A DNA stretch of 64,000 nucleotides from Comamonadaceae bacterium ALPHA2B (GTDB lineage Bacteria > Pseudomonadota > Gammaproteobacteria > Burkholderiales > Burkholderiaceae_C), in assembly GCA_005503065.1 (NCBI GenBank), contig SCOE01000006.1:124001-188000 (forward strand), written 5' to 3'. The stretch's first letter is position 1; each line of letters opens with the position of its first letter. Under the pieces are notes generated by a model that worked only from the letters and a program-made list of their open reading frames with translations, searched no databases and had not been told where the DNA came from. This document shows positions 1 to 64,000 of this stretch, piece after piece. The translations under genes were made by a program, and so were the position numbers.

Positions 1-52
1 AAGTTCCGTCCGCTGAGCACGCAGCCGTGTCAAGGACGAAGCCGGGGTCGCT

Positions 53-772
53 TCAGCGGTCAACCCACGTGAGCACTTCTTCCAGGCCCGCACGCGTGGT
101 GCGGAAGCTGTTGGCCGGGTGGGCCGTGTCGGCATAGCCGAAAGAGACGCCGCAGACCACGCGTCGGCTTTCGGCCAATCCCAAGTGTCGGCGCAGCACG
201 TCGGCACGGGAGGCAAGGGCCGCCTGCGGCACGGTGGCCACGCCCAGGCTGCTGGCGGCGAGCATGAAGTTGGACACGTACGCGCCGCAGTCCACGGCGC
301 CGTACACGCCCAGGGCCTCGTCGGAGCTGACGATGGCCACGTGGGGGGCACCGAAGAAGCGGAAGTTCTCCATCGCCTGCCGGGCAGAGGCCTCGCGGTC
401 GCCCTTGGCGACGCCGACGGCGTCATACAGGGCCAGCCCGCATTCGCGGCGCCGCGCCTGGTAGATGCCGTGGTACTCACGCGGCCAGGGGAAGTCGGAT
501 TGCGGCGGCTGGCCCTGGGCCGCCCGCAGCGCCTCGCGCAGGCGCTCGGTGGCCGCACCGCGGGTCACGACCACTTGCCAGGGCTGCGCATTGCACCATG
601 AGGCGGTGCGCTGCGCCAGTTGCAGGATGCGTTCGATGGTAGCGCGCGGTACTTCCTGCGGCAGGAAGCCGCGGCAGCTGTAGCGTTGTTCGAGCAGGGT
701 CTGGAGCGCGTCGGCCGCATCGGTGTCCTGGTGCGAAGGTCCGCCCGTGGCGGCATTGGGGTCGAGGGGCAT
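53..772 (-). CDS. Nitroreductase family FMN oxidoreductase
   Basis: The 239-residue protein is a typical length for an FMN-dependent nitroreductase. Near the N-terminus (about residues 30-36) it carries the family-type segment RYSCRGF, followed around residue 60 by NAQPW, which is the usual flavin/substrate-binding stretch. A C-terminal SFGYADTAHPANSFRT segment is also family-like. Such proteins reduce nitro groups, quinones or unsaturated carbonyls with NAD(P)H, and the native substrate cannot be told here. It is the last gene of a leftward unit that begins with the Rieske oxygenase. The gap to the DUF35 gene upstream is only 36 bases, so cotranscription is likely. The ATG at 772 was chosen. 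Confidence 0.85.
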   Translation of the reverse strand: MPLDPNAATGGPSHQDTDAADALQTLLEQRYSCRGFLPQEVPRATIERILQLAQRTASWCNAQPWQVVVTRGAATERLREALRAAQGQPPQSDFPWPREYHGIYQARRRECGLALYDAVGVAKGDREASARQAMENFRFFGAPHVAIVSSDEALGVYGAVDCGAYVSNFMLAASSLGVATVPQAALASRADVLRRHLGLAESRRVVCGVSFGYADTAHPANSFRTTRAGLEEVLTWVDR

Positions 773-808
773 GGCGAGGTGTCCGATGGAAGAGGTGCGA
801 GCCGCAGG

Positions 809-1264
809 CTAACCGTCGCACGGCTGCCAGTGGAGCAGCGAAAACGCGGGTTGCGCCTGGGGATGGTGCGCGAAGACCCCCTGCACGGCAGTGCCGATGG
901 CGACATCCTGCATCGGATCGCCCAGCAGGTTGCCCACCATGCGCACACCGCCCGCCTGCGGCAGCGCGACGAGCACGACGCGGTAGGGCCCATGGCCACG
1001 CAGGGCCGCATGGGCCGGATGCCACACCCGGGTCCAGCTGTGGATCACGCCCTGCGGCGTCACCTCGGTCCATGCCGGGTCGAAGGCATGGCAGTGGTGG
1101 CAGATCCACTCGGGCCCGAACTGCCAAGTGCCGCAACGTTCGCAGCGCTGCACGTGCAGGCGTTCCTCGCGCAGGCCCTGCCAGTACGGAGCCGAAAGGC
1201 CATCCGGCTCCGACACGGGAATCGGCAGGCCGGCGGGCAGGGGATGAATGAACGTATCGCTCAC
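809..1264 (-). CDS. DUF35 OB-fold protein with zinc ribbon, partner of thiolase-like protein
   Basis: The protein has 151 residues and shows the two-part DUF35 layout: an N-terminal rubredoxin-like zinc ribbon with two CxxC pairs (CERC and CHHC, about residues 41-58), then an OB-fold domain. In known systems such proteins bind a thiolase-fold partner and help hold the acyl-CoA; examples are ChsH2-DUF35 with the aldolase Ltp2, and BbsA with BbsB. The GTG start overlaps the stop of the upstream thiolase-like gene in a GTGA tetranucleotide, which suggests translational coupling and a stoichiometric complex. It is one of three such pairs in the window. Confidence 0.85.
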   Translation of the reverse strand: MSDTFIHPLPAGLPIPVSEPDGLSAPYWQGLREERLHVQRCERCGTWQFGPEWICHHCHAFDPAWTEVTPQGVIHSWTRVWHPAHAALRGHGPYRVVLVALPQAGGVRMVGNLLGDPMQDVAIGTAVQGVFAHHPQAQPAFSLLHWQPCDG

Positions 1265-2484
1265 AGGGTGGCCTCCGAGCCGAGCAGCAGGTTGCTCACG
1301 GGCGAGACCATCGGCGCGCCGATGACCAGTGCGGCGTCGCGCCTCAGCGCCTGGCTGGTCGAGGTGCCGCGCACCTGGCGCACCGCCTCCAGCACGAGTT
1401 CGAGGCCGTGCATGTAGCACTCCGCCAGGTTGCCGCCGCTGGTGTTGAGGGGCAGCCGGCCGTGCGGGCTGACGAGGTTGTCGACGGTGAGGAAGTCGTT
1501 GGCCTCCTCGGGCCGGAAGAAGCCATGCTCCGCCAGCGCCATCACCACGCCGCCCGTGAAGTTCTCGTAGCTCTGCACCGAGCCCACGTCCGACGGTCCC
1601 AGGCCCGCCATGCGCCACAGGTCCTGGGCCACGGCTGCGTAGCCGGCGCTGCCGTAGTCGGGGGCGTTGTGGGCCGTGGCGGCGGCGCGGTGCGGCGAGC
1701 CGGCCGCGGCGCCGAGCAGGTAGACCGGCTCGGCCGCGAAGTCGCGCGCGCGCTCCGCCGCGACCAGCACCAGCGCCGCGGCGCCGTCGTTCTCCATGCA
1801 GCAGTCGAAGAGATGGAAGGGTTCGGTGATCCAGCGCGAGGCGTCGTACCTGGCCGCATCCAGCGGCCGTCCATGCATCAGGGCGCGGGGATTGGCCTGG
1901 GCATGGTGGTAGCAGGCCAGGGCGATGGCGCGCAGGGCCTCCTGCCGCACGCCATGCTCGTGCATGAAGCGCTGCACCCGCATCGCAAAGCGTTGCGGCG
2001 GGGCCAGTACGCCGTAGGGCATGAGGTAGGCCTTCTCGCCCGAGATCGTGGACGCGCCCGAGACCTGGCCGAAGCGCCCGTGCTCGCCCTGCGCCAGTGC
2101 CCGGAAGACCACCACGCAGTCCGCCATGCCCGCTGCGATGGCCGCCGCGCCGTTGGCCACCGCCGCGCAGCAGCCGCCTCCGCCGCCGCCCCATTGCATC
2201 GTGGCCGAGCGCAGGCGGTGGATGCCCAGTGCCGCCGCCAGACGCGAAGCATCGTTGCGGTCGTCGCCGTAGGAAGCAAAGCCATCGATCTCCCGCGGGT
2301 CCAGCCCGGCGTCCTGGCAGGCCGCGAGGATGGCCTTGAGGGCCAGCTTGAACTCCGGATCGGGCGACTGGCCATGGCGCCAGTAGCCGCCCTCGCCGAG
2401 GCCGACGACGGCCACCTGCCCGCGCAGCGAACGCCGGGCCGCTCCCGCGGCCGTGGCGGCCGAAAGGGGCGCACGCATTCCCAT
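1261..2484 (-). CDS. Thiolase-like protein, SCP-x type (pair 1)
   Basis: The roughly 407-residue protein has the thiolase fold of the SCP-x/Ltp group. A Gly-rich run followed by Cys105-Cys106 sits where the nucleophilic cysteine of SCP-x thiolases lies, so this copy may retain it. The C-terminal cysteine box of true thiolases is missing (the end reads ALVIGAPMVSP), and the usual GHP motif is altered. It overlaps the DUF35 gene by four bases, so the two probably form one enzyme, either a thiolase or a retro-aldolase. The start is uncertain: ATG 2484 was used, but a GTG at 2499 overlaps the stop of the upstream Bug gene and would fit coupled translation. Confidence 0.8.
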   Translation of the reverse strand: MGMRAPLSAATAAGAARRSLRGQVAVVGLGEGGYWRHGQSPDPEFKLALKAILAACQDAGLDPREIDGFASYGDDRNDASRLAAALGIHRLRSATMQWGGGGGGCCAAVANGAAAIAAGMADCVVVFRALAQGEHGRFGQVSGASTISGEKAYLMPYGVLAPPQRFAMRVQRFMHEHGVRQEALRAIALACYHHAQANPRALMHGRPLDAARYDASRWITEPFHLFDCCMENDGAAALVLVAAERARDFAAEPVYLLGAAAGSPHRAAATAHNAPDYGSAGYAAVAQDLWRMAGLGPSDVGSVQSYENFTGGVVMALAEHGFFRPEEANDFLTVDNLVSPHGRLPLNTSGGNLAECYMHGLELVLEAVRQVRGTSTSQALRRDAALVIGAPMVSPVSNLLLGSEATL

Positions 2485-2495
2485 GGCGGCGGCGG

Positions 2496-3473
2496 TCACA
2501 TCTGGATGTTGGCCTTGCGCACCACCGGGCCCCATTGCGCCATCTCCTTGCGGATCAGCTGCTCGAGCTGTTCGGGCGTGCTGCTGCGCGCCTCCACCTT
2601 GCGTTCGGCGAAGAAGCGTCGCACCTCGGGCCGCTCCACCGCGGCGCGCACCGCCGCATTGAGACGCGCCGCCACCTCGTCGGGCATGTTGCGGGGCGCC
2701 AGCACGCCGAACCAGGCCACGCTCTCGAAGCCGGGCACCGCCTCGGCGATGGGCTGCAGCTCGGGCACGGCCTCGCTGCGCTGCGAGGTGCCCACGGCGA
2801 GGTAGCGCACGCGGCCCGAGGCGAGCAGCGTGGCGCCATCCAGTCCGGTGACGAAGGCCGCCTGGATCTGGCCGCCGACGAAGGCGGTGGTCATGGGCGC
2901 GCCGCCGTTGTAGGGCACGTGCTGCATCTGCGTGCCGGCCAGATCGTTGAAGTAGGCGCCGGTGAGGTGCGACAGCGACCCGTTGCCCACCGAGCCGAAG
3001 TTGAGCGCCGCTCCCTGCTGGCGGGCGTAGGCGATGAAGTCCTTCAGCGTGCGCGCGGGGCTGTCGGTGGGCACGGCCAGGATCATGGGTGTGATCGCGA
3101 CCGTGGAGATCGGCCGCAGGTCCTTGAGCTCGTCGTAGGGCACCCTGCGCATCAGCGAGACGATGGCGTTGGGGCCGCTGTTGCCGAAGACCAGCGTGTA
3201 GCCGTCCGGCGCGGCCTTGGCGACGTTGTCGACGCCGATGGTGCCGCCAGCGCCGGGCTTGTTGTCCACGATCACGGGCTGGCCCAGGAACTCGCTCATG
3301 GGCTGCTGGATGGCCCGGGCCAGCTGGTCGGTGCTCCCGCCGGCGGCATAGGGCACGACGATGCGGATCGGCTTGCTGGGGTAGCCCTGCGCGAAGGCCA
3401 TGCCGACGGCAAGCAGGCTGCCGACGGCAAGGGCTGCGCGGCGGGTGAGGCGGCTGGAAGGGGTGAGGGTCAT
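2496..3473 (-). CDS. Bug/TctC-family periplasmic solute-binding protein (copy 1)
   Basis: The protein has 325 residues with an N-terminal signal peptide (RLTRRAALAVGS then a hydrophobic run ending AFA). After it comes the family opening YPSKPIRIVVPYAAGGSTD, in which the PYxxGGxxD segment forms the ligand pocket loop. The Bug family binds small carboxylates or related ligands in the periplasm for tripartite tricarboxylate transporters or signalling. No TctA or TctB membrane gene lies near it. Its ATG overlaps the stop of the upstream GntR gene in an ATGA, placing it in the Rieske-GntR unit. The ligand is probably a substrate or intermediate of the pathway, which is inference. Confidence 0.92.
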   Translation of the reverse strand: MTLTPSSRLTRRAALAVGSLLAVGMAFAQGYPSKPIRIVVPYAAGGSTDQLARAIQQPMSEFLGQPVIVDNKPGAGGTIGVDNVAKAAPDGYTLVFGNSGPNAIVSLMRRVPYDELKDLRPISTVAITPMILAVPTDSPARTLKDFIAYARQQGAALNFGSVGNGSLSHLTGAYFNDLAGTQMQHVPYNGGAPMTTAFVGGQIQAAFVTGLDGATLLASGRVRYLAVGTSQRSEAVPELQPIAEAVPGFESVAWFGVLAPRNMPDEVAARLNAAVRAAVERPEVRRFFAERKVEARSSTPEQLEQLIRKEMAQWGPVVRKANIQM

Positions 3474-4276
3474 GGGGTGTCTCCGGAGTGTTCTTGGGAT
3501 GGATGGGCCGGTGCCGCATCGGTCAGGCGGTCCGTCCAGTAGCGGCGGGCGCGCTGCATGTGGCGCAGGATCAGGCCCTGCGCCTCGGGGGCGCTGCCGG
3601 CGCGCAGGCAGGCCACCATCTGGCGGTGGTCCTGCTCCGAGGCATGGCCCTGTGCCAGGTCATGGAACAGGGATTCGCGGCGCAGTGCCGTGAAACGGTA
3701 GAAGGCATTGAGCACGCGCACGAGCACCGAGTTGTGCGTGGCTTCCACCAGGGCGAGATGGAACTCGCTGTCGGCCTGGGCAATATTGCCGCCTTCGGCC
3801 AGGATGCCGCGGGTGCGAGCGAGGATGCCGTCCAGCCGCCGCAAGTCTTCTTCGGTGCGGCGCTCGCAGGCCAGGCCGGCGGCCAGCAGTTCGAGATGGG
3901 CGCGCACCTCCATCGTCTCGGCCACCTCGGTTGGCGTGGGCGTGGCGCCCATGTCGGCCAGCATCACCAGCGCCTCGAAGCTGCTGTCGCGGCCCATGTG
4001 CCGCAGGTAGACGCCCGAGTTGGGCCGGCAGTCCACCACCCGCAGCGTGCTGAGGATGGCCAGCGCCTCGCGCACCGCATTGCGCCCCACGGCCAGGCTG
4101 TCCGCCAGGTCGCGCTCCGAGGGCAGGCGGTCGCCCGGCTGCAGCCTGCGCTCGCGCAGGAAGGCCAGCAGGCCGGAGATCACCGTGCCGATCTGGCCGC
4201 TGCTCTCGCGCGGGCGAGCTGGCGGCTGGACGAAACCCGCGCTCATGTCGACGGCAGCGGTGCTGAGATGCGGCAC
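3470..4276 (-). CDS. GntR-family regulator, FadR/FCD type (copy 1)
   Basis: This 268-residue protein has an N-terminal winged helix (about residues 30-95) with the GntR signature LPSERDLADSLAVGRNAVRE, followed by an all-helical FCD ligand-binding domain whose histidines (in EFHLAL and near THNSV) are in the positions that usually bind a metal and a carboxylate effector. FCD regulators bind TGGT-N3-ACCA palindromes and usually release DNA when an acid or acyl-CoA is bound. Two such palindromes lie upstream of the operon that encodes it, so autoregulation is likely. It sits between the Rieske gene (9-base gap) and the Bug gene (ATGA overlap). A shorter start at the internal Met10 is possible. 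Confidence 0.92.
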   Translation of the reverse strand: MPHLSTAAVDMSAGFVQPPARPRESSGQIGTVISGLLAFLRERRLQPGDRLPSERDLADSLAVGRNAVREALAILSTLRVVDCRPNSGVYLRHMGRDSSFEALVMLADMGATPTPTEVAETMEVRAHLELLAAGLACERRTEEDLRRLDGILARTRGILAEGGNIAQADSEFHLALVEATHNSVLVRVLNAFYRFTALRRESLFHDLAQGHASEQDHRQMVACLRAGSAPEAQGLILRHMQRARRYWTDRLTDAAPAHPSQEHSGDTP

Positions 4277-4285
4277 GAGGACGCC

Positions 4286-5602
4286 TCAGGGTGCGTAGCC
4301 GAAGTCTTTGCCCAGCTCGGCGCGCATGTGCTCGCCTCCCAGTTCCATCCAGTCGCCGCCGCTCGGGATGGTGATGGACACGGCCCGCTTCATGAAGAGC
4401 TCGGGCTTGGACGCCGACACCGGCGGCGTGCCGGCCTTCAGCTGGCGCACAGCCTCCAGCAGCACGCGCCGCGTGCGCGCGATGCCGCTGTCGCTGGTGC
4501 CCAGGTGCTCCTGGGTGCGGTCGTAGATGGGCTGCACCCCGGACTGGCAGGCCGCGTCCTGGATCCACAGGCCGGGCATGCCCGAGTTGTACTTGCTGAC
4601 CTGCTGCGCGTAGTCGAAGTGGTAGGCGTTGCTGCGGTTGAAGCGGCTCCAGTAGGTGTGGTACGGCTCCGTCACCGCACGCTTCTCGTAGGCGCTGTCG
4701 GAGTGATGGCCGGTCTCGCGGCCCGCGTGGCCATTCTTGAAGACTTGGCGCGTCTTCTCGTAGAAGGGCTGGGCGGGGGTGTACGAGAACATCACGCACA
4801 GCGTGTGCTCGTCGTCGATGGGGACCCAGGCATGGCCGCTCAGGTCCGGGAACTGCGCCTGCGGCGGGACGAGCGTCCAGAAGGGCAGCATGAACTGGTT
4901 GACGCGCACATAGTTCTGGCCGTCCGGCGTCTTGCGGCGTGCGGCAATGCTCACGCCGGCATCGTGCTGCACGCATTCGAAGGTGGGCGTGAGGTCGGCG
5001 CCCTGCTTCCACTGGTTGATCGTGCCGCCGACATCGACGCGGCCATGGAGGATGGCGGCGTGCGCCGAATCGATCTCGCCTTCGAGGGCCTGCAGCCAGT
5101 TGCACTCCTGGATGCGCATGGAAATGGCCACCTGCGTCTCGGGCACGAGGTTCCATTCCACCGCGGGCAGCTCGGGCAGACTTTCCTGGTCGGGGCCCAG
5201 GTAGGCCCACAGCACGCCATTGCGTTCGCGCACCGCGTAGGCGGTCACGCGCATGCGCTTGCACATGGGGCTGCCAGCCCGTTCGACGGGAATGTCCAGG
5301 CAGCGGCCGTCCACGCCGAACTTCCAACCGTGGTAGACGCAGCGCAGCCCGTCGGCCTCGTTGCGGCCAAAGACCAGCGGCGCGCCGCGGTGCGGGCAGG
5401 CCTGCGCCACGAGGCCCACGCGGCCGCTGCTGTCGCGGAAGGCGACGAGGTCCTCGCCCAGCAGCCGCACCCGGTACGGCTGGCCGTCCGGCGCGACGTC
5501 CGAGGACTTGAGGAAAGGAATCCAGTACAGCCGCATGAACTGCCCCATGGGCGTCTGGGGGCCGACACGGACGAGGGTTTCGTTGTCTTCTCGGGAAAGC
5601 AT
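4286..5602 (-). CDS. Rieske non-haem iron oxygenase, phthalate 4,5-dioxygenase type alpha subunit
   Basis: The 438-residue protein matches the length and opening of phthalate-dioxygenase-type oxygenases (RVGPQTPMGQFMRLYW). The Rieske [2Fe-2S] ligands are visible as C69-P-H71 and C88-x2-H91, and the mononuclear iron site as ALEGEIDSAHAAILH with His181 and His186. The family hydroxylates or dihydroxylates aromatic rings or demethylates methoxy groups, using electrons from a one-component FMN/[2Fe-2S] reductase. No reductase is adjacent; the best candidate is encoded at 39434-40444. The gene is first in its unit, behind a sigma70-like promoter and two GntR-type palindromes. The substrate is not known. 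Confidence 0.93.
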   Translation of the reverse strand: MLSREDNETLVRVGPQTPMGQFMRLYWIPFLKSSDVAPDGQPYRVRLLGEDLVAFRDSSGRVGLVAQACPHRGAPLVFGRNEADGLRCVYHGWKFGVDGRCLDIPVERAGSPMCKRMRVTAYAVRERNGVLWAYLGPDQESLPELPAVEWNLVPETQVAISMRIQECNWLQALEGEIDSAHAAILHGRVDVGGTINQWKQGADLTPTFECVQHDAGVSIAARRKTPDGQNYVRVNQFMLPFWTLVPPQAQFPDLSGHAWVPIDDEHTLCVMFSYTPAQPFYEKTRQVFKNGHAGRETGHHSDSAYEKRAVTEPYHTYWSRFNRSNAYHFDYAQQVSKYNSGMPGLWIQDAACQSGVQPIYDRTQEHLGTSDSGIARTRRVLLEAVRQLKAGTPPVSASKPELFMKRAVSITIPSGGDWMELGGEHMRAELGKDFGYAP

Positions 5603-5635
5603 GGGATTCGCGGGCCGGCGGGGTGCGGCCAGTTG

Positions 5636-5651
5636 ATTGGTTGAGCCAAAT
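5636..5651. promoter_or_regulatory. Operator site 1, imperfect TGGT-N3-ACCA palindrome
   Basis: ATTGGTTGAGCCAAAT is an imperfect inverted repeat just upstream of the Rieske gene and next to a perfect copy. The two centres are about 14 bases apart, which allows side-by-side binding of two dimers. Confidence 0.6.
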
Positions 5652-5665
5652 TGGTAGAACCAATT
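5649..5665. promoter_or_regulatory. Operator site 2, perfect TGGT-N3-ACCA palindrome
   Basis: AATTGGTAGAACCAATT has two perfect seven-base arms around three bases. It is the best copy of the repeated motif in the window and overlaps the predicted -10 of the Rieske promoter, as expected for a repressor site. Confidence 0.85.
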
Positions 5666-5690
5666 CTACGAAGCTCGCAGATCACGTCAA
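5663..5690 (-). promoter_or_regulatory. Predicted sigma70 promoter of the Rieske operon
   Basis: Reading leftward, TTGACG (5690-5685) and TAGAAT (5668-5663) are separated by 16 bases. Each matches the sigma70 consensus at five of six positions. The -10 overlaps operator site 2. Confidence 0.55.
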
Positions 5691-5760
5691 GCACCACGGC
5701 ATGGGGTGCGCGCAGGAAGACGAGCGCCACGCACCGCCGTTGCCGGGCGCGGATCCCGGA

Positions 5761-7458
5761 TCAGGGGATGCCGCCGCGAGCCACTGCGCTTGCATGCAGC
5801 GCGATGCGGTAGGCCTGCGCCATGCCGGGGCCGAGCGTCGTGCCGGGCCCGGGATAGTGGCCCCGCATCAATGAGGCCGCATCGTTGCCACAGGCATAGA
5901 GCCCCTCGATGGGGCGGCCATGGGCGTCGAGCACGCAGCCCTGGGCGTCGGTGGCCAGTCCGGCACTCGATGCTGCGTCCCCGGGCCAGACCGCCATGGC
6001 GGCGTAGGGGCCCGGGCCGACAGGCCCGACGCAGGGGTTCGGCGCATGGCCGGGGGCGCCGTTGAAGCGGTCGAACACCGAATCGCCCTTGTGGAAATCC
6101 GGATCCTTGCCGAGGCGGGCCCAATGGTCGTAGCGCTGCACGGTGTCGGCCAGCGCGGCGGCCGGCAGTTCCAGCGATCGCGCGAGGTCGTCGAGTGTCC
6201 GAGCCACCACCAGCGCGCGGCGCTCCACCCAGGGCCGCAGGTCGCGCGTGCCCGGCGCAATGGCGCCCAGCCCGTGACGCCGGATGAAGGCGGTACTGCA
6301 CACCAGCCAGGCCGGCACGGCGCCAGCGCGCACCATGCCCTCGACGAAATGGTGGTACGAGGCCGCCTCGTCCACGAAGCGACGGCCCTGCCGGTCCAGG
6401 GCGATCAGGCCGGGCTTGGCGCGATCCAGGAACAGGTGAGGAAAGAGCCCGGTCGATCCGTCCTTGCGATGCACCACCGATGACGGCTGCCAGAGGAAGG
6501 GCCGCTCCAGGCCCGCCAGCGCAGCGCCTGCCGCGCGGGCAGCGCCCAGGCCATCGCCACGCACCGCCTCGGCGGCCAGCGCGAGCATGGTCGGCCCGTG
6601 CGGGGCGAGGAAATGCCGCAGCGCCGCGTCGTGGCCCACGCCGCCCGTGGCCAGCACCACGCCCAGACGTGCGCGAAGCACCTGGGTCCGACCCAGCGCC
6701 TCCACGCTCGCACCCATCACGCGCCCATCTTCGACCTCGAGGCCGCGCAGCCGCGCGCCGAAGCGCAACTCGACGCCGGCCAGACGCAGGCTGTGGAGCA
6801 GGCGCCCCACGAGCGCGTTGCCCATCACCCATCGGGCTCCGCGCGGATGGCGGACGCGCTCGCGGGCGTGGCGCAGCACCAGCCGTGCGCTGTGGACGAA
6901 TGCCTGCCACGAGCGATAGCGGCCGACCAGCGCCGCGATGTCGGCCTTGCCGACCATCATGCCGCCCAACACCATGAACTCGGCCAGGGGTGGGCGCACG
7001 CGGCCGAAGTCGGCGCCCAGCAGCCGCCCATCGAAGGGCAGGGGAGAGACTGCCCGGCCCCGCACCGCGGCGCCGGGCAGGTGTGGGAGGTAGTCCGGAT
7101 GCATGCCGGCACTGGCGAACCTGACCGCCGTGCGCGCCTCGAGGTACGCCAGCATCGCTGGCCCGCCCGAGAGAAAGGCCTCGCGCCGGCCATCGTGGTC
7201 GGTCTCGCCGATCAGTGCGTCGAGGTAGGTGCGTGCGGCGTCCACCGTGTCGCCATGGCCCGCGGCGACGCCGTGCGGATTGCCCGGGATCCACAGCGTG
7301 CCGGCCGAGGTGGCGGTGGTGCCGCCCACCTGCTGCGTGGCCTCGCACAGCACCACGCGCAAGCCCTCCAGTGCAGCCACGAGCGCGGCCGTCATGCCTG
7401 CGGCACCGGCGCCGATCACCAGCAGGTCCGCGTCCGTCTCAGGGATGTCCAGGGTCAT
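5761..7458 (-). CDS. KstD-like FAD-binding dehydrogenase (copy 1)
   Basis: This 565-residue flavoprotein belongs to the fumarate reductase/3-ketosteroid delta-1-dehydrogenase family. It has the dinucleotide motif VIGAGAAGMTAALVA at residues 15-29 and the GGTTATSAGTLWIP segment that follows the FAD site, and it ends with a GLYACGND motif typical of the flavin C-terminal region. In KstD the segment GDLGT follows a catalytic tyrosine; here it reads PYAAMAVWPGDAASSAGL, so the tyrosine and glycine context is partly kept. A role in desaturating a ring or acyl chain next to a carbonyl is likely. It is probably transcribed alone, diverging from the CoA-transferase gene around a shared operator. Confidence 0.85.
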   Translation of the reverse strand: MTLDIPETDADLLVIGAGAAGMTAALVAALEGLRVVLCEATQQVGGTTATSAGTLWIPGNPHGVAAGHGDTVDAARTYLDALIGETDHDGRREAFLSGGPAMLAYLEARTAVRFASAGMHPDYLPHLPGAAVRGRAVSPLPFDGRLLGADFGRVRPPLAEFMVLGGMMVGKADIAALVGRYRSWQAFVHSARLVLRHARERVRHPRGARWVMGNALVGRLLHSLRLAGVELRFGARLRGLEVEDGRVMGASVEALGRTQVLRARLGVVLATGGVGHDAALRHFLAPHGPTMLALAAEAVRGDGLGAARAAGAALAGLERPFLWQPSSVVHRKDGSTGLFPHLFLDRAKPGLIALDRQGRRFVDEAASYHHFVEGMVRAGAVPAWLVCSTAFIRRHGLGAIAPGTRDLRPWVERRALVVARTLDDLARSLELPAAALADTVQRYDHWARLGKDPDFHKGDSVFDRFNGAPGHAPNPCVGPVGPGPYAAMAVWPGDAASSAGLATDAQGCVLDAHGRPIEGLYACGNDAASLMRGHYPGPGTTLGPGMAQAYRIALHASAVARGGIP

Positions 7459-7490
7459 TTGCCGCTTGCCTCGCGTTGACGTTGTGCAAG

Positions 7491-7505
7491 AATGGTAGAA
7501 CCATA
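7491..7505. promoter_or_regulatory. Operator site 3 between divergent genes
   Basis: AATGGTAGAACCATA holds the perfect arms ATGGT/ACCAT. It lies in the 67-base gap between the KstD-like gene (-) and the CoA-transferase gene (+), so one bound repressor could control both. Confidence 0.8.
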
Positions 7506-7525
7506 GACATTTTCGAGGACGGACA

Positions 7526-8809
7526 GTGTTCGATCAAGCAAGAATCAACGCCTTGCCCGAGCAGCCGGTGCCCGCATCGCGCACGCCGCAGGCGCTCGAG
7601 GGCATCCGGGTGGTGGACTTCACGCACTTCGTGGCCGGGCCGCTGGCCACCATGACGCTCGCCGACTTCGGTGCCGACGTCATCAAGATCGAGGCGCCGG
7701 TCAAGGGCGAGGACTTCCGCTACTACCCGCCCATGGATCCGGAGCTGCCAGCCCAGGGCGCGCCCTACATCTGGACCAACCGCAACAAGCGCAGCATCGG
7801 CGTGGACCTCAAGTCGGAGGCCGGCCGCGAGGTCGTACGCGCGCTCATCGAGACCGCGGATGTGCTGGTGGAGAACTTCTCCACTGGCGTGATGGAGCGC
7901 TTCGGCTTCGACTACGAGCGCTGCGCGCAGATGAACCCGAAGCTCATCTATTGCTCGGTGTCGGCCTATGGCCGCTCCGGTCCCCATGCGGACCGGCTGG
8001 GCTTCGACCCCATCGCGCAGGCCGAGAGCGGCTTCATCTCGATGAACGGCTACGCCGACCGCCAGGGCGTGCGCAGCGGCGCCGCGGTGATGGACGTGGC
8101 CACCGCCATGTCCGCGACCAACGCGATCCTGCTGGCGCTGATGGCGCGCACCCGCGACGGCAAGGGCCAGTTCGTGGAGGTCGCTCTGTTCGATACGGCC
8201 GTGCTGATGACCGGCTTCGGCGCCATGCAGCACCTGACCACCGGCTACGAGCCGCAGCGCAACGGCAACACCAGTCCGGACACCTGCCCGTCGGGCGTCT
8301 TCCAGTGCCAGGACATGCCCTTCTACATCAACTGTGGCAACGACGGCATATTCGTGCGGCTGTTCGAGCAGGTGCTGGAGCGGCCCGACATCGCCCACGA
8401 CCCTGTACTGTCCAAGCGCGCCAATCGGCTGCAGCAGCGCGAGTACCTGTTCGACATCATGCAGGCGGAATTCGGCAAGCATCCCTGGCGCCACTGGCAA
8501 CCGCGCCTGCGCGCCGCCGGCGTGCCTTCGGGCGAAGTGCGCACCCTGGCGCAGGCACTGGCCTCGGAGGAGGCACGCGACCGCCAGCTGGTCACGCGCA
8601 TCCCGCATCCGGTGAAGGGTTGGGTGCCCAACGTCGCGACGCCGTTGCGACTGTCGCGCACACCCGCCGTGGTGGAGCGGGCGGCGCCGGCCGTGGGCGC
8701 CGACACCGAGGCCGTGCTCGCGGACGCGCTGGGCATGGACGAACAGCGCATCGAGGCGCTGCGCATGGCCGGCGCCTTCGGCGCACCTGCCCTGGTGGCC
8801 CAGCCATGA
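7526..8809 (+). CDS. Class III (CaiB/BaiF family) acyl-CoA transferase
   Basis: The 427-residue protein begins with the family opening GIRVVDFTHFVAGPLATMTLAD and contains the conserved catalytic aspartate in AAVMDVATA (Asp190). Class III transferases move CoA between carboxylates; substrates include formate/oxalate, carnitine, succinate/benzylsuccinate and bile acids. Here it could activate the acid substrate at no ATP cost, or recycle CoA from a product. The start is a GTG at 7526 preceded by a purine-rich GAGGACGG. It leads a (+) unit with the thiolase-like/DUF35 pair and an acyl-CoA dehydrogenase. A racemase role is less likely, because a true racemase relative is encoded at 48559-49692. 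Confidence 0.88.
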   Translation: MFDQARINALPEQPVPASRTPQALEGIRVVDFTHFVAGPLATMTLADFGADVIKIEAPVKGEDFRYYPPMDPELPAQGAPYIWTNRNKRSIGVDLKSEAGREVVRALIETADVLVENFSTGVMERFGFDYERCAQMNPKLIYCSVSAYGRSGPHADRLGFDPIAQAESGFISMNGYADRQGVRSGAAVMDVATAMSATNAILLALMARTRDGKGQFVEVALFDTAVLMTGFGAMQHLTTGYEPQRNGNTSPDTCPSGVFQCQDMPFYINCGNDGIFVRLFEQVLERPDIAHDPVLSKRANRLQQREYLFDIMQAEFGKHPWRHWQPRLRAAGVPSGEVRTLAQALASEEARDRQLVTRIPHPVKGWVPNVATPLRLSRTPAVVERAAPAVGADTEAVLADALGMDEQRIEALRMAGAFGAPALVAQP

Positions 8810-8867
8810 GCGCGCCGGGCCGCTCCCGGGCGCGAATGCCCGACCGCCTTGCGCGGAGGGTAGTCCC

Positions 8868-10061
8868 GTGAGTCGCGCCGTCGCCATCGTCGGCGCGAGC
8901 GCCATTCCCGTCGGCCGTCACCAGACTGCCGACGACGCGGCGCTGCAGACGCTGGAGCACGAGATCATGACCCGCCTGGTGGTCGAGGCCGTGCGCGACG
9001 CCGGCGTCGACAAGCGGGACATCCATAGCCTCGTCTTCACGCTGCCGCGGCCCTACACGCGGCAGAAGTACTTCCACACCTTCCTGATGGGCCAGCTGCG
9101 GCTGGCCTGCCGTGGCAACGTGATGGAGGTGATGGGCAACGGCATGACCGCGGCGCTGGCCTTCGACCAGGCCTGCAACGACATCCTGCTGGGCCGGGCC
9201 GACGTGGCGCTGGCGCTGGGCATCAACATGGAAAGCGCGGTGTCCGCCACCGAGCACATGATGAGCAGCATGCGCACCACCGGCGATGTGGACTTCCACA
9301 CCTCGGCCGGCTTCACGCCCATCGCCTGGTACGCCATGGACGCCATGCGCTACATGCACGAGCATGGTGCGACGCGCGAGCAGATCGCGGCGGTGGCGGT
9401 CAAGAACCGGCACCATGCCTCGCTCAATCCGCTGGCCCAGTTCCGCAAGCCGATCACGCTGGACGAGGTGGTCGCGCAGCGGCCCATCGTCGAGCCGCTG
9501 GGGCTGTACGAGGTGCCGCCGCGCGGTGACGGGGCGGCCTGTCTGGTGCTGGCCAGCGAGGAAGTGGCCAAGTCGCTGGGCCGACCCTACGTGCTCGTGC
9601 GCGGCCGCGGCTTCTGCCACGACGGATCGCACCAGATCAGCGATGTGCCCAACGACATGATCGGCTTCACGGCTGCGCGCCAGGCCGCGCAGGATGCGTA
9701 CCGGCAGGCGGGCATCGGCCCGGAGCAACTCGATCTGGCCGAGCTCTATGCCCCCTGCACGATCGTGGAGGTGCTGGTGAGCGAGGCCATCGGCCTGCTG
9801 CCGCGCGGGCAGGGCGCGCACGCGGCAGCCGAAGGCCAGACGCGGCTCGGCGGGCGCATTCCCATCTCGACTTCAGGCGGCCTCACCTCCCGCGGGCATC
9901 CGGCCTATGTGACCTCGCTCTACAACTATGTCGAACTGGCCGAGCAGCTGCGCGGCCGGGCCGGCGAGCGGCAGGTGAAGAACGCGCGCTTCGGCCTGGC
10001 CACGGGCGAACTGGGCAACTACAACGCCGCCCTCATCCATGTCATGGAGGCCGTGCAATGA
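8868..10061 (+). CDS. Thiolase-like protein, SCP-x/Ltp type, without active-site cysteines (pair 2)
   Basis: This 397-residue thiolase-fold protein has a GTG start. The nucleophilic cysteine region of thiolases reads EVMGNGMTAAL (about residues 87-97) and has no cysteine, and the C-terminal cysteine box reads GLATGELGNYNAAL, also without cysteine. The GGLTSRGHP histidine motif is kept. This pattern fits the side-chain-cleaving aldolase Ltp2, which reuses the thiolase fold for retro-aldol cleavage, better than a real thiolase. The downstream DUF35 gene overlaps its stop by four bases, matching the Ltp2-DUF35 complex. A retro-aldolase releasing a small acyl-CoA or aldehyde is therefore inferred. 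Confidence 0.82.
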   Translation: MSRAVAIVGASAIPVGRHQTADDAALQTLEHEIMTRLVVEAVRDAGVDKRDIHSLVFTLPRPYTRQKYFHTFLMGQLRLACRGNVMEVMGNGMTAALAFDQACNDILLGRADVALALGINMESAVSATEHMMSSMRTTGDVDFHTSAGFTPIAWYAMDAMRYMHEHGATREQIAAVAVKNRHHASLNPLAQFRKPITLDEVVAQRPIVEPLGLYEVPPRGDGAACLVLASEEVAKSLGRPYVLVRGRGFCHDGSHQISDVPNDMIGFTAARQAAQDAYRQAGIGPEQLDLAELYAPCTIVEVLVSEAIGLLPRGQGAHAAAEGQTRLGGRIPISTSGGLTSRGHPAYVTSLYNYVELAEQLRGRAGERQVKNARFGLATGELGNYNAALIHVMEAVQ

Positions 10062-10489
10062 CGCAGCCGCTGCCCCAGCTCTCCGTTGCCGAGGACCGGG
10101 CCTATCCGCCACGGGAATCCGAGTTCACGACCACGTTCTGGCAGGCGCTGCGCGACGGCCGCTGGATGAGCACGCGCTGCAACGCCTGCGCGCGCCAGAC
10201 CTTTCCGCCCAAGCCGGTGTGCCCGCATTGCTGGTCCACCGACGTGGCGTGGGCGCCGCTGGGGCGCACCGGCACGCTCTATTCCTGGACGCGCATCCAC
10301 GCCGCGCCCGCGGTGTTCGCGCCCGAAGCGCCCTATGCCTGCGGCATCGTCGACCTCGACGACGGCCTGCGCCTGGCCTGCCGCCTGGTCGAGGACCCGC
10401 TGCGACCGCTGGCCATCGGCCAGGCCATGGAAATGGTGGTGCTGCAGTACCGGGACGGTCCGCTGTTCGCAGCGCGTCCGGCCGGCTGA
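10058..10489 (+). CDS. DUF35 OB-fold/zinc-ribbon protein, partner of pair 2
   Basis: The 143-residue protein has the CNAC and CPHC zinc-ribbon pairs (about residues 41-57) followed by an OB-fold region beginning GTLYSWTRIH. The ATG lies in an ATGA overlap with the thiolase-like gene. The presumed function is the acyl-CoA-binding and structural partner of that protein. An acyl-CoA dehydrogenase gene follows after a gap of 49 bases. Confidence 0.85.
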   Translation: MTQPLPQLSVAEDRAYPPRESEFTTTFWQALRDGRWMSTRCNACARQTFPPKPVCPHCWSTDVAWAPLGRTGTLYSWTRIHAAPAVFAPEAPYACGIVDLDDGLRLACRLVEDPLRPLAIGQAMEMVVLQYRDGPLFAARPAG

Positions 10490-10538
10490 GCACGGCCGTC
10501 ATCTTCACCACCATCCCGTACACAGGAGAAAGAAAGCC

Positions 10539-11699
10539 ATGAGCTTGTTCAACACCACCGGCCTCACCGACGACCAGCGCATGATGCGCGAGGGCGTGCT
10601 CGACCTGCTGGGCCGCCACTTGCCCTGGGAGAAGATCCGGAAGATGGACGAGGCCCGCGAGTTTCCGCTCGAGGCCTACGAAGCGCTGGCCGACGCCGGC
10701 TACATCGGCTTGTTCTATCCCGAAGAGCTGGGTGGCAGCGGCGGCTCCTACCGCGACATCGCCATCTTCCTGGAGGCCATGGGCTACCACTACACCGGCA
10801 TCGCCCAGGCCATCACCACCTCGGCGGTGTACGCGGGCATGCACATCGCCAAGTTCGGCTCGCCGGAGATGAAGAAGGACCTGGTACCGCGCATCATCGC
10901 GGGCAAGGCCAAGTTGGCCCTGTGCATGTCGGAGCCAGGCACCGGTTCGGACGTGGCCGGCGTCAAGACTTTCGCCGAGCGCAGGGGCGACGACTACATC
11001 CTCAACGGCAACAAGGTGTGGATCACCTGCGGCCATGTGGCGGACTACTTCGTCGTCATCACCCGCACCGACCGCGACGGCGCCAACCGCCACCAGGGCA
11101 TCAGCACGCTGCTGGTCGATGCCAAGACGCCTGGCGTGACGGTGCGGCCGCTGCAGATGCTGGGCCGCCGCACTTCGCACGCCAACGAGGTGTTCTTCGA
11201 GAACGTGCGCGTGCCGGCGCAGAACCTCTTCGGCGGGGAAGGCCGTGCCTGGAAGAACATCATGAGCTGCCTGGGCCTGGAGCGGCTGGGGCTGGCCGCC
11301 ATCTCGGCCGGCCACTGCTTCAAGATCACCGAGTACGCCCGCGACTACGCCAAGGACCGCGTGCAGTTCGGCCAGCCGATCTCGCAGTTCCAGGTGATCC
11401 AGCACAAACTGGCCGACATGCTGATCCTGTCGGAGACGGCGCGCCAGATGGTCTACCGCGCGGCCGACGTGCTGGACTCGGGGACACCCGCGGTGACGGA
11501 GGCCTCGATTGCCAAGATCGTCGCCACCGACAACAACTTCAAGTGCGCCGACATCGGCATGCAGATCATGGGTGGCGCGGGTTATTCGATGGAATACGAC
11601 ATGCAGATGTTCTTCCGCGACTCGCGCGTGGGACCCATCGGCGGCGGCACCAACGAGATCCAGCGCAACATCCTGGCCAAGCAGATGGACCTGGGCTGA
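10539..11699 (+). CDS. Acyl-CoA dehydrogenase, isovaleryl-type catalytic Glu
   Basis: The 386-residue protein has the family segments MSEPGTGSD (130-138), the NGNKVWIT flavin-loop region and a C-terminal GGGTNEIQRNILAKQM. The medium-chain catalytic Glu position near the C-terminus is Gly here, but Glu248 in GLERLGLAA is placed like the catalytic base of isovaleryl-CoA dehydrogenase, which suggests a branched substrate. It oxidises an acyl-CoA to the 2-enoyl-CoA and passes electrons to ETF. The ATG at 10539 has a good AGGAGA ribosome site; the frame is open further upstream but without a comparable start. It ends the CoA-transferase unit and is followed by a terminator. Confidence 0.9.
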   Translation: MSLFNTTGLTDDQRMMREGVLDLLGRHLPWEKIRKMDEAREFPLEAYEALADAGYIGLFYPEELGGSGGSYRDIAIFLEAMGYHYTGIAQAITTSAVYAGMHIAKFGSPEMKKDLVPRIIAGKAKLALCMSEPGTGSDVAGVKTFAERRGDDYILNGNKVWITCGHVADYFVVITRTDRDGANRHQGISTLLVDAKTPGVTVRPLQMLGRRTSHANEVFFENVRVPAQNLFGGEGRAWKNIMSCLGLERLGLAAISAGHCFKITEYARDYAKDRVQFGQPISQFQVIQHKLADMLILSETARQMVYRAADVLDSGTPAVTEASIAKIVATDNNFKCADIGMQIMGGAGYSMEYDMQMFFRDSRVGPIGGGTNEIQRNILAKQMDLG

Positions 11700-11722
11700 G
11701 CGGACCCGACCGACTCTGGCAC

Positions 11723-11748
11723 GAGGGGCGCAAGCCCCCTTTTTTTTA
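11723..11748 (+). terminator. Intrinsic terminator after the acyl-CoA dehydrogenase gene
   Basis: GGGGC (11725-11729), a GCAA loop and GCCCC (11734-11738) form a short GC stem followed by eight T residues. It closes the unit that starts at 7526. Confidence 0.8.
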
Positions 11749-11818
11749 TGGAGTCGACCCGGCTTCGCCTTGGGACTTCCCCTGACTGGGTTGCTCATGT
11801 TGGGAGTGCTAGGATCTC

Positions 11819-11836
11819 ATTGGTTGAACCATAATT
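11819..11836. promoter_or_regulatory. Operator site 4 upstream of the first acyl-CoA ligase
   Basis: ATTGGTTGAACCATAATT is identical over 18 bases to site 5. Its right arm runs into CATAAT, a possible -10 for the ligase gene. No good -35 was found at 16-18 bases. Confidence 0.8.
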
Positions 11837-11939
11837 GTGGTTGCATCATCCGGGGTCGAAGCTGCCGACGCTGCGCAGCCCCCGCCGCCCGATCCTCATC
11901 GCGGCCTGCTTCGACACCGCACTTCCTGCGAGATCCGAC

Positions 11940-13484
11940 ATGACCCATCCCCGACTAGCCGCGAGCCGTCATCCGGACAAGGCGGCCGTCATCATGGCCG
12001 GCACCGGTGCCGTGCTCAGCTATCGTGCGCTGGCCGCGCGTGCCAACCAGGGGGCGCACCTGCTGCGGGCCCTCGGACTTCGGCCGGGCGATCACATCGC
12101 CGTGCTGATGGAGAACAACATTCGCTTCTACGAGGTCTACTGGGCCGCGATGAGTGCGGGGCTGTACTTCACGCCCATCAGCACGCACCTGAGTCCGGCC
12201 GAGGCGGCCTACATCGTCAACGACTGCGGGGCGACGGCTCTGGTGTCCTCGGCCGCCATGCGGGCGGTGGCGCAGCAGCTGCCCGCGCTGTGTCCGGGTG
12301 TGGCGCATTGCCTGGCGGTGGACGCCCCCTTCGGCGGCTTCGCGCTTTGGGAGGAGGCGGCAGGCACGCATCCCGACACGCCTATCCCGGACGAGGTGGG
12401 CGGGCACAACATGCTGTATTCCTCGGGCACCACGGGGCAGCCCAAGGGCATCAAGGTGCCCTTCGCCAACAATCCGATCGAGGCCATGGTGCCGATCATG
12501 GCGACGTTCGCGCGCAGGATGGGCTTCGACGGCGACACGATCTACCTGTCGCCGGCACCGCTCTACCACGCCGCCCCGCTGGGCTTCAGCGCGACGGTGC
12601 AGCGCATGGGCGGCACCGTGGTGGTGATGGAGAAGTTCGATCCCGAGGGCTTTCTTGCCGCCGTGCAGCGCTTTCGCGTGACGCACACGCAGGTGGTGCC
12701 GACCATGTTCGTGCGCATGCTCAAGCTGCCGGCCGAGGTTCGGGCGTCGTACGACGTGTCGTCGCTGCGCTGCGCCCTGCATGCGGCGGCGCCGTGCCCG
12801 GTGGACGTCAAGCAGCAGATGATCGACTGGTGGGGGCCCTGCATCGTCGAGCAGTACAGCGGCTCGGAAGGCTCGGGCTGCACCTTCATCACGTCCGAGG
12901 AATGGCTGTCGCACCGCGGCTCGGTCGGCAGGTCGCTGCTCAACACCATCCGCATCGTGGATGACGATGGCCGGCTGCTGCCCCCGGGTGAGCCCGGCAC
13001 CGTTTACTTCGAAGGCAGCCGCCGCTTCGTCTACCACAACGACCCGGGCAAGACCGAGGGCGTGTTCAACGCGCAGGGATGGTCCACCCTGGGTGATGTG
13101 GGCTACCTGGACGAAGACGGCTACCTTTACCTCACGGACCGCAAGGCCTACATGATCATCTCGGGCGGGGTGAACATCTATCCGCAGGAGGCCGAGGGCG
13201 TGTTGACGATGCACCCCAAGGTGGTGGACGTGGCCGTGTTCGGCGTGCCCAATGCCGACTTCGGCGAGGAGGTGAAGGCCGTGGTGCAGCCGGTGGACAT
13301 GGACCAGGCGGGTCCCGAGCTGGAGGCGGAGCTGCTGGCCTACTGCCGCTCGCGCCTGGCCGCGCTCAAGTGTCCGCGCAGCATCGACTTCGAGGCCCAG
13401 ATGCCGCGCCAGGACAACGGCAAGCTCTACAAGCGTCTCCTGCGAGACCGCTACTGGGCCGGCCGCAGCAGCCGCATCGTCTGA
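11940..13484 (+). CDS. AMP-dependent acyl-CoA ligase (copy 1)
   Basis: From the chosen ATG the protein has 514 residues. It carries the phosphate loop YSSGTTGQPKGIK, the adenine motif region EQYSGSEG, the hinge area LTDRKAYMIISGGVNIYPQE and the C-terminal lysine motif DNGKLYKR, so all parts of the adenylate-forming fold are present. It activates a carboxylic acid with ATP and CoA, and the acid is not known. The frame is open 35 codons further upstream, but those codons overlap the operator-promoter region. It is transcribed from its own operator-bearing promoter; a decayed oxidoreductase fragment follows. Confidence 0.9.
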   Translation: MTHPRLAASRHPDKAAVIMAGTGAVLSYRALAARANQGAHLLRALGLRPGDHIAVLMENNIRFYEVYWAAMSAGLYFTPISTHLSPAEAAYIVNDCGATALVSSAAMRAVAQQLPALCPGVAHCLAVDAPFGGFALWEEAAGTHPDTPIPDEVGGHNMLYSSGTTGQPKGIKVPFANNPIEAMVPIMATFARRMGFDGDTIYLSPAPLYHAAPLGFSATVQRMGGTVVVMEKFDPEGFLAAVQRFRVTHTQVVPTMFVRMLKLPAEVRASYDVSSLRCALHAAAPCPVDVKQQMIDWWGPCIVEQYSGSEGSGCTFITSEEWLSHRGSVGRSLLNTIRIVDDDGRLLPPGEPGTVYFEGSRRFVYHNDPGKTEGVFNAQGWSTLGDVGYLDEDGYLYLTDRKAYMIISGGVNIYPQEAEGVLTMHPKVVDVAVFGVPNADFGEEVKAVVQPVDMDQAGPELEAELLAYCRSRLAALKCPRSIDFEAQMPRQDNGKLYKRLLRDRYWAGRSSRIV

Positions 13485-13511
13485 GGCTGGCATGGGCGCA
13501 TGGACGAGGCG

Positions 13512-13646
13512 ATGACCAACCGCCGCATCGTGGTGAGGGCCAAACCGCAAGACCGCCTCACCCCCGCGCAGTTCTCGGCGGAAGACGTGGCCGTGCCGCG
13601 CCTGGCTGAGGGCGAGTTGGGCGGTTGCAAGTTCTGGCCAGCGTGA
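13512..13646 (+). pseudogene. N-terminal remnant of a medium-chain NADP-dependent oxidoreductase
   Basis: A short frame starting MTNRRIVVRAKPQ, followed by TPAQFSAEDVAVPRLAEGE, closely resembles the first 35 residues of the leukotriene B4 dehydrogenase-like (zinc-free MDR) family, which normally has about 340 residues. The likeness breaks off after GEL and the frame stops nine residues later; nothing recognisable follows. It is read here as the stump of a deleted gene. Identity is from remembered family sequences only, so a chance likeness cannot be excluded. Confidence 0.5.
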
Positions 13647-13747
13647 TCGCGTTTGCCGTCGCACTCGCCGGGCGGCGCGGTGCCTTGCGCAGCCGTCGGA
13701 CCGTGCCCCGCTCCTTGCGCAGCGCAACGCCTTCGGATCCATCGCCA

Positions 13748-13777
13748 TTGCCACCAAAAATTGGTTGAACCATAATT
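13748..13777 (+). promoter_or_regulatory. Promoter with embedded operator site 5
   Basis: TTGCCA (13748-13753) and CATAAT (13771-13776) are spaced by 17 bases and each match sigma70 at five of six. The palindrome ATTGGTTGAACCATAATT (13760-13777) fills the spacer and -10, so a bound protein would block polymerase. It drives the gene set from 13822 rightward. Confidence 0.8.
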
Positions 13778-13821
13778 TTCTACAGGCCGCTCCTCCGAGC
13801 TGGCCCCATCGAGAGGATCGG

Positions 13822-14985
13822 ATGGATCTGGAGTTCACACCGGCGCAGCGCGCCTTCCGTGCCGAGGTACGGGCCTTCATCGACGAGCGGCTGCCGGCGG
13901 ACATCCGCGCGCGCCTGCGCGCCGGCCACCCGCCGCGCAAGCAGGACACCGTGACCTGGCAGCGCATACTGAACGAACGCGGCTGGGCCGCGCCGCACTG
14001 GCCCGCGCGGTATGGTGGGGCCGAGCTGGGGCAGATGGAGCGCCTGATCCTCATGGACGAGCTCTATCGCGCACCGGCACCGCTGCCGCAGGTGTTCAAC
14101 CTCACCATGCTTGGGCCGGTGCTGATGAAGTTCGGTACGCCGGCGCAGTGCGACCATTTCCTGCCGCGGCTCGCCAACCTCGACCTGTGGTTCTGCCAGG
14201 GCTTCTCGGAGCCGGGTGCCGGCTCGGACCTGGCTTCGCTGCGCACCCGGGCCGAACGGCGGGGCGATCACTACGTGGTCAACGGACAGAAGATCTGGAC
14301 CACCACCGCGCACCTCGCCGACTGGGTCTTCGCGCTGGTGCGCACCGATCCCGAGGCCCGCAAGCAGGCCGGCATCTCCTTCCTGCTGATCGACCTGAAG
14401 TCGCCCGGCATCACCATCCGCCCCATCCGCTCGATCGACGGTGGCCATCATCTCAACGAAGTCTTCTTCGACGACGTGCAGGTGCCCGTGGCCAACCTGG
14501 TCGGCGAGGAGAACAGGGGCTGGGAATGCGCCAAGTTCCTCCTCGGCAACGAGCGCACCGGCATCGCGAACGTGGGGCTGTGCCGCGAGCGGCTGGATCT
14601 GGCACGCGAGATCGCGGGCCGTGTGCTGCCGCAGGGCGGCCGGCTGATCGACGATGCCGGACTGCGTGCGGAAATGGCGGTGCTGGACGCGGAGATCCGC
14701 GCGCTCGAGCTGACCAACTACCGCTTCCTGCTCACTCCGTCCGAGCAGCATGCGCTGCCGGCCTTCGCCTCGGTGCTCAAGCTCAAGGGCGTGGCGCTGC
14801 AGCAGGCGGTGAGCGCGCTGCTGGCGCGACTCGCGGGCCCGGCCGGCCTGGAGCGGCGCGACGGCGACGACGAGCTCGTGCACGGCCCGCTGGTGCCGCG
14901 CTACTTCTACTCGCGTGCCGCCAGCATCTATGGCGGCACCAGCGAGGTGCAGAAGGACATTCTGGCCAAGGCCATCCTGGGATGA
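13822..14985 (+). CDS. Acyl-CoA dehydrogenase, catalytic subunit of a pair
   Basis: The 387-residue protein shows FSEPGAGSD (128-136), VNGQKIWTT and the C-terminal IYGGTSEVQKDILAK. Glu244 in LGNERTGIA sits where isovaleryl-type enzymes keep their base. The next gene encodes a second, more divergent dehydrogenase without that residue. Adjacent unequal pairs of this kind form alpha2beta2 enzymes in steroid side-chain degradation (FadE/ChsE type), and the same is inferred here. The ATG at 13822 follows a GAGAGGA ribosome site; the frame is open upstream through the operator, which is not expected to be coding. Confidence 0.9.
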   Translation: MDLEFTPAQRAFRAEVRAFIDERLPADIRARLRAGHPPRKQDTVTWQRILNERGWAAPHWPARYGGAELGQMERLILMDELYRAPAPLPQVFNLTMLGPVLMKFGTPAQCDHFLPRLANLDLWFCQGFSEPGAGSDLASLRTRAERRGDHYVVNGQKIWTTTAHLADWVFALVRTDPEARKQAGISFLLIDLKSPGITIRPIRSIDGGHHLNEVFFDDVQVPVANLVGEENRGWECAKFLLGNERTGIANVGLCRERLDLAREIAGRVLPQGGRLIDDAGLRAEMAVLDAEIRALELTNYRFLLTPSEQHALPAFASVLKLKGVALQQAVSALLARLAGPAGLERRDGDDELVHGPLVPRYFYSRAASIYGGTSEVQKDILAKAILG

Positions 14986-14998
14986 GGCAGGGAATCCG

Positions 14999-16138
14999 AT
15001 GAACTTCGAACTCGACGATGAACAGCGCGCGCTGCAGGACAGCCTGACGCGCCTGATGGCCGAGCGCTACGGCTTCGAGCAGCGTCGCGCCCATGCCGCC
15101 AGCGAGGGCGGGCAGGACCCGCAGACCTGGCAGCACCTGGCCGAGCTGGGCGTCACCGCGCTGTCCGTGCCGTCTGCACACGGCGGCTTCGATGGCGGCG
15201 CCCGCGCAATGCTGCCGGTGATGCAGGCCCTCGGCGGCGCCCTGTGCCTGGAGCCGCTGCTGCCCCAGGTGCTGGCCGCGACAGCGCTGCGTCTGGGCGC
15301 CGACGAGGCGCTGTGCGCCGAGAGGCTGCCAGGCCTGGCCGATGGCAGCGCGCGCATCGCGTGGGCCCACGACGAAAGTGCAGGCCGCCACGCGCCGTGC
15401 TGGGTCGAGACCCGCGCCTCGCGACGCGGCCGGGACTGGGTGCTCGAGGGCGCCAAGGCCCATGTGCTCGGGGCGGGCCTGGCCGGCCACGTCGTGGTCA
15501 GCGCACGCACCGGCGGCGGCCCGGACAGCCCGGCTGGCCGCGCGCTCTTCCTCGTCGATGCCGGCGCGCCGGGTCTCCAGTGGCGGTCCTACCGCCTGGT
15601 GGACGACACGCCCGCCGCCGAGCTGCATCTGTCGGGCGTACGGGCCCGGCCCCTGGCCGATCCGGTCGATGGCGTCGCCAGCGGCCGTGCGATCGATGGC
15701 GCGGTCGCCATGGGCGCGGCCCTGGCCTGCGCCGACATGCTGGGCGCGGCCGAGACGGCCAACCGGCTGGCGGTCGATTACCTCCACACCCGCAAGCAGT
15801 TCGGCAGGCCCATTGGCGAGAACCAGGCGCTGCGCCATCGCGTGGCGGAGATGCGCGTGGACCTCGAGATGGCCCGCAGCATGGCCATGGCCGCCGCGGT
15901 CGCAGTCGACCTGCCCGGTGGCGACGAGGCGGGCCTCGACCTGCATCGCGCCAAGCTGTGCGTCGGCCGTCATGCGCGCGAGGTGGCGCTTGGTGCCATC
16001 CAGTTGCACGGAGGCATCGGCATGACCGAGGAATACGCCGTCGGTCATTGCCTGCGACGCATCCATGTGATGGACCAGCTGTTCGGCGACAGCGGCGCCC
16101 ATGCGGCCCGGCTGGCAGCATTGCTGGCCCCCGCGTGA
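14999..16138 (+). CDS. Acyl-CoA dehydrogenase-like protein, partner subunit
   Basis: This 379-residue protein starts 13 bases after the preceding dehydrogenase. It has the acyl-CoA dehydrogenase fold, with HTRKQFGRPIGENQALRHR and QLHGGIGMTEEYAVGHCLRRI near the C-terminus. The helix that carries the catalytic Glu in its neighbour reads GRAIDGAVAMGAAL, and the usual SEPxxGSD loop is degenerate (AHDESAGRH). It is probably the non-catalytic or FAD-sharing beta subunit of a heteromeric enzyme acting on a bulky substrate. A stand-alone activity is less likely. Confidence 0.85.
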   Translation: MNFELDDEQRALQDSLTRLMAERYGFEQRRAHAASEGGQDPQTWQHLAELGVTALSVPSAHGGFDGGARAMLPVMQALGGALCLEPLLPQVLAATALRLGADEALCAERLPGLADGSARIAWAHDESAGRHAPCWVETRASRRGRDWVLEGAKAHVLGAGLAGHVVVSARTGGGPDSPAGRALFLVDAGAPGLQWRSYRLVDDTPAAELHLSGVRARPLADPVDGVASGRAIDGAVAMGAALACADMLGAAETANRLAVDYLHTRKQFGRPIGENQALRHRVAEMRVDLEMARSMAMAAAVAVDLPGGDEAGLDLHRAKLCVGRHAREVALGAIQLHGGIGMTEEYAVGHCLRRIHVMDQLFGDSGAHAARLAALLAPA

Positions 16139-16198
16139 CGGGCACCGATTCTCCAAGCAGCGTCAGACAACGAGAGACAACGAGCGGACGAGACAGCC

Positions 16199-17728
16199 AT
16201 GAATGAGGCCATGATCTATCTGGACGACCAGGGCCGGCCCCGGTCGCAGGTGCAATTGCAGGCCCGGCGCGCGGCCACCGGCCTGGCCGAACTGGGCGTG
16301 GTCGAGGGGGACTGCGTGGCGCTGCTGCTGCGCAACGACTTCGCCTTCTTCGAGGTGCAGCAGGCGGCGGCCGCCATCGGTGCCTATGCGGTGCCGCTGA
16401 ACTGGCACGGCAAGGCGGAGGAGCTGCTCTACATCCTGGAGGACGCCCACCCCAAGGTGCTGGTGGCCCATGCCGACCTGCTGGCGCCGCTGCGAGGCCG
16501 GCTGCCGGCGGGGCTGAAGGTGCTGGTGGCGCCCACGCCGCCGCAGGTCCTGGCGCGCTACGGCGTCGACGCCGGGCAGGCCCGGCCCGCGCCGGACGAC
16601 GTGCTCTGGCCGCAGTGGTGCGAGCGCTTCGCGCCCTGGGATGCGCCGCCCAGGCCGAGCCGCGCGACCATGATCTACACCTCGGGCACCACCGGGCATC
16701 CCAAGGGCGTGCGGCGCCATCCCTCCACGCCCGAGCAGGCCCAGGCCTACCGGGAGATCATCGAGCGGGTGTACGGCCTCGTGCCCGGCGTGCGCGCGCT
16801 GATCACCGGGCCGCTGTACCACGCCTCGCCCAATGCCTACGGCCGCCAGGCCTTCGGCGCGGCCGAGGTGCTGGTGATGCAGTCCAAGTTCGACGCCGAA
16901 GAGACCCTGGCGCTGATCGCCAGGCACCGCATCACCCATGCGGTGATGGTGCCCACCATGTTCGTGCGCCTGCTCAAGCTGCCGGCCGAGGTGCGCGCGC
17001 GCTACGACGTGAGTTCGCTGCAGTGGGTCACGCACACCGGCGCACCTTGTCCGCGTGAGGTCAAACAGGCCTTGATGGAATGGTGGGGCCCGGTGGTCTA
17101 CGAGACCTACGGCGGCACCGAGGTCGGCACGGCCACGTTGTCCACCCCGCAGGACTGGCTGGCGCATCCCGGCTCGGTCGGCACGCCCACGCCGGGTACG
17201 CGGGTGGCCTTCTACGGGGAGGACGGCCGCCCGGTGCCCGAGGGCGAGATCGGCGAGATCTACATGCGCGTGTCCGCCTACCCCGACTTCACCTACCTCA
17301 ACAACGACGCCAAGCGTCGCGGCGTGGAACGCGACGGCCTGATCAGCGTGGGCGATGTCGGCTACCTCAAGGACGGCCGGCTGTACCTGTGCGATCGCCG
17401 CTCCGACATGGTGATCTTCGGCGGCACGAACGTGTATCCCGCGGAGATCGAGATGGTGCTGGCGCAATGCCCGGGCGTGCGCGACTGCGCCGTCTTCGGC
17501 ATACCGGACGAGGACTTCGGCGAATCACTGGCCGCGGCCGTGGAGCGCGAGCCCGGCGCGCAGCTCTCGGAGGCGGACATCCGCCACTACCTGGAAGCCC
17601 GCCTGGCCCGCTACAAGGTGCCGCGGCGCATCGACTTCCATGCCGCCCTGCCACGCGAGGACAGCGGCAAGATCTTCAAGCGCCGGCTGCGCGATCCCTT
17701 CTGGCAGAACACGGGCCGGCAGATCTGA
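16199..17728 (+). CDS. AMP-dependent acyl-CoA ligase (copy 2)
   Basis: The 509-residue protein has the phosphate loop YTSGTTGHPKGVR, the hinge region CDRRSDMVIFGGTNVYPAE and the C-terminal catalytic lysine segment REDSGKIFKRRLRD. It is only moderately similar to the first ligase but shares TMFVRLLKLPAEVRARYDVSSL with it, so the two are related paralogues of the group that includes bile acid and steroid CoA ligases. It follows the dehydrogenase pair and overlaps the next kinase gene (TGATG). In the lva-like reading of this block it corresponds to the LvaE acyl-CoA synthetase. Confidence 0.9.
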   Translation: MNEAMIYLDDQGRPRSQVQLQARRAATGLAELGVVEGDCVALLLRNDFAFFEVQQAAAAIGAYAVPLNWHGKAEELLYILEDAHPKVLVAHADLLAPLRGRLPAGLKVLVAPTPPQVLARYGVDAGQARPAPDDVLWPQWCERFAPWDAPPRPSRATMIYTSGTTGHPKGVRRHPSTPEQAQAYREIIERVYGLVPGVRALITGPLYHASPNAYGRQAFGAAEVLVMQSKFDAEETLALIARHRITHAVMVPTMFVRLLKLPAEVRARYDVSSLQWVTHTGAPCPREVKQALMEWWGPVVYETYGGTEVGTATLSTPQDWLAHPGSVGTPTPGTRVAFYGEDGRPVPEGEIGEIYMRVSAYPDFTYLNNDAKRRGVERDGLISVGDVGYLKDGRLYLCDRRSDMVIFGGTNVYPAEIEMVLAQCPGVRDCAVFGIPDEDFGESLAAAVEREPGAQLSEADIRHYLEARLARYKVPRRIDFHAALPREDSGKIFKRRLRDPFWQNTGRQI

Positions 17729-18759
17729 TGGTCGCGTCGTCGAGCGACGAAATCACGGCCGGCCTCGGCCGCGTGATGGCGCGCCGCTTCGGCTCGCCCG
17801 GCGAAGTGCGCGGCCTGCAGCGCCTGACGGCCGGCGGCACCAAGGCCACCTGGTCCTTCGACTGGGTCGCGCCGGGCCAGGGGCCTCAGCCGCTGATCCT
17901 GCAGCAGACACCCGCGCGTTGCGCTGCTGCTGGTTCCGTGCCCAAACTGAGCGGTGCACAGGAGGCTGCATTGATGCAGACCGCCCGCGCCGCCGGAACG
18001 CCTGCCCCCGTGGTGGAGGCGGTGCTCACGCCGGAGGACGGCCTGGGCGAGGGCTACGTCACCGGCCGGGTGGCCGGCGAGACGCTGGGCCGCCGCATCC
18101 TGCGCGACGAAGCCTTCGCCGAAGCCCGCGCCCGCATGGCCGGCCAGTGCGGCGACATCCTCGCCACGATCCACCGCACTCCGACCGCGGAGCTGTCCTT
18201 CCTGCAGACCTTCACGCCTGCAGAAGAACTGGCGGCCTACCGCGCGCTGCTCGACGGATGCGGCGTGCGTCATGCCGCACTCGATCACGCGGTGGCCTGG
18301 ATCGGGCGCCATCTGCCGCCACCGGTGCCGCCCGCGCTGGTGCATGCCGACTTCCGCACCGGCAACCTCGTCGTCGGCCCCGAGGGCGTGCGCTGCGTGC
18401 TGGACTGGGAGATCGCCCGCATCGGGGATCCCATGCAGGACCTGGGCGTGCTGTGCATGCGCACGTGGCGCTTCGGCGGCCCCGGCGAGGTGGGCGGCTT
18501 CGGCGCGCGCGATGGGCTCTATGCCGCCTACGAGTCGGCCTCCGGGCGGCGTGTCGATCCGCAGCGGGTGCGCTTCTGGGAGGCGTTCGCCAACCTCAAG
18601 TGGGCCATCGCCTGTGCCCGCCGCGGCAGCCAGAAGCGGCCCAATGGCCGTGCCGCCAGCCTGGAACTCGCCGCCATCGGCCGCCGCATGGAGGAGCCGC
18701 TGTGGGACTTCCTGAACCTGGTCGCGCCGCCGCAGTCGGCGCCGGAGGTTGCGCTTTGA
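17728..18759 (+). CDS. APH-family phosphotransferase, LvaA/ACAD11-kinase type
   Basis: The 343-residue protein is an aminoglycoside phosphotransferase-fold kinase. The catalytic loop HADFRTGNLVV (Asp208, Asn213) and the metal-binding LDWEIARIGDPMQDLG (Asp226) are intact. Family members tied to acyl-CoA metabolism phosphorylate the hydroxyl of 4-hydroxyacyl-CoAs: LvaA with LvaB in Pseudomonas, and the kinase domain of ACAD10/11. Its neighbours support this reading: a ligase and two dehydrogenases precede it, and a DUF6285 gene follows. The ATG overlaps the ligase stop by one base. Antibiotic resistance is not suggested. Confidence 0.87.
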   Translation: MVASSSDEITAGLGRVMARRFGSPGEVRGLQRLTAGGTKATWSFDWVAPGQGPQPLILQQTPARCAAAGSVPKLSGAQEAALMQTARAAGTPAPVVEAVLTPEDGLGEGYVTGRVAGETLGRRILRDEAFAEARARMAGQCGDILATIHRTPTAELSFLQTFTPAEELAAYRALLDGCGVRHAALDHAVAWIGRHLPPPVPPALVHADFRTGNLVVGPEGVRCVLDWEIARIGDPMQDLGVLCMRTWRFGGPGEVGGFGARDGLYAAYESASGRRVDPQRVRFWEAFANLKWAIACARRGSQKRPNGRAASLELAAIGRRMEEPLWDFLNLVAPPQSAPEVAL

Positions 18760-19187
18760 GCGCTCCCGCCGCAGGCGAGGCCGAAGGCCACCCGGCGCCC
18801 GCACGGGTGCCGCCGGCCGAGGTGCTGCTGGACGCCGCAGCCGATTACCTCGACCAGGAACTGCGACCTTCGCTGGAGGGCTATCACGCCTTCCAGCTGC
18901 GGGTGTGCGTCAACGTGCTGCGGCTCGTGGCCCGCGAACTGCGCCTGGGGCCGGCGGCCGATGCGCGGGCGCTTGCCAGCCTGGCCGTGCTGCTGGGCAG
19001 GGGCGCGGAGGCCGGCGTGCAGGCGAATGCCCCCGCGCTGGACGAGGCCTTGCGCGCGGCAATCGCTTCCGGGGCATTGCCGCTCGATTCGCCGGCGCTG
19101 CTGGCGCATCTGCGCTGCAGCCTGCGGGATGCGCTCGCGATCAACAACCCACGGTGGGTGCAGCCGGCCGCCGACAACGGCGCTTAG
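18756..19187 (+). CDS. DUF6285 protein, LvaB-like kinase partner
   Basis: The small helical protein has about 143 residues. The segments PPAEVLLDAAADYLDQELRP near the N-terminus and SLRDALAINNPRWV at the end match the DUF6285 pattern. LvaB of the levulinate pathway, which the APH kinase LvaA needs for activity, belongs to this family as I remember it. The TTG start at 18756 overlaps the kinase stop; a GTG at 18807 is the alternative. Its position directly after the kinase supports a complex. Confidence 0.75.
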   Translation: MSAPAAGEAEGHPAPARVPPAEVLLDAAADYLDQELRPSLEGYHAFQLRVCVNVLRLVARELRLGPAADARALASLAVLLGRGAEAGVQANAPALDEALRAAIASGALPLDSPALLAHLRCSLRDALAINNPRWVQPAADNGA

Positions 19188-19263
19188 GCCTCGGCGCCGC
19201 TGCAGCGCCCGGGATGCCTCCGCGTAATTCCCGAGCGTCCGTGGCTGACTTGCTGATAACTTG

Positions 19264-19280
19264 TATGGTTCAACCAATTA
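19264..19280. promoter_or_regulatory. Operator site 6 upstream of Bug copy 2
   Basis: TATGGTTCAACCAATTA contains ATGGT-TCA-ACCAA. It ends 12 bases before the ATG of the Bug gene, so a bound repressor could block initiation or early elongation. Confidence 0.8.
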
Positions 19281-19291
19281 GAGAGACAAAT

Positions 19292-20257
19292 ATGGATATT
19301 TCTCGGCGACAGGTGCTGGCGGCCGGCCTGGCCACCCTGGGCGGCGGCGCTGCCACGGCGGCCCGCGCCCAGGGCTACCCCAACAACGTCATCCGCTTCA
19401 TCATTCCGACACCGCCGGGTGGCGGCCATGACGTCATGATGCGGCTGGTCGGCCAGAAGCTCACCGAGCGGCTGGGGCAGCCGGTGATTGTGGAGTCCAA
19501 GCCCGGCGCCACCGGTGCCATCGCCGCCCAAGCGGTGGCCCGGGCCGCCCCCGACGGCTACACCCTGCTGCTGGCCTACAGCGCCTTTCTCACCAACCTG
19601 CTGCTGCTGTCCAAGCCGGGCTACCGGCTGGAGGACTTCAGCACCGTGGGCATGCTTGCCATCACGCCGATCGCCCTGGGCATCAGCGAGAACCTGGCGG
19701 CCTCCACGCTGCGGCAGTACGTCGCCGTGGCCAAGACGCGGCCGGGGCAGATCGCCTATGCCTCCTACGGCCAGGGGTCGGGCGGGCACTTCGTGGGCGA
19801 GCTGTTCAACATGGCCGCCGGCATCGAGACCATCCATGTGCCCTACAAGGGCGAGGCGCCCGCGCTGCAGGACGTGATCGGCGGCCAGGTGCAGGCCGTG
19901 TGCGCCTCCATCGGCGGCACCAAGCGCTATCCGGGCCGCATCCGCACGCTGGCCGTGGCTTCGGCCGAGCGCTCGCCCAGCTATCCCGATGTGCCCACCT
20001 TCGCCGAGCTTGGCTATCCCGGCGTGGACATGCCGGGCTGGGCAGCGCTGATGGCGCCGGCCGGCACGCCCAAGGCCGTCGTGGACCTGCTCACGAAGGA
20101 GGTCAACGACATCGTGCTGCTGCCCGACGTCAAGGCCAAGCTCGCCGAGCTGGGCTTCGATTCGGTCGGCTGGGCGCCCGATCGCACGCAGGCCTTCTTC
20201 AAGGCGCAGACGGCGAGCTCGGAAAAGCTGGTTCGCTCGGGGCGCGTGAAGCTCTGA
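19292..20257 (+). CDS. Bug/TctC-family periplasmic solute-binding protein (copy 2)
   Basis: The 321-residue protein has a Tat-like signal peptide (SRRQVLAAGLATLGGG, cleavage after ARA) and the family start YPNNVIRFIIPTPPGGGHD. The pocket loop is PTPPGGGHD rather than PYxxGGxxD, and VPYKGEAPALQD follows in the middle of the protein. The ATG at 19292 was chosen because it is just downstream of the operator and directly precedes the signal peptide, although the frame stays open upstream. It is probably monocistronic. The ligand is unknown. Confidence 0.92.
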   Translation: MDISRRQVLAAGLATLGGGAATAARAQGYPNNVIRFIIPTPPGGGHDVMMRLVGQKLTERLGQPVIVESKPGATGAIAAQAVARAAPDGYTLLLAYSAFLTNLLLLSKPGYRLEDFSTVGMLAITPIALGISENLAASTLRQYVAVAKTRPGQIAYASYGQGSGGHFVGELFNMAAGIETIHVPYKGEAPALQDVIGGQVQAVCASIGGTKRYPGRIRTLAVASAERSPSYPDVPTFAELGYPGVDMPGWAALMAPAGTPKAVVDLLTKEVNDIVLLPDVKAKLAELGFDSVGWAPDRTQAFFKAQTASSEKLVRSGRVKL

Positions 20258-20293
20258 CGCACGAGGGCGGGGTGCCGATGCGCGCCCGCGTCC

Positions 20294-20790
20294 TCACCAG
20301 CTGGGGCCGTACCGTGCCTTCGCCGAAGGATTCGGCGCGCCGATGCGCAGCAGCCTTGAAGCCATGGCTGCCACGCCGGCGTCGAATTCGCGCTTGGCCC
20401 GGCTCAGTTGCGCGCGGCTGTCCATCTCGGCGGCCAGGCTGGCGCTCGCGAGTTCCAGCGCGATGTTGACGATGCGCTTGTTGGTGGACGCCGCCGACCA
20501 CATCGCCGCTCAGCGGCAGACGCTTGGCCCATTGGGGTCTCACGTTCTAGACATGTGATTGGGCGCAGAGCCCACGGCGCGCGTGGCTGGGAAGCCGATG
20601 CGGGCGTTGTCCGCAGCGGCCACCATGTCGCAGTACAGCGCCAGGTCGGTGCCGTCGGCCACGCAATGGCCATGCACCTTGGCAATCACCGGCTTGTGCA
20701 GCGTGAAGGGCGTGCGCAGCAGCTCCTGGAAGCGACCCCGGCATCGACCGTCAGGCCGACAAAGCGCGATTCGCCTCGCCACTTGCCCAT
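20294..20790 (-). pseudogene. Decayed enoyl-CoA hydratase gene
   Basis: Pieces of one crotonase-family protein lie in three frames on the (-) strand. An N-terminal start (MGKWRGESRFVGLTVDAGVA) at 20790 overlaps the stop of the upstream flavoprotein as TGATG. A middle part (TPFTLHKPVIAKVHGHC, then ALYCDMVAAADNARIGFPATRA) ends at a stop at 20540. A short RPQWAKRLPLSGD piece follows, then a C-terminal part with NKRIVNIALELAS. Large internal deletions and frameshifts separate them. The intact gene would have been the third cistron of the Bug/KstD-like operon. Confidence 0.75.
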
Positions 20791-22568
20791 CAGGCCACCT
20801 GCCGCGGCCGGGCCGCCGGGGCCCTGGGCGTGGGTCCCGCGCCCGCGGCCGGTGCCGTGTGCCGGGCCTCGTCGGCAATGTGGTTGGCCGTGAGGTAGGC
20901 GAAGGCCATGTTGGGCCCGTGCGTGATGCCGGCCGCGGGGTAATTGCCGCCCATCACGCTGGCGCGGTCGTTGCCGGCGGCATAGAGGCCGGGAATGGCG
21001 CTGCCGTCGCGGCGCAGAACTTCGCCAGTGACGGCGGTCGTCAGGCCGTCGAAGGTGCCCAGGTCGCCCATCAGCAGCTTGATGGCATAGAAGGGCCCCT
21101 GGGTCAGGGGCGCCACGCAAGGGTTGGGCACATGGTCGGGGTCGGCCAGGTAGCGATTGAAGCTGGTGCTTCCACGCTGGAAGGCCGGGTCCTCGCCACG
21201 CACCGCGTGCAGGTTGTAGTCGGCCACGGTGCGGGCCAGGCCTTCGGGATCGATGCCTGCGTTGCGGGCCAGCTCCTCCAGGGTGCGGCCCCGCAGGAGG
21301 TAGCCGTTGCGCAGCAGCGCCCCGTGTGGAATGGGGGCCGGCTTGACGTAGCCCAGCCCGTACTTGTTCAGCGCCGCCTGGTCGCAGACCAGCCACATCG
21401 CGGTTTCGGGCATGCCCTCGCAGGCCAGGTGCAGGGCGGCGCCCACGTCATGGTACGAATTGGATTCGTTGGTGAAGCGCTGTCCGTCCGCCAGCACGCC
21501 GATCACGCCGGGCTTGTAGCGGTCCAGCAGGTGCGGGAACACGCCCGTCTGGCCGCCGCCGAAGTCCACGTGGGTGACGGGCATCCAGGCTGCGGGCTCC
21601 TGAAAGCGGATCTCCACCACGCCGCCGGCCTCCTCGGCCATGGCGCAGCCGTCGCCGGTGTTGCTCTCCGGCGTGGGCGACAGGTGCCGGTGGCCGCGCC
21701 GCAGGTGGGGATAGGCCTGCGCGATGCGGCGGGCGTCGTGCGGGAAGCCGCCGCAGGCGAGGATCACGCCATGCCGCGCGCGCAGCGTGCGCCCGGCCCC
21801 GTCCGGTCCGGCCACCACGCCGACGACGCGCCCGTGCTCCACCAGCAGCCGCCGCGCCGGCATGCCGGTGAGGATGGGGATGCCCAAATCAAGGGCCGAC
21901 TGGGCCAGCCGTGCCGCGAGCGCATTGCCGCTGGTGACCTGCACGGCACGGCGGTAGAGCAGCAGCTCCTTGAGATGATTGGCCAGGCGCCGCGCCACGT
22001 AGAAAAAGGAAGTGAGCGACTTCGTGGCCCGGAAGAAGTGCTTCAGGTCCGCGTTGGACGAGTTGAACATCATCCCCATGAAGGTGATGCTTCGCAGTGG
22101 CGGCTTGAGCCGTGGCATGTCCTTGCCCAGGCCGCGGATGTCGTAGGGCTTGGCCAGGATCGAGCGGCCCACGTCGGCGCCACCGGGCGCGGTGGGGTGG
22201 TAGTCGGGATAGAGCGTGGGCACGAACTGCATGGCCGTCTCGCGCTCCAGGAAATCCACCATGCGCGGACCGTTCTCGATGAAGGCCTCCACGGCGGCGG
22301 CGTCGTAGAACTGCCCGGTCTCGGCCTGCATGAAGGTGCGCACCTGCTCGGCGGTGTCGGACGGGTTCTGCCGGAGGCCGTGGTGGGTCAGGGGTATCCA
22401 CAGCACGCCGCCCGACAGCGCCGTGGTGCCGCCGAAGACGGGCTCCTTCTCGAGCACCACCACGTCCAGCCCGCGCTTGCGGGCGGTGATGGCGGCGGTG
22501 AGGCCGGCCGCGCCGGAGCCGACGACCACCAGGTCGTGCTCGGCAGCCTCTATGGCAAGGGTGTTCAT
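20790..22568 (-). CDS. KstD-like FAD-binding dehydrogenase (copy 2)
   Basis: The 592-residue flavoprotein has the FAD motif VVVGSGAAGLTAAI (residues 14-27), GGTTALSGGVLWIP after it, and the C-terminal GLYAAGNDRASVMGG. The segment FYAIKLLMGDLGTFDGL matches the KstD active-site block in which a tyrosine precedes GDLGT, so this copy is closer to true 3-ketosteroid delta-1-dehydrogenases than copy 1. It should introduce a C=C next to a ketone. It overlaps the Bug gene upstream (ATGA) and precedes the decayed hydratase. The last 25 residues (Ala/Pro/Arg-rich) look like an extension. Confidence 0.87.
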   Translation of the reverse strand: MNTLAIEAAEHDLVVVGSGAAGLTAAITARKRGLDVVVLEKEPVFGGTTALSGGVLWIPLTHHGLRQNPSDTAEQVRTFMQAETGQFYDAAAVEAFIENGPRMVDFLERETAMQFVPTLYPDYHPTAPGGADVGRSILAKPYDIRGLGKDMPRLKPPLRSITFMGMMFNSSNADLKHFFRATKSLTSFFYVARRLANHLKELLLYRRAVQVTSGNALAARLAQSALDLGIPILTGMPARRLLVEHGRVVGVVAGPDGAGRTLRARHGVILACGGFPHDARRIAQAYPHLRRGHRHLSPTPESNTGDGCAMAEEAGGVVEIRFQEPAAWMPVTHVDFGGGQTGVFPHLLDRYKPGVIGVLADGQRFTNESNSYHDVGAALHLACEGMPETAMWLVCDQAALNKYGLGYVKPAPIPHGALLRNGYLLRGRTLEELARNAGIDPEGLARTVADYNLHAVRGEDPAFQRGSTSFNRYLADPDHVPNPCVAPLTQGPFYAIKLLMGDLGTFDGLTTAVTGEVLRRDGSAIPGLYAAGNDRASVMGGNYPAAGITHGPNMAFAYLTANHIADEARHTAPAAGAGPTPRAPAARPRQVA

Positions 22569-23539
22569 TCCGCCTTGATGTTGAACTGGGTGACGATGTC
22601 GCGCAGCTGATCGGACTCGGTCTTCATTATCTGGGCGAACTCGGCCGGACTGGTGGTGCGGGCCACGGCGCCGGTCGCCAGCAGCCGGGTCTTGAGCCCG
22701 TCGTCGGCCATGACCTTGCGGAAGGCGGCATTGAGCCGTTCGACCACCGCGTCGGGCGTTCCTGCAGGCGCCATGACGCCGAACCAGGCCTGGGCCTCGT
22801 AGCCGGGCACGGCGCGGTTCAGGGGGGGCGTGCCCGGTACCACGCTGGAGGGCTCCCTGGTGCCGACGCCGAGCAGCTTCAGGTTGCCCTGCTGCACCTG
22901 GCCCAGCATGGCCGAGGAGGGCGTGGTCACCAGCATCTGCACCTCGCCCGTGCGCGCCGCGAGGGTGGAGGCCGCCTCGCCCTTGTAGGGAATGTGTTCG
23001 GCCTTGATGCCCGACAGCTGGATGAGCCGGGCCGTGGACAGGTGGCCGTAGGAGGCCGTGCCGGCCGAGGCGTACATCACGCCCTTGGGTTGCTTGCGCG
23101 CCCAGTCGAAGAAGCTCTTGGCGTCGTCCGCCGGCACCGCCTTGTTGACCACCAGCACCATGGGCACCACCGAGGTCAGGGTCACCGGCCGCAGGTCCTT
23201 GAAGGCGTCGTAGCCGGCCTTGTCGTTGAGCAGCGGCGTGGTCAGCACGCCGTTGTTGGGGTAGAGCAGGGTGTAGCCGTCGGGTCGGGCGCGCGCCACC
23301 ATCTGGGCAGCGATGGCGCCCGAGGCGCCGGGGCGGTTGTCCACCACGATGGGCTGGCCCAGTTCCTTGCCCAGCGCGTCCTGGAACATGCGCACCTGGC
23401 CGTCGCTGGTGCCGCCGGCCGCATAGGGCACGACGATGGTGATGGGTCGGCTCGGATAGGGCTCCTGGGCGGCGGCAAGTGCCGGCGCCGTGGCGGCGAG
23501 CGCGAGGCAGAAGATTCGGGCGGCGGTCCGGCGGTGCAT
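22565..23539 (-). CDS. Bug/TctC-family periplasmic solute-binding protein (copy 3)
   Basis: The 324-residue protein has a Sec-type signal peptide (hydrophobic run ending ALAAA) followed by YPSRPITIVVPYAAGGTSDG, with the pocket loop PYAAGGTSD. The family block HIPYKGEAAST is in the middle. Cotranscription with the KstD-like gene (ATGA overlap) suggests that its ligand is related to the flavoprotein substrate, which is inference. An operator lies 35 bases upstream. Confidence 0.92.
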   Translation of the reverse strand: MHRRTAARIFCLALAATAPALAAAQEPYPSRPITIVVPYAAGGTSDGQVRMFQDALGKELGQPIVVDNRPGASGAIAAQMVARARPDGYTLLYPNNGVLTTPLLNDKAGYDAFKDLRPVTLTSVVPMVLVVNKAVPADDAKSFFDWARKQPKGVMYASAGTASYGHLSTARLIQLSGIKAEHIPYKGEAASTLAARTGEVQMLVTTPSSAMLGQVQQGNLKLLGVGTREPSSVVPGTPPLNRAVPGYEAQAWFGVMAPAGTPDAVVERLNAAFRKVMADDGLKTRLLATGAVARTTSPAEFAQIMKTESDQLRDIVTQFNIKAE

Positions 23540-23573
23540 GCGTTGTCTCTCTTTATCGGGGCGTCGTGGTTTT

Positions 23574-23590
23574 CAATGGTTGGTCCATTG
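23574..23590. promoter_or_regulatory. Operator site 7 upstream of Bug copy 3
   Basis: CAATGGTTGGTCCATTG has perfect six-base outer arms (CAATGG/CCATTG) and one departure from the TGGT-N3-ACCA core. Confidence 0.7.
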
Positions 23591-23676
23591 GAATTTTGGC
23601 CCGTCCCCGATGGCCGGCCAAGTAGGGGTTGACCGGAGTCGGCCCCGACAGCGGCCCGTGCCGGCCTCCTATTCCG

Positions 23677-24156
23677 TCAGCCGGCCGTCGGGCGGCAGCG
23701 GTACATGTTGCCGATCAACATCGTGTGCACCGTCTCGCCGCGTTGGTTCTTGACGATGCGTTCGCAAGTCACGATCCCCTTCGTCCCGCTGCTGGTGAGT
23801 TTCTTCTCCACCGGCGTGATCAACGCATGGATGGTGTCGCCGGCCTTCACCGGCAGGTGCATGCGCCACTGGTCCAGGCCCGTCATGGCGATGATGGTGC
23901 CGTCGTTGATGCCGGTCAGGCACTGCAGCCCGCCCACGATGGCCAGTACCAGGGGGCCATGCGCGATGGGCTCGCCATAGGACTGGGTCTTGCAGAACTC
24001 GTGGTCGATATGTGGCGCGTTGTGGTCGCCCGACAGGCAGGCAAAGTTGACGATATCGGTCAGCGTGACCGTGCGGCGCGAGGTGACGATGGTCTCGCCG
24101 ATCTCGAAATCCTCGAAATACATCCCGCGCGGTGTGCGCTCGTAGGCGTAGGACAT
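23677..24156 (-). CDS. MaoC-like (R)-specific enoyl-CoA hydratase, single hotdog
   Basis: The 159-residue protein shows the hydratase motif FACLSGDHNAPHIDHEF with the catalytic Asp and His, then GEPIAHGPL. This size fits a single hotdog domain that works as a dimer. It adds water to 2-enoyl-CoAs and could act in a side branch of the beta-oxidation route. It is alone behind its own operator, downstream of the two GntR genes but separated from them by about 175 bases. Confidence 0.88.
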   Translation of the reverse strand: MSYAYERTPRGMYFEDFEIGETIVTSRRTVTLTDIVNFACLSGDHNAPHIDHEFCKTQSYGEPIAHGPLVLAIVGGLQCLTGINDGTIIAMTGLDQWRMHLPVKAGDTIHALITPVEKKLTSSGTKGIVTCERIVKNQRGETVHTMLIGNMYRCRPTAG

Positions 24157-24192
24157 GGTGGTGGCCGCACGGCTGAATGCCGTGCTGATGTC

Positions 24193-24207
24193 AATGGTAG
24201 AGCCATT
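24193..24207. promoter_or_regulatory. Operator site 8 upstream of the MaoC gene
   Basis: AATGGTAGAGCCATT has arms AATGG/CCATT around TAGAG, with one change from the core. On the (-) strand a TAGAAT overlaps its edge and may be the -10. Confidence 0.7.
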
Positions 24208-24330
24208 CTAGGCCCGACACACACGGGCGCGCAACGCGGCCGCGCGGGCGAGCGGCCTAGGGCGTCCGCCGCAGGAAGGCGGTGAAGCAATAAAAGGAAA
24301 AGGGAAGCGGGGCACAGGCCCGCGCGGCGC

Positions 24331-25158
24331 TCAGCGCTTCTTCGCAGGCGCGCGACTGCGGGGCAGTGGCGCAGCCGCGGCGTCATCCATTGCCAGGTGG
24401 GAGAGGTAGCCCTTCTGCAGTCGCTTGAGGCTGGCCTCCATCTCGGCCACGGCAGCGGCGACGTCGCGCGCCTCCAGGTGCTTGAGGAAGCGCTTGCGCG
24501 AGGGCAGCACGAAGGCATTCTCGTACTCGCCCAGGGTCTGGATGAATCGGCTGAGCACAGCCATCAGGCTGTCCATCATCAGCACCATGAGCGGATTGCC
24601 GGTCATGCGCGCCAGGATGCGGTGGAAGTCCAGGTGCATCTCGGCGCGGCGCTGGAAGTCGCCGTCCTTCATGGCTTGGGCGGCGGCGTCGACGTTCTTG
24701 CGCAGCGCCTCCAGGTCCGCGGGCGTGGCCCGGCTGCAGGCCTCCCGAACGATCACCGATTCGAGCCAGATGCGCGCCTCGGTGAGGTGGGCGGGGGTGA
24801 TGGTGCCGATGTGGTAGAGGTCCATCAGGCTGGTGGTGATGGCCAGGCCCGAGCCTTCGCTGATGAAGGCGCCGCCGCTGGCGCCCTTCTGCAGCCGCAC
24901 AAGTCCGGCATGCTCCAGCGAGCGCAAGGCCTCGCGCAGGGTGTTGCGCGAGACCCCGAACTGCACCGCCAGCGCCCGTTCGGCGGGCAGGCGGCTGCCG
25001 ACCTTCAGTCGTCCCTCGGCCAGCTCCGTACGGATCTGATCGGCGATCTCCTCGAAGGCGCGGGCCGAGCGCACGGCCTGGAAGCGCACCGCGGGCGCTG
25101 CCGCGCCGGCCGGTGACGTGGCGGATCGGACGGGAGGGGATGAAGTCTTGGTTGCCAT
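24331..25158 (-). CDS. GntR-family regulator, FadR/FCD type (copy 2)
   Basis: The 275-residue protein has an N-terminal extension of about 30 residues, then a winged helix with LPAERALAVQFGVSRNTLRE and a helical FCD domain (the metal-site histidines are probably those in EMHLDFHRI). The C-terminus is Ala/Arg/Lys-rich. It follows copy 3 with a 17-base gap, so the two are cotranscribed and could form a two-regulator switch. Its target is probably the TGGT-N3-ACCA palindrome spread over the island. The ATG at 25158 was chosen over much longer open-frame options. Confidence 0.9.
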   Translation of the reverse strand: MATKTSSPPVRSATSPAGAAAPAVRFQAVRSARAFEEIADQIRTELAEGRLKVGSRLPAERALAVQFGVSRNTLREALRSLEHAGLVRLQKGASGGAFISEGSGLAITTSLMDLYHIGTITPAHLTEARIWLESVIVREACSRATPADLEALRKNVDAAAQAMKDGDFQRRAEMHLDFHRILARMTGNPLMVLMMDSLMAVLSRFIQTLGEYENAFVLPSRKRFLKHLEARDVAAAVAEMEASLKRLQKGYLSHLAMDDAAAAPLPRSRAPAKKR

Positions 25159-25175
25159 GGGTCTGGAGATGGGGA

Positions 25176-26000
25176 TCAAGCGGCCCGGCGGGCGGCCGTG
25201 CGCCGGGCCGCCTTCTTGCTTTCGCTTTCGAGGTAGTCGTTGATGAGCTTGAGGTGCGCCGTCATGGCTGCCGCCGCCGCCGTCGCATCGCGCGCGCGCA
25301 GGTGCGTGAGCACCTTGCGACGAACCTGCATGAAGTCCTTGCGCGGCCTCGGGTCCACCTGGGCCAGCAGGCCGCGGATGATCTCCGACAGCGCATCGAC
25401 CATGGCGGCGAACACCTCGTTGTGGGTGGCCTGGGCGATGAGCTGGTAGAAGCGGATCACCGAACGGGTGTTGCGAGAGCCGTGGCCCTGCAGGAACAGG
25501 TCCGTGTGGTAGTCGATGTCGGCCTCGATCGCGTCGATCTCCTCTTCGGTCGCCCGTTCGCAGGCCAGGCGGATGGCCACCGCCATCAGTTCGATGCGCG
25601 CTTCGGTGACGTGGGCGATCGATACCTGCTGCAGCGACACCATGTCGCGCACGGTCTGGGTCAGGCCGGTGGGCCTTCCGTTGCGGATGAAGAAACCGCC
25701 GTTCAGGCCGGTGACGGCCTCCACCACGCCGGCCGATTCCAGGCTGCGCAGCGCCTCGCGCACGGCGCTGCGGCTGACGTCGAACTGCTCTGCCAGATCC
25801 TTCTCGGCAGGCAGCCGGTCGCCGGGGCGCAGCTCGCCGCGGGCGAGCTGTTCGCGGATCTGGTTGCAGACCTCTTCGAAGGTGCGGCGGGTGCGCACCG
25901 GCTGGAACAGCGGGGTGACGGCTGGCTCGGCGACGGCGGCCGTGGGCCCGGGGCCGGCTTTGGCGCGCTGTGCGGACTGGGAGATGCGCTTCGTCGGCAT
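25176..26000 (-). CDS. GntR-family regulator, FadR/FCD type (copy 3)
   Basis: The 274-residue protein has the winged helix with LPAEKDLAEQFDVSRSAVRE followed by GGFFIRNGRP and an FCD domain. It resembles copy 2 in the DNA-binding part (both have REALRSLE), so both may read the same operator. The ATG at 26000 was chosen because AAAGAGG stands about nine bases ahead of it; an upstream ATG at 26021 would place that ribosome site inside the coding region. A degenerate operator-like sequence (TTGGATGAACCT, 26000-26011) overlaps the start and may allow autoregulation. Confidence 0.9.
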   Translation of the reverse strand: MPTKRISQSAQRAKAGPGPTAAVAEPAVTPLFQPVRTRRTFEEVCNQIREQLARGELRPGDRLPAEKDLAEQFDVSRSAVREALRSLESAGVVEAVTGLNGGFFIRNGRPTGLTQTVRDMVSLQQVSIAHVTEARIELMAVAIRLACERATEEEIDAIEADIDYHTDLFLQGHGSRNTRSVIRFYQLIAQATHNEVFAAMVDALSEIIRGLLAQVDPRPRKDFMQVRRKVLTHLRARDATAAAAAMTAHLKLINDYLESESKKAARRTAARRAA

Positions 26001-26079
26001 TGGATGAACCTCTTTGGGCAATCGTAATACAGCGACGATGCGCTCCCGACCCGGGAGCCGGCCCCACAGCGGGTCGCGC

Positions 26080-26874
26080 TCAGGCGACCGGCGGAAAGCC
26101 GCGGTACGGGGGCGGTCGGCGCGCCAGCATGGCCTCGATGGCCTCGCGCGGCTCGGGTGCGGCGAAGGCGGCGGCCTGGCCCGCCGCCTCCATGCTGAAC
26201 AGGGTCTGCTGGTCCGCGTCGAGCGAGGCGTTGAGCGCCGCCTTGGTCAATGCCAGGGCCGTGGGCGCCGCCTGCGTGAGGCTGCGGGCAATGGCGGCGG
26301 CGCGGGCCTCCAGCGCCTCACTGGGATGCACTTCCATCGCGATGCCCAGGCGCTGTGCCTCGTGCCCATCGATGTCGCGGGTGGAGAAGATCAGCTCCTT
26401 GGCCCGCTGCACGCCCACCGCACGCGGCAGCAGGTACATCGCGCCCAGGTCGGGCACCAGCCCCAGGCGCAGGTAGGCCATGCAGAAGCGCGCACGCTCG
26501 GAGGCCAGCACGATGTCGGCCGTCAGGGCCAGCGCAAAGCCTGCGCCCACCGCGGGGCCGTCCACGGCGGCGATGACCGGCCGCCCCAGGTTGAGCATGT
26601 CCTGGATGAATCGCAGCCCCCCGCGTATGCGCTGCTGCCAGTAGGCCGGCCCAGCATCCAGGTGGGCCTTGAGCAGATGCAGGTTGCCGCCGGCACAGAA
26701 GGTGCCGGGCGTGGCGGTGAGCACCAGCACGCGGACGCCCGGGTCGTCGCGCACCTGTTCCAGCACGGCCATCAGGTCGGCGCGCAGCTCGGCGTCGAAG
26801 GGGTTGTGGATGGCGGGGCGCGACAGGCGGACCCAGCCGACCTGATCGCGGACCTCGAACTGCAGGGTGTCCAT
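26080..26874 (-). CDS. Enoyl-CoA hydratase/isomerase family protein, PaaG-like
   Basis: The 264-residue crotonase-fold protein has the oxyanion-hole segments GTFCAGGNL and GPAVGAGFALAL. Both glutamates of a classical hydratase are absent, while LGLVPDLGAMYLLP carries the Asp that acts as base in PaaG-type isomerases. A role in shifting a double bond, or another Asp-driven reaction, is therefore more likely than plain hydration. It follows the DUF35 gene after 11 bases and is the last gene of the operon that starts with thiolase-like pair 3. Confidence 0.87.
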   Translation of the reverse strand: MDTLQFEVRDQVGWVRLSRPAIHNPFDAELRADLMAVLEQVRDDPGVRVLVLTATPGTFCAGGNLHLLKAHLDAGPAYWQQRIRGGLRFIQDMLNLGRPVIAAVDGPAVGAGFALALTADIVLASERARFCMAYLRLGLVPDLGAMYLLPRAVGVQRAKELIFSTRDIDGHEAQRLGIAMEVHPSEALEARAAAIARSLTQAAPTALALTKAALNASLDADQQTLFSMEAAGQAAAFAAPEPREAIEAMLARRPPPYRGFPPVA

Positions 26875-26885
26875 GGCGGCGCCTC

Positions 26886-27284
26886 TCAGTCCGGCGTGAA
26901 CATGGGCACCAGCGTGCCGTCCTCGGCAGGCTTGAAGCACACGTGCACGCGCTGGCCGATGTGCAGCGAATCGAGGTCGCAGTCCACGATGTTGGTCAGC
27001 ATGGTGATGCCCTCGTCCAGTGCCACATAGGCAATGGCATAGGCAACCGGGCCCGCGCGGCGCGTCACGCTGACGCTGTAGATCGCGCCCTTGCCCGACA
27101 GGCTGCGCCATTCGGTGTCACCCTGGCAGAAGGGGCAGACCGGCCGGGGGTACCAGTGAGGCTTGTGGCAGCTCGTGCACTGGCGCGTCAGCAGCAGGTG
27201 GTCGGCGGTGCTGGCCCAGAAGCGCTCGGTGGCGGCGTCGTGGGGCAGCGTGGTGAGGGGGCGGTCGGTGGACGGAGTCGCCAT
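26886..27284 (-). CDS. DUF35 OB-fold/zinc-ribbon protein, partner of pair 3
   Basis: The 132-residue protein has two zinc-ribbon pairs (CTSC and CPFC, about residues 36-54) and an OB-fold part starting GAIYSVSVTRR. It lies four bases after the thiolase-like gene and before the isomerase-like gene, in one transcript. Its assumed role is to complete the active site or bind the CoA of the thiolase-fold partner. Confidence 0.85.
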   Translation of the reverse strand: MATPSTDRPLTTLPHDAATERFWASTADHLLLTRQCTSCHKPHWYPRPVCPFCQGDTEWRSLSGKGAIYSVSVTRRAGPVAYAIAYVALDEGITMLTNIVDCDLDSLHIGQRVHVCFKPAEDGTLVPMFTPD

Positions 27285-27288
27285 GATG

Positions 27289-28464
27289 TCATTCCCTTTC
27301 CATGATGAGCGTGGCGCTGCCGTGGCGCGAGCCGAGCAGCCCGCCGGTGCCCTGCGCCAGCGCCAGGCGGCAGTCGGGCACCTGCACCCGGGGATGGGCC
27401 TCGCCGCGCAACTGGCGCACCGCTTCGATCACCTTGGTGATGCCGCCCCGGTTGGCCGGGTGGTTGTTGCACAGTCCGCCGCCGTCGGTGTTGAAGGGCA
27501 GCCTGCCCACGCCGGAGATCAGGTTGCCGTCGGCCACGAAGCGGCCGCCCTGGCCTTTCGGACAGAAGCCCAGGTCCTCGAGCTGCATCAGCACCGTGAT
27601 GGTGAAGCTGTCGTAGATCGAGGCGTACTGGATGTCGGCCGGCTTCAAGCCCGCCTCGGCGAAGGCGGCGGGGCCTGAAACTGCGGCGCCCGACCAGGTG
27701 AGGTCCACCGCGCCGCCGAGCTGGCCCTTGATGGTCTCGCCGGCACCCAGGACGCGCACCACGGGCCGCTTCAGCCGGCGGGCGATCTCCGGCCGCACCA
27801 CCACCAATGCGCCGCCGCCGTCGCTCACCACGCAGCAGTCGAGCTTGTGCAGCGGGTCGGAGATCAGCGGCGACGCCAGCACTTCCTCCACCTTCACCGG
27901 CTCGCGCAGCATGGCATGCGGGTTGTGCTGGGCATGCTGTGAAGCGGCGACCTTGATCCAGGCCAGCTGCTCGCTGGTGGTGCCGTACTCGTGCATGTGG
28001 CGCGCGGCGGCCAGCGCGTACATGTTGACCGTCACGGGCGAATACGGCATCTCCCACGCCGCATCGGGAGTGGCGGCGGTCACCAGCCGAGCGCCCACGC
28101 CGACGCCGCTGCCGCCCTCGGTACGCGGCCGCCCGGCCAGGGTGATCAGGGCCACATCGCACTTGCCTGCTGCGATGGCCTGGGCGGCATGCGACACGTG
28201 GATCAGGTAGGCCGAGCCGCCGGTGTCCGTGTTGTCGATGTGGCGCAGGCGGGTCAGGCCCAGGTAGTCCGCCATGCTGTTCGCACCCAGCCCTGGCGCG
28301 TCGCCGGCGCAGAAGTAGCCGTCCACGTCCTGCAGCGTGAGGCCGGCATCGGCCAGCGCGCCGCGCGCGCATTCGGCGTGCAGCTGGGCCACGGTCTTGT
28401 CCGGCGCCTTGCGCGTCGGATGCTCGAAGGCCCCTGCGATGCAGGCCTTGCCTTTGATGGTCAT
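27289..28464 (-). CDS. Thiolase-like protein, SCP-x/Ltp type, without active-site cysteines (pair 3)
   Basis: The 391-residue protein has the SCP-x thiolase-like layout. At the nucleophile position it reads RHIDNTDTGGSAYL, without cysteine, and the C-terminal box reads LALAQGTGGLLGS, also without cysteine. YASIYDSFTITVLMQLEDLG and NTDGGGLCNNHPANRGG match the tyrosine- and histidine-containing blocks of the Ltp group. Together with its DUF35 partner this suggests a retro-aldolase or lyase rather than a thiolase. The promoter region carries an operator and diverges from the SDR operon. Confidence 0.83.
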   Translation of the reverse strand: MTIKGKACIAGAFEHPTRKAPDKTVAQLHAECARGALADAGLTLQDVDGYFCAGDAPGLGANSMADYLGLTRLRHIDNTDTGGSAYLIHVSHAAQAIAAGKCDVALITLAGRPRTEGGSGVGVGARLVTAATPDAAWEMPYSPVTVNMYALAAARHMHEYGTTSEQLAWIKVAASQHAQHNPHAMLREPVKVEEVLASPLISDPLHKLDCCVVSDGGGALVVVRPEIARRLKRPVVRVLGAGETIKGQLGGAVDLTWSGAAVSGPAAFAEAGLKPADIQYASIYDSFTITVLMQLEDLGFCPKGQGGRFVADGNLISGVGRLPFNTDGGGLCNNHPANRGGITKVIEAVRQLRGEAHPRVQVPDCRLALAQGTGGLLGSRHGSATLIMERE

Positions 28465-28506
28465 CGTTTCTCCTGTGAGCCTTTAGATAGTGCTCGCAAT
28501 CATAAT

Positions 28507-28521
28507 ATTGGTTCAACCATA
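28507..28521. promoter_or_regulatory. Operator site 9, for the leftward thiolase-like operon
   Basis: ATTGGTTCAACCATA contains TTGGT-TCA-ACCAT. On the (-) strand TATTAT (28507-28502) directly follows and may be the -10 of the leftward operon. Confidence 0.8.
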
Positions 28522-28575
28522 AACGCGAAAGACGCCGACGCGACAGCTGCACGGACCGTCCCCACGACGCGACCG

Positions 28576-28605
28576 TTGACGCCGGGATCGACCCGCAAAT
28601 AATAT
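28576..28605 (+). promoter_or_regulatory. Predicted promoter of the SDR operon
   Basis: TTGACG (28576-28581) is followed after 18 bases by TAATAT (28600-28605). The perfect operator lies immediately downstream, around the expected transcription start. Confidence 0.4.
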
Positions 28606-28619
28606 TGGTTCAACCAAAT
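28604..28619. promoter_or_regulatory. Operator site 10, for the rightward SDR operon
   Basis: ATTGGTTCAACCAAAT contains the perfect palindrome TTGGT-TCA-ACCAA. Its centre is about 97 bases from site 9, so each divergent promoter has its own copy. Confidence 0.85.
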
Positions 28620-28637
28620 AGAACGGAACGCCGACCT

Positions 28638-29411
28638 ATGAATCCTCTCGTCACTCTCCAGAACCGCACGGTGGTCGTCACCGGTGCCGGACAGGGCATC
28701 GGCAAGGCGCTGGCCGAGCTGGTCGTGCAGCTCGATGGGCGCGTGGTGGCCGTGGACATGAACGGCGACACCCTCCGGGCCGCCATGGCCGAGCTGCCCG
28801 CCGAACGGGTGATGACGGTGGTGGGCAGCGTCACCGACGCCGCGCTCGCCACCCGTGCCGTGGACGAGGCGGTGGAGCGCTTCGGCGCGCTGCACGGCCT
28901 GGTCAACAACGCCGGCATCACCCGCCCCGCCATGATCGAGAAGATGACTGACCAGCAATGGAAGGACGTGATCGACGTGCACCTCACCGGCAGTTTCTAC
29001 TGGCTGCAGGCCGTGGGCCGGCACATGGTGGCGCGGTCACGCGGCGGCGACACCAGCGGCGGATCGATCATCAACATCTCTTCCGATGCCGGCCGAAAGG
29101 GCTCGATCGGCCAGATCAACTATGCCGCCGCCAAGGCCGGCCTGCTGGGCATGACGATGACGGCCGCGCGGGAATGGGGCCGCTACAACGTCCGAACCAA
29201 CTCCATCTGCTTCGGCGTGGTGGAAACGCCCATGACCGAGGTGGTGCGCGGCGAGAAGTTCAAGGACGGCATGCTGGCGCAGATTCCCCTGGGCCGCTGG
29301 TCCACCGCCGAGGAGGCGGTGCGCATGCTGGCCTTCCTGCTGTCCGATGCGGGCAGCTACATGACCGGCCAGCACATCGGCGTCAACGGCGGCTTCCACA
29401 TCAGCCTCTGA
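28638..29411 (+). CDS. Short-chain dehydrogenase/reductase (FabG-like)
   Basis: The 257-residue classical SDR has the cofactor motif TGAGQGIG (near residue 15), NNAG, and the catalytic Ser (INISSDAG) and Tyr-Lys (NYAAAK). The end GQHIGVNGGFHISL is typical. It probably interconverts a hydroxyl and keto group of a pathway intermediate with NAD(P). It is the first gene of a (+) operon. The ATG at 28638 was chosen; the open frame further upstream runs through the operator. Confidence 0.9.
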   Translation: MNPLVTLQNRTVVVTGAGQGIGKALAELVVQLDGRVVAVDMNGDTLRAAMAELPAERVMTVVGSVTDAALATRAVDEAVERFGALHGLVNNAGITRPAMIEKMTDQQWKDVIDVHLTGSFYWLQAVGRHMVARSRGGDTSGGSIINISSDAGRKGSIGQINYAAAKAGLLGMTMTAAREWGRYNVRTNSICFGVVETPMTEVVRGEKFKDGMLAQIPLGRWSTAEEAVRMLAFLLSDAGSYMTGQHIGVNGGFHISL

Positions 29412-29543
29412 GCCGCGTCGACGTCGCGCGGCGTGCGGCCGGCCCATGGCGGCCGCCGGACGCGATCCTCCACAACCCGATCGGCCGGCCGGAGCCGGCC
29501 CGTTCCCAGCCCGCTGCCCACCGATCGAAGGCCAGGACATCCC

Positions 29544-30617
29544 ATGTACATGCCGCCCGACACCCGTCTGCGCCTCGACCCCAGTGACGAGTACACCCAC
29601 ACGCCCGAAGCCGCAGCCAACTACAACGAGAGCATGTATTTCAATGCCTTCGAGACGGCCGCCGGCATCGGCGCGTGGTTCCGGCTGGGCAACCGACCCA
29701 ACGAAGGCCATGCCGAGATGACCTGCTGCATCTACCTGCCCGACGGGCGGGTCGCCTTCATGTTCGGACGGCCGGCCATCGACAGCAACGACGCCATGGA
29801 TGCGGGCGGCATGCGCTTCGAGGTGATCGAGCCCTTCCGGCACCTGCGCTGCAGCTACGAAGGCGAACTGCTCGTCATGGACGATCCCTTGGCCATGGCC
29901 GATCCCAGCCGCGCCTTCAAGACCTATCCGAAGAAGCCCGGTGCCTTCGTGCTGGACTTCGAGGGCATCTCGCCCATGCACGGCGGCGAGATCGTCACGA
30001 TGGACGGCCGGCCCATCGAGATGGACCCGGAACTGTCGGTCTACCGCGGCCACACCGAGCAGAACCTGGCCGTCACGGGCCACATCACCGTGGATGGGCG
30101 GCGCTACGACTTCGTGCGCGGCACGGGCTATCGCGACAAGTCCTGGGGGCCGAGGCACTGGCACAGCTTCTTTTGGTACAAGTGGATCCCGGTCACCTTC
30201 GACCGCGACTTCGGTGTGCTGCTGTCGATCAAGGGCCGGCCCGAAGGTGGGCCGAACCGCATCAGCGGCAACGTGCTGCGCGATGGCGTCTACGAGCCGG
30301 TGATCGACGGCCGCATCCAGGCCGACTACGACGATGCGTGGTATCCGCGGGCGGTGACCGCCACCGTGACCACTGCCCAGGGTGTCTACTTGCTCGAGGG
30401 CCGGGTGCTGCGCACCGTGCCGCTGCGCCACAGGCGTCACGGCAGCAGCGACTGGCGCAGCTACACCCGGATCACGGAGAGCCTGACCGAGTGGCGATGC
30501 GGCACGCGCACGGTGCTGGGCATGACCGAGTTCTGCGACTTGATGGAGGACGGCGTGCCGGCCTCCGAGGCCGGTCGCGCAGTTGAGTCCGCAACGATGC
30601 CGAAGGTCGTCGGATGA
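29544..30617 (+). CDS. Uncharacterised protein, CrtC/AttH-like beta-barrel (DUF7064/DUF7065 type)
   Basis: The 357-residue protein has no signal peptide or membrane segment. Beta-rich sequence with many aromatic residues, and motifs such as GTGYRDKSWGPRHW followed by HSFFWYKW, recall the lipocalin-like CrtC/AttH hydratase group and the related DUF7064/DUF7065 proteins found in actinobacterial and proteobacterial catabolic clusters. CrtC adds water to isolated double bonds of carotenoids, so hydration of an isoprenoid double bond is a possibility only. It lies between the SDR and a hydratase-family gene, overlapping the latter by ATGA. Confidence 0.7.
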   Translation: MYMPPDTRLRLDPSDEYTHTPEAAANYNESMYFNAFETAAGIGAWFRLGNRPNEGHAEMTCCIYLPDGRVAFMFGRPAIDSNDAMDAGGMRFEVIEPFRHLRCSYEGELLVMDDPLAMADPSRAFKTYPKKPGAFVLDFEGISPMHGGEIVTMDGRPIEMDPELSVYRGHTEQNLAVTGHITVDGRRYDFVRGTGYRDKSWGPRHWHSFFWYKWIPVTFDRDFGVLLSIKGRPEGGPNRISGNVLRDGVYEPVIDGRIQADYDDAWYPRAVTATVTTAQGVYLLEGRVLRTVPLRHRRHGSSDWRSYTRITESLTEWRCGTRTVLGMTEFCDLMEDGVPASEAGRAVESATMPKVVG

Positions 30618-31429
30618 GCGGCCTGGACGGCCTGCATGTCGGCCGCGAGGCCGCCGTCGCCGTGCTCACCCTCGACCGGCCCGGCAGCCGCAATGCACTG
30701 TCCCCGGCCCTGGCAGAGGCGCTCACCGCCGCGCTGCGCGATGCGCAGCAGGACGAGGCGGTGCGCGCCATCGTGCTGGCCGGCGCTGGCGGCGACTTCT
30801 GCGCGGGTGGCGACCTCAAGGCCATGGCCGGGTCCGGCTCGCGCACGGCCGAGAAGCGCCTGGCCGGCATGCAGCGCTACCGCACGCTCACCGAGACCCT
30901 GCTCGGCCTGGACAAGCCGCTCGTCGCTGCGGTCGACGGCGTGGCCTTCGGCGCGGGGCTGAGCCTGGCCCTCGCGGCCGACATCGTGCTCGTCAGTCGC
31001 CGCGCGCGGCTGGCCATGGCCTTCCACCGCGTGGGCATGGTGCCGGACCTGGGCGCCTGGTACACGCTGCCGCGCGTGGTCGGCCTGCAGCGGGCCAAGG
31101 AGCTGGTCTTCTCGGCCCGCGAGTTCGGCGCCGACGAGGCGCGGCAGATGGGCCTGGCGCTGGAAGTGCTCGCCGCCCCCGAGTTGCTGCCGCGCGCCCT
31201 GGCCATCGCGCACAGCTTCGGCGGTGCGTCGCCCGTGGCGGTGCGGTTGAGCAAGCGGGCGCTGCAGGCCTCGCTGCAGAGCGGACTCGGCACCATGCTC
31301 GACCTGGAGATGCTCTCCAGTCCCGTGGCCGCCACCAGCGACTACGTGGCCGAGGCGGTGCGCCGCTTCGCCGACAAGGAGCCGGCCCAGTTCCAGTGGC
31401 CGGCACCCCCTTCCTCCCACGACGCCTGA
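30614..31429 (+). CDS. Enoyl-CoA hydratase/isomerase family protein, PaaG-like
   Basis: The 271-residue crotonase-fold protein carries GDFCAGGDLKAM and GVAFGAGLSLALAAD. The two glutamates of classical hydratases are replaced, and VGMVPDLGAWYTLP holds the Asp of PaaG-type isomerases. It resembles the protein of 26080-26874 in this region, so the island has two such enzymes in different operons. It overlaps the upstream gene by four bases (ATGA). Confidence 0.88.
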   Translation: MSGLDGLHVGREAAVAVLTLDRPGSRNALSPALAEALTAALRDAQQDEAVRAIVLAGAGGDFCAGGDLKAMAGSGSRTAEKRLAGMQRYRTLTETLLGLDKPLVAAVDGVAFGAGLSLALAADIVLVSRRARLAMAFHRVGMVPDLGAWYTLPRVVGLQRAKELVFSAREFGADEARQMGLALEVLAAPELLPRALAIAHSFGGASPVAVRLSKRALQASLQSGLGTMLDLEMLSSPVAATSDYVAEAVRRFADKEPAQFQWPAPPSSHDA

Positions 31430-31444
31430 AGCGGCGCACCTTCC

Positions 31445-32317
31445 ATGATCGATCCCGACAAGACCCGTGCCTGGCACTCCGGCGACGTGCGCCAGCACTA
31501 CACCAACAAGGACTGCATCCTCTACGCCCTCGGTCTCGGCGCAGGTTCCGACCCGCTCGATCCGCAGCAGCTGCGATTCGTCTACGAGAAGGAACTGGCC
31601 GCGCTGCCCACCATGGCGGCGGTGCTGGCCTCGCCGGGTTCGTGGATGCGCGAGCGCGTCGAACTGGGCATCGACTTCCTGAAGCTGGTGCACGGCGAGC
31701 AGGCCGTCACGCTGCATGCGCCGCTGCCCCCGGCGGCCGCGCTGATCGGCCGCAGCCGTGTCACCCGCCTGGTCGACAAGGGGGAGGGCAAGGGCGCCGT
31801 GATGCATGTCGAGAAGGTGCTGGTCGACGAGACCACCGGCGAGCGGCTGGCCACCTGCGAGCAGGTGCTGTTCCTGCGCGGCAACGGGGGCTTTCCGGCG
31901 GGCACGGCCAGCGACGCGCCGGCACCCGCACCGGCCGCCGTGCCCGACACGGGGCCCGACCTCAGCGTGGAGCTGGCGACGCGGCCCGATGCGGCCGTGC
32001 TCTATCGCCTGTCCGGCGACCTGAATCCGCTGCACATCGACCCCGGTGTCGCCACGCGCTCGGGCTTTCCGCGGCCCATCCTGCACGGCCTGGCGACCTG
32101 GGGCATGGCCGGCCTCGCCGCCGTGCAGCACTTCTGCGACGGCAATCCGGCGCGGCTCACGAGCCTGCGGGCGAGACTGTCCTCGCCTGTGTTTCCGGGC
32201 GAGACGCTGGTCTTCGACTTCTGGGACCTGGGCGCAGGCGAACTGGCCTTGCGCGCCCGCGTGCCGGCGCGCGAGGTCGTGGTGCTGAACCACGGGCGCG
32301 CCACCGTCCGGCCATGA
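31445..32317 (+). CDS. Double-hotdog MaoC-type enoyl-CoA hydratase 2
   Basis: The 290-residue protein has two hotdog halves. The C-terminal half carries the full hydratase 2 motif YRLSGDLNPLHIDPGVA with catalytic Asp and His (about residues 190-206), followed by GFPRPILHGLATWG. The N-terminal half is the non-catalytic substrate-accommodating part. Such proteins, like the hydratase 2 domain of the peroxisomal multifunctional enzyme, accept bulky or 2-methyl-branched enoyl-CoAs, which fits the racemase also found here. It shares an ATGA overlap with the downstream oxidoreductase. Confidence 0.9.
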   Translation: MIDPDKTRAWHSGDVRQHYTNKDCILYALGLGAGSDPLDPQQLRFVYEKELAALPTMAAVLASPGSWMRERVELGIDFLKLVHGEQAVTLHAPLPPAAALIGRSRVTRLVDKGEGKGAVMHVEKVLVDETTGERLATCEQVLFLRGNGGFPAGTASDAPAPAPAAVPDTGPDLSVELATRPDAAVLYRLSGDLNPLHIDPGVATRSGFPRPILHGLATWGMAGLAAVQHFCDGNPARLTSLRARLSSPVFPGETLVFDFWDLGAGELALRARVPAREVVVLNHGRATVRP

Positions 32318-33372
32318 GCGCTCGCACCGTGGGCGAGGTCGAGCGCGATGCGGTGACGCGCGGCGCGTCCGCGCCCCTGCCTGCCACCATGCGTGCCTGG
32401 CGCGTGGAGGCCTTGAGCGAGGCCGGCACGATGCAGCGGCGCGACATCCCGCTGCCGCAGGCAGGTGCCGGCAGCTACCTGGTCCGCGTCGAGGCTGCAG
32501 GCCTGGCCTTCGGCGACACGCTGCTGGTGCGTGGGCGCTACCAGATCCAACCTGCGCTGCCCTTCACGCCCGGCTCGGAGATCGTGGGCACCATCGTGGG
32601 CGGCGAGGGCCCGCTTCGGGTGGGCACGCGCATCGCCTCCTCCTGCCAGCAGGGCGGCTTTGCCGACTACGCGCTCGCGCCGCAGGCCGCGGTCTGGCCC
32701 ATCGGCGATGCGCTGGCGGCGGGTGCAGCCCTGGCGTTGCGCAGCAATTTCCCCACATCGCTCTACGCCTTGCGCCATGCGGGCCGGCTGCAGCCGGGCG
32801 AGACGCTGCTGGTGCATGCCGGTGCCGGTGGCGTGGGCAGCGCGGCGGTGAGCCTGGGCAAGCGCATGGGCGCGCGCGTGATTGCCACCGCCGGTGGCGC
32901 GGCCAAGCTGCAGGCCTGCCGCGAGGCCGGCGCCGATCTGGCGCTCGATGCGGGCGGGGACTGGCTGGCCGCCGTGCGCGACCAAGTGCCCGGCGGCGTC
33001 GACGTGGTCTACGACCCCGTGGGAGGCGAGACCGGCGTGCAGAGCCTGCGCTGCCTGGCCCATGGCGCGCGTTACCTGGTGATCGGCTTTGCCGGCGGCA
33101 GCCTCACCACGCTGCCTGCCAACCGCCTGCTGTTGAACAACGCCAGCGCCGTGGGGGTGCTGTGGGGCGAGGTGCGCCGGCGCGACCCGCAACTGGCGGC
33201 CACGCTCACGCGGGAGGTCTACGACTGGCATGCCGAAGGCCGCCTGGCCCTGCTGCCTGGGCGCGGCTGGGATTTCGAGCAGGCACCGCAGGCGTTGGCG
33301 GCACTCGCCGGCCGGGCCAGCGTCGGCAAGCAGTGGCTCACGCTGGCGCATCAGGGAACGCTGCATGAATGA
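32314..33372 (+). CDS. Zinc-free quinone oxidoreductase-like MDR protein
   Basis: From the ATG in the overlap the protein has 352 residues. It has the MDR N-terminal domain (PFTPGSEIVGTIVGG) and the nucleotide-binding motif HAGAGGVGSAAVSLGK. No zinc-ligand cysteines are present at the usual places. It likely reduces an enone or quinone-type double bond with NADPH. The reading frame is open for nearly 580 codons before this ATG, but that stretch is antisense-like noise across the two upstream genes. Confidence 0.87.
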   Translation: MSARTVGEVERDAVTRGASAPLPATMRAWRVEALSEAGTMQRRDIPLPQAGAGSYLVRVEAAGLAFGDTLLVRGRYQIQPALPFTPGSEIVGTIVGGEGPLRVGTRIASSCQQGGFADYALAPQAAVWPIGDALAAGAALALRSNFPTSLYALRHAGRLQPGETLLVHAGAGGVGSAAVSLGKRMGARVIATAGGAAKLQACREAGADLALDAGGDWLAAVRDQVPGGVDVVYDPVGGETGVQSLRCLAHGARYLVIGFAGGSLTTLPANRLLLNNASAVGVLWGEVRRRDPQLAATLTREVYDWHAEGRLALLPGRGWDFEQAPQALAALAGRASVGKQWLTLAHQGTLHE

Positions 33373-33450
33373 GGCAGCCGGGATCCGGCCCGGGACGCCG
33401 TCCCGTCCGAAAGAACACGCGGCGCCCCGGACCGCCGCGCAGGTGTGCCG

Positions 33451-34182
33451 ATGAGCACCGCGATCCCGCTCGTGCTGCGCGCCGACGCCGACGGCGTCTG
33501 CACGCTGACGCTGAACCGGCCCGACAAGCGCAATGCCGTCAACCCGCCGCTGTTCGAGGCGCTGCGCGCCCATCTCGACGAGCTGGCCGCGCAAGGCGGC
33601 GATCTGGGCGTGGTCGTGCTGCGCGGCGCCGGTTCGAGCTTCTGCGCCGGCCATGACCTGAGCGAGATCGGTGCCATGGACCTGGCCTGGCTGCGCCACG
33701 AATCCCGCACGCTGGAGATGTTCTCGCAGCTGCCGCAGATCGTCGTCGCGGCCGTGCACGGGGCCTGCATCACCGGCGGGCTGGAGCTGGCACTGGCGGC
33801 GGACTGGATCGTGGCGGCCGAATCGGCGCGCTTTGCCGACACCCACGGCCGCCACGGTCTGGTGCCGATGTGGGGCATGAGCCAGCGCCTGCCCCGGCGC
33901 GTGGGCACGGCCCGTGCGCTGGAGCTGATGGCCACGGCTCGCCGCGTCGACGGCTGCGAGGCCGAGCGCATCGGCCTGGCCAACACCTGCTTTCCCGACG
34001 CCGACTTCGATGCCGGCGTGGCGGAGCTGGCCCGTGCCATCCTGGCGAATTCGCGCCACAGCAATGCGGCCAACAAGCGGCTGGTCTATGAGACCGATGG
34101 TCTCAGCCTGGTCCAGGGCATGGCGCACGAGCAGTTCCGCTCGCCGGGCTCGCGCAAGCGTCAGCCGCCGCCCGCTCCCTGA
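33451..34182 (+). CDS. Enoyl-CoA hydratase/isomerase family protein
   Basis: The 243-residue crotonase-fold protein has SSFCAGHDLSEIG and the GGLELALAADW segment that keeps the first hydratase glutamate. The second glutamate block reads DTHGRHGLVPMWG and lacks both Glu and the PaaG-type Asp. Known relatives with this pattern include isomerases and hydrolases, so the reaction is open. It ends the SDR operon, 78 bases after the quinone oxidoreductase. The ATG at 33451 was preferred over a GTG two codons earlier. Confidence 0.85.
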   Translation: MSTAIPLVLRADADGVCTLTLNRPDKRNAVNPPLFEALRAHLDELAAQGGDLGVVVLRGAGSSFCAGHDLSEIGAMDLAWLRHESRTLEMFSQLPQIVVAAVHGACITGGLELALAADWIVAAESARFADTHGRHGLVPMWGMSQRLPRRVGTARALELMATARRVDGCEAERIGLANTCFPDADFDAGVAELARAILANSRHSNAANKRLVYETDGLSLVQGMAHEQFRSPGSRKRQPPPAP

Positions 34183-34244
34183 GCCGCGCAGCGGGCCGTC
34201 CTCCGGGGGCGGCCGGCCGGGGCGGCGCCGGGCGCTGCCATCTC

Positions 34245-35348
34245 TCAGGGAATGAGCACCGCCTTCACGCACCGCCCCGCATGCTGGTCGGCCAGCGCCT
34301 CGTCGATGTGGGCCAGCGGATAGGTCTGCACCAGCCGGTCGAAGGGCAGACGGCCCGCCAGGTGCAGGCGCATCAGCTCGGGCAGGAAGGTGTCGATGTC
34401 GCTGTCGCCCTCGGTGATGCCGCGGAAGCTGAGGCCGGCGGCGATGGCCGGCACGATCTGCCCGGGCAGCGTGGCGTCCATGCGCGGCGGAATGGCGAGA
34501 AAGCCGAAACGGCCGCGCGGCGCAAGGGCCTGGATGCCGGCCTCCATCGTCTCGGCCCGCCCCGTGGTGTCGAGCGCGCAGTCCGCCCCCCCGGGCAGGA
34601 TGGCGCGCACGGCTGCCGCCAGCGGGCCTGCCGCGGCCGGGTCGATCGCATGGGTGGCGCCCAGCGACAGCGCGAGCGTGCGCCGGCTGGCCTGCGGCTC
34701 CACGACGACGATGGTGCGGCAGCCCTGCACCACGCCGCCCATGACGGCGCTCAGGCCCACCGAGCCGCCGCCCAGCACCACCAGCGACGACCCGGCGGGT
34801 GCGGCCAGCGAGCGCATGACGGCGCCCGCGCCGGTCTGCACGCCGCAGCCCAGCGCCCCCGAGATGGACAGCGGCATGCCCGCCAGCAGCGGCACGATGT
34901 TGCGCTCGTAGGCGAGCGCATGGCTGGCGAAGGCGGACTGGCCGAAGAAATGCCCGCCCACCGGCGCGCCCACCCGGCGCAGCGTGACCGAGCCGTCGGC
35001 GCGCGTGCCGCCGAAGTTCAGGGGCCGCATGCGGTGGCAGTAGGCCGGTGCCGACGCGCTGCACGACGGACACTGGCCGCAGGACATGAAGGTCATCAGC
35101 ACCGCGTCGCCGGGTCGCACCTTGGTGACGCGGGCGCCGACGCGTTCCACGATGCCCGCTCCCTCGTGACCGAACACCGCCGGCAGCTTGAGGCTGAGCA
35201 GACCCTGGTGCCCCACCACGTCGGTGTGGCACAGGCCGACGCCCTCGATGCGGACGACGACCTCGTCGTCGCGTGGATCGTCCAGCTCCAGCTCGGTCAT
35301 CTGGAAGGCCTGGCCGGGGGCGGTGCTGAGGGCGGCGGTGATGCGCAT
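34245..35348 (-). CDS. Zinc-dependent alcohol dehydrogenase
   Basis: The 367-residue MDR has catalytic-zinc ligands Cys40 (GLCHTD), His61-Glu62 (FGHEGAG) and Cys168 (LGCGVQTG), plus structural-zinc cysteines C90, C93, C96 and C104. The layout matches aryl/terpene alcohol dehydrogenases such as benzyl alcohol or geraniol dehydrogenase. Together with the nearby aldehyde dehydrogenase and P450 it can carry a methyl-derived alcohol to an acid. It lies just downstream of the AraC gene (49 bases). The ATG at 35348 was chosen because it directly precedes the MDR domain. Confidence 0.9.
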   Translation of the reverse strand: MRITAALSTAPGQAFQMTELELDDPRDDEVVVRIEGVGLCHTDVVGHQGLLSLKLPAVFGHEGAGIVERVGARVTKVRPGDAVLMTFMSCGQCPSCSASAPAYCHRMRPLNFGGTRADGSVTLRRVGAPVGGHFFGQSAFASHALAYERNIVPLLAGMPLSISGALGCGVQTGAGAVMRSLAAPAGSSLVVLGGGSVGLSAVMGGVVQGCRTIVVVEPQASRRTLALSLGATHAIDPAAAGPLAAAVRAILPGGADCALDTTGRAETMEAGIQALAPRGRFGFLAIPPRMDATLPGQIVPAIAAGLSFRGITEGDSDIDTFLPELMRLHLAGRLPFDRLVQTYPLAHIDEALADQHAGRCVKAVLIP

Positions 35349-35397
35349 CGGTGTCTCCTTGTGATGCGCTGCAGTGTTGCGGCGGCGGCCGCGCCGC

Positions 35398-36573
35398 TCA
35401 ATGGCTGCGGTGGCCTTGCGTGCTGGCCGAGCCGGCCAGGCCGGACTGCGGGCCCTGTGCGCCCAGGCCGGATGGCAATGGGGCCGAATGCTCCTGGCGG
35501 CGCCGCCGGAACTCGCCCGGCGGCTCTCCCGTCCAGCGCTTGAAGGCGCGGTGGAAGGTGCTGACGTCGGCAAAGCCCAGCCGCTCGCCGATCTCGCCCA
35601 GGCTCAGGTCGGTGCGTCCCACCCAGTCCAGGGCCTGCTCGCGGCGCATGGCGTCCTTCAGGTCGTGCCAACTGCAGCCTTCCTGCTGGAGCCGGCGGCG
35701 CAGGGAGCGTGGGCTCAGGCCCAGCCTGCCCGCCACCGATTGCAGCGTGCCGGCAAAGCCCTCCACGGCGTGCAGCTGCAGCTGGCTGCACACCTGCTCG
35801 GCCGCGGCAGGCGGCGCGGCGCTGGCGCGCATCAGGGGCGCGGGGAGGGCCGCCAGGAAGGGCGCAAGGCTGCGGGCCGCGCGCGCCAGCGGCCGGTGCA
35901 GCCAGGCTGCGTCGAAGGCGATGCCGGTACTCGCGCAGCCGTAGCGCGCCGGCACCTCGAAGAAAGGCTGCCGCTCGCGGTAGCGCGAATCCTGCGCGGG
36001 CGAGCGCATCCAGGCGCTGTGCACGGGGATCGGACGGTCGACGAGCCAGCGCGCCAGGGCCAGCGTCCAGTAGACGGCGGCGGCGTCCAGCGCCACGTCG
36101 GTGTCCGGCGGCTGCGGCCGCATCTCCAGCCTGGCCAGGCCCTGCACCACATGCAGCCGCAGCGGAAAGCCGGGTGCGATCAGGCGGTACAGCCGCAGCG
36201 CGAGCTGCAGCGCCTGGCCCAGCGTGGCGCAGTGCAGCAACTGGCGCGCCACGCTGGAGAAGCTGCCGAAAGGAACAGGCCGGACCCACAGACCGACCAG
36301 CTCGTCGTCCATGCGCCGTGCCAGGCGACGCAGCAGGGTGCCGAAGTCGGACACCGGTACCGGCCAGTGCGGGTCATCCTGACGGGCCGGGGGCACCCGC
36401 ATGTGCCGCAACAGCGCCTCGCCTGCGAAGCCATGCTGCAGGGCGCCGCCCAGCAGCCGCAGGGTGCACCACAGGGGCAAGGTGTACTCCGTGCCTGCAT
36501 CCTGGGTCGTCGCTGCGCCGGCCGTGTCACGGAACGAAGGAAGGGATACGGCAGCATACGATGGTAGAACCAT
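35398..36573 (-). CDS. AraC-family regulator with arabinose-binding-like N-terminal domain (OruR/ArgR type)
   Basis: The protein has up to 391 residues. The C-terminal AraC domain has two helix-turn-helix units, with LGLSPRSLRRRLQQEG and LGEIGERLGFADVSTFHRAFKRW. The N-terminal half fits the ligand-binding region of the OruR type. The ATG at 36573 lies inside an operator palindrome. A TTG at 36480, six bases after a GGAG, would give a 360-residue protein that starts right at the domain, so the real start may be there. It probably activates the nearby oxidation genes in response to the substrate. Confidence 0.88.
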   Translation of the reverse strand: MVLPSYAAVSLPSFRDTAGAATTQDAGTEYTLPLWCTLRLLGGALQHGFAGEALLRHMRVPPARQDDPHWPVPVSDFGTLLRRLARRMDDELVGLWVRPVPFGSFSSVARQLLHCATLGQALQLALRLYRLIAPGFPLRLHVVQGLARLEMRPQPPDTDVALDAAAVYWTLALARWLVDRPIPVHSAWMRSPAQDSRYRERQPFFEVPARYGCASTGIAFDAAWLHRPLARAARSLAPFLAALPAPLMRASAAPPAAAEQVCSQLQLHAVEGFAGTLQSVAGRLGLSPRSLRRRLQQEGCSWHDLKDAMRREQALDWVGRTDLSLGEIGERLGFADVSTFHRAFKRWTGEPPGEFRRRRQEHSAPLPSGLGAQGPQSGLAGSASTQGHRSH

Positions 36574-36575
36574 TC
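36560..36575. promoter_or_regulatory. Operator site 11 at the AraC gene start
   Basis: GATGGTAGAACCATTC contains ATGGT-AGA-ACCAT. It covers the annotated ATG of the AraC gene, so either the gene starts later or the regulator acts as a roadblock at the start codon. Confidence 0.75.
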
Positions 36576-36652
36576 GGATAGGTTAGCCGTACCCTCCCGC
36601 CGGGCAGCGAGGGTTTTCCAGGGGCGTCGCCCGGCAGCCAGGCAGGCGCCGG

Positions 36653-37906
36653 TCAGGTGGCCGCCATCGTGTAGCGCAGCGGCAGGTGCTTGGGACCGGA
36701 CACCTGGTTGCTGGCGACCAGCGTCACCGGGCCATCGATGCGCACGTCCTGCACGCGTGCCAGGAATTCCGCAAGGAAGGCCTTGAGCTCCATGCGCGCC
36801 AGATGCTGCCCCAGGCAGGCATGCACGCCGAAGCCGAAGGCCAGCTGCCGGTTGGGCGTGCGGTCGATGCGAAAGAGGTGGCCGTCGGGAAACACCTCCT
36901 CGTCGAAGCTGGCGGAGGGATAGCACATCATCAGGTAGTCGCCCTTGCGGATCTGCCGGCCGCGCAGCAGGCAGTCCTCCTGCGCGGTGCGCATGAAGTG
37001 GCGCACCGGCGAGGTCCAGCGCAGGATCTCCTCCACCGCGCTGCCCAGCAGCTGCGGCTCGCGGCGCAGGCGGGCGAGCTGCTCGGGATGCTGCAGCAGC
37101 GCGAGCAGGCCGCCGGCGAGGGAGGATGCGGTGGTGTCGTGGCCGGCCGTCGAGACGATCAGGAAGTAGCCCAGCAGCTCCATGGGGCCGAGCGGCCGGC
37201 CGTCGACCTCGGCCTGCACCAGCAGCGTCGCCAGGTCGTCGCGGGGCTCGGCTCGCCGTTCGGCGATCAGCGCGTGGAAATGCGCGGCGAACTCGCCGAA
37301 GAGCTTCTTCTTTGTGCGCTCCAGGTCGGCGGAATCGCCTTGCGGCTGATCCTCCCGTGGGGCGAGCAGTTGCTGCGTCAGGCGCAGCAGGTCGGGGTGG
37401 CGTTCCTCGGGCATGCCCAGCAGCGACATCACCACCCGCAGCGGATACCAGGGCGCGATGGCCTGGGCGAAGTCGCACTGTCCGGTGAGGGCCATCAGGT
37501 CCAGCATCTCGGTGGCGCGCGATCGCACCAACTCATCCAGCCGCTTGAGGTTGTGCGGCATGAACCAGGCCTGGGTCAGCCCGCGCATCGCGCGGTGCTC
37601 GGCCCCGTCCATGTTGACCAGCGTGCGCAGGTACTGGCCGGTGCCGTTGGTGTCCTTCATGCGCTGGGCGTATTCCTCGCTGTCCAGCAGGAAGACCAGC
37701 GGGGCGTTGAGGAAGCGCTCGTTCTGCCGCTCCACCTCGGTCACGTCCGCCAGCTTGGTCACGGCCCAGAAGGGGGGATAGCCCTTGGCCTGGGTGAGGT
37801 GCACCGGGTCTTCGGCGCGCAGCCGGGCGAAGACCGCGCGGGCGCGGGTCTCGTCGGCGAACAGACGGTGGCTGACGATCTCGTCGTCGAGTTCAGCGAG
37901 CAGCAT
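36653..37906 (-). CDS. Cytochrome P450
   Basis: The 417-residue soluble bacterial P450 has the oxygen-activation motif AGHDTT (254-259), the ExxR pair E293/R296 and the haem-binding loop FGFGVHACLGQHLA with Cys364. Its probable job is to hydroxylate an unactivated carbon such as a terminal methyl. Electrons may come from the [2Fe-2S] reductase encoded two genes upstream in the same direction, since no separate ferredoxin gene is near. It lies 73 bases after the aldehyde dehydrogenase gene. Confidence 0.94.
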   Translation of the reverse strand: MLLAELDDEIVSHRLFADETRARAVFARLRAEDPVHLTQAKGYPPFWAVTKLADVTEVERQNERFLNAPLVFLLDSEEYAQRMKDTNGTGQYLRTLVNMDGAEHRAMRGLTQAWFMPHNLKRLDELVRSRATEMLDLMALTGQCDFAQAIAPWYPLRVVMSLLGMPEERHPDLLRLTQQLLAPREDQPQGDSADLERTKKKLFGEFAAHFHALIAERRAEPRDDLATLLVQAEVDGRPLGPMELLGYFLIVSTAGHDTTASSLAGGLLALLQHPEQLARLRREPQLLGSAVEEILRWTSPVRHFMRTAQEDCLLRGRQIRKGDYLMMCYPSASFDEEVFPDGHLFRIDRTPNRQLAFGFGVHACLGQHLARMELKAFLAEFLARVQDVRIDGPVTLVASNQVSGPKHLPLRYTMAAT

Positions 37907-37979
37907 GGGGAGTCTCCTTCTTGTTGCGGGAAGTGGCGGGGCCCGGCCAACCGGCCGCGTGGCGTGCCGGGGTTGCGCC

Positions 37980-39416
37980 TCAGCTGGCGCGCTTCATGGA
38001 GATCGTCTGCGGCAGCGTGTATTCGCGCAGGCCTTCCTCGCCGTTCTCCACGCCGAGGCCGGACTGCTTGTGGCCGGCCATGGGCTTGTGGGGCGAGGCG
38101 GTCTGGATCTCGCTGATCCACACGGTGCCGGTCTGCAACCGCGCCGCGATGGACAACGCGAGCCGCTCGTCGCGGCACCACACCGATCCGGCCAGACCGT
38201 AGTCGCTGGCGTTGGCCCGGGCCACGGCCTCGTCCACGTCGCGGAATCGGATCAGCGCCCGCAGCGGGCCGAAGGCCTCTTCCTGCAGTACCGGCGCGTC
38301 TGCCGGCGGATCGTCCAGCAGCGTGAGCGGAAAGAACAGGCCCGGACCCGGCGGCAGCTCGCCGCCGGCCAGGAAGCGGTGGCCGCGGCGCTTGCAGTCC
38401 GCCAGCAGCGCCACGAGGCGCTCGTACTGCGGCCGGTTCTGCACCGGCCCGAAGTCCACGCCTTCCTGGTCGCCCGGGCCCAGGCGCGCTGCCTTCGCGA
38501 GCGCGGCGAAGACGGCGGCAAAGCGATCGTAGATGGCGTCGTGCACGAACATCCGCTTGGCCGCGATGCAGATCTGGCCGCTGTTGGCGAAGGCGCCGGC
38601 AAAGAGTTCGCGGGCGACAGCCTCGACATCCACGTCCGGCATCACGATGGCGGCGTCGTTGCCGCCCAGCTCCAGGGTGAGGCGTTTCAAGTTGGCCGAG
38701 GCGCTCTGCATCACGCGGCGGCCGGTGGCGGTGGAGCCGGTGAAGGCCACCTTGTCGATGCCCGGATGCGCGGTCATCCACGGGCCGAGTGCGTCGTCGC
38801 CGCTCAGCACGTTGAGCACGCCGGGCGGCAGCAGCGGCTGCATCAGCGCTCCCAGTCGCAGCGTGGTGAGGGGCGTGAAAGGCGAAGGCTTGAGCACCAG
38901 CGTGTTGCCCGCGAGCAGGGCCGGCGCGATCTTCCAGGCCGCCAGAACGATGGGAAAGTTCCAAGGCACGATGGCGCCGACCACCCCCACGGGCACGCGG
39001 CGCACCTCGACCAGCGCGGCCGGCGTGTCCTGCAGCACCTGCGGCGCCAGGCTCATGCGGGCGTACTCGCCGTACCACCAGGCGGCCGCCGCGATCTCGG
39101 AGCGTGCCTTGGGCAGCGGCCGGCCCTGCTCGCGGGTGAGCAGCCGCGCCAGTTCCTCCTGGTGCGTGAGGTGCAACTGGGCCAGCGCGCCCAGCACCGC
39201 CTGGCGTTCGGCCCAGGGCCGTGCGGCCCAGGCGGGCTGCGCGGCGCGGGCCGCGGCCACGGCTGCATCGAGCTGCGCGGGCGTGGCCAGGGGCGCCTGA
39301 GCGAACACGGCCTCGGTGGCGGGGTCGACCACGCCGCACGTGGCGGCGGCGGGCACGAGCGCGCCGCCGATGGTCATGGGGAAGGCCTCGTCGTCCAACG
39401 TGGAGTAAGCAGTCAT
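37980..39416 (-). CDS. NAD(P)-dependent aldehyde dehydrogenase
   Basis: The 478-residue protein has all the ALDH marks: PWNFPIV (about 151-157), catalytic Glu249 in LELGGND and the nucleophile Cys283 in SGQICIAAKR. It oxidises an aldehyde to the acid, most simply the product of the P450 and alcohol dehydrogenase steps. It lies 17 bases after the reductase gene. The ATG at 39416 was chosen; the open frame reaches further upstream into the reductase gene. Confidence 0.92.
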   Translation of the reverse strand: MTAYSTLDDEAFPMTIGGALVPAAATCGVVDPATEAVFAQAPLATPAQLDAAVAAARAAQPAWAARPWAERQAVLGALAQLHLTHQEELARLLTREQGRPLPKARSEIAAAAWWYGEYARMSLAPQVLQDTPAALVEVRRVPVGVVGAIVPWNFPIVLAAWKIAPALLAGNTLVLKPSPFTPLTTLRLGALMQPLLPPGVLNVLSGDDALGPWMTAHPGIDKVAFTGSTATGRRVMQSASANLKRLTLELGGNDAAIVMPDVDVEAVARELFAGAFANSGQICIAAKRMFVHDAIYDRFAAVFAALAKAARLGPGDQEGVDFGPVQNRPQYERLVALLADCKRRGHRFLAGGELPPGPGLFFPLTLLDDPPADAPVLQEEAFGPLRALIRFRDVDEAVARANASDYGLAGSVWCRDERLALSIAARLQTGTVWISEIQTASPHKPMAGHKQSGLGVENGEEGLREYTLPQTISMKRAS

Positions 39417-39433
39417 GGCGGTGTCTTCGAGGT

Positions 39434-40444
39434 CTAGATTTCGATCACCAGCCGCGGCGTGCGTGACCGGGAGCAGCAGGGCGTGAAGCAGTCGTTGCGC
39501 GCCCGGTCGGCTTCGGTGAGGTACTCGTCGCGGTGGTCGGGCTCGCCATCGACGACGCCCGTCACGCAGGCGCCGCACACGCCCTGTTCGCAGGAGAACA
39601 TCACGTCGATGCCGGCACGGGCTAGCGCATGCAGCGCCGTCTCGCCAGCCGGCACGAGCACGGTAATGCCGCGGTTGGCGACCACGATCTCAAAGGGCTG
39701 GTCGCCGGGCGACGCCTCGACGGTCGCCTGGAACACCTCCTGGTGCAGTTGCAAGGCCGGCCACCCCAACTGGCCGGCGGTCTTCATCACATGGCCCAGG
39801 AAGCCGGCCGGCCCGCAGGCATAGAGGTGGTCGTGCGGCCCGCACCCGCCGATGGCTCGGGCGGCATCGAAGGCGGTCCCGGCCGGGCCGTCGTCGTGAT
39901 GGAGGTGCACCGACCCGGCGAACGGCGCTCGCCGCAGCCGATCGGCGAAAGCCATGCGCGCCGCCGTTCTGGTGCAGTAGTGCAGGGCAAAAGGGCGACC
40001 CTGCGCATGCAGGTGCTCAGCCATGGCAAGCAGGGGCGTGATCCCGATGCCGCCGGCCAGCAATAGCACCCGGCCCGGGCCCTCCAGCAGCGGGAAGTGA
40101 TTGCGCGGCAGCGAGGCGCGCACCGTCCGGCCCACCGTCCAATCCCCGTGCACTGCGGCCGAGCCGCCGCGCGAAGCCGGCTCGCGCAGCACGCCAAGCA
40201 CGTAGCGGTGGCGTTCGGCCGGCGCGTTGCACAGCGAGTACGCACGCACCACGCCGGGAGCGCATTCCACCAGCAGATGGCTGCCAGGCGTGAAGGGCGG
40301 CAGTGGCGCGCCGGCGGGGTCAACTAGGACGAGCGAGACGACGCCTTCGGCCTCTTCGCTACGCGTCTCGAGGCGCAGGGCCAAGGTGAGGGTGGCCAAT
40401 GGGCCGTCGCCGGTCGGACCGGAAAAAGAAGGGTGATCGGACAT
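39434..40444 (-). CDS. Phthalate/vanillate oxygenase-type reductase (FMN, NADH, [2Fe-2S])
   Basis: The 336-residue protein has a flavin domain with RAYSLCN (67-73), a nucleotide domain with GGIGITPLL and CGPAGF (210-215), and a C-terminal plant-type [2Fe-2S] domain with C285, C290, C293 and a fourth Cys near 323. This order is that of phthalate dioxygenase reductase and VanB. It can feed a Rieske oxygenase such as the one at 4286-5602, or a P450, as in the CYP116B fusions where P450 and this reductase type are joined. It is the first gene of the leftward oxidation operon, behind an operator. Confidence 0.92.
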   Translation of the reverse strand: MSDHPSFSGPTGDGPLATLTLALRLETRSEEAEGVVSLVLVDPAGAPLPPFTPGSHLLVECAPGVVRAYSLCNAPAERHRYVLGVLREPASRGGSAAVHGDWTVGRTVRASLPRNHFPLLEGPGRVLLLAGGIGITPLLAMAEHLHAQGRPFALHYCTRTAARMAFADRLRRAPFAGSVHLHHDDGPAGTAFDAARAIGGCGPHDHLYACGPAGFLGHVMKTAGQLGWPALQLHQEVFQATVEASPGDQPFEIVVANRGITVLVPAGETALHALARAGIDVMFSCEQGVCGACVTGVVDGEPDHRDEYLTEADRARNDCFTPCCSRSRTPRLVIEI

Positions 40445-40575
40445 TGGGCTTGCTCCGGATGGCGGCGGGGCGCCTGCGATAGGACCGGACTCTAGGTTCG
40501 GCTGCCGCGCAACACCATGGCCGCGGTGGCCAGAGCGCTTGGCAATTCGGTCCAGCCACGCTGACAATGATTTAA

Positions 40576-40590
40576 AAAGGTTCTACCATT
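40576..40590. promoter_or_regulatory. Operator site 12 upstream of the reductase operon
   Basis: AAAGGTTCTACCATT is an ATGGT-AGA-ACCAT type site read on the other strand, with one mismatched arm base. An AT-rich TTTAAA stretch lies next to it. Confidence 0.65.
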
Positions 40591-40785
40591 GATATGGTAG
40601 CCGATTCCGCTGCCGGTCCGCACCATGCCCAGCGGCTACGCCCTGGCGGACTCGCGCGCCGGGCAGGCCTCCTCGATCCTGGACAAACTCCATGACTAGG
40701 CCGACTGCGCAGGCGAACCCGAATGCGAGTTCGGCCGCGACGAATTTCCGAACAACGTGACGTTGTGCTGGCGCGGCCCGGCCAC

Positions 40786-41831
<1,046 letters not shown>

Positions 41832-41947
41832 GAAGGCGAGAGCGTCGTGGCCATGCGCGCCCCTGTTGCCGGACCCATCCACGCCTTCCGAATGCGGCGC
41901 TTCGCCCGGCGCGCCTCTCCCTTCATCCAGCCCCTACGAGGATTCCC

Positions 41948-43156
41948 ATGAACGAAGCAATGATCTTCGACGCCATCCGCACGCCGCGCGGGCGCGGCCG
42001 CACCGATGGCAGCCTGTACGAGGTCAACCCGGTCGACCTGCTGGCCGGACTGATGCAGGCGCTGCAGCAGCGCAATGACCTGGACACCGCCGCCGTCGAG
42101 GACGCGCTCATCGGCTGTGTGATGCCCTATGGCGAGCAGAGCGGCTGCATCGCCAAGACCGCCGCCCTGCGCGCCGGCTGGGACCTGCAGGTGCCCGGGG
42201 TGCAGCTCGATCGCTACTGCGGCTCGGGCCTGGAGGCCATCAACATCGCCGCCGCCAAGGTTCGCTCGGGCTGGGAGTCGCTGATCGTGGCTGGCGGCGT
42301 GGAGTCGATGTCGCGCATCTCCATGGGTGGCGCACCCGGCCCGCGCGACACCAAGCCCGACATGGTGTTCCAGCTCAAGCCCGTTCCCACGGGGGTGGCG
42401 GCGGACCTGCTGGCCACGCTGGATGGCCGCGGCCGGGAAGACGTGGACCGCTATGCCCTGAGCTCTCACCAGCGCGCGGCGCAGGCGCGCGCCGAGGGTC
42501 GCTTCGCGCGCTCCCTCGTGCTGGTGAAGGACGCCAATGGCCTGACCATCCTGGCCGAGGACGAGGCCATCCGTCCCGACACCACGCTGGAGCGGCTGGG
42601 TGCACTCAAGCCTTCGTTCCAGGCCATGGGCGAGCAGGGCGGCTTCGACGCGCTGGCGCTCATGAAGTACCCGCAGCTCGCGCGCATCGACCATGTGCAC
42701 ACGGGCGGCAACTCATCCGGCATCGTCGATGGCGCTGCACTGATGCTGGTCGGCAGCGAAGACCGTGGCCGCGCCCTGGGCCTGGTGCCGCGCGCGCGCA
42801 TCGTGTCGGTGGCCGCGCTCGGCACCGAGCCCACGCTCATGCTGGCCGGGCCTGCGCCAGCCACGCGCCTGGCCCTGCGCAAGGCGGGCCTGTCCATGGG
42901 CGACATCGACCTGATCGAGGTCAACGAGGCTTTCTCGTCGGTGGTGCTGCGCTTCCTGGACGAGATGGATGTGGACCCGGCGCGTGTCAACGTCAACGGC
43001 GGCGCCATCGCGATGGGCCATCCGCTGGGCGCCACCGGCTGCATGCTGATGGGCACGCTGCTGGACGAGCTGGAGCGCCGCCAACTGCGGCGCGGCCTGG
43101 TCACCGCCTGCGTCGCCGGCGGCATGGGCATCGCCACCATCATCGAACGCGCCTGA
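41948..43156 (+). CDS. Acetyl-CoA acetyltransferase/3-ketoacyl-CoA thiolase (canonical)
   Basis: The 402-residue thiolase keeps the whole catalytic set: Cys91 in DRYCGSGLEAIN, His358 in GHPLGATG and Cys388 in ACVAGGMG. It therefore should do ordinary CoA-dependent thiolytic cleavage, in contrast to the three cysteine-poor thiolase-like proteins of the window. It lies between the NPD gene and the FadB-like gene (10-base gap), forming a standard FadA-FadB style pair. The ATG at 41948 has a CGAGGA ribosome site. Confidence 0.93.
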   Translation: MNEAMIFDAIRTPRGRGRTDGSLYEVNPVDLLAGLMQALQQRNDLDTAAVEDALIGCVMPYGEQSGCIAKTAALRAGWDLQVPGVQLDRYCGSGLEAINIAAAKVRSGWESLIVAGGVESMSRISMGGAPGPRDTKPDMVFQLKPVPTGVAADLLATLDGRGREDVDRYALSSHQRAAQARAEGRFARSLVLVKDANGLTILAEDEAIRPDTTLERLGALKPSFQAMGEQGGFDALALMKYPQLARIDHVHTGGNSSGIVDGAALMLVGSEDRGRALGLVPRARIVSVAALGTEPTLMLAGPAPATRLALRKAGLSMGDIDLIEVNEAFSSVVLRFLDEMDVDPARVNVNGGAIAMGHPLGATGCMLMGTLLDELERRQLRRGLVTACVAGGMGIATIIERA

Positions 43157-43166
43157 GGAGATCGCC

Positions 43167-45329
43167 GTGAGCCAGGACTACATCCAGGAAGCCATCCGCT
43201 GGGACAAGGACGCCGACGGCGTCGTCACCCTGACCTTCGACATGGCCGGCCAGTCGGCCAACACCATGAACACGACGTTCCGCAGCGCCTATGCGGCGGC
43301 CGTGGACCGCATCGCCGCGGAGATCGACAGCGTCACCGGCGTCATCCTCAGTTCGGCCAAGAAGACCTTCTTCGCCGGCGGCGACCTGAACAGCCTGCTG
43401 GCCGTGGGGCCGGACGAAAAGGCCGCGCTGTACGAGCGCTCGCAGGCCATGAAGGCGGTGCTGCGTCGGCTGGAGACGCTGGGTCGGCCTGTGGTGGCCG
43501 CCATCAACGGCACGGCGCTCGGTGGCGGCTTCGAGCTCTGCCTGGCCTGCCATGCGCGCTTCGCGCTCGACGATGCGGGGCTGGCGCTGGGCCTGCCGGA
43601 ATCGGGACTGGGCCTGCTCCCCGGCGGCGGCGGCGTGGTGCGGCTGGTGCGCATGCTCGGCCTCGAGGCGGCGATGCCGCTGCTCGTCGACGGCAGCACC
43701 TTCGACCCGGCTCGCGCGCAGGCGCTGCAACTGATCGACGGCGTGGCGGCCGATGCCGACGGGCTGATGGCGCTGGCACGGCAGTGGATCGCGGCCAACC
43801 CTGCGCCGGTGCAGCCCTGGGACCGCAAGGGCTGGCGCCTGCCCGGCGCCACGGCCAGCGCGCCCGCGTCGCTGACCTTCCTGCGGACGGCGCCCGTGTT
43901 GCTGATGAAGAAGACGCGCGGCCGCTATCCGGCGCCGCTGGCCATCATGTCGGCCGCGGTCGAAGGCGCGGTGGTGGACTTCGACGCTGCCACGCGCATC
44001 GAGAGCCGGTACTTCGTCGGCCTGGCCACCGGCGCGGTCGCCAAGAACCTGATCACCACCTTCTTCTTCCAGATGAACGAGGTGAAGTCGGGCAAGGGCC
44101 GGCCCGCCGGCGTGCCGCCCGGCACCGTCGGCCGCATCGGCATCCTGGGCGCCGGGCTGATGGGCTCGGGCATCGCCCAGGTGTGCGCCGGGCGCGGCAT
44201 CGCCGCCGTGCTCAAGGACGCCACGGCCGAGCAGGCGCGCAAGGGCCTGGAGCGCGTCGCGGCCAACCTCGACAAGCGCGTCGCCAAGGGCACCCTGGCC
44301 GCCGCCAAGCGCGACGCGCAACTCGCCCGCATCACGCCCACGGCCGACGCGACCGACCTGGCGGGCTGCGAGCTGATCGTGGAGGCCGTGTTCGAGAACC
44401 GGCCGCTCAAGGCGCAGGTGACGCGCGAGGCCGAGCCCATGCTCGCGCCCGGCGGCATCTTCGCGTCGAACACGTCCACGCTGCCCATCAGCGGCCTGGC
44501 CGAGGCCTCCGAAAGGCCGGAGAGCTTCGTCGGCCTGCACTTCTTCTCGCCGGTGGACCGCATGCCGCTGGTCGAGGTCATCAAGGGCCGCAAGACCTCG
44601 GCCGAGACGCTGGCGCGGGCGCTGGACTTCGTGCAGCAGATCGGCAAGACGCCCATCGTGGTCAACGATGCGCGCGGCTTCTTCACCAGCCGCGTTTTCG
44701 GCATGTTCACCAAGGAGGGCGCCGCGATGCTGGCCGAGGGCGTGCCGGCCGAGCGCATCGAGAACGCGGCGCTTGCCGCAGGCATGCCGGTCGGGCCGCT
44801 GGCGGTGATGGACGAGACCTCGATGGCGCTGGCGATGTCCATGCGCCGCCAGACCGCCGCCGACCTGGCGGCCGAAGGCCAGCCCCTGCCGCAGCATCCG
44901 GCCTGGGCGCTGATCGAGCGCATGGTCGACGGCCTGAAGCGGCCGGGCCGCGCCGGCGGTGGCGGCTTCTACGACTATCCCGCGGACGCGCCCAAGCGGC
45001 TGTGGCCGGGGCTGAAGGCCGAATTCGGCAAGCCCGGCGCCGAGCTGCCCATGGAGGACCTGCAGGACCGCCTGCTGTATGCGCAGGCGATCGAGTCGAT
45101 CCGCGCCATGCAGGAGGGCGTGGTCGAGACGGCGCGCGACGCCAACATCGGCTCCATCCTGGGCATCGGCTTTCCCCGGTGGACGGGCGGCACGCTGCAG
45201 TTCGTCAACATGGTTGGCACCCGGGCTTTCGCCGAGCGGGCCATGGAACTCGCGCAGAAGTACGGCGAGCGCTTCGAACCGCCGGCGCTGCTGCTGAGCA
45301 AGGCCGAGCGCGGCGAGCGTTTCGAGTGA
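43167..45329 (+). CDS. FadB-type bifunctional enoyl-CoA hydratase/3-hydroxyacyl-CoA dehydrogenase
   Basis: The 720-residue protein has an N-terminal crotonase domain with both catalytic glutamates (GGGFELCLAC and LGLPESGLGLLPGGGG). The NAD-binding 3-hydroxyacyl-CoA dehydrogenase domain begins at IGILGAGLMGSGIAQVCAG (about residue 325), with NTSTLPIS and HFFSPVDRMPLVEV further on. It hydrates 2-enoyl-CoA and oxidises the hydroxyacyl-CoA to the ketone, giving the substrate of the upstream thiolase. The start is a GTG with GAGGAG just before it. Confidence 0.94.
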   Translation: MSQDYIQEAIRWDKDADGVVTLTFDMAGQSANTMNTTFRSAYAAAVDRIAAEIDSVTGVILSSAKKTFFAGGDLNSLLAVGPDEKAALYERSQAMKAVLRRLETLGRPVVAAINGTALGGGFELCLACHARFALDDAGLALGLPESGLGLLPGGGGVVRLVRMLGLEAAMPLLVDGSTFDPARAQALQLIDGVAADADGLMALARQWIAANPAPVQPWDRKGWRLPGATASAPASLTFLRTAPVLLMKKTRGRYPAPLAIMSAAVEGAVVDFDAATRIESRYFVGLATGAVAKNLITTFFFQMNEVKSGKGRPAGVPPGTVGRIGILGAGLMGSGIAQVCAGRGIAAVLKDATAEQARKGLERVAANLDKRVAKGTLAAAKRDAQLARITPTADATDLAGCELIVEAVFENRPLKAQVTREAEPMLAPGGIFASNTSTLPISGLAEASERPESFVGLHFFSPVDRMPLVEVIKGRKTSAETLARALDFVQQIGKTPIVVNDARGFFTSRVFGMFTKEGAAMLAEGVPAERIENAALAAGMPVGPLAVMDETSMALAMSMRRQTAADLAAEGQPLPQHPAWALIERMVDGLKRPGRAGGGGFYDYPADAPKRLWPGLKAEFGKPGAELPMEDLQDRLLYAQAIESIRAMQEGVVETARDANIGSILGIGFPRWTGGTLQFVNMVGTRAFAERAMELAQKYGERFEPPALLLSKAERGERFE

Positions 45330-45354
45330 GCGGCCAGTCTTCGCGAGAAATGGC

Positions 45355-46116
45355 GTGAAGCCTTCATCGGCACGGCCTGGTCTTGCGGGCCTTCGATTCG
45401 ACGACAGGCGCGTGCTCGTCGTGGGCGGAACCAGCGGCATCGGCAACGGCATCGCGCAGGCCTTTCGCGCGGCGGGTGCACAGGTGCATGTGTGGGGTAC
45501 CCGTGCCAGCGCCGACGATTACCGGCCCGAGGAGGGCAGCGATCTGCAGGGCCTGCACTTCTCGCAGGTGGACGTGGCCGACGCGCGGGCCATCAGCGCC
45601 TGGACGCCGCCCTTCGACCGGCTCGACGTGCTGGTGCTGTCGCAGGGCATCGTCGATTACGGCCGGGCCGAGTTCAACGGGGACACCTTCCGCCGCGTGG
45701 TCGAAGTCAACCTCCACAGCGTGATGGGCTGCAGCATGCATCTGCGCGAGCCACTCAAGGCTGCGGGCGGCGCCGTGGTCGTCGTCAGCTCGGTGTCGGG
45801 CTACAAGTCCGCCATCGGCAACCCGGCCTATGCCGCCTCCAAGGCGGCGGCGATCAATCTCACCCGCACGCTGGGCGTGGCCCTGGCGGCCGACGGCATC
45901 CGCGTGAACGGCATCGCGCCTGGCCTGGTGGACACCAAGCTCACGCGCGTGACCACCCGCAATCCACAGCGCCTGCAGGCCACCCTGCAGCGCATTCCCG
46001 CCGCACGCATCGGCACGCCGCAGGACATCGCCGCCGTGGCGATGTTCCTGGCGTCACCGCTCGCGGCCTATGTCGTGGGCCACACCATTCCGGTGGACGG
46101 AGGCCTGACGGCCTGA
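45355..46116 (+). CDS. Short-chain dehydrogenase/reductase
   Basis: The 253-residue SDR has VVGGTSGIGNGIAQAF as cofactor motif, the catalytic Ser in VVVSSVSGY and the Tyr-Lys pair in AYAASKAA. NNAG is replaced by LSQGI, a known variant. Its GTG start lies 25 bases after the FadB-like gene. In the lva-like reading of 45.4-48.5 kb it would correspond to the LvaD oxidoreductase, though similarity at that level cannot be proven by eye. Confidence 0.88.
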   Translation: MKPSSARPGLAGLRFDDRRVLVVGGTSGIGNGIAQAFRAAGAQVHVWGTRASADDYRPEEGSDLQGLHFSQVDVADARAISAWTPPFDRLDVLVLSQGIVDYGRAEFNGDTFRRVVEVNLHSVMGCSMHLREPLKAAGGAVVVVSSVSGYKSAIGNPAYAASKAAAINLTRTLGVALAADGIRVNGIAPGLVDTKLTRVTTRNPQRLQATLQRIPAARIGTPQDIAAVAMFLASPLAAYVVGHTIPVDGGLTA

Positions 46117-46138
46117 CAGCAGCAAGAGAGAGGACGCC

Positions 46139-47416
46139 ATGGCCTGGGATTTCGAGACCGATACCGACTTCCAGCAGCAGCTGGACTGGGTGGACCGATT
46201 CGTGCGCGAAGAGGTCGAACCGCTCGAGCATGTGCTCGTCAGCCCCTATGCGGTTCAGGACCCCCTGCGCAACCGCCTCGTGCGGCCGCTGCAGGCGCGG
46301 GTCAAGGCCCGTGGCCTGTGGGCCTGCCACCTGGGGCCGGCCCTGGGTGGGCCGGGTTATGGGCAGGTCAAGCTGGCGCTGCTCAACGAGATCCTCGGCC
46401 GCTCGGCCTATGCGCCCACGGTCTTCGGCTGCCAGGCGCCGGACACCGGCAATGCGGAAATCCTGGCGCATTACGGCACGGACGAGCAGAAGCGCCGCTG
46501 GCTTGCGCCGTTGCTGGACAACGAGATCGTCTCCAGCTTCGCCATGACCGAGCCGCACGGCGGCGCCGACCCGACACTGATCCGCACCACCGCCCGGCGC
46601 GAGGGTGGCGACTGGGTGCTGAACGGCCAGAAGTGGTTTGCCTCCACCTCCAACTACGCCGCCTTCTTCATCACGCTGGCCGTCACCGATCCGGACGCCA
46701 AACCGCACCGGCGGCTGTCGGCCTTCATCGTGCCGGCCGATGCGCCGGGCCTGCGCCAAGTGCGCGACGTGCACCTGGCCGGCCGCAAGCCGCAGGGCCA
46801 TGCCCACGGCTACCTCGCCTTCGAAGACCTGCGCGTGCCGGCGGACCACATGCTGGGCGGGCAGGGCGATGCCTTCCTGGTGGCGCAGACACGGCTGGGC
46901 GGCGGCCGCATCCACCACGCCATGCGCACCATCGGCGAGGCCCGCAAGGCACTGGACATGATGTGCGAGCGGGCGGTCTCGCGTCCAGCGCGGCGCGGCA
47001 CCCTGGCCGACAAGCAGTTGGTGCAGGCCATGGTGGCAGATTCGTGGATCCAGCTGGAACAGTTCCGCCTGCTGGTGCTGCGCACTGCATGGCTGATCGA
47101 CAAGCACGACGACTACAAGAAGGTGCGCAAGGACATCTCGGCCGTCAAGGCCGCCATGCCCCGGGTGCTGCACGACATCGTGTCGCGGGCCATCCAGGTG
47201 CACGGTTCGCTGGGCGTGAGCAACGAGATGCCCTTCTTCGACCAACTGCTCGCCTCCTACGTCATGGGGCTGGCCGACGGCCCGACCGAGGTGCACCAGA
47301 TCACCCTGGCCAAGGAACTGCTTGCGCAGGTCCGGCCGGGCGACGAGCTGTTCCCGAGCCAGCACCTGCCCACGCTGGCACAGAAGGCGCGCGAGCGCTT
47401 TCGCGAGGTGCTCTGA
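46139..47416 (+). CDS. Acyl-CoA dehydrogenase, ACAD10/11 or LvaC type
   Basis: The 425-residue protein is longer than usual for the family, in keeping with the ACAD10/11 group. Visible blocks include AMTEPHGGADPTLIRTTAR, LNGQKWFASTSNY, LGGGRIHHAMRTIG and QVHGSLGVSNEMPFF. In that group the enzyme works with an APH-type kinase on 4-phosphorylated acyl-CoAs, and here the kinase gene starts two bases after its stop. Together they look like the two halves of ACAD11 encoded separately. Confidence 0.88.
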   Translation: MAWDFETDTDFQQQLDWVDRFVREEVEPLEHVLVSPYAVQDPLRNRLVRPLQARVKARGLWACHLGPALGGPGYGQVKLALLNEILGRSAYAPTVFGCQAPDTGNAEILAHYGTDEQKRRWLAPLLDNEIVSSFAMTEPHGGADPTLIRTTARREGGDWVLNGQKWFASTSNYAAFFITLAVTDPDAKPHRRLSAFIVPADAPGLRQVRDVHLAGRKPQGHAHGYLAFEDLRVPADHMLGGQGDAFLVAQTRLGGGRIHHAMRTIGEARKALDMMCERAVSRPARRGTLADKQLVQAMVADSWIQLEQFRLLVLRTAWLIDKHDDYKKVRKDISAVKAAMPRVLHDIVSRAIQVHGSLGVSNEMPFFDQLLASYVMGLADGPTEVHQITLAKELLAQVRPGDELFPSQHLPTLAQKARERFREVL

Positions 47417-47418
47417 GC

Positions 47419-48483
47419 ATGGCTGGCGGCATCGCTGCGGACGCCGCAGCAGACCTTCCGGTCGCGCTGGACCGCCTCCAGGACTGGCTCGATGGGCAGG
47501 GCGTCGGCCGAGGCGCACTGGAGGGCGCCCGGCTGCTGACCGGCGGCACGCAGAACATCCTCATGCGCTTCGAGCGCGACGGCGAGGCCTACGTGCTGCG
47601 CCGGCCGCCCGCGCATCCGCGGCCCGAGAGCGACCAGGCCATGCTGCGGGAGGCCCGCGTGCTCGGCGCGCTGGCGGGCAGCGGCGTACCGCATCCCATG
47701 CTCGTGGCCGCCTGCGACGACCCGCAGGTGCTGGGCACGGCCTTCTTCGTCATGCGCGCGGTCGAAGGCTTCAATGCCGGCACCGGCGGCCTGCCGCCGC
47801 TGCATGCCGCGCGTCCCGATCTGCGTCGGCGCATGGGCCTGGCCATGGCCGAGGCCATCGCGCTTCTGGGCAACCTCGATCCCGCGGCGCTGGGACTCCA
47901 GGACTTCGGACGGCCCCAGGGATTTCTGGCGCGGCAGGTCCAGCGCTGGGGCCGCCAGCTCGAAGGCTATGCGGCCCATGCCGGCTGGCCGGGGCCGGGC
48001 GCCCTGCCCGATGTCGCGCCTGTCGCGCAATGGCTTGAGGCCAACCAGCCGGCGGACGCGGCGCCCGGATTGCTGCACGGCGACTTCCACCTGTCCAACG
48101 TCATGTTCCGCCATGACAGCGGCGAGCTGGCTGCCGTGGTGGACTGGGAGATGTCCACCGTGGGCGATCCGCTGCTGGACCTGGGTTGGCTGCTGGCCAC
48201 CTGGCCGCGGCCCGATGGCTCGCACCACCTCAGCCTCAACATCGCCCCGTGGGACGGGTTCGTGCGCGACGAGGAACTGGTGGCGCACTATGCACGCTTC
48301 AGCAGGCGCGACATCACGGCCTTCCGCTGGTATGCGGTGCTGGCCTGCTACAAGCTGGCGATCGTGCTGGAGGGCACGCATGCCCGTGCCTGCGCCGGCC
48401 TCGCACCGGCGGCCACGGGCGAGCGGCTGCACCAGGCGGCGCGCGGCCTGCTGCTGCGCGCCGCCGAGTGGATCGGGCACTGA
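47419..48483 (+). CDS. APH-family phosphotransferase, ACAD11-kinase type
   Basis: The 354-residue kinase has LTGGTQNILMRF as the nucleotide loop, the catalytic block LLHGDFHLSNVMF (Asp222, Asn227) and the metal-binding VDWEMSTVGDPLLDLGW (Asp242). It directly follows an ACAD10/11-type dehydrogenase. Phosphorylation of a hydroxyacyl-CoA, followed by elimination or isomerisation in the dehydrogenase, is the inferred reaction. It is more like ACAD11 than the kinase at 17728-18759, and no DUF6285 gene follows it. It is the last gene of the NPD operon. Confidence 0.87.
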   Translation: MAGGIAADAAADLPVALDRLQDWLDGQGVGRGALEGARLLTGGTQNILMRFERDGEAYVLRRPPAHPRPESDQAMLREARVLGALAGSGVPHPMLVAACDDPQVLGTAFFVMRAVEGFNAGTGGLPPLHAARPDLRRRMGLAMAEAIALLGNLDPAALGLQDFGRPQGFLARQVQRWGRQLEGYAAHAGWPGPGALPDVAPVAQWLEANQPADAAPGLLHGDFHLSNVMFRHDSGELAAVVDWEMSTVGDPLLDLGWLLATWPRPDGSHHLSLNIAPWDGFVRDEELVAHYARFSRRDITAFRWYAVLACYKLAIVLEGTHARACAGLAPAATGERLHQAARGLLLRAAEWIGH

Positions 48484-48558
48484 GGCGGGTGAAAGAACCC
48501 GGCAGGCCCGCTCGGCCACGCCGGATTCAATCACGCCTTCCGGGCGGCCAGTGCCTGT

Positions 48559-49692
48559 TCAGGCGACGCCGGTGCTGCGCAGGGCCGCGATCTGCATGTC
48601 TCCGTAGCCGAGTTCGCGCAGGATCGCCTCGGTGTCCGCGCCTGCGGCCACGGGCGCGCGCGGCCGCTCGGGCGTCGAACGACTGAAGCGCGGGGCGGGT
48701 GTCGGCTGCGTCAGGCCGTCCTGCGTGTAGAAGGCGCCGCGGGCCATCTGGTGCGGATGGGCGGGCACCTCGTCCAGGGCCAGCACGGGCGCGAAGCACA
48801 CGTCCGTTCCTTCGAGCAGTGCGCACCATTCGTCGCGCGTCTTCAGCGCGAATCGGCGTGCCAGCTCGGTCTTGAGCGCCGGCCAGCGGCTGGCGTCGTG
48901 CTGCGGCCAGGCCGCAGCGTCCTCGATGCCCAGCTTCTCGAGCAGCAGGGCGTAGAACTGCGGCTCGATGCTCCCCAGCGAGATCCATCCGCCGTCGGCG
49001 CAGCGGTAGCTGCCGTAGAAGTGGCTGCCGCCGTCCAGCACGCCGGTGCCGCGCGGTTTGGTGCGGCCGGCGGCCTGCGTGCTGTGGAACAGCGTCATGA
49101 GCAGCGACACGCCGTCGACCATGGCCGCGTCGACCACCTGGCCCTTGCCGCTGGCGCGGGCCTCGAACAGCGCGCAGGCGATGCCGAAGGCCAGCAGCAT
49201 GGTGCCGCCGCCGTAGTCGCCCACCAGGTTGAGCGGCGTCACCGGTGCCTCGGGCGTTCCGATCATGCCCAGCGCGCCGGCGAGGGCGATGTAGTTGATG
49301 TCGTGGCCCGCCGCCGCGGCGAGCGGCCCCTGCTGGCCCCAGCCGGTCATGCGGCCGTAGACCAGCCGCGCATTGCGCGCCAGGCAGGTGTCGGGTCCCA
49401 GACCCAGCCGCTCCATCACTCCCGGGCGGAAACCCTCCACGAGCACGTCGGCGCCATCGATCAGCCGCAGCAGCACCTCGTGCGCGGCGTCCTGCTTGAT
49501 GTCCAGCGCGATGGAGCGCCGGCCGCGGCGCGAGATGTCCCGCTGCGGCGGCACCATCCCGCCGACGCCCGCGCCGGGCCGCTCGATGCGGATCACCTCC
49601 GCGCCCATGTCGGCCAGCAGCATGGCGGCCAGCGGTCCGGGGCCGATCGAGGCGATCTCGATCACGCGTACGCCGTGAAGCGGGCCGGCCAT
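48559..49692 (-). CDS. Alpha-methylacyl-CoA racemase
   Basis: The 377-residue class III CoA-transferase-fold protein carries the racemase signature: His130 in GHDINYIALAGALG and Asp159 in VGDYGGGTM, which match the catalytic His126/Asp156 pair of the mycobacterial enzyme MCR. VYGRMTGWGQQGP before them is also typical. It interconverts the R and S forms of 2-methylacyl-CoAs, so the substrate of the island probably bears a methyl branch next to the carboxylate at some stage. It has its own operator and ends head-to-head with the kinase gene. Confidence 0.92.
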   Translation of the reverse strand: MAGPLHGVRVIEIASIGPGPLAAMLLADMGAEVIRIERPGAGVGGMVPPQRDISRRGRRSIALDIKQDAAHEVLLRLIDGADVLVEGFRPGVMERLGLGPDTCLARNARLVYGRMTGWGQQGPLAAAAGHDINYIALAGALGMIGTPEAPVTPLNLVGDYGGGTMLLAFGIACALFEARASGKGQVVDAAMVDGVSLLMTLFHSTQAAGRTKPRGTGVLDGGSHFYGSYRCADGGWISLGSIEPQFYALLLEKLGIEDAAAWPQHDASRWPALKTELARRFALKTRDEWCALLEGTDVCFAPVLALDEVPAHPHQMARGAFYTQDGLTQPTPAPRFSRSTPERPRAPVAAGADTEAILRELGYGDMQIAALRSTGVA

Positions 49693-49768
49693 CAGCGGGG
49701 CGCTCCGGCGGTGGGGGTGGGTGTGCGGATGGGCATGGGTTCTCCTGGACGATGGATGTGCTTTAATC

Positions 49769-49784
49769 AATGGTTGTACCAATG
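49769..49784. promoter_or_regulatory. Operator site 14 upstream of the racemase gene
   Basis: AATGGTTGTACCAATG contains ATGGT-TGT-ACCAA, 77 bases before the racemase ATG. Confidence 0.78.
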
Positions 49785-49898
49785 AAATCTAGCATGCTTG
49801 CCGCCGGCTTGTCGACGATGCCGTGTGCAAGCAATCGTCGGCCCCTTGAACAAACCGCCCCGGTGGCGCTCTCGCGGTCCACCGCAGCCCTGGGCCGC

Positions 49899-50669
49899 TC
49901 AGCGGCCCCGCCAGACCGGCGGCCGCTTCTCGAAGAAGGCGCGCAGGCCTTCGGCCAGGTCCTCGCTGCCGCGGATGCGCGCCAGCGCCGCTTCGGTCGC
50001 CTGCCAGCCTGCTGCGTCGGCGGCAGCCAGCAGGCCGTTCATGGCTTCCAGGCAGGCTTGCACCGAAAGTGGCGCATTGATGGCGATCTGCGCGGCCAGA
50101 GCGCGTGCATCGGTTTGCGCCTGGCCTGGCTCGCTCAGCCGGTTCACCAGGCCCAGCGCGTGGGCGCGGGTCGCGTCGATGGGCTGGCCGGTCAGCACCA
50201 GCTCGCGGGCGATGGCGGGCGGCAGCGCCTGCAGCATGCGGAACAGCGCACCGCAGGTCGGCAGGACCCCGCGCTGCACCTCGGGCAGGCCAAGGCGCGC
50301 ATCGCGGGCCGCGACCACCATGTCGCAGGCCAGCGCGATCTCCAGCCCCCCGCCGAGCGCCAGCCCCTCGATGGCGGCGATCAGGGGCTTGCGCCGCCGC
50401 CGACGGATGAGGCCGTATTCACCGCCGCGGGTCGTCACGTAGTCGCCCTTCGCCGCCAGGTCGCTGCCTGCGCAGAACACCGACGGGCCGCCGTCGAGCA
50501 CGCCCGCCCGCAGCGCGGGGTCGTCGTCCAGCATGTTCAGGGCCGCGTCCAGGGCATCGGCCATGGCACGGTCTACGGCATTGCGTTTGGCTGAACGGTC
50601 GAGCGTGATGCAGAGCACCGCGTCATCGCGGGCCACGCGGACGCCGCCGCGGCGGTCGGGTACGGCCAT
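49899..50669 (-). CDS. Enoyl-CoA hydratase, canonical
   Basis: The 256-residue crotonase-fold protein keeps both catalytic glutamates, in GGGLEIALACD and LGLPEVQRGVLPTCG, so hydration of a 2-enoyl-CoA is expected. VFCAGSDLAAKGDY forms the first oxyanion-hole part. It lies ten bases after the quinone oxidoreductase gene in a two-gene (-) unit. The ATG at 50669 was chosen; the open frame continues upstream but into the neighbouring gene. Confidence 0.9.
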   Translation of the reverse strand: MAVPDRRGGVRVARDDAVLCITLDRSAKRNAVDRAMADALDAALNMLDDDPALRAGVLDGGPSVFCAGSDLAAKGDYVTTRGGEYGLIRRRRRKPLIAAIEGLALGGGLEIALACDMVVAARDARLGLPEVQRGVLPTCGALFRMLQALPPAIARELVLTGQPIDATRAHALGLVNRLSEPGQAQTDARALAAQIAINAPLSVQACLEAMNGLLAAADAAGWQATEAALARIRGSEDLAEGLRAFFEKRPPVWRGR

Positions 50670-50679
50670 GGGGCGAGCC

Positions 50680-51651
50680 TCAGAAGGTGATGACGACGCG
50701 GCCCACGCCCTCGCGCTCCTGCGCGAGCGCGGCCGCCTCATCGAAGCGCTCGACCGGCAGCACCTGTCGCACCAGGGGCCGCACCCGCCCTTCTGCGAAC
50801 CAGCCGACGCATTCGCGCAGCAGGGCCGCCGCACGCGCGGGCTCGCGCTCGCCGAACTGACGTACGTCCACCCCCACGAGGGCGGCGCCCTTGACGATGG
50901 CCAGGTTGGTCTTGAGGGCGCCGATCTCGCCGCCCGCAAAGCCCACCATCAGGTGCCGGCCGCCCCAGCCCAGGGTGCGGAAGGCCGCATCGGTGGCCGG
51001 CCCGCCCACGGGGTCGAACACGACGTCGACGCCGCCCGGACCGGCCAGGCGCTTGACCTGCTCCTTCCAGTCGCCGCCGCCGTCGATCACCGCATCGGCG
51101 CCGGCGTCGCGCGCTGCCGCGCGCTTGGCTTCGCTCGAGGCCAGGGCCAGCACGCGCGCACCGAGCGCCCGGCCGATCTGCACCGCCGCATGCCCGACGG
51201 CACCGGCGGCGCCCAGCACGAGCAGGGTGTCGCCGGCCTTCAGTGCACCGCGTTCGCGCAGGCCGTACAGGGCGGTATAGGCCGAGGCGCTCGCGACGGC
51301 AGCCAGCGCCGGATCGATGCCGGCGGGCAGGGCCTGCACGCGCGCGGCCGGCACGCAGATGTACTCGGCCCAGGCGCCCTGGCGCGTGCCGCACACCGGG
51401 TCGCCCGGCGCCAGCCGGGTGTCCGTGCCCGTGCCGACGGCATCGACAACACCGCTGTACTCGCTGCCGGGCACGAAGGGCGGCGGCGGGCGCACCTGGT
51501 AGGCCCCGCGCGCGAGCAGCAGGTCGACGTAGGAGATACCGCAGGCCTGCACCCGAATCCGCACCTCGCCCGGCGCAGGTTCGGGGCGGGGCAGGGTCTG
51601 GAGGGTGATGTGGTCGTCGGGGCCGTAGCCGGGAACCTGCAGGGCTCTCAT
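50680..51651 (-). CDS. Quinone oxidoreductase-like MDR protein
   Basis: The 323-residue zinc-free MDR has the opening MRALQVPGYGPDDHITLQTL, PFVPGSEYSGVV and the nucleotide motif VLGAAGAVGHAAVQIGRALGA. The role is NADPH-dependent reduction of an enone, quinone or enoyl group. It heads a two-gene unit with the hydratase and diverges from the Bug gene around an operator. The ATG at 51651 was preferred over one eight codons upstream because family proteins start at this methionine. Confidence 0.88.
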   Translation of the reverse strand: MRALQVPGYGPDDHITLQTLPRPEPAPGEVRIRVQACGISYVDLLLARGAYQVRPPPPFVPGSEYSGVVDAVGTGTDTRLAPGDPVCGTRQGAWAEYICVPAARVQALPAGIDPALAAVASASAYTALYGLRERGALKAGDTLLVLGAAGAVGHAAVQIGRALGARVLALASSEAKRAAARDAGADAVIDGGGDWKEQVKRLAGPGGVDVVFDPVGGPATDAAFRTLGWGGRHLMVGFAGGEIGALKTNLAIVKGAALVGVDVRQFGEREPARAAALLRECVGWFAEGRVRPLVRQVLPVERFDEAAALAQEREGVGRVVITF

Positions 51652-51731
51652 AAGGCGATGTCTCCGTGGAGGCACAGTGGCTGCCGATCAGCTCGGTGTC
51701 TGGCGGTCGTGGAATGCTAGCCGAGCGATTC

Positions 51732-51746
51732 TATGGTTGAACCTAT
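51732..51746. promoter_or_regulatory. Operator site 15 between divergent genes
   Basis: TATGGTTGAACCTAT contains ATGGT-TGA-ACCTA, one base off the core. It lies between the quinone oxidoreductase gene (-) and Bug copy 4 (+). Confidence 0.72.
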
Positions 51747-51821
51747 TGACCTGAGGCGCCACTTTTGAAACATTGGCCGGCGCGGCACACCGGCCGCGTT
51801 CCATCCCCGACGGAGACATCC

Positions 51822-52793
51822 ATGCCCATTTCGCGCCGCCAGACCCTGGCCCTGCTCGGCACCGCCCCTTTCGCCGCAGGTGTGCGGGCCGAGGGGAAGT
51901 TCCCCGACCGCCCCATCAAGCTGATCGTTCCCTACCCACCCGGCGGGCAGACCGATGCCGTCGCGCGGATGTTTGCGCAGAAGGCGGAGGGACTGCTGGG
52001 CCAGCCCATGGTGGTCGACAACCGGCCTGGTGCGAATTCGATGATCGGCAGCGAGGCCGTGGCCCGTTCGCCCGCCGACGGCTACACGCTGCTGTTCAAC
52101 ATGACGGCGCTGGTGACCAATCCGCTGCTGCTGCCGCAGGTGAACTACGACCCTTTCCGCGACTTCGTGCCGGTGGCGCGCTGCTACGAGATCACCGGCA
52201 TCTGGGCCGTGCCTCCACAGGGAGCGCGCACATTGGCCGAGTTCATGCAACGCGCGCGGGAGGCTCCCAAGCCGCTGAGCTTCGGCACCACCGGCCATGC
52301 CTCGACCTCGCACTACTTCGGCGAGATCATCTCGCGTGCCGGCGGCTTCAGCCTGAACCATGTGCCGTACAAGGGCGAGGCGCCGATCCTGCCCGACCTG
52401 ATGTCCGGGCGTCTGGATGCTGCCGTGGTGTCAGGCTACTCGGCCATGCAGTTCGCCGCCGACGGGCGCATCCGCGTGCTGGCCACGACCGGGTCGCAGC
52501 GCATTCCCTCGCTGCCGCAACTGCCCACCTTCCAGGAACTGGGCATCGGCGGGCTGACGGCCGAATCCTTCGCCGGCGTGTTTGCGCCCGCGAAGACGCC
52601 GCAGCCGGTGGTCGAGCGCATCGCCGATGCCTTCACCCGTGTCGGTGCAATGCCTGACGTGCGTGAGCGCATCGCGGGCTTCGGCCTGCAGCCGCCGACG
52701 CCCATCACGCCGACGCAGTTCGCCGCCGTGATGCGCAAGGCCTACGACGAGTGGGCGGCGATCAAGAGCAGCAGCGCGATCAGGCTGGAATAG
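51822..52793 (+). CDS. Bug/TctC-family periplasmic solute-binding protein (copy 4)
   Basis: The 323-residue protein has a twin-arginine-like leader (ISRRQTLALLGTAPFAAG) and the family opening FPDRPIKLIVPYPPGGQTD with the PYPPGGQTD pocket loop. HVPYKGEAPILPDLMSGRLD is the central family block. The ATG at 51822 gives a proper leader; an upstream ATG at 51765 would add 19 residues with no leader-like features. It is monocistronic. The ligand is unknown. Confidence 0.92.
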   Translation: MPISRRQTLALLGTAPFAAGVRAEGKFPDRPIKLIVPYPPGGQTDAVARMFAQKAEGLLGQPMVVDNRPGANSMIGSEAVARSPADGYTLLFNMTALVTNPLLLPQVNYDPFRDFVPVARCYEITGIWAVPPQGARTLAEFMQRAREAPKPLSFGTTGHASTSHYFGEIISRAGGFSLNHVPYKGEAPILPDLMSGRLDAAVVSGYSAMQFAADGRIRVLATTGSQRIPSLPQLPTFQELGIGGLTAESFAGVFAPAKTPQPVVERIADAFTRVGAMPDVRERIAGFGLQPPTPITPTQFAAVMRKAYDEWAAIKSSSAIRLE

Positions 52794-52837
52794 CGCCGGG
52801 CCGGGCCCGGGCCGGCCCCGGCGCAGGACGCATGGCC

Positions 52838-53995
52838 TCAGACCACGCGCTGGGCCATGTCGCGGGCGATCAGTTCCTTCATGATCTCGTTGGTGCCGGC
52901 CAGGATGCGATGCACCCGCACGTTCTGGTAGAGACGCGCAATGGGGTACTCGGTCATGTAGCCGGCGCCGCCATGCAGCTGCAGGCATTCGTCCACCACC
53001 TTGCCGCAGGCGTCGGTGACCCACCACTTGGCCATGGCGGCAGTCGCGGGCGACAGCGTGCCGGCCAGGAGCCGGTGGGCACAGTCGTCAATGAAGGCGC
53101 CCGCCAGATGGGCCTGGGTCTCGCATTCCGCCAGCCTGAAGCGGGTGTTCTGCATTTCCAGCAGCGGCTGGCCGAACACCCGCCGGCCGGCGGTGAAGCG
53201 CAGCGTCTCCTCGATGGCGCGCTCCATGCAGGCCAGGGACATCAGGGCGGTGATCAGCCGCTCCCGGGCCAGTTCCTTCATCAGCTGGCGAAAGCCCTGG
53301 CCTTCCTCGGGCCCCAGCAGGTTCTCGCAGGGCACGCGCATGCCGTCGAAGAACAGTTCGCAGGTGTCCTGCGAATGCATGCCGATCTTGTGCAGCGGCT
53401 GGCCGCGGCGCAGGCCGGTCACCTGTGCGGCCTCGACCACCAGAATCGAGACGCCGCGTGCGCCCTGCGACGGGTCGGTCTTGGCGACCACGCAGATCAG
53501 GTCGGCACTGGTGCCGTTGGTGATGTAGGTCTTGGCACCATCGACGACGTAGTGGTCGCCATCGCGCAGCGCCCGGGTACGGATGGACTGCAGGTCGCTG
53601 CCGGTGCCCGGCTCGGTCATGGCCAGCGCGCCGACCAGTTCGCCGGTCGCCATCTTCGGCAGCCAGCGGCGCTTCTGCGCTTCGCTGGCGAAGTTCTCGA
53701 TGTAGTGCGCCACGATGCCGCTGTGCAGCGAGTTGCCCAAGCCGCCGGCGATGGCGCGGGACTGCTCGGCAAAGATCACCGCCTCGTGCAGGAAGTTGCC
53801 GCCCCCGCCGCCGTACTGCTCGGCGATGCCGGGGCACAGGAGGCCGGCGGCGCCGGCCGTGTACCAGACCTCGCGGTCCACGTGCTGCTGGGCGCACCAG
53901 CGCGGCTCGTGGGGAACGAGTTCGGTGTCGTAGAAGCGGCGGGCGGCATCGCGCAGGGACTCGAGTTCCGCGTTCATCCATTGAGGTTGGTGCAT
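52838..53995 (-). CDS. Acyl-CoA dehydrogenase
   Basis: The 385-residue protein has AMTEPGTGSD (125-134), the block KTYITNGTSADL, QLHGGAGYMTEYPIARLYQNVRV and the C-terminal ILAGTNEIMKELIARD. The C-terminal Glu position of medium-chain enzymes is not kept, while Glu245 in LARERLITA fits the isovaleryl/long-chain type base. It is transcribed alone behind an operator and marks the right edge of the operator-bearing island. Met7 is an alternative start. Confidence 0.92.
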   Translation of the reverse strand: MHQPQWMNAELESLRDAARRFYDTELVPHEPRWCAQQHVDREVWYTAGAAGLLCPGIAEQYGGGGGNFLHEAVIFAEQSRAIAGGLGNSLHSGIVAHYIENFASEAQKRRWLPKMATGELVGALAMTEPGTGSDLQSIRTRALRDGDHYVVDGAKTYITNGTSADLICVVAKTDPSQGARGVSILVVEAAQVTGLRRGQPLHKIGMHSQDTCELFFDGMRVPCENLLGPEEGQGFRQLMKELARERLITALMSLACMERAIEETLRFTAGRRVFGQPLLEMQNTRFRLAECETQAHLAGAFIDDCAHRLLAGTLSPATAAMAKWWVTDACGKVVDECLQLHGGAGYMTEYPIARLYQNVRVHRILAGTNEIMKELIARDMAQRVV

Positions 53996-54108
53996 TGCAG
54001 TTCTCGGGAGGAAAAGGCATGGGTAGACAGGGCGGCCGCGCGGTCCATGGCAGATGGAGTAGCACGGTTCCGGATTGCATGGATCACATCGTCACGCCAG
54101 AAAAATCC

Positions 54109-54124
54109 AATGGTTGATCCAATT
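54109..54124. promoter_or_regulatory. Operator site 16, rightmost copy
   Basis: AATGGTTGATCCAATT contains ATGGT-TGA-TCCAA, one base off the core. It precedes the acyl-CoA dehydrogenase gene; no further copy was seen to the right. Confidence 0.7.
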
Positions 54125-54126
54125 AT

Positions 54127-54147
54127 TTCGACTCGAGTGTAGTCGAA
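54127..54147. repeat. Perfect inverted repeat, seven-base arms
   Basis: TTCGACT (54127-54133) and AGTCGAA (54141-54147) are perfect inverse copies around seven bases. It lies next to the last operator in the gap between the histidine kinase and dehydrogenase genes. It could be another regulator site or part of a transcript hairpin; there is no T-run. Confidence 0.5.
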
Positions 54148-54318
54148 GCTGTACAGCCGGTGGCGGCCGTCGGGTTCACTTGTAGTCAGTCGGCCAACGG
54201 CGTCGCCAGCCGCCCGATCCCTCTTCCCATCCTCTCACCTGGCCACCCGCAGCGTATTCGGGTGAGGCGGGCCGGCCGGCTTCTCCTGTGGCGGTTCGTC
54301 TGCGCCCCTGGCGCCGGG

Positions 54319-56412
54319 CTACGCGTCCGAGCCGCTGTCGAATGCGCCGGCTCCCCCCCGCGCGTGCTCAAGCCAGCGATCGACGATCATCAGCAGATCA
54401 TCGGGCGACACCGGCTTTGTTACATGGGCGTCGAAGCCGCTGGCTGCCGTGCGCTGCCGGTCCCGGTCCGAACCCCATCCGGTCAACGCGACGATCCGAG
54501 GCTGGGGGATGCCGGCGTCGGACCGAAGGCGCTCGGCGATCTCGAAGCCGTCCATGGCCGGCAAGCCGAGATCGAGCAGCACGACCTCGGGATGCATGCT
54601 CCGGGCGGCCTCCAGGGCGCCGGGACCATCGCCCGCGCCGAAGACCTGATGCCCCTGCGCGCTGAGCAGTTCCACCAGCGTGCTTCGGCCGTCCGGGTTG
54701 TCTTCCACCACGAGCACGCGGCCGCGGTGTGTGTGCACCTCCTGCTCCCTGGATGGGGCGGAGGGCTCCATGGAAACAGCCTCGAGCGGCAGGGAGACCC
54801 GGAAGGTGCTGCCCTGATGGAGGCCGGCGCTCCTGACCTCCACGGCGCCTCCGTGCATTTCCACGAGGCTCTTGACGATGGACAACCCGATCCCGAGTCC
54901 ACCATGCGCCTTGGCGCCCGTATGGGGCAGTTGGGTGAAGAGGTCGAAGAGCCTGGACTGATCCGGCGCCGGGATGCCCAATCCGTTGTCCGAGACCTCG
55001 ATCACCAAGCGGCTCGCATCGACCTTGCACGAGAGCGAAAGCTCGCCTCCGTCAGGGGTGTATTTGACTGCGTTGTTGAGGAGGTTGGTGACGATCTGCA
55101 CGATGCGCGACGGATCCGCAAGGACGGGCGCCGGCACCTCGGGAAGGCTGAGCTTCAAGCTGTGGCGCGCGGCGTTCACGCCCGGCTGAGCGGCTTCGAC
55201 GGCTTGCACGAGCAGCGTGGAGATGTCCAGCACCTCGCGCTTGAGTTCGACCACGCCGCGACTGATGCGCGACACGTCGAGCAGGTCGTCGACGAGCCGG
55301 ACCAGGTGGCTCGTCTGGCGTTCAATGACCTCTGTGCGACTCAGCAGTCGCGCAGGGTCCTTTTCACGCTTCATCAGTGCGATCGCGTACAGCATCGGCG
55401 CGATCGGATTGCGGAGTTCGTGCGCCAGCGTCGCGAGAAACTCGTCCTTGCGCCGATCCTGCAGGCGCAGCGCCGCCGCGTCACGCACACGTTCGATGTG
55501 CGCCCAGCACCGATCCACCACCTCGGTGATGATCTCCAGGTCCTCGGCATTCCACTGGCGAGGCTCTGCCTGATGAACCGCCATCATTGCCACCAGGAGG
55601 CCGCGCTTGACCAGACCGGCGCAGACGATGGCCTTGATGCCGATCGCGTTGAACATCCGCGCGCCGCCCTCGTCACCGAGATCGCGGTCGACGTCGTCGA
55701 CCACGAGATGGCGCCCCATGCGGAGGTTGGACGTCGCCAGTGACCCGAAGAGCTCCAGAGAATAGACGCCGACGCTGGAAGGTGCGTTGGGCGACCAGTC
55801 CGCACGAATCGTGAATCGGTTGTTGTCCGGCTCGACGTCCGCATAGGCGCAGCGCGTTGCCTCGAGATGTTCGCCCAGCAGCCGGGTGGTCACCTCCATC
55901 ACGTCCTGCGCGCTGTTCAGGGGGCGGGTGGCATGCTCGATGCGGTTGAGCAGCTCCAGCCGCCTGCGGCCGCGCTCTGCCGCGGCCTCGGACTGCTTTC
56001 TTGCCGTGATGTCGATCGCCGTACCGATCGCTCGGACGCATTCGCCCTGGTCGTTGAAAAGACCCCGGCCCTTCGCGGCCACCCACCGGAGCACTCCGTC
56101 TTCCTTGCCGATGGTTCGGTATTCGACGTCGTACACCGTTCGCAGCGCCGGATCCTGGCAGTCCGCGTAGGCTCTCAGCACGTGCTCGGCGTCTTGAGGA
56201 TGCAGGCAGGCCACGAAGTCGTCGAGCGTGGCGGTGGCATCGGGAGAGATGCCGAACATCGCCTTCACGCGCGCCGGCCAGTACAGCGCGTTGGTGGCCA
56301 CGTCGACATCCCAAAGCCCGACCTCGGCCGCGTCGATGGCAAGCCGCAATTGCTCCTCGCGCTGGCCCAGAGTGAGTGTGGCGATGCTCGCGCCATGTGC
56401 TGTCTGGCTCAT
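54319..56412 (-). CDS. Hybrid sensor histidine kinase (PAS-GAF-HisKA-HATPase-receiver)
   Basis: The 697-residue soluble sensor has a PAS domain with a PAC-type end (about 20-140), a GAF domain (about 150-310), the phosphoacceptor block FLATLAHELRNPIAPM with His331, an ATPase domain with NLLNNAVKYTPDGG and GLGIGLSIVKSLVEMHGG, and a C-terminal receiver with Asp614 in VVLLDLGLP. No transmembrane segment is present, so it should sense a cytoplasmic cue. No response regulator with an output domain is adjacent. The ATG at 56412 was chosen because upstream frame sequence is not family-like. Confidence 0.92.
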   Translation of the reverse strand: MSQTAHGASIATLTLGQREEQLRLAIDAAEVGLWDVDVATNALYWPARVKAMFGISPDATATLDDFVACLHPQDAEHVLRAYADCQDPALRTVYDVEYRTIGKEDGVLRWVAAKGRGLFNDQGECVRAIGTAIDITARKQSEAAAERGRRRLELLNRIEHATRPLNSAQDVMEVTTRLLGEHLEATRCAYADVEPDNNRFTIRADWSPNAPSSVGVYSLELFGSLATSNLRMGRHLVVDDVDRDLGDEGGARMFNAIGIKAIVCAGLVKRGLLVAMMAVHQAEPRQWNAEDLEIITEVVDRCWAHIERVRDAAALRLQDRRKDEFLATLAHELRNPIAPMLYAIALMKREKDPARLLSRTEVIERQTSHLVRLVDDLLDVSRISRGVVELKREVLDISTLLVQAVEAAQPGVNAARHSLKLSLPEVPAPVLADPSRIVQIVTNLLNNAVKYTPDGGELSLSCKVDASRLVIEVSDNGLGIPAPDQSRLFDLFTQLPHTGAKAHGGLGIGLSIVKSLVEMHGGAVEVRSAGLHQGSTFRVSLPLEAVSMEPSAPSREQEVHTHRGRVLVVEDNPDGRSTLVELLSAQGHQVFGAGDGPGALEAARSMHPEVVLLDLGLPAMDGFEIAERLRSDAGIPQPRIVALTGWGSDRDRQRTAASGFDAHVTKPVSPDDLLMIVDRWLEHARGGAGAFDSGSDA

Positions 56413-56721
56413 TTCGCCATTGTCTTCGACTCGATCGGCAAAACGGCTGGGCCGAACGGTCCAAGCGTCGCCACGCGCAGCACGCAACACCCGCGTCGCA
56501 GGGCCATCCTGGCGCCCGCCGACGGCAGAGCGCCGATGGCGCGCTTCCTGTCCGACACCCGCAAGGTCAGTTCGCCGGCCCGGCGCTGACGGGCACCAAC
56601 TTAGGTTGTGCTTTCCTTCAACGCAGCAGGCACTCCATGAAAGACGGCGAAGAGAGGCCAACCGCATCGTGGTCGGCAATGCAGCCCGCCATTCCCCGAC
56701 TCCTGAAATCGATATCGGGCG
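56413..56721. other. Intergenic region with no recognised gene
   Basis: These 309 bases separate the kinase gene and a small membrane-protein gene. Only short open stretches without family likeness were seen on either strand. The promoter of the leftward kinase gene must lie here, but no clear one was picked out. Confidence 0.4.
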
Positions 56722-56979
56722 ATGGTCATGCGTGAGGTCATCGGCCTCATCCAGTGGCCGGCGTTTGCCGCCTCGCTCATTGCAGCCTGGCTCGTCGGAT
56801 CGAACAGCAGCAGGCGCCGCAACTATGGTTTCTGGGTTTTCTTGGCATCCAACGTGCTGTGGATCGTATGGGGGCTCAGCACCTCCGCGTGGGCCCTGAT
56901 TGCGCTACAGGTCGGACTGGCTGCCCTCAACCTCAGGGGACTCTTCAAGACCGAAGAGAAGCGCGAGGATCCGGCCTAG
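56722..56979 (+). CDS. Small integral membrane protein, unknown function
   Basis: The 85-residue protein has three hydrophobic stretches (about residues 8-25, 38-53 and 57-72) separated by SNSSRRRNYG and a short loop, and a charged tail KTEEKREDPA. That is the look of a small three-helix inner-membrane protein. No family is recognised. Its stop overlaps the stop of the convergent TetR gene by three to four bases. A second ATG two codons in is also possible. Confidence 0.65.
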   Translation: MVMREVIGLIQWPAFAASLIAAWLVGSNSSRRRNYGFWVFLASNVLWIVWGLSTSAWALIALQVGLAALNLRGLFKTEEKREDPA

Positions 56980-57578
56980 GAGTGCTGCTGGTCGGGCAGC
57001 GGCGTGCCTTTGCGAGCGCGCAGATCGGCCAGCAAGGTGCTAATCGCCCAGCCGGTTGCCTTCGCGATCTGCTCGCCGCTGAGGTCCCAGTGATCGCGCA
57101 TCTCCAGCCAGGGTGTGGTGTGCAGCACCTGCAGCATGGCCGTGGCGAGCAGCTGATCGTCCTTCGGCAGGTCCTTCACGGCATTTGCCGCTACCTTGGT
57201 ATAGCTCTCCTGTCGCTCCTTTTTCTGGGCCAGGCGCATGGCGCGGCCCTGGGGTGTGGAGCGAATGAGGGTGACGATCGGCGCGATGCGATCCAGGCCG
57301 AGGTAGATGGACTGCGTATCCAGGAGGTCGCTTTCGCTCGTCGGGAAGGTCACGCGACTGCCTGCCAACTCGCGAACCCGAGCGCTCGCGGCCCCAAGCA
57401 GGGCTTCGCGATCGACGAAGTACCGGTAGATCGTGCGGCGGCTGATTCCGGTGCGTTCTGCCACTGCGTCATGACTGAGATCGGGGCTCCCATCCGCCAT
57501 CAGTTCGATCACGGCATCCAGAATGCGCGTGCGTGCCGCTTCCTTGTTGCGCTGGCGCTGGCCCACCGATTCGTCCAT
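56976..57578 (-). CDS. TetR-family transcriptional regulator
   Basis: The 200-residue protein has the TetR helix-turn-helix near the N-terminus (ARTRILDAVIELMADGSPDLSHDAVAERTGISRRTIYRYF, given here as residues 14-53 for location only). The helical ligand domain that follows is not assigned. The ATG at 57578 was chosen; the frame is open further upstream through two palindromes that look like its own operators. It diverges from a hypothetical gene at 57694, which is probably its target. Confidence 0.9.
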   Translation of the reverse strand: MDESVGQRQRNKEAARTRILDAVIELMADGSPDLSHDAVAERTGISRRTIYRYFVDREALLGAASARVRELAGSRVTFPTSESDLLDTQSIYLGLDRIAPIVTLIRSTPQGRAMRLAQKKERQESYTKVAANAVKDLPKDDQLLATAMLQVLHTTPWLEMRDHWDLSGEQIAKATGWAISTLLADLRARKGTPLPDQQHS

Positions 57579-57603
57579 GCTGAAATCTCTCGGGTTGTCA
57601 ATA

Positions 57604-57620
57604 TGGCACAAGAAGTGCCA
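57604..57620. promoter_or_regulatory. Palindrome A upstream of the TetR gene
   Basis: TGGCAC-AAGAA-GTGCCA is a perfect six-base palindrome with a five-base spacer, 26 bases before the TetR ATG. It shares the pattern TGRCAC-N5-GTGYCA with palindrome B. Confidence 0.72.
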
Positions 57621-57628
57621 AAAGATAT

Positions 57629-57645
57629 TGACACTTATTGTGTCA
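57629..57645. promoter_or_regulatory. Palindrome B between the TetR and hypothetical genes
   Basis: TGACAC-TTATT-GTGTCA is a second perfect palindrome of the same design, centred 25 bases from palindrome A. TTGACA at 57628-57633 overlaps it and could be a -35 for the rightward gene. Confidence 0.72.
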
Positions 57646-57693
57646 CAACCGACGATTCGGGCTCCCAACACCACTACGACCTGTGAGCTTCCC

Positions 57694-58176
57694 GTGATCT
57701 ACCATTTTTCAATTGCGGCCCACCGTCCCCGCCATGTCGCCGGGGTCATCGCAGAACTATGGGGCGGCGATGCCCTGCTGTTCCCACCGGTGTCAAAGGA
57801 CGGCTGGATCGTCCTTGCAGGCGATGAGCGACGCAGCGCCATTGAGGTCTACCCCATCGATACCGTCCTGCGCGAAGCCGAGGGCGACGCGGATGCTTAT
57901 GGGGAATCCACGGGCCATGCAGGTTACACGGCGACGCACGCTGCCATCGCCACATCGTTGACACAAGAGCAGGTGATGGCCGTTGCGGCCCGCGAAGGCT
58001 GGCCGGCGAAGTACCGCATGCGCGGCGGCATGTTCGGTGTGGTGGAGTTGTGGATCGAAGGTCGACAGATGATGGAACTCATGACGCCCGAGATGCAGGC
58101 CGAGTACGTCGCGTCCATGACGACTGCCAACTGGCGCGCCATGCTTGACGCGTTCCGCGCACCCGCAACGACTTGA
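57694..58176 (+). CDS. Conserved-looking hypothetical protein under TetR control
   Basis: The 160-residue soluble protein starts with a GTG (IYHFSIAAHRPRHVAGVIAELWGG) and contains VVELWIEGRQMMELMTPEMQ near the end. It has no leader or membrane segment. I have seen similar VOC-like or uncharacterised sequences in Burkholderiales but cannot name a family. Divergence from the TetR gene across two palindromes suggests that it is regulated by that protein. Confidence 0.65.
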   Translation: MIYHFSIAAHRPRHVAGVIAELWGGDALLFPPVSKDGWIVLAGDERRSAIEVYPIDTVLREAEGDADAYGESTGHAGYTATHAAIATSLTQEQVMAVAAREGWPAKYRMRGGMFGVVELWIEGRQMMELMTPEMQAEYVASMTTANWRAMLDAFRAPATT

Positions 58177-58312
58177 GGCTTTGCGGTCGACAGGCGTGCG
58201 TTCGCCGACCACGAATCCGACCAGGTCCTTGCCTGCCTCCTGTACGCGGGAGCCCAGTGTCCGCAGCAGCGGAGGGCCATGGTGACTCGATTTTGGGTGA
58301 CTCCCGCCTCGA

Positions 58313-58582
58313 TCACAGGCGCTGGTCGATCAGCAGCCATGGTCGCTCATTCACTTGGGCAAGCAGGCGCCAGGAAATTCCCGGGCAGTCCCGTGGGTGG
58401 CGTGGCAGCCGTTTGTCTTCGCGCGACTGCAGGTGCTTGGTTGCGAGGCAAACGATCTCGAAGCCGCAAGCCGTGCACTGATAGATGCCTGTGACAGGTG
58501 CAAACTGGCCCGGCCGATATCGTGCCTCGAACTGCGGCGCACGTGACAGCTTCAAGCCAGGGCCAAATGTGAGAAAGGCCAT
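58313..58582 (-). CDS. Small hypothetical protein with zinc-ribbon-like start
   Basis: The 89-residue frame has PGQFAPVTGIYQCTACGFEIV followed by LPRHPRDCPGISWRLLAQ. This is the layout of small proteobacterial proteins in which a CxxC knuckle follows an SGIYxC segment and the chain ends with a WxL motif. A third Cys lies in DCPG. The sequence around it is less GC-rich than the island. It may be cotranscribed with the frame at 58607-58885. Confidence 0.5.
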   Translation of the reverse strand: MAFLTFGPGLKLSRAPQFEARYRPGQFAPVTGIYQCTACGFEIVCLATKHLQSREDKRLPRHPRDCPGISWRLLAQVNERPWLLIDQRL

Positions 58583-58606
58583 TGCTGACCAAGCACAAGC
58601 TGCTGC

Positions 58607-58885
58607 TCAGTGGCGAGGCGCTGCGTGTCGATGCCAAGCGGTCGCCGCTTGTGAGAGCTCGCGAACCCGTCTGGCCACCCCGGCAAGGCCTTCGCGGTCG
58701 GGCAATTCCTCCTTCGCCGCGGAGGCATGCGCTATTCGCGCTTCGTAGTCGTCAGTCAATTCGACCCAGCGGGCGAAGTCGTCGCCCAACGGATGAGAGC
58801 GTTCCAATTTCGTTCTCCGTCTAGGTGCGTCCACAGTTGAAAAATCGCTCAAGGTGCCGAATCGCGCTGTAGGACAAGGGCGCAA
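58607..58885 (-). CDS. Possible small hypothetical protein
   Basis: A 92-codon frame with a charged helical middle (HPLGDDFARWVELTDDYEARI, residues about 31-51) looks more protein-like than its shadow frames. The N-terminal third is doubtful, and a GTG or TTG inside may be the real start. No family is recognised. It lies 24 bases upstream of the zinc-ribbon-like gene in the same direction. Confidence 0.35.
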   Translation of the reverse strand: MRPCPTARFGTLSDFSTVDAPRRRTKLERSHPLGDDFARWVELTDDYEARIAHASAAKEELPDREGLAGVARRVRELSQAATAWHRHAAPRH

Positions 58886-59063
58886 TCTGAAACATTGTGC
58901 GCAAAGTAGTAATTTTTTCGCACGCGTTGGAAACAGTCTTGATCCGGCTCAACTGCTAACGGCGATTCGTGCAACTTTTCCTCAATGAACAAGGGGAGGC
59001 TACCGAAAATGGAGTCATGAACGCTGCGCCCACCACTTGTTTCTACAGCTCTGCAGAGGGTGC

Positions 59064-59294
59064 ATGAGCGGGTACGTCGTCACCGGCATCGCGGTGCACG
59101 CCCTGGGAACGGACGAGTATTGCTGGGTGTACCTGGCAAGCAGCGATGAACTGGGCCGTTACGCCGAGCTGCCGGGCGATGACGAGTGCTACCCGTCCAG
59201 AGACGCGGCGCTGATTGCTGCGTACTTGGCCTTTCGAAAGCGACTGCGCGCCACGGCCGGTGGCGGCGGGCAGGATTCGATCAGCAGGGGATAG
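59064..59294 (+). CDS. Small hypothetical protein
   Basis: From the ATG at 59064, preceded by GCAGAGGG, the frame gives 76 residues (SGYVVTGIAVHALGTDEY, then CWVYLASSDELGRYAELPGD). The composition is plausible for a small soluble protein, ending with a basic segment AYLAFRKRLRATAGGGG. The upstream 178 bases (58886-59063) are AT-richer than the surroundings and may hold its promoter. No family is recognised. Confidence 0.45.
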   Translation: MSGYVVTGIAVHALGTDEYCWVYLASSDELGRYAELPGDDECYPSRDAALIAAYLAFRKRLRATAGGGGQDSISRG

Positions 59295-59371
59295 CCCGAC
59301 TCTATGGGCGGCGCCGGCACTCGCTCGGCTTGCGCAGACGTCGAAGGATCATGACGCTGGTCGTGCCTCTT

Positions 59372-60316
59372 TCAGTAGCCCCGACTCGCGTCGATCCGAT
59401 TTTCGGGCTCCAGTCCAGCGGCCACACGTCGGATGTTGGCTGCGATCTGGCGCGATGACGACTCGGGAATGGCGACGGACGCAAGGTGAGGTGTGATGAG
59501 CACGTTCGGCATGCGCCACAGTGGATCGTCGGCCGGCAGAGGTTCGCGCTCGAACACATCCAGCGTGGCACTGCCGATGTGCCCGCTCTCGAGCAATGCC
59601 GTCAGCGCGGGCTGGTCGACCAGCGCACCACGGGCCACGTTCACGAAGGACGCGCCGGGCTTGAAGCGCTCAAGCCGAGCTCGGTCGAACAGGCCGAGGG
59701 TCTGCGGGGTCAGCGGCAGCATCAGCACCACGATGTCGGCCTGGCCGAGCACATCGTCCAGCGTCTGCTCGCCCGCAAAGCATTCCACACCTTCGATCTG
59801 ACGCGGGCTGCGCGACCAGCCCAGCGTCCGGAAGCCTTGGCGCTGCAGTTCGCAGGCGGCCGTGGCGCCGAGCTGGCCCAGGCCCAGCACCGCGACCGTG
59901 ATCTCTTGCGGCGCGCGAGGATGGCGGTAGGCCCATTCGCCCCGGCGCTGCGCCTGCTCGAAGTACGGGATGTCGCGTGCGTGGCGCAGCACGGCGAACA
60001 GCACGTAGCCGGCCATCATGCGTGCCATTTGCGGATCGGTGATCCGCGTGATGGGGATGCCGGACGGCAGATCGTCGCGAGCGACAAGCGCGTCGACGCC
60101 GGCGCCCAGGTTGATGATCAGCCGCAGGTTGGGCATCCGCTGAAAGAAGCCCGCGGGTGGTTTCCAGGCCATGGCGTAGTGCACGTCTTGCGGCCGCTCG
60201 ACGGCGCTGGAATGCACCACCGGCAGCCCCGGCAACTGCGCCTGCAGCGCGTGCTTCCAGGTTTCGAAGTCGTCGAAGTCGCTGTAGAAGACCAGGGTGC
60301 CGAGGGCTGCTGCCAT
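59372..60316 (-). CDS. D-2-hydroxyacid dehydrogenase, GhrA-type glyoxylate/hydroxypyruvate reductase
   Basis: The 314-residue protein has the NAD(P) motif VLGLGQLGATAACEL in the second half and the family blocks INLGAGVDAL, ADIVVLMLPLTPQT, FVNVARGALVDQPAL and ITPHLASVAIPES, with the catalytic Arg, Glu and His expected of the family. The short first domain matches GhrA rather than SerA. It reduces 2-keto acids with NADPH or NADH. The ATG at 60316 lies two bases after the AroQ-like gene; a TTG at 60322 is the alternative. It is last in the ABC/AroQ operon. Confidence 0.9.
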   Translation of the reverse strand: MAAALGTLVFYSDFDDFETWKHALQAQLPGLPVVHSSAVERPQDVHYAMAWKPPAGFFQRMPNLRLIINLGAGVDALVARDDLPSGIPITRITDPQMARMMAGYVLFAVLRHARDIPYFEQAQRRGEWAYRHPRAPQEITVAVLGLGQLGATAACELQRQGFRTLGWSRSPRQIEGVECFAGEQTLDDVLGQADIVVLMLPLTPQTLGLFDRARLERFKPGASFVNVARGALVDQPALTALLESGHIGSATLDVFEREPLPADDPLWRMPNVLITPHLASVAIPESSSRQIAANIRRVAAGLEPENRIDASRGY

Positions 60317-60318
60317 CG

Positions 60319-60792
60319 TCAAGCGTCCTGACGGCTCTTGCGCACGAGGCGCGCCACGGCCTCGATGGCGAATTCATAGCCATCGCCGCCCAGGCCCGCG
60401 ATCACGCCGTCCGCGGCCTTCGAGATGAAGGATTTGTGGCGAAACGGCTCGCGCTTCCAGATGTTGCTCATATGGGCCTCGATGATCTTGCCCGGAAAGG
60501 CCAGCAGCGCGTCGAGGATGGCGACGGACGTGTACGTCAGCCCGGCGGCGTTGATGACGATACCGTCGGCCGTGCCGCGCGCCTCCTGAATCCAGTCGAT
60601 CAACTGTCCTTCGTGGTTGGACTGCAGGAAGCGCAGTTGCACACCAAGCGAAGCGGCCTTTTGCTCGCAGCGCGACTGCAGCACCGGAAAGCTGTCGCTT
60701 CCGTAGGTCTTGTTGGCGTCCAGGCCGTAGAGGTTGGCGTTGGGTCCGTTCAGGAACCAGACGGTGAGGGGGGGCGTGGCGGAATTGGGCAT
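60319..60792 (-). CDS. Type II dehydroquinase-like protein with altered active site
   Basis: The 157-residue protein has the type II 3-dehydroquinase frame: LNGPNANLYG near the start, FLQSNHEGQLIDWI, INAAGLTYTSVAILDAL and IEAHMSNIWKREPFRHKS. Tyr30, Asn81, Glu105, His107, Arg114 and Arg118 are in place, but the active-site His of THTSVAI is Tyr87, and the loop between NLYG and TYG lacks its Arg. It may act on a substrate other than dehydroquinate, perhaps in breakdown. It lies in an operon of catabolic type, not with shikimate genes. Confidence 0.85.
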   Translation of the reverse strand: MPNSATPPLTVWFLNGPNANLYGLDANKTYGSDSFPVLQSRCEQKAASLGVQLRFLQSNHEGQLIDWIQEARGTADGIVINAAGLTYTSVAILDALLAFPGKIIEAHMSNIWKREPFRHKSFISKAADGVIAGLGGDGYEFAIEAVARLVRKSRQDA

Positions 60793-60800
60793 GGCGACTC

Positions 60801-61415
60801 TCAAGCGTCGTGGGGAAGGGTGGCCTGCATGGCGGGTAACTGCGCGAAGGTGCCATACCAGCGCGCCGCGGCGGGATGGTTGTACCGCCAGTCGAGTTCG
60901 GGGAAACGGAAATTCAGGTAACCCAGGGCGCAGCCCAAGGTGATCTCGCCGATCGTCGGGGCGGACGTGGCCAAGCCCGGCCCAATGGCTTCGACGGCGT
61001 CCAGGCAGGCCGCGACCTTGGTCAGCAGCGCTTCGCGCCAGACCGGCCATTGCACCTCGGGCGGCCGTGCCGTCAGCTCATAGCGGGCGAGCAGCGCGGC
61101 GTCGAGCAGGCCATCGCCCAGGGCCTGTCGGGTCAACGCCGTCCAGCGTGCGGGACCAGCGACCGGGAAAATCCCGGCGCTGCCCAGGCTGTCGACGTAC
61201 TCGCAGATCACTCTGCTGTCGTAGAGCGACTGGCCATCGTCGAGGATGAGCGTCGGCACCTTGGCCAGCGGGTTGTGTGCCGCAATGCGGTCGTCGCGGC
61301 GCACCGGGTGGGCGGCGCTGTCCAGCCACTGGATGCGTTCGGCCTGGCCGCTCAGGTGGGCGCAGACCACGACCTTGCGCACGAAGGGCGAGGTGGGGGC
61401 GTAGAGCAATCGCAT
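60801..61415 (-). CDS. Glutathione S-transferase family protein
   Basis: The 204-residue protein has the thioredoxin-like first half (LLYAPTSPFVRKVVV with the likely glutathione-activating Ser/Thr, then NPLAKVPTLILDDG and LYDSRVICEYVD) and a helical second half. The family conjugates or isomerises with glutathione, and the exact role is unknown. The ATG at 61415 was preferred over a TTG at 61424 that overlaps the upstream stop. It lies between the quinone oxidoreductase and AroQ-like genes with gaps under ten bases. Confidence 0.9.
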   Translation of the reverse strand: MRLLYAPTSPFVRKVVVCAHLSGQAERIQWLDSAAHPVRRDDRIAAHNPLAKVPTLILDDGQSLYDSRVICEYVDSLGSAGIFPVAGPARWTALTRQALGDGLLDAALLARYELTARPPEVQWPVWREALLTKVAACLDAVEAIGPGLATSAPTIGEITLGCALGYLNFRFPELDWRYNHPAAARWYGTFAQLPAMQATLPHDA

Positions 61416-61420
61416 GATGT

Positions 61421-62431
61421 TCAAGGCACCAGGACGAGTTTTCCGAACACCTGGCCGCTCTCCAGCAGTGCATGGGCTTGCGCGGCTTGAGGCAGCGGCA
61501 GGCAGGCATGGACGCGGGGCGCGATACGCCCGCTGGCGAGCAGCGGCAGAACATGACGGGTGAGCGCTTGCGCCATGCGCGCCTTCTCGGCATGCGTCTG
61601 CGGCCGCATGGTGGATGAATGCAGGCTCAGCTGGCGCTGCATCAGCGTGAGCAACTCGACCGTGACGGCCGAGCCCTGCATGAAGGACAGGCTCACATGT
61701 CGGCCGCCGAAGGCCATGGCCTGCAGGTTGCGGCGCACGTAGTCGCCACCCACGATGTCCAGCACCACGTCCACGCCGCGGCCTTCGGTGAAGTCCAGGC
61801 AGGCCTGGACGAAGTCGGTGCTGCGCCAGCAGACCCCCAAGTCCGCACCCAGGGCCTTGATTTCGCCCGCGCGGGCCTCATTGCCTGCGGTGGCCACCAC
61901 GGTGCAGCCGGCCGCGTGCGCGATCTGCACGGCGAGCGTGCCGATGCCGCCTGCGGCGCCGTGGATCAGCACGGTCTCGCCCATGCGCAGGCGGCCCAGC
62001 TCGAACAGGTTGTGCCACACCGTGAACAGGCCTTCGGGCAGCGCGGCGGCTTCGGCGTCGGTGAGCCGCTCGGGCACCGCAAACGAGTGGTCGACCGCCG
62101 CCACGCACCACGGTGCATAGCCGCCGCCAGGCACGAGCGCCATGCGCCGCTGGCCCAGCAGCGTCGGGGCGACACCGGGACCGCACGCGACGACTTCGCC
62201 GCAGACCTCCAGACCCAGCACATCGGTGATGCCGGGCGCGGGCTTGGCGATGCCCTGGCGCTGCATGATGTCGGGCCGGTTGATGCCGGCGCCCAGCACG
62301 CGCAGCAGCACTTCGCCGGCGCCCGGACGCGGCACGGGGCGTTCGACCAGTGTCAGCACGCTGGCATCGCCGGGTTGTCGGGCGACGATGGCCTGCATGG
62401 AGGCGGGCAGGGATGGCACTGCTGCATTCAT
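61421..62431 (-). CDS. PIG3-type NAD(P)H quinone oxidoreductase
   Basis: The 336-residue MDR has the PIG3-like start SMQAIVARQPGDASVLTL, GAGINRPDIMQRQG and the nucleotide motif IHGAAGGIGTLAVQIAH. HEAGIFVWHNLFELGRL-like sequence (here EGLFTVWHNLFELGRL) precedes it. It reduces quinones or enones. It overlaps the upstream ABC ATPase gene (ATGA) and is followed closely by the GST gene, so a shared transcript is likely. Confidence 0.9.
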   Translation of the reverse strand: MNAAVPSLPASMQAIVARQPGDASVLTLVERPVPRPGAGEVLLRVLGAGINRPDIMQRQGIAKPAPGITDVLGLEVCGEVVACGPGVAPTLLGQRRMALVPGGGYAPWCVAAVDHSFAVPERLTDAEAAALPEGLFTVWHNLFELGRLRMGETVLIHGAAGGIGTLAVQIAHAAGCTVVATAGNEARAGEIKALGADLGVCWRSTDFVQACLDFTEGRGVDVVLDIVGGDYVRRNLQAMAFGGRHVSLSFMQGSAVTVELLTLMQRQLSLHSSTMRPQTHAEKARMAQALTRHVLPLLASGRIAPRVHACLPLPQAAQAHALLESGQVFGKLVLVP

Positions 62432-63558
62432 GGCCGGGGAGCGAAGACGCTCACGCCTTCGTCGGCCAGTGCCAGGCCCGCGACGGACCCCACGGGCCAT
62501 TGCTGCATGGCTGAAAGGCCCGGGCTGCGCACGGTGATGATCTGGCGTGCCGTCATCGGCAGGTCCACGTCGACGAAGGTATTGATGTGGTCGCCTTGGA
62601 ACACGTGGTTGATCACCGTGCCGCTGAGCACCGACGAGGCATGCAGGTGTTCCAGCCGCATGTGCTCGGGCCTCACGTAGACGTCCAGCCGCGCCCCTTC
62701 GTGCGATCCATGCACGACCCGGTCCTGCGGGAGGCTGATCAGCCCCGAGCCCAGGCGCAGTTGCACATCGCCTGCCATCTTGCCGTGGTAGTGCGCGGGC
62801 AGGATGTTCACATCGCCGACGAACGAGGCGACGAAAGGGTCCTGCGGATTTCTGTAGAGCTCTGCCGGCGGCGCGATCTGGCAGATCACGCCGGCCGACA
62901 TCACCGCAATCCGATCGGACATGGCCAGCGCCTCGCCCTGGTCGTGCGTGACGAAGACCGTGGTCAGGCCCAGCCGCCGCTGGATCTCGCGGATCTCCAC
63001 CTGCATGGAGCCGCGCAGGCTCTTGTCCAGGGCCGAGAAGGGCTCGTCGAGCAGCAGCACCTTGGGCTGGATCACGAGCGCACGGGCCAGCGCCACGCGC
63101 TGTTGCTGACCGCCCGAGAGCTCGCGCGGCTTGCGGTGCCCCAGTCCTTCGAGCTTGACCAAGGCCATGGCCTCGCCGACGCGCCGGGATGCCTCCTCCT
63201 TGGCCACGCCCTGCATGCGCAGGCCGTAACCGATGTTGCGCTCCACCGTCATGTGCGGGAACAGCGCGTAGTTCTGGAACACCAGGCCGATCTGGCGCCT
63301 GTGAGGAGGCTCGCTGGTAACGGGTTGACCATCGATGAAGACCTCGCCGCGATCAGCCTCGGCGAAGCCGGCGATCAGGTTCAGCAGCGTGGTCTTGCCG
63401 CAGCCCGATGGGCCGAGCAGCGTCAGAAACTCGCCGCGCCGGATCTTCAGCGAGACCTCGCGCAGCACGGTCTGCTCGCCGTACTTCTTGACGACGCCTT
63501 CGATGCTGACGGCCGTGTCGGTCGGTGCAAGGTCGAGCTCGGAAGGGACAGGATTCAT
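62428..63558 (-). CDS. ABC transporter ATPase, PotA/FbpC/MalK type
   Basis: The 376-residue ATPase has Walker A GPSGCGKTT (49-57), the Q-loop VFQNYALFPHMTV, the signature LSGGQQQR (147-154), Walker B VLLLDEP with D-loop SALD, and switch His in THDQ. A C-terminal TOBE-like regulatory region (about 240-376) follows. This type energises import of polyamines, iron, sugars or organic acids. No permease or binding-protein gene of the same system is next to it, which is unusual. It opens the (-) operon with the quinone oxidoreductase. Confidence 0.93.
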   Translation of the reverse strand: MNPVPSELDLAPTDTAVSIEGVVKKYGEQTVLREVSLKIRRGEFLTLLGPSGCGKTTLLNLIAGFAEADRGEVFIDGQPVTSEPPHRRQIGLVFQNYALFPHMTVERNIGYGLRMQGVAKEEASRRVGEAMALVKLEGLGHRKPRELSGGQQQRVALARALVIQPKVLLLDEPFSALDKSLRGSMQVEIREIQRRLGLTTVFVTHDQGEALAMSDRIAVMSAGVICQIAPPAELYRNPQDPFVASFVGDVNILPAHYHGKMAGDVQLRLGSGLISLPQDRVVHGSHEGARLDVYVRPEHMRLEHLHASSVLSGTVINHVFQGDHINTFVDVDLPMTARQIITVRSPGLSAMQQWPVGSVAGLALADEGVSVFAPRP

Positions 63559-63823
63559 GCCGGGGACGATAAGTCAATCGGCCGTCGGAGGGCATTTGCG
63601 GAAATTGAGGCTGCCCCTCGGAAAAAACGAAACGAGCGTCGGAGCCGGCGATCGCCGTGCGCGTCGGCCGCGAATGCGGCGCTTCATATTTTCCTAAGCC
63701 TTGCGTCCGAAAAACGTGATTCTCAAAGGCTGCACCCTTCATCAGACTCGGCCCCCATCGGTGTCTGGCACCGCCGGATTGCCCGGCCGAAACACCAGCG
63801 GCGACTGTTCTGAGGAATACCAA

Positions 63824-64000
63824 ATGTCAGTGGAAAAGATCAACACCCTGGTGGTCGGCGCAGGCCAGGCCGGCATCGCGATGAGCGAGCATCTGGCAGC
63901 CATGGGGGTGCCGCACATCGTGCTGGAGCGCAAGCGCATCGCCGAGCGGTGGCGCTCGGAGCGCTGGGATTCATTGGTGGCCAACGGTCCTGCCTGGCAC
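63824..64000 (+). CDS. Flavin-containing monooxygenase-like protein, 5' part only
   Basis: The ATG at 63824 follows a TGAGGAA ribosome site, and the frame stays open to the window end (59 codons). The start SVEKINTLVVGAGQAGIAMSEHL is an FAD-binding motif, and RWRSERWDSLVANGP is typical of flavin monooxygenases of the trimethylamine/Baeyer-Villiger group. The rest lies outside the window. It diverges from the ABC ATPase gene across 265 bases in which no operator-like motif of the island was seen. Confidence 0.8.
   Translation, partial: MSVEKINTLVVGAGQAGIAMSEHLAAMGVPHIVLERKRIAERWRSERWDSLVANGPAWH

Follow-up and report, generated by a model that had tools for sequence, protein, structure and literature searches.

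A palindromic operator shared by the operons of a 48-kb gene island predicts a local FCD-GntR regulon that recurs in Burkholderiales

Results

Genes and operons of the island

The window, by which we mean the whole 64-kb stretch of DNA analyzed, contains the following genes and operons.

53..5602, minus strand: operon of Rieske oxygenase, GntR-a, TctC, thiolase, small protein (809-1264) and nitroreductase
4286..5602, minus strand: Rieske oxygenase, 77% identical to the CH34 protein solved as 7FHR
3470..4276, minus strand: GntR-a, FCD-type GntR with intact metal-ligand positions, within the Rieske operon
5761..7458, minus strand: FAD-binding dehydrogenase, 3-ketosteroid-dehydrogenase-like
7526..11699, plus strand: operon of CoA-transferase III, thiolase, OB-fold protein and acyl-CoA dehydrogenase
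11940..13484, plus strand: acyl-CoA ligase
13822..19187, plus strand: operon of two acyl-CoA dehydrogenases (PimC/PimD-like), acyl-CoA ligase, APH-type protein and DUF6285
19313..20257, plus strand: TctC-type binding protein
20790..23539, minus strand: TctC-type binding protein and second FAD-binding dehydrogenase
23677..24156, minus strand: MaoC-type hydratase
24331..28464, minus strand: operon of thiolase, OB-fold protein, enoyl-CoA hydratase, GntR-c and GntR-b
24331..25089, minus strand: GntR-b, FCD-type GntR regulator (Pfam GntR and FCD)
25176..26000, minus strand: GntR-c, FCD-type GntR paralog in the operon of GntR-b (Pfam)
28638..34182, plus strand: operon of SDR, DUF7064/7065, enoyl-CoA hydratase, MaoC, quinone oxidoreductase and enoyl-CoA hydratase
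34245..36480, minus strand: AraC-type regulator and zinc alcohol dehydrogenase
36653..40399, minus strand: operon of ferredoxin-type reductase, aldehyde dehydrogenase and cytochrome P450
40860..48483, plus strand: operon of nitronate-monooxygenase-like protein, thiolase, FadB/FadJ-like protein, SDR, acyl-CoA dehydrogenase and APH-type protein
48559..49692, minus strand: CoA-transferase III
49899..51651, minus strand: enoyl-CoA hydratase and quinone oxidoreductase
51822..52793, plus strand: TctC-type binding protein
52838..53977, minus strand: acyl-CoA dehydrogenase, last gene of the shared pool

A palindromic operator at operon heads

The exact pattern TGGTN3ACCA occurs ten times in the window, where shuffles predict 0.28, and 16 further places differ from it by one mismatch. 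Six of these (5638, 23577, 24195, 40578, 51734 and 54111) are promoter-placed and fit the extended motif; the other ten, 11838 included, were dropped for their low scores, nine of them lying within called genes. A symmetrised matrix built from 16 sites scored those sites at 20.0-27.8 bits (18.0-27.4 when each was left out in turn) and found a 17th at 26001, which has two mismatches, scores 16.6 bits and adjoins the GntR-c start; the best non-operator place in the window reached 9.6. The same 17 ranked top (17.1-29.4, next place 6.7) with a matrix made from 51 sites of relatives, a ranking that is not independent since those sites were chosen with the window's matrix. A candidate 18th site at 11838 (TGGTTGCATCA, 17 bp from 11821) scored 7.0, which is background, and was not counted. 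The first-pass annotation had proposed about sixteen repeats; the repeats are real, their number is 17, and only ten are perfect TGGTN3ACCA. By weight matrix, the window thus holds 17 intergenic operators between 5.6 and 54.1 kb with the consensus wwTGGTTSAACCAww.

5638..5648: TGGTTGAGCCA, 21.7 bits, paired with the 5652 site 14 bp away; heads the Rieske operon
5652..5662: TGGTAGAACCA, 27.1 bits, preceded by a TAGAAT -10-like hexamer; heads the Rieske operon
7493..7503: TGGTAGAACCA, 23.9 bits, between the divergent FAD-dehydrogenase and CoA-transferase genes
11821..11831: TGGTTGAACCA, 27.0 bits, precedes acyl-CoA ligase
13762..13772: TGGTTGAACCA, 27.8 bits, precedes the operon of the acyl-CoA dehydrogenase pair
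19266..19276: TGGTTCAACCA, 26.4 bits, precedes a TctC gene
23577..23587: TGGTTGGTCCA, 20.0 bits, precedes the TctC/FAD-dehydrogenase operon
24195..24205: TGGTAGAGCCA, 20.8 bits, precedes the MaoC gene
26001..26011: TGGATGAACCT, weak, 16.6 bits (17.1 by the relatives' matrix), abuts the GntR-c start codon
28509..28519: TGGTTCAACCA, 27.5 bits, heads the thiolase-GntR-c-GntR-b operon
28606..28616: TGGTTCAACCA, 27.5 bits, heads the SDR/enoyl-CoA hydratase operon
36562..36572: TGGTAGAACCA, 20.7 bits, precedes the AraC-type regulator/ADH genes
40578..40588: AGGTTCTACCA, 23.4 bits, precedes the Fer2 reductase/ALDH/P450 operon
40814..40824: TGGTTGAACCA, 27.5 bits, precedes the nitronate-monooxygenase-like/thiolase/FadB operon
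49771..49781: TGGTTGTACCA, 25.7 bits, precedes CoA-transferase 2
51734..51744: TGGTTGAACCT, 23.8 bits, between the divergent quinone-oxidoreductase and TctC genes
54111..54121: TGGTTGATCCA, 25.1 bits, precedes acyl-CoA dehydrogenase; right-most site

As had been proposed, the repeats keep to intergenic or start-codon positions (17 of 17, with 26001 abutting the GntR-c start codon) and stand upstream of nearly every transcription unit: among the called genes up to 54.2 kb, all nine strand blocks have an operator at their head. Thirty gene starts are preceded by a gap of at least 40 bp, and 18 of these gaps hold an operator; the 12 that do not are 47-132 bp long and all lie between same-strand genes. 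A -10-like hexamer lies within 12 bp of the first operator base in 17 of 19 leaders, against 6.2 (sd 1.9) with shuffled flanks, by a loose criterion (4 of 6 bases) and with A/T flanks that favour such hexamers; two leaders have none that close. Scanning 5.0-24.9 kb for sigma-70 promoters in general gave no excess, with 2 promoter-like sites against 1.1 (sd 1.1) by chance.

Between congeners, the operator core is 0.98 identical and the flanks 0.77 over 44 aligned pairs, a comparison confined to blastn alignments that span the site and thereby biased towards conserved cores. In these alignments orthologous operator sites are kept while their flanks drift. The weak 26001 operator is identical in four of four congeners aligned, though its flank is also well conserved.

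A dispersed repeat, recombination site or other mobile or structural element would also account for many copies in one short region, and operon order varies between relatives. What the sites have in common, however, is limited to the palindrome and its A/T flanks; adjacent bases vary from site to site and drift between congeners around a constant core, and placement tracks operon heads and -10-like hexamers. We therefore regard an element other than a regulator target as very improbable.

Near-exclusive confinement to the island

Searching the 6.0-Mb genome with the 15-base pattern WWTGGTWSWACCAWW at 0-1 mismatch gave 15 places, all within one 48-kb stretch, the island; the reversed pattern, as a control, gave one place in the genome. 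Allowing up to two mismatches raised the count to 39 against 18 for the control; 24 of these have exactly two, and one of the 24 is in the island. Exact TGGTN3ACCA is found 30 times in the 6,000,488 bases, ten of them in the window, which is about 1% of the genome. With the A/T flanks ignored, exact TGGTWSAACCA occurs ten times here and twice elsewhere (C11:147402 and C40:34447), and these two places weaken strict confinement to near-exclusive confinement. The 20-kb flanks on either side hold no place above 13 bits, and the suggested genome-wide density comparison found no similar density elsewhere.

These counts bear on whether the motif is simply the general FCD-GntR consensus, arising by chance in AT-rich intergenic DNA and enriched by many promoters. 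TKGT/ACMA is the FadR-subfamily core (PMC6608401, citing Suvorova 2015, in its available text), the genome encodes 33 FCD proteins, exact TGGTWSAACCA does occur at two other places, and AT-richer family genomes have many matches, albeit with equally many in the control. Against this, the remaining 99% of the genome has no 0-1-mismatch match to the 15-base pattern, the flanks are empty above 13 bits, and genus mates without GntR-b have 0-1 matches. Chance is largely contradicted by these counts, and we find it hardly credible as an explanation.

The motif marks shuffled islands in relatives

Shuffled versions of the island marked by the motif are found in Cupriavidus metallidurans CH34, Piscinibacter sakaiensis, two Variovorax megaplasmids and genome G122. 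Eight of eight matches in G122 fall in 51 kb, and 13 of 14 in P. sakaiensis fall on three contigs bearing island genes; in the megaplasmid records searched, the figures are 12 of 13 in 57 kb (CH34), 10 of 10 in 53 kb (PDNC026) and 8 of 8 in 29 kb (VAI-C), the reversed control giving 0 or 1 in each case. One of the 12 matches in congener G160 is about 134 kb from the others. Operon order differs between islands and the operators remain between operons, as judged from the best-matching window protein at each place, which is not reciprocal orthology; CH34 genes were annotated by tblastn. The operator is missing from some homologous operons of relatives: there is no site of at least 17 bits before the Rieske operon of CH34, nor in the 0.8 kb before that of P. 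sakaiensis.

Among 15 genomes of the genus the operator segregates with GntR-b, the seven with this regulator having 6-15 matches (control 1-2) and the eight without it 0-1 (control 0-3). Across 150 family genomes, the greatest excesses of matches over control (15/1, 14/1 and 8/0) belong to the own genome, G053 and G122, which are those with close relatives of both GntR-b and GntR-c; the next best excess, by eye, is 5.

Candidate regulators

GntR-a, GntR-b and GntR-c all score above the Pfam cut-offs for the N-terminal GntR winged helix-turn-helix (PF00392) and the C-terminal all-helical FCD effector domain (PF07729), and the consensus TGGTTSAACCA shared by the 17 sites is a palindrome with the TKGT...ACMA half sites of FadR-subfamily operators. 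The suggestion of a FadR/FCD-GntR type of target is supported on both counts. Of the three regulators said to be encoded inside the interval, two are strictly inside and GntR-a (3470-4276) lies to its left.

The idea that all three act on the operator is not supported for GntR-a. This FCD-GntR has a similar recognition helix, sits behind the first two operators (5638 and 5652), which head its operon, and is present in five of eight operator-bearing genomes searched. Whole-genome searches of G122, G151 and G158 at E 1e-30, however, return no GntR-a, although these genomes have 8, 6 and 10 operator matches, so that GntR-a seems dispensable for keeping operators. That GntR-a is the operator-binding protein, with GntR-b and GntR-c doing something else, is improbable.

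Relatives of GntR-b adjoin operators in other loci. A site of at least 24 bits is found in 15 of 25 loci whose GntR-b relative is at least 50% identical and in none of 55 loci with a relative below 50%; with column-shuffled matrices, the number found among those 25 averages 0.11 and never exceeds 6. The other ten of the 25 have no site of at least 24 bits, and one 54% relative (locus L099) lies near a variant palindrome. GntR-b is the best candidate for the operator-binding protein, as judged by co-occurrence with matches, and its operon partner GntR-c is probably the second candidate. The two are inseparable in the ten larger islands, both being present in every one. At 17 of the 25 shorter loci where the GntR-b relative is at least 50% identical, the fetched flank holds no GntR-c relative, so GntR-c may be optional.

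FadR itself lacks a metal site, which is therefore no strict requirement of FCD proteins. Aligned to the Asp/His/His/His site of NanR (D172, H176, H222 and H244; PMC8012715, available text), GntR-a keeps all four ligand positions, while the corresponding residues are H or N, H, R and S in GntR-b and V or I, Y, R and H in GntR-c; a 49% relative of GntR-b (locus L061) keeps the fourth metal His. None of the named NCBIfam models listed (FadR, PdhR, NanR and LldR) reaches its cut-off for the regulators; the best scores are 103-111 against the NanR cut-off of 260, and the other listed models score lower, below their cut-offs. Among solved structures, CGL2915, NanR and a Streptococcus agalactiae GntR match GntR-b best; PdhR-named and FadR chains rank below them. 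Its predicted model (pTM 0.64) matches FCD structures with query TM-scores of 0.38-0.51 among the 50 matches listed, and at this middling quality confirms the family only.

GntR-b and GntR-c might instead split the sites and answer different ligands, giving two signals, for example for an upper and a lower pathway. These paralogs, about 39% identical, are both kept in five distant islands and in five congeners, the operator centres are of two types, TTS and AGA, and mycobacterial cholesterol use is under two regulators, KstR and KstR2 (PMC3068626, available text). The centre types nevertheless fall into a single score class and occur intermingled across the operons, and by eye the sites do not partition by gene function. 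We consider two signals possible, if unlikely.

Discussion

Common control of the island's genes is well supported by the sequence patterns, and we think it likely that the island forms a single local, self-contained regulon in which FCD GntR repressors act on a shared operator and are released by one signal. A FadR-type (FCD) GntR dimer, formed by GntR-b and probably GntR-c, would bind the 11-bp TGGTTSAACCA with its A/T flanks. At most promoters a -10-like hexamer is overlapped by the palindrome or lies next to it, so the dimer, once bound, would obstruct RNA polymerase at each operon, the regulators' own included. FadR-family proteins are also able to activate. A pathway intermediate would then free the dimer, inducing every operon at once; an acyl-CoA is the most likely ligand, because most of the metal-ligand positions seen in NanR and other zinc-binding FCD proteins are missing from GntR-b and GntR-c. 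The predicted outcome is CoA-thioester catabolism of a cyclic acid (alicyclic, terpenoid- or steroid-like), a guess based on family names, with NCBIfam scores of the telling enzymes below the curated cut-offs; NCBIfam and PDB matches gave families only and no specific substrate. That the whole island answers to one signal and serves one pathway, as the first-pass annotation proposed, is an inference. A more speculative and rather doubtful extension is that the operator keeps the island coherent as it evolves: operons would come, go and change places from one lineage or replicon to another, with nearly every operon of the pool bearing the same palindrome and newcomers joining the programme by acquiring it, and the two co-transcribed, metal-site-less FCD paralogs would jointly read the palindrome as a double acyl-CoA switch.

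Both the operator type and the regulator family are already known. PdhR, LldR and NanR have few operators around one locus, and the island has more. GntR-b and GntR-c resemble the FadR/PdhR/NanR/LldR subfamily in Pfam domains (GntR and FCD) and in the TKGT/ACMA-type operator core, but differ in lacking most metal-ligand positions and in reaching no named NCBIfam cut-off. The closest parallel in layout that we discuss is the mycobacterial KstR regulon, in which an autoregulated repressor has one palindrome before many catabolic operons, partly over a putative -10, and whose motif was discovered through between-species conservation (PMC1995591, available text). The island likewise has one palindrome at many catabolic operon heads with -10-like hexamers, here known from sequence alone. 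KstR, however, is a TetR protein with the palindrome TnnAACnnGTTnnA and an 83-gene regulon in M. smegmatis, whereas the island has FCD-GntR proteins, another palindrome and all 15 near-perfect sites in one 48-kb stretch; by analogy the island would work like the KstR regulon and is not a member of it. In the titles and abstract openings listed from the open literature, with subscription literature mostly uncovered, we found nothing on the motif, the gene combination, 7FHR or the regulon.

The analysis predicts one regulon of about 50 genes, with its likely regulators named, in a set of Burkholderiales including C. metallidurans CH34 and P. sakaiensis 201-F6, the latter a PET degrader. Since the operator is near-exclusive to the island, it can help to delimit the pathway gene set in each relative, including genes that cannot be placed by family, and it could be used in a simple reporter to find the inducer. 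The island also supplies a context for the solved Rieske oxygenase 7FHR, titled 'Putative Phthalate 4,5-dioxygenase, subunit alpha', which is identical over 439 residues to the protein of the homologous CH34 island; the acyl-CoA enzymes and thiolase/OB-fold pairs of the island are unlike phthalate degradation.

Gene content of the island

The window, which corresponds to bases 124001-188000 of contig 66, comes from a genome of 6.0 Mb in 91 contigs. We called 60 genes in it, 51 of these up to 54.2 kb, and Pfam scans covered 50 of the called genes. By gene calls and Pfam, CoA-dependent catabolic genes extend almost without break from 53 to 53977. They encode degradation enzymes (acyl-CoA ligases, CoA-transferases, acyl-CoA dehydrogenases, hydratases, thiolases and OB-fold partners), redox enzymes (a Rieske oxygenase, a P450, aldehyde and alcohol dehydrogenases), two 3-ketosteroid-dehydrogenase-like FAD dehydrogenases, and four regulators: one AraC-type protein and three FCD-type GntR proteins, here GntR-a, GntR-b and GntR-c. 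To the right of this island lie a hybrid histidine kinase, a TetR regulator and other genes.

Selected features inside the island (window coordinates)
2496-3473, TctC-type binding protein
5638-5662, operator pair before the Rieske operon, 14 bp start to start, both alignable in four congeners
19313-20257, TctC-type binding protein
22565-23539, TctC-type binding protein
35398-36480, AraC-type regulator, with an operator before the gene
51822-52793, TctC-type binding protein

The scan of 50 window proteins turned up no TctA/TctB membrane subunit. The operator pair possibly binds cooperatively, and the AraC-type regulator behind its operator is a possible second tier of control. On the same contig right of the window, at about 73.0-77.8 kb in window coordinates (locus L083), we noted by eye, from translated starts only, urease-operon-like genes.

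A repeated palindromic operator

The first-pass annotation had described a TGGT-N3-ACCA inverted repeat of FadR/FCD-GntR type, occurring about sixteen times upstream of the island's transcription units. The type was right, and the observation itself can be stated more sharply. Exact TGGTN3ACCA occurs 10 times in the window versus 0.28 expected. With a symmetrised scoring matrix of 17 columns built from 16 promoter-placed window sites, these sites score 20.0-27.8 bits (18.0-27.4 on leave-one-out), a 17th operator at 26001, abutting the GntR-c start codon, scores 16.6 bits, and the next-best place in the window scores 9.6 bits. When the matrix was instead built from 51 relatives' sites, which had been chosen with the window matrix, the identical 17 operators came out on top; the lowest of them scored 17.1 and the next place 6.7. 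The consensus, wwTGGTTSAACCAww, is a palindrome in which AGA is the second common centre. All 17 operators are intergenic. One stands at the head of each of the nine strand blocks up to 54.2 kb, and 18 of the 30 gene starts preceded by a gap of at least 40 bp have an operator in that gap; the 12 gaps without one measure 47-132 bp and lie between same-strand genes.

The operators are also largely confined to the island. Allowing 0-1 mismatch, the 15-base pattern WWTGGTWSWACCAWW has 15 matches genome-wide, 15/15 within window positions 5636-54123; exactly 2 mismatches add 24 further places, 1 of them in the island region. The pattern written backwards, counted likewise as a control, gave 1 place at up to one mismatch and 18 at up to two. 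No place above 13 bits was found in the 20-kb flanking stretches. The shorter pattern TGGTWSAACCA has 10 exact occurrences in the window and 2 in the rest of the genome, and with one mismatch is at control level genome-wide (116 forward and 98 reverse vs 135 and 133). We regard the island as a new, unusually compact, near-exclusive local catabolic regulon under predicted FadR-type GntR control, a class already known.

Co-occurrence of operators and regulators

Fifteen genomes of the genus, including our own, were compared, with GntR-b relatives called at E 1e-60. Seven have one (four others at 95-96% identity, two at 53-55%) and carry 6-15 operator matches, versus 0-1 in the eight without; controls gave 0-3 throughout. 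This separation is complete, with a one-sided rank probability of 1/6435 if shared ancestry is ignored. Several congener assemblies are fragmented, and clustering of the matches is usual there rather than universal: of the 12 in G160, a perfect 15-base match (C17:391838, locus L213) stands some 134 kb from the remaining cluster. Across 150 genomes of the family, to which both our genome and G053, taken as Piscinibacter sakaiensis 201-F6, belong, the excess over control was by eye largest in these two and in G122; some family genomes have many matches with similar control counts.

Among the best 80 of 534 GntR-b loci, a site of at least 24 bits was found at 15 of the 25 with a GntR-b relative of at least 50% identity and at 0 of the 55 below 50%, which include low-GC genomes. 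At four loci (L091, L092, L095, L108) the GntR-b relative has a site 80-113 bp upstream of its matched start, and no GntR-c relative was found in the fetched flank.

Because of this co-occurrence in genus, family and loci, and because GntR-a has no match in G122, G151 and G158, GntR-b is the best candidate regulator of the predicted operators and GntR-c its likely partner. Of the earlier proposal that the island answers to one signal through its three regulators, common control probably stands; equal weight for all three does not, given the distribution of GntR-a. Its treatment of the whole island as one pathway is a hypothesis. In two congeners the GntR-a relative (G153:C5:300664-301419 and G161:C191:786-1541) has a single TGA in frame inside the matched region, and the gene may be decaying there.

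Islands in distant relatives

Close relatives of GntR-b and of GntR-c are rare, each being found in 6 of the 150 family genomes (E 1e-40, our own counted). Where both occur, operators are numerous and gathered in one place.

Operator matches in five relatives
G122: 8/8 inside 51 kb
Cupriavidus metallidurans CH34 megaplasmid (the replicon searched): 12/13 inside 57 kb, the island lying at about 2.233-2.290 Mb
Variovorax PDNC026 megaplasmid (the replicon searched): 10/10 inside 53 kb
Variovorax VAI-C megaplasmid (the replicon searched): 8/8 inside 29 kb
P. sakaiensis: 13/14 on contigs C43, C64 and C66, all three with island genes

The reversed control gave 0 or 1 in each of the five. Up to 54.2 kb, 47 of 51 called genes have a best-matching relative of 51-92% identity in at least one of these islands; the nine genes right of 54.3 kb all stay below 50% in them. 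Operon order differs, with operators between operons. Not all homologous operons are operator-headed: no preceding site of at least 17 bits was seen for the CH34 Rieske operon or, over the 0.8 kb of upstream sequence fetched, for its P. sakaiensis counterpart.

A Delftia acidovorans plasmid typed as conjugative (NZ_CP065697.1, locus L172) carries two modules: a compact form of the Rieske/CoA-transferase/thiolase module, and one with an acyl-CoA dehydrogenase pair. Elements of the IS21 and IS1071 types lie near them.

Conservation and mode of action

The 17 sites and five congener genomes give 85 possible site pairs. Alignment through the site succeeded for 44 of them, 44/68 in four congeners and none in G158, and covers 13 of the 17 sites. 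Identity over these pairs is 0.98 in the operator core and 0.77 in the flanks, and the outer TGG and CCA match the bases of our own genome in 44/44. In 17 of 19 leaders a -10-like hexamer is found no more than 12 bp from the first base of the operator, versus 6.2 (sd 1.9) with shuffled flanks. This placement is similar to that described for KstR: the KstR palindrome partly overlaps a putative -10 region, and the targets are derepressed when KstR is lost (PMC1995591). Repression is therefore the likely mode of action, by position and analogy. Autoregulation is suggested by two operators of the GntR-b/GntR-c operon, one heading it (28509) and the weak one at the start of GntR-c (26001).

Candidate ligand and substrate

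FadR binds acyl-CoA and has no NanR-type metal site. The zinc ligands of NanR are D172, H176, H222 and H244 (PMC8012715). All four positions are kept in GntR-a; in GntR-b they read H or N, H, R and S, and in GntR-c V or I, Y, R and H. From these degenerate positions in GntR-b and GntR-c, the likeness to FadR and the many acyl-CoA enzymes, our guess is that the effector would be an acyl-CoA. A cyclic acid is our guess for the substrate, because the acyl-CoA dehydrogenase pair is PimC/PimD-like and the FAD enzymes are similar to 3-ketosteroid and 4-oxocyclohex(an/en)ecarboxylate dehydrogenases; these matches all score below curated cut-offs. PDB entry 7FHR, which bears the name of a putative phthalate dioxygenase, is identical to the CH34 relative of the window Rieske protein; the literature searched showed no publication on its substrate.

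Related palindromes elsewhere

A smaller second set, of ATGG(T/A)N3(T/A)CCAT-type palindromes, occurs at locus L077 (G000:C25:7582-18250). It comprises four sites of 14.9-19.7 bits, with a possible fifth at 23261. Two further FCD-GntR genes lie next to it, of which one shares 40% identity with GntR-c, and the set may represent a sister regulon whose operator has shifted. The 15-mer AATGGTAGAACCCTA is a one-mismatch match in at least 10 family genomes, among the matches listed (for example G004:C1:366345, G128:C1:255542 and G053:C33:92365), and may be a conserved site of a different kind. Four loci, from Variovorax-type genomes and one MAG (L094, L098, L099, L103), combine GntR-b relatives of 51-56% identity with a variant palindrome, TGGTTTGACCA or TGGTATTACCA, and offer a natural series for specificity studies.
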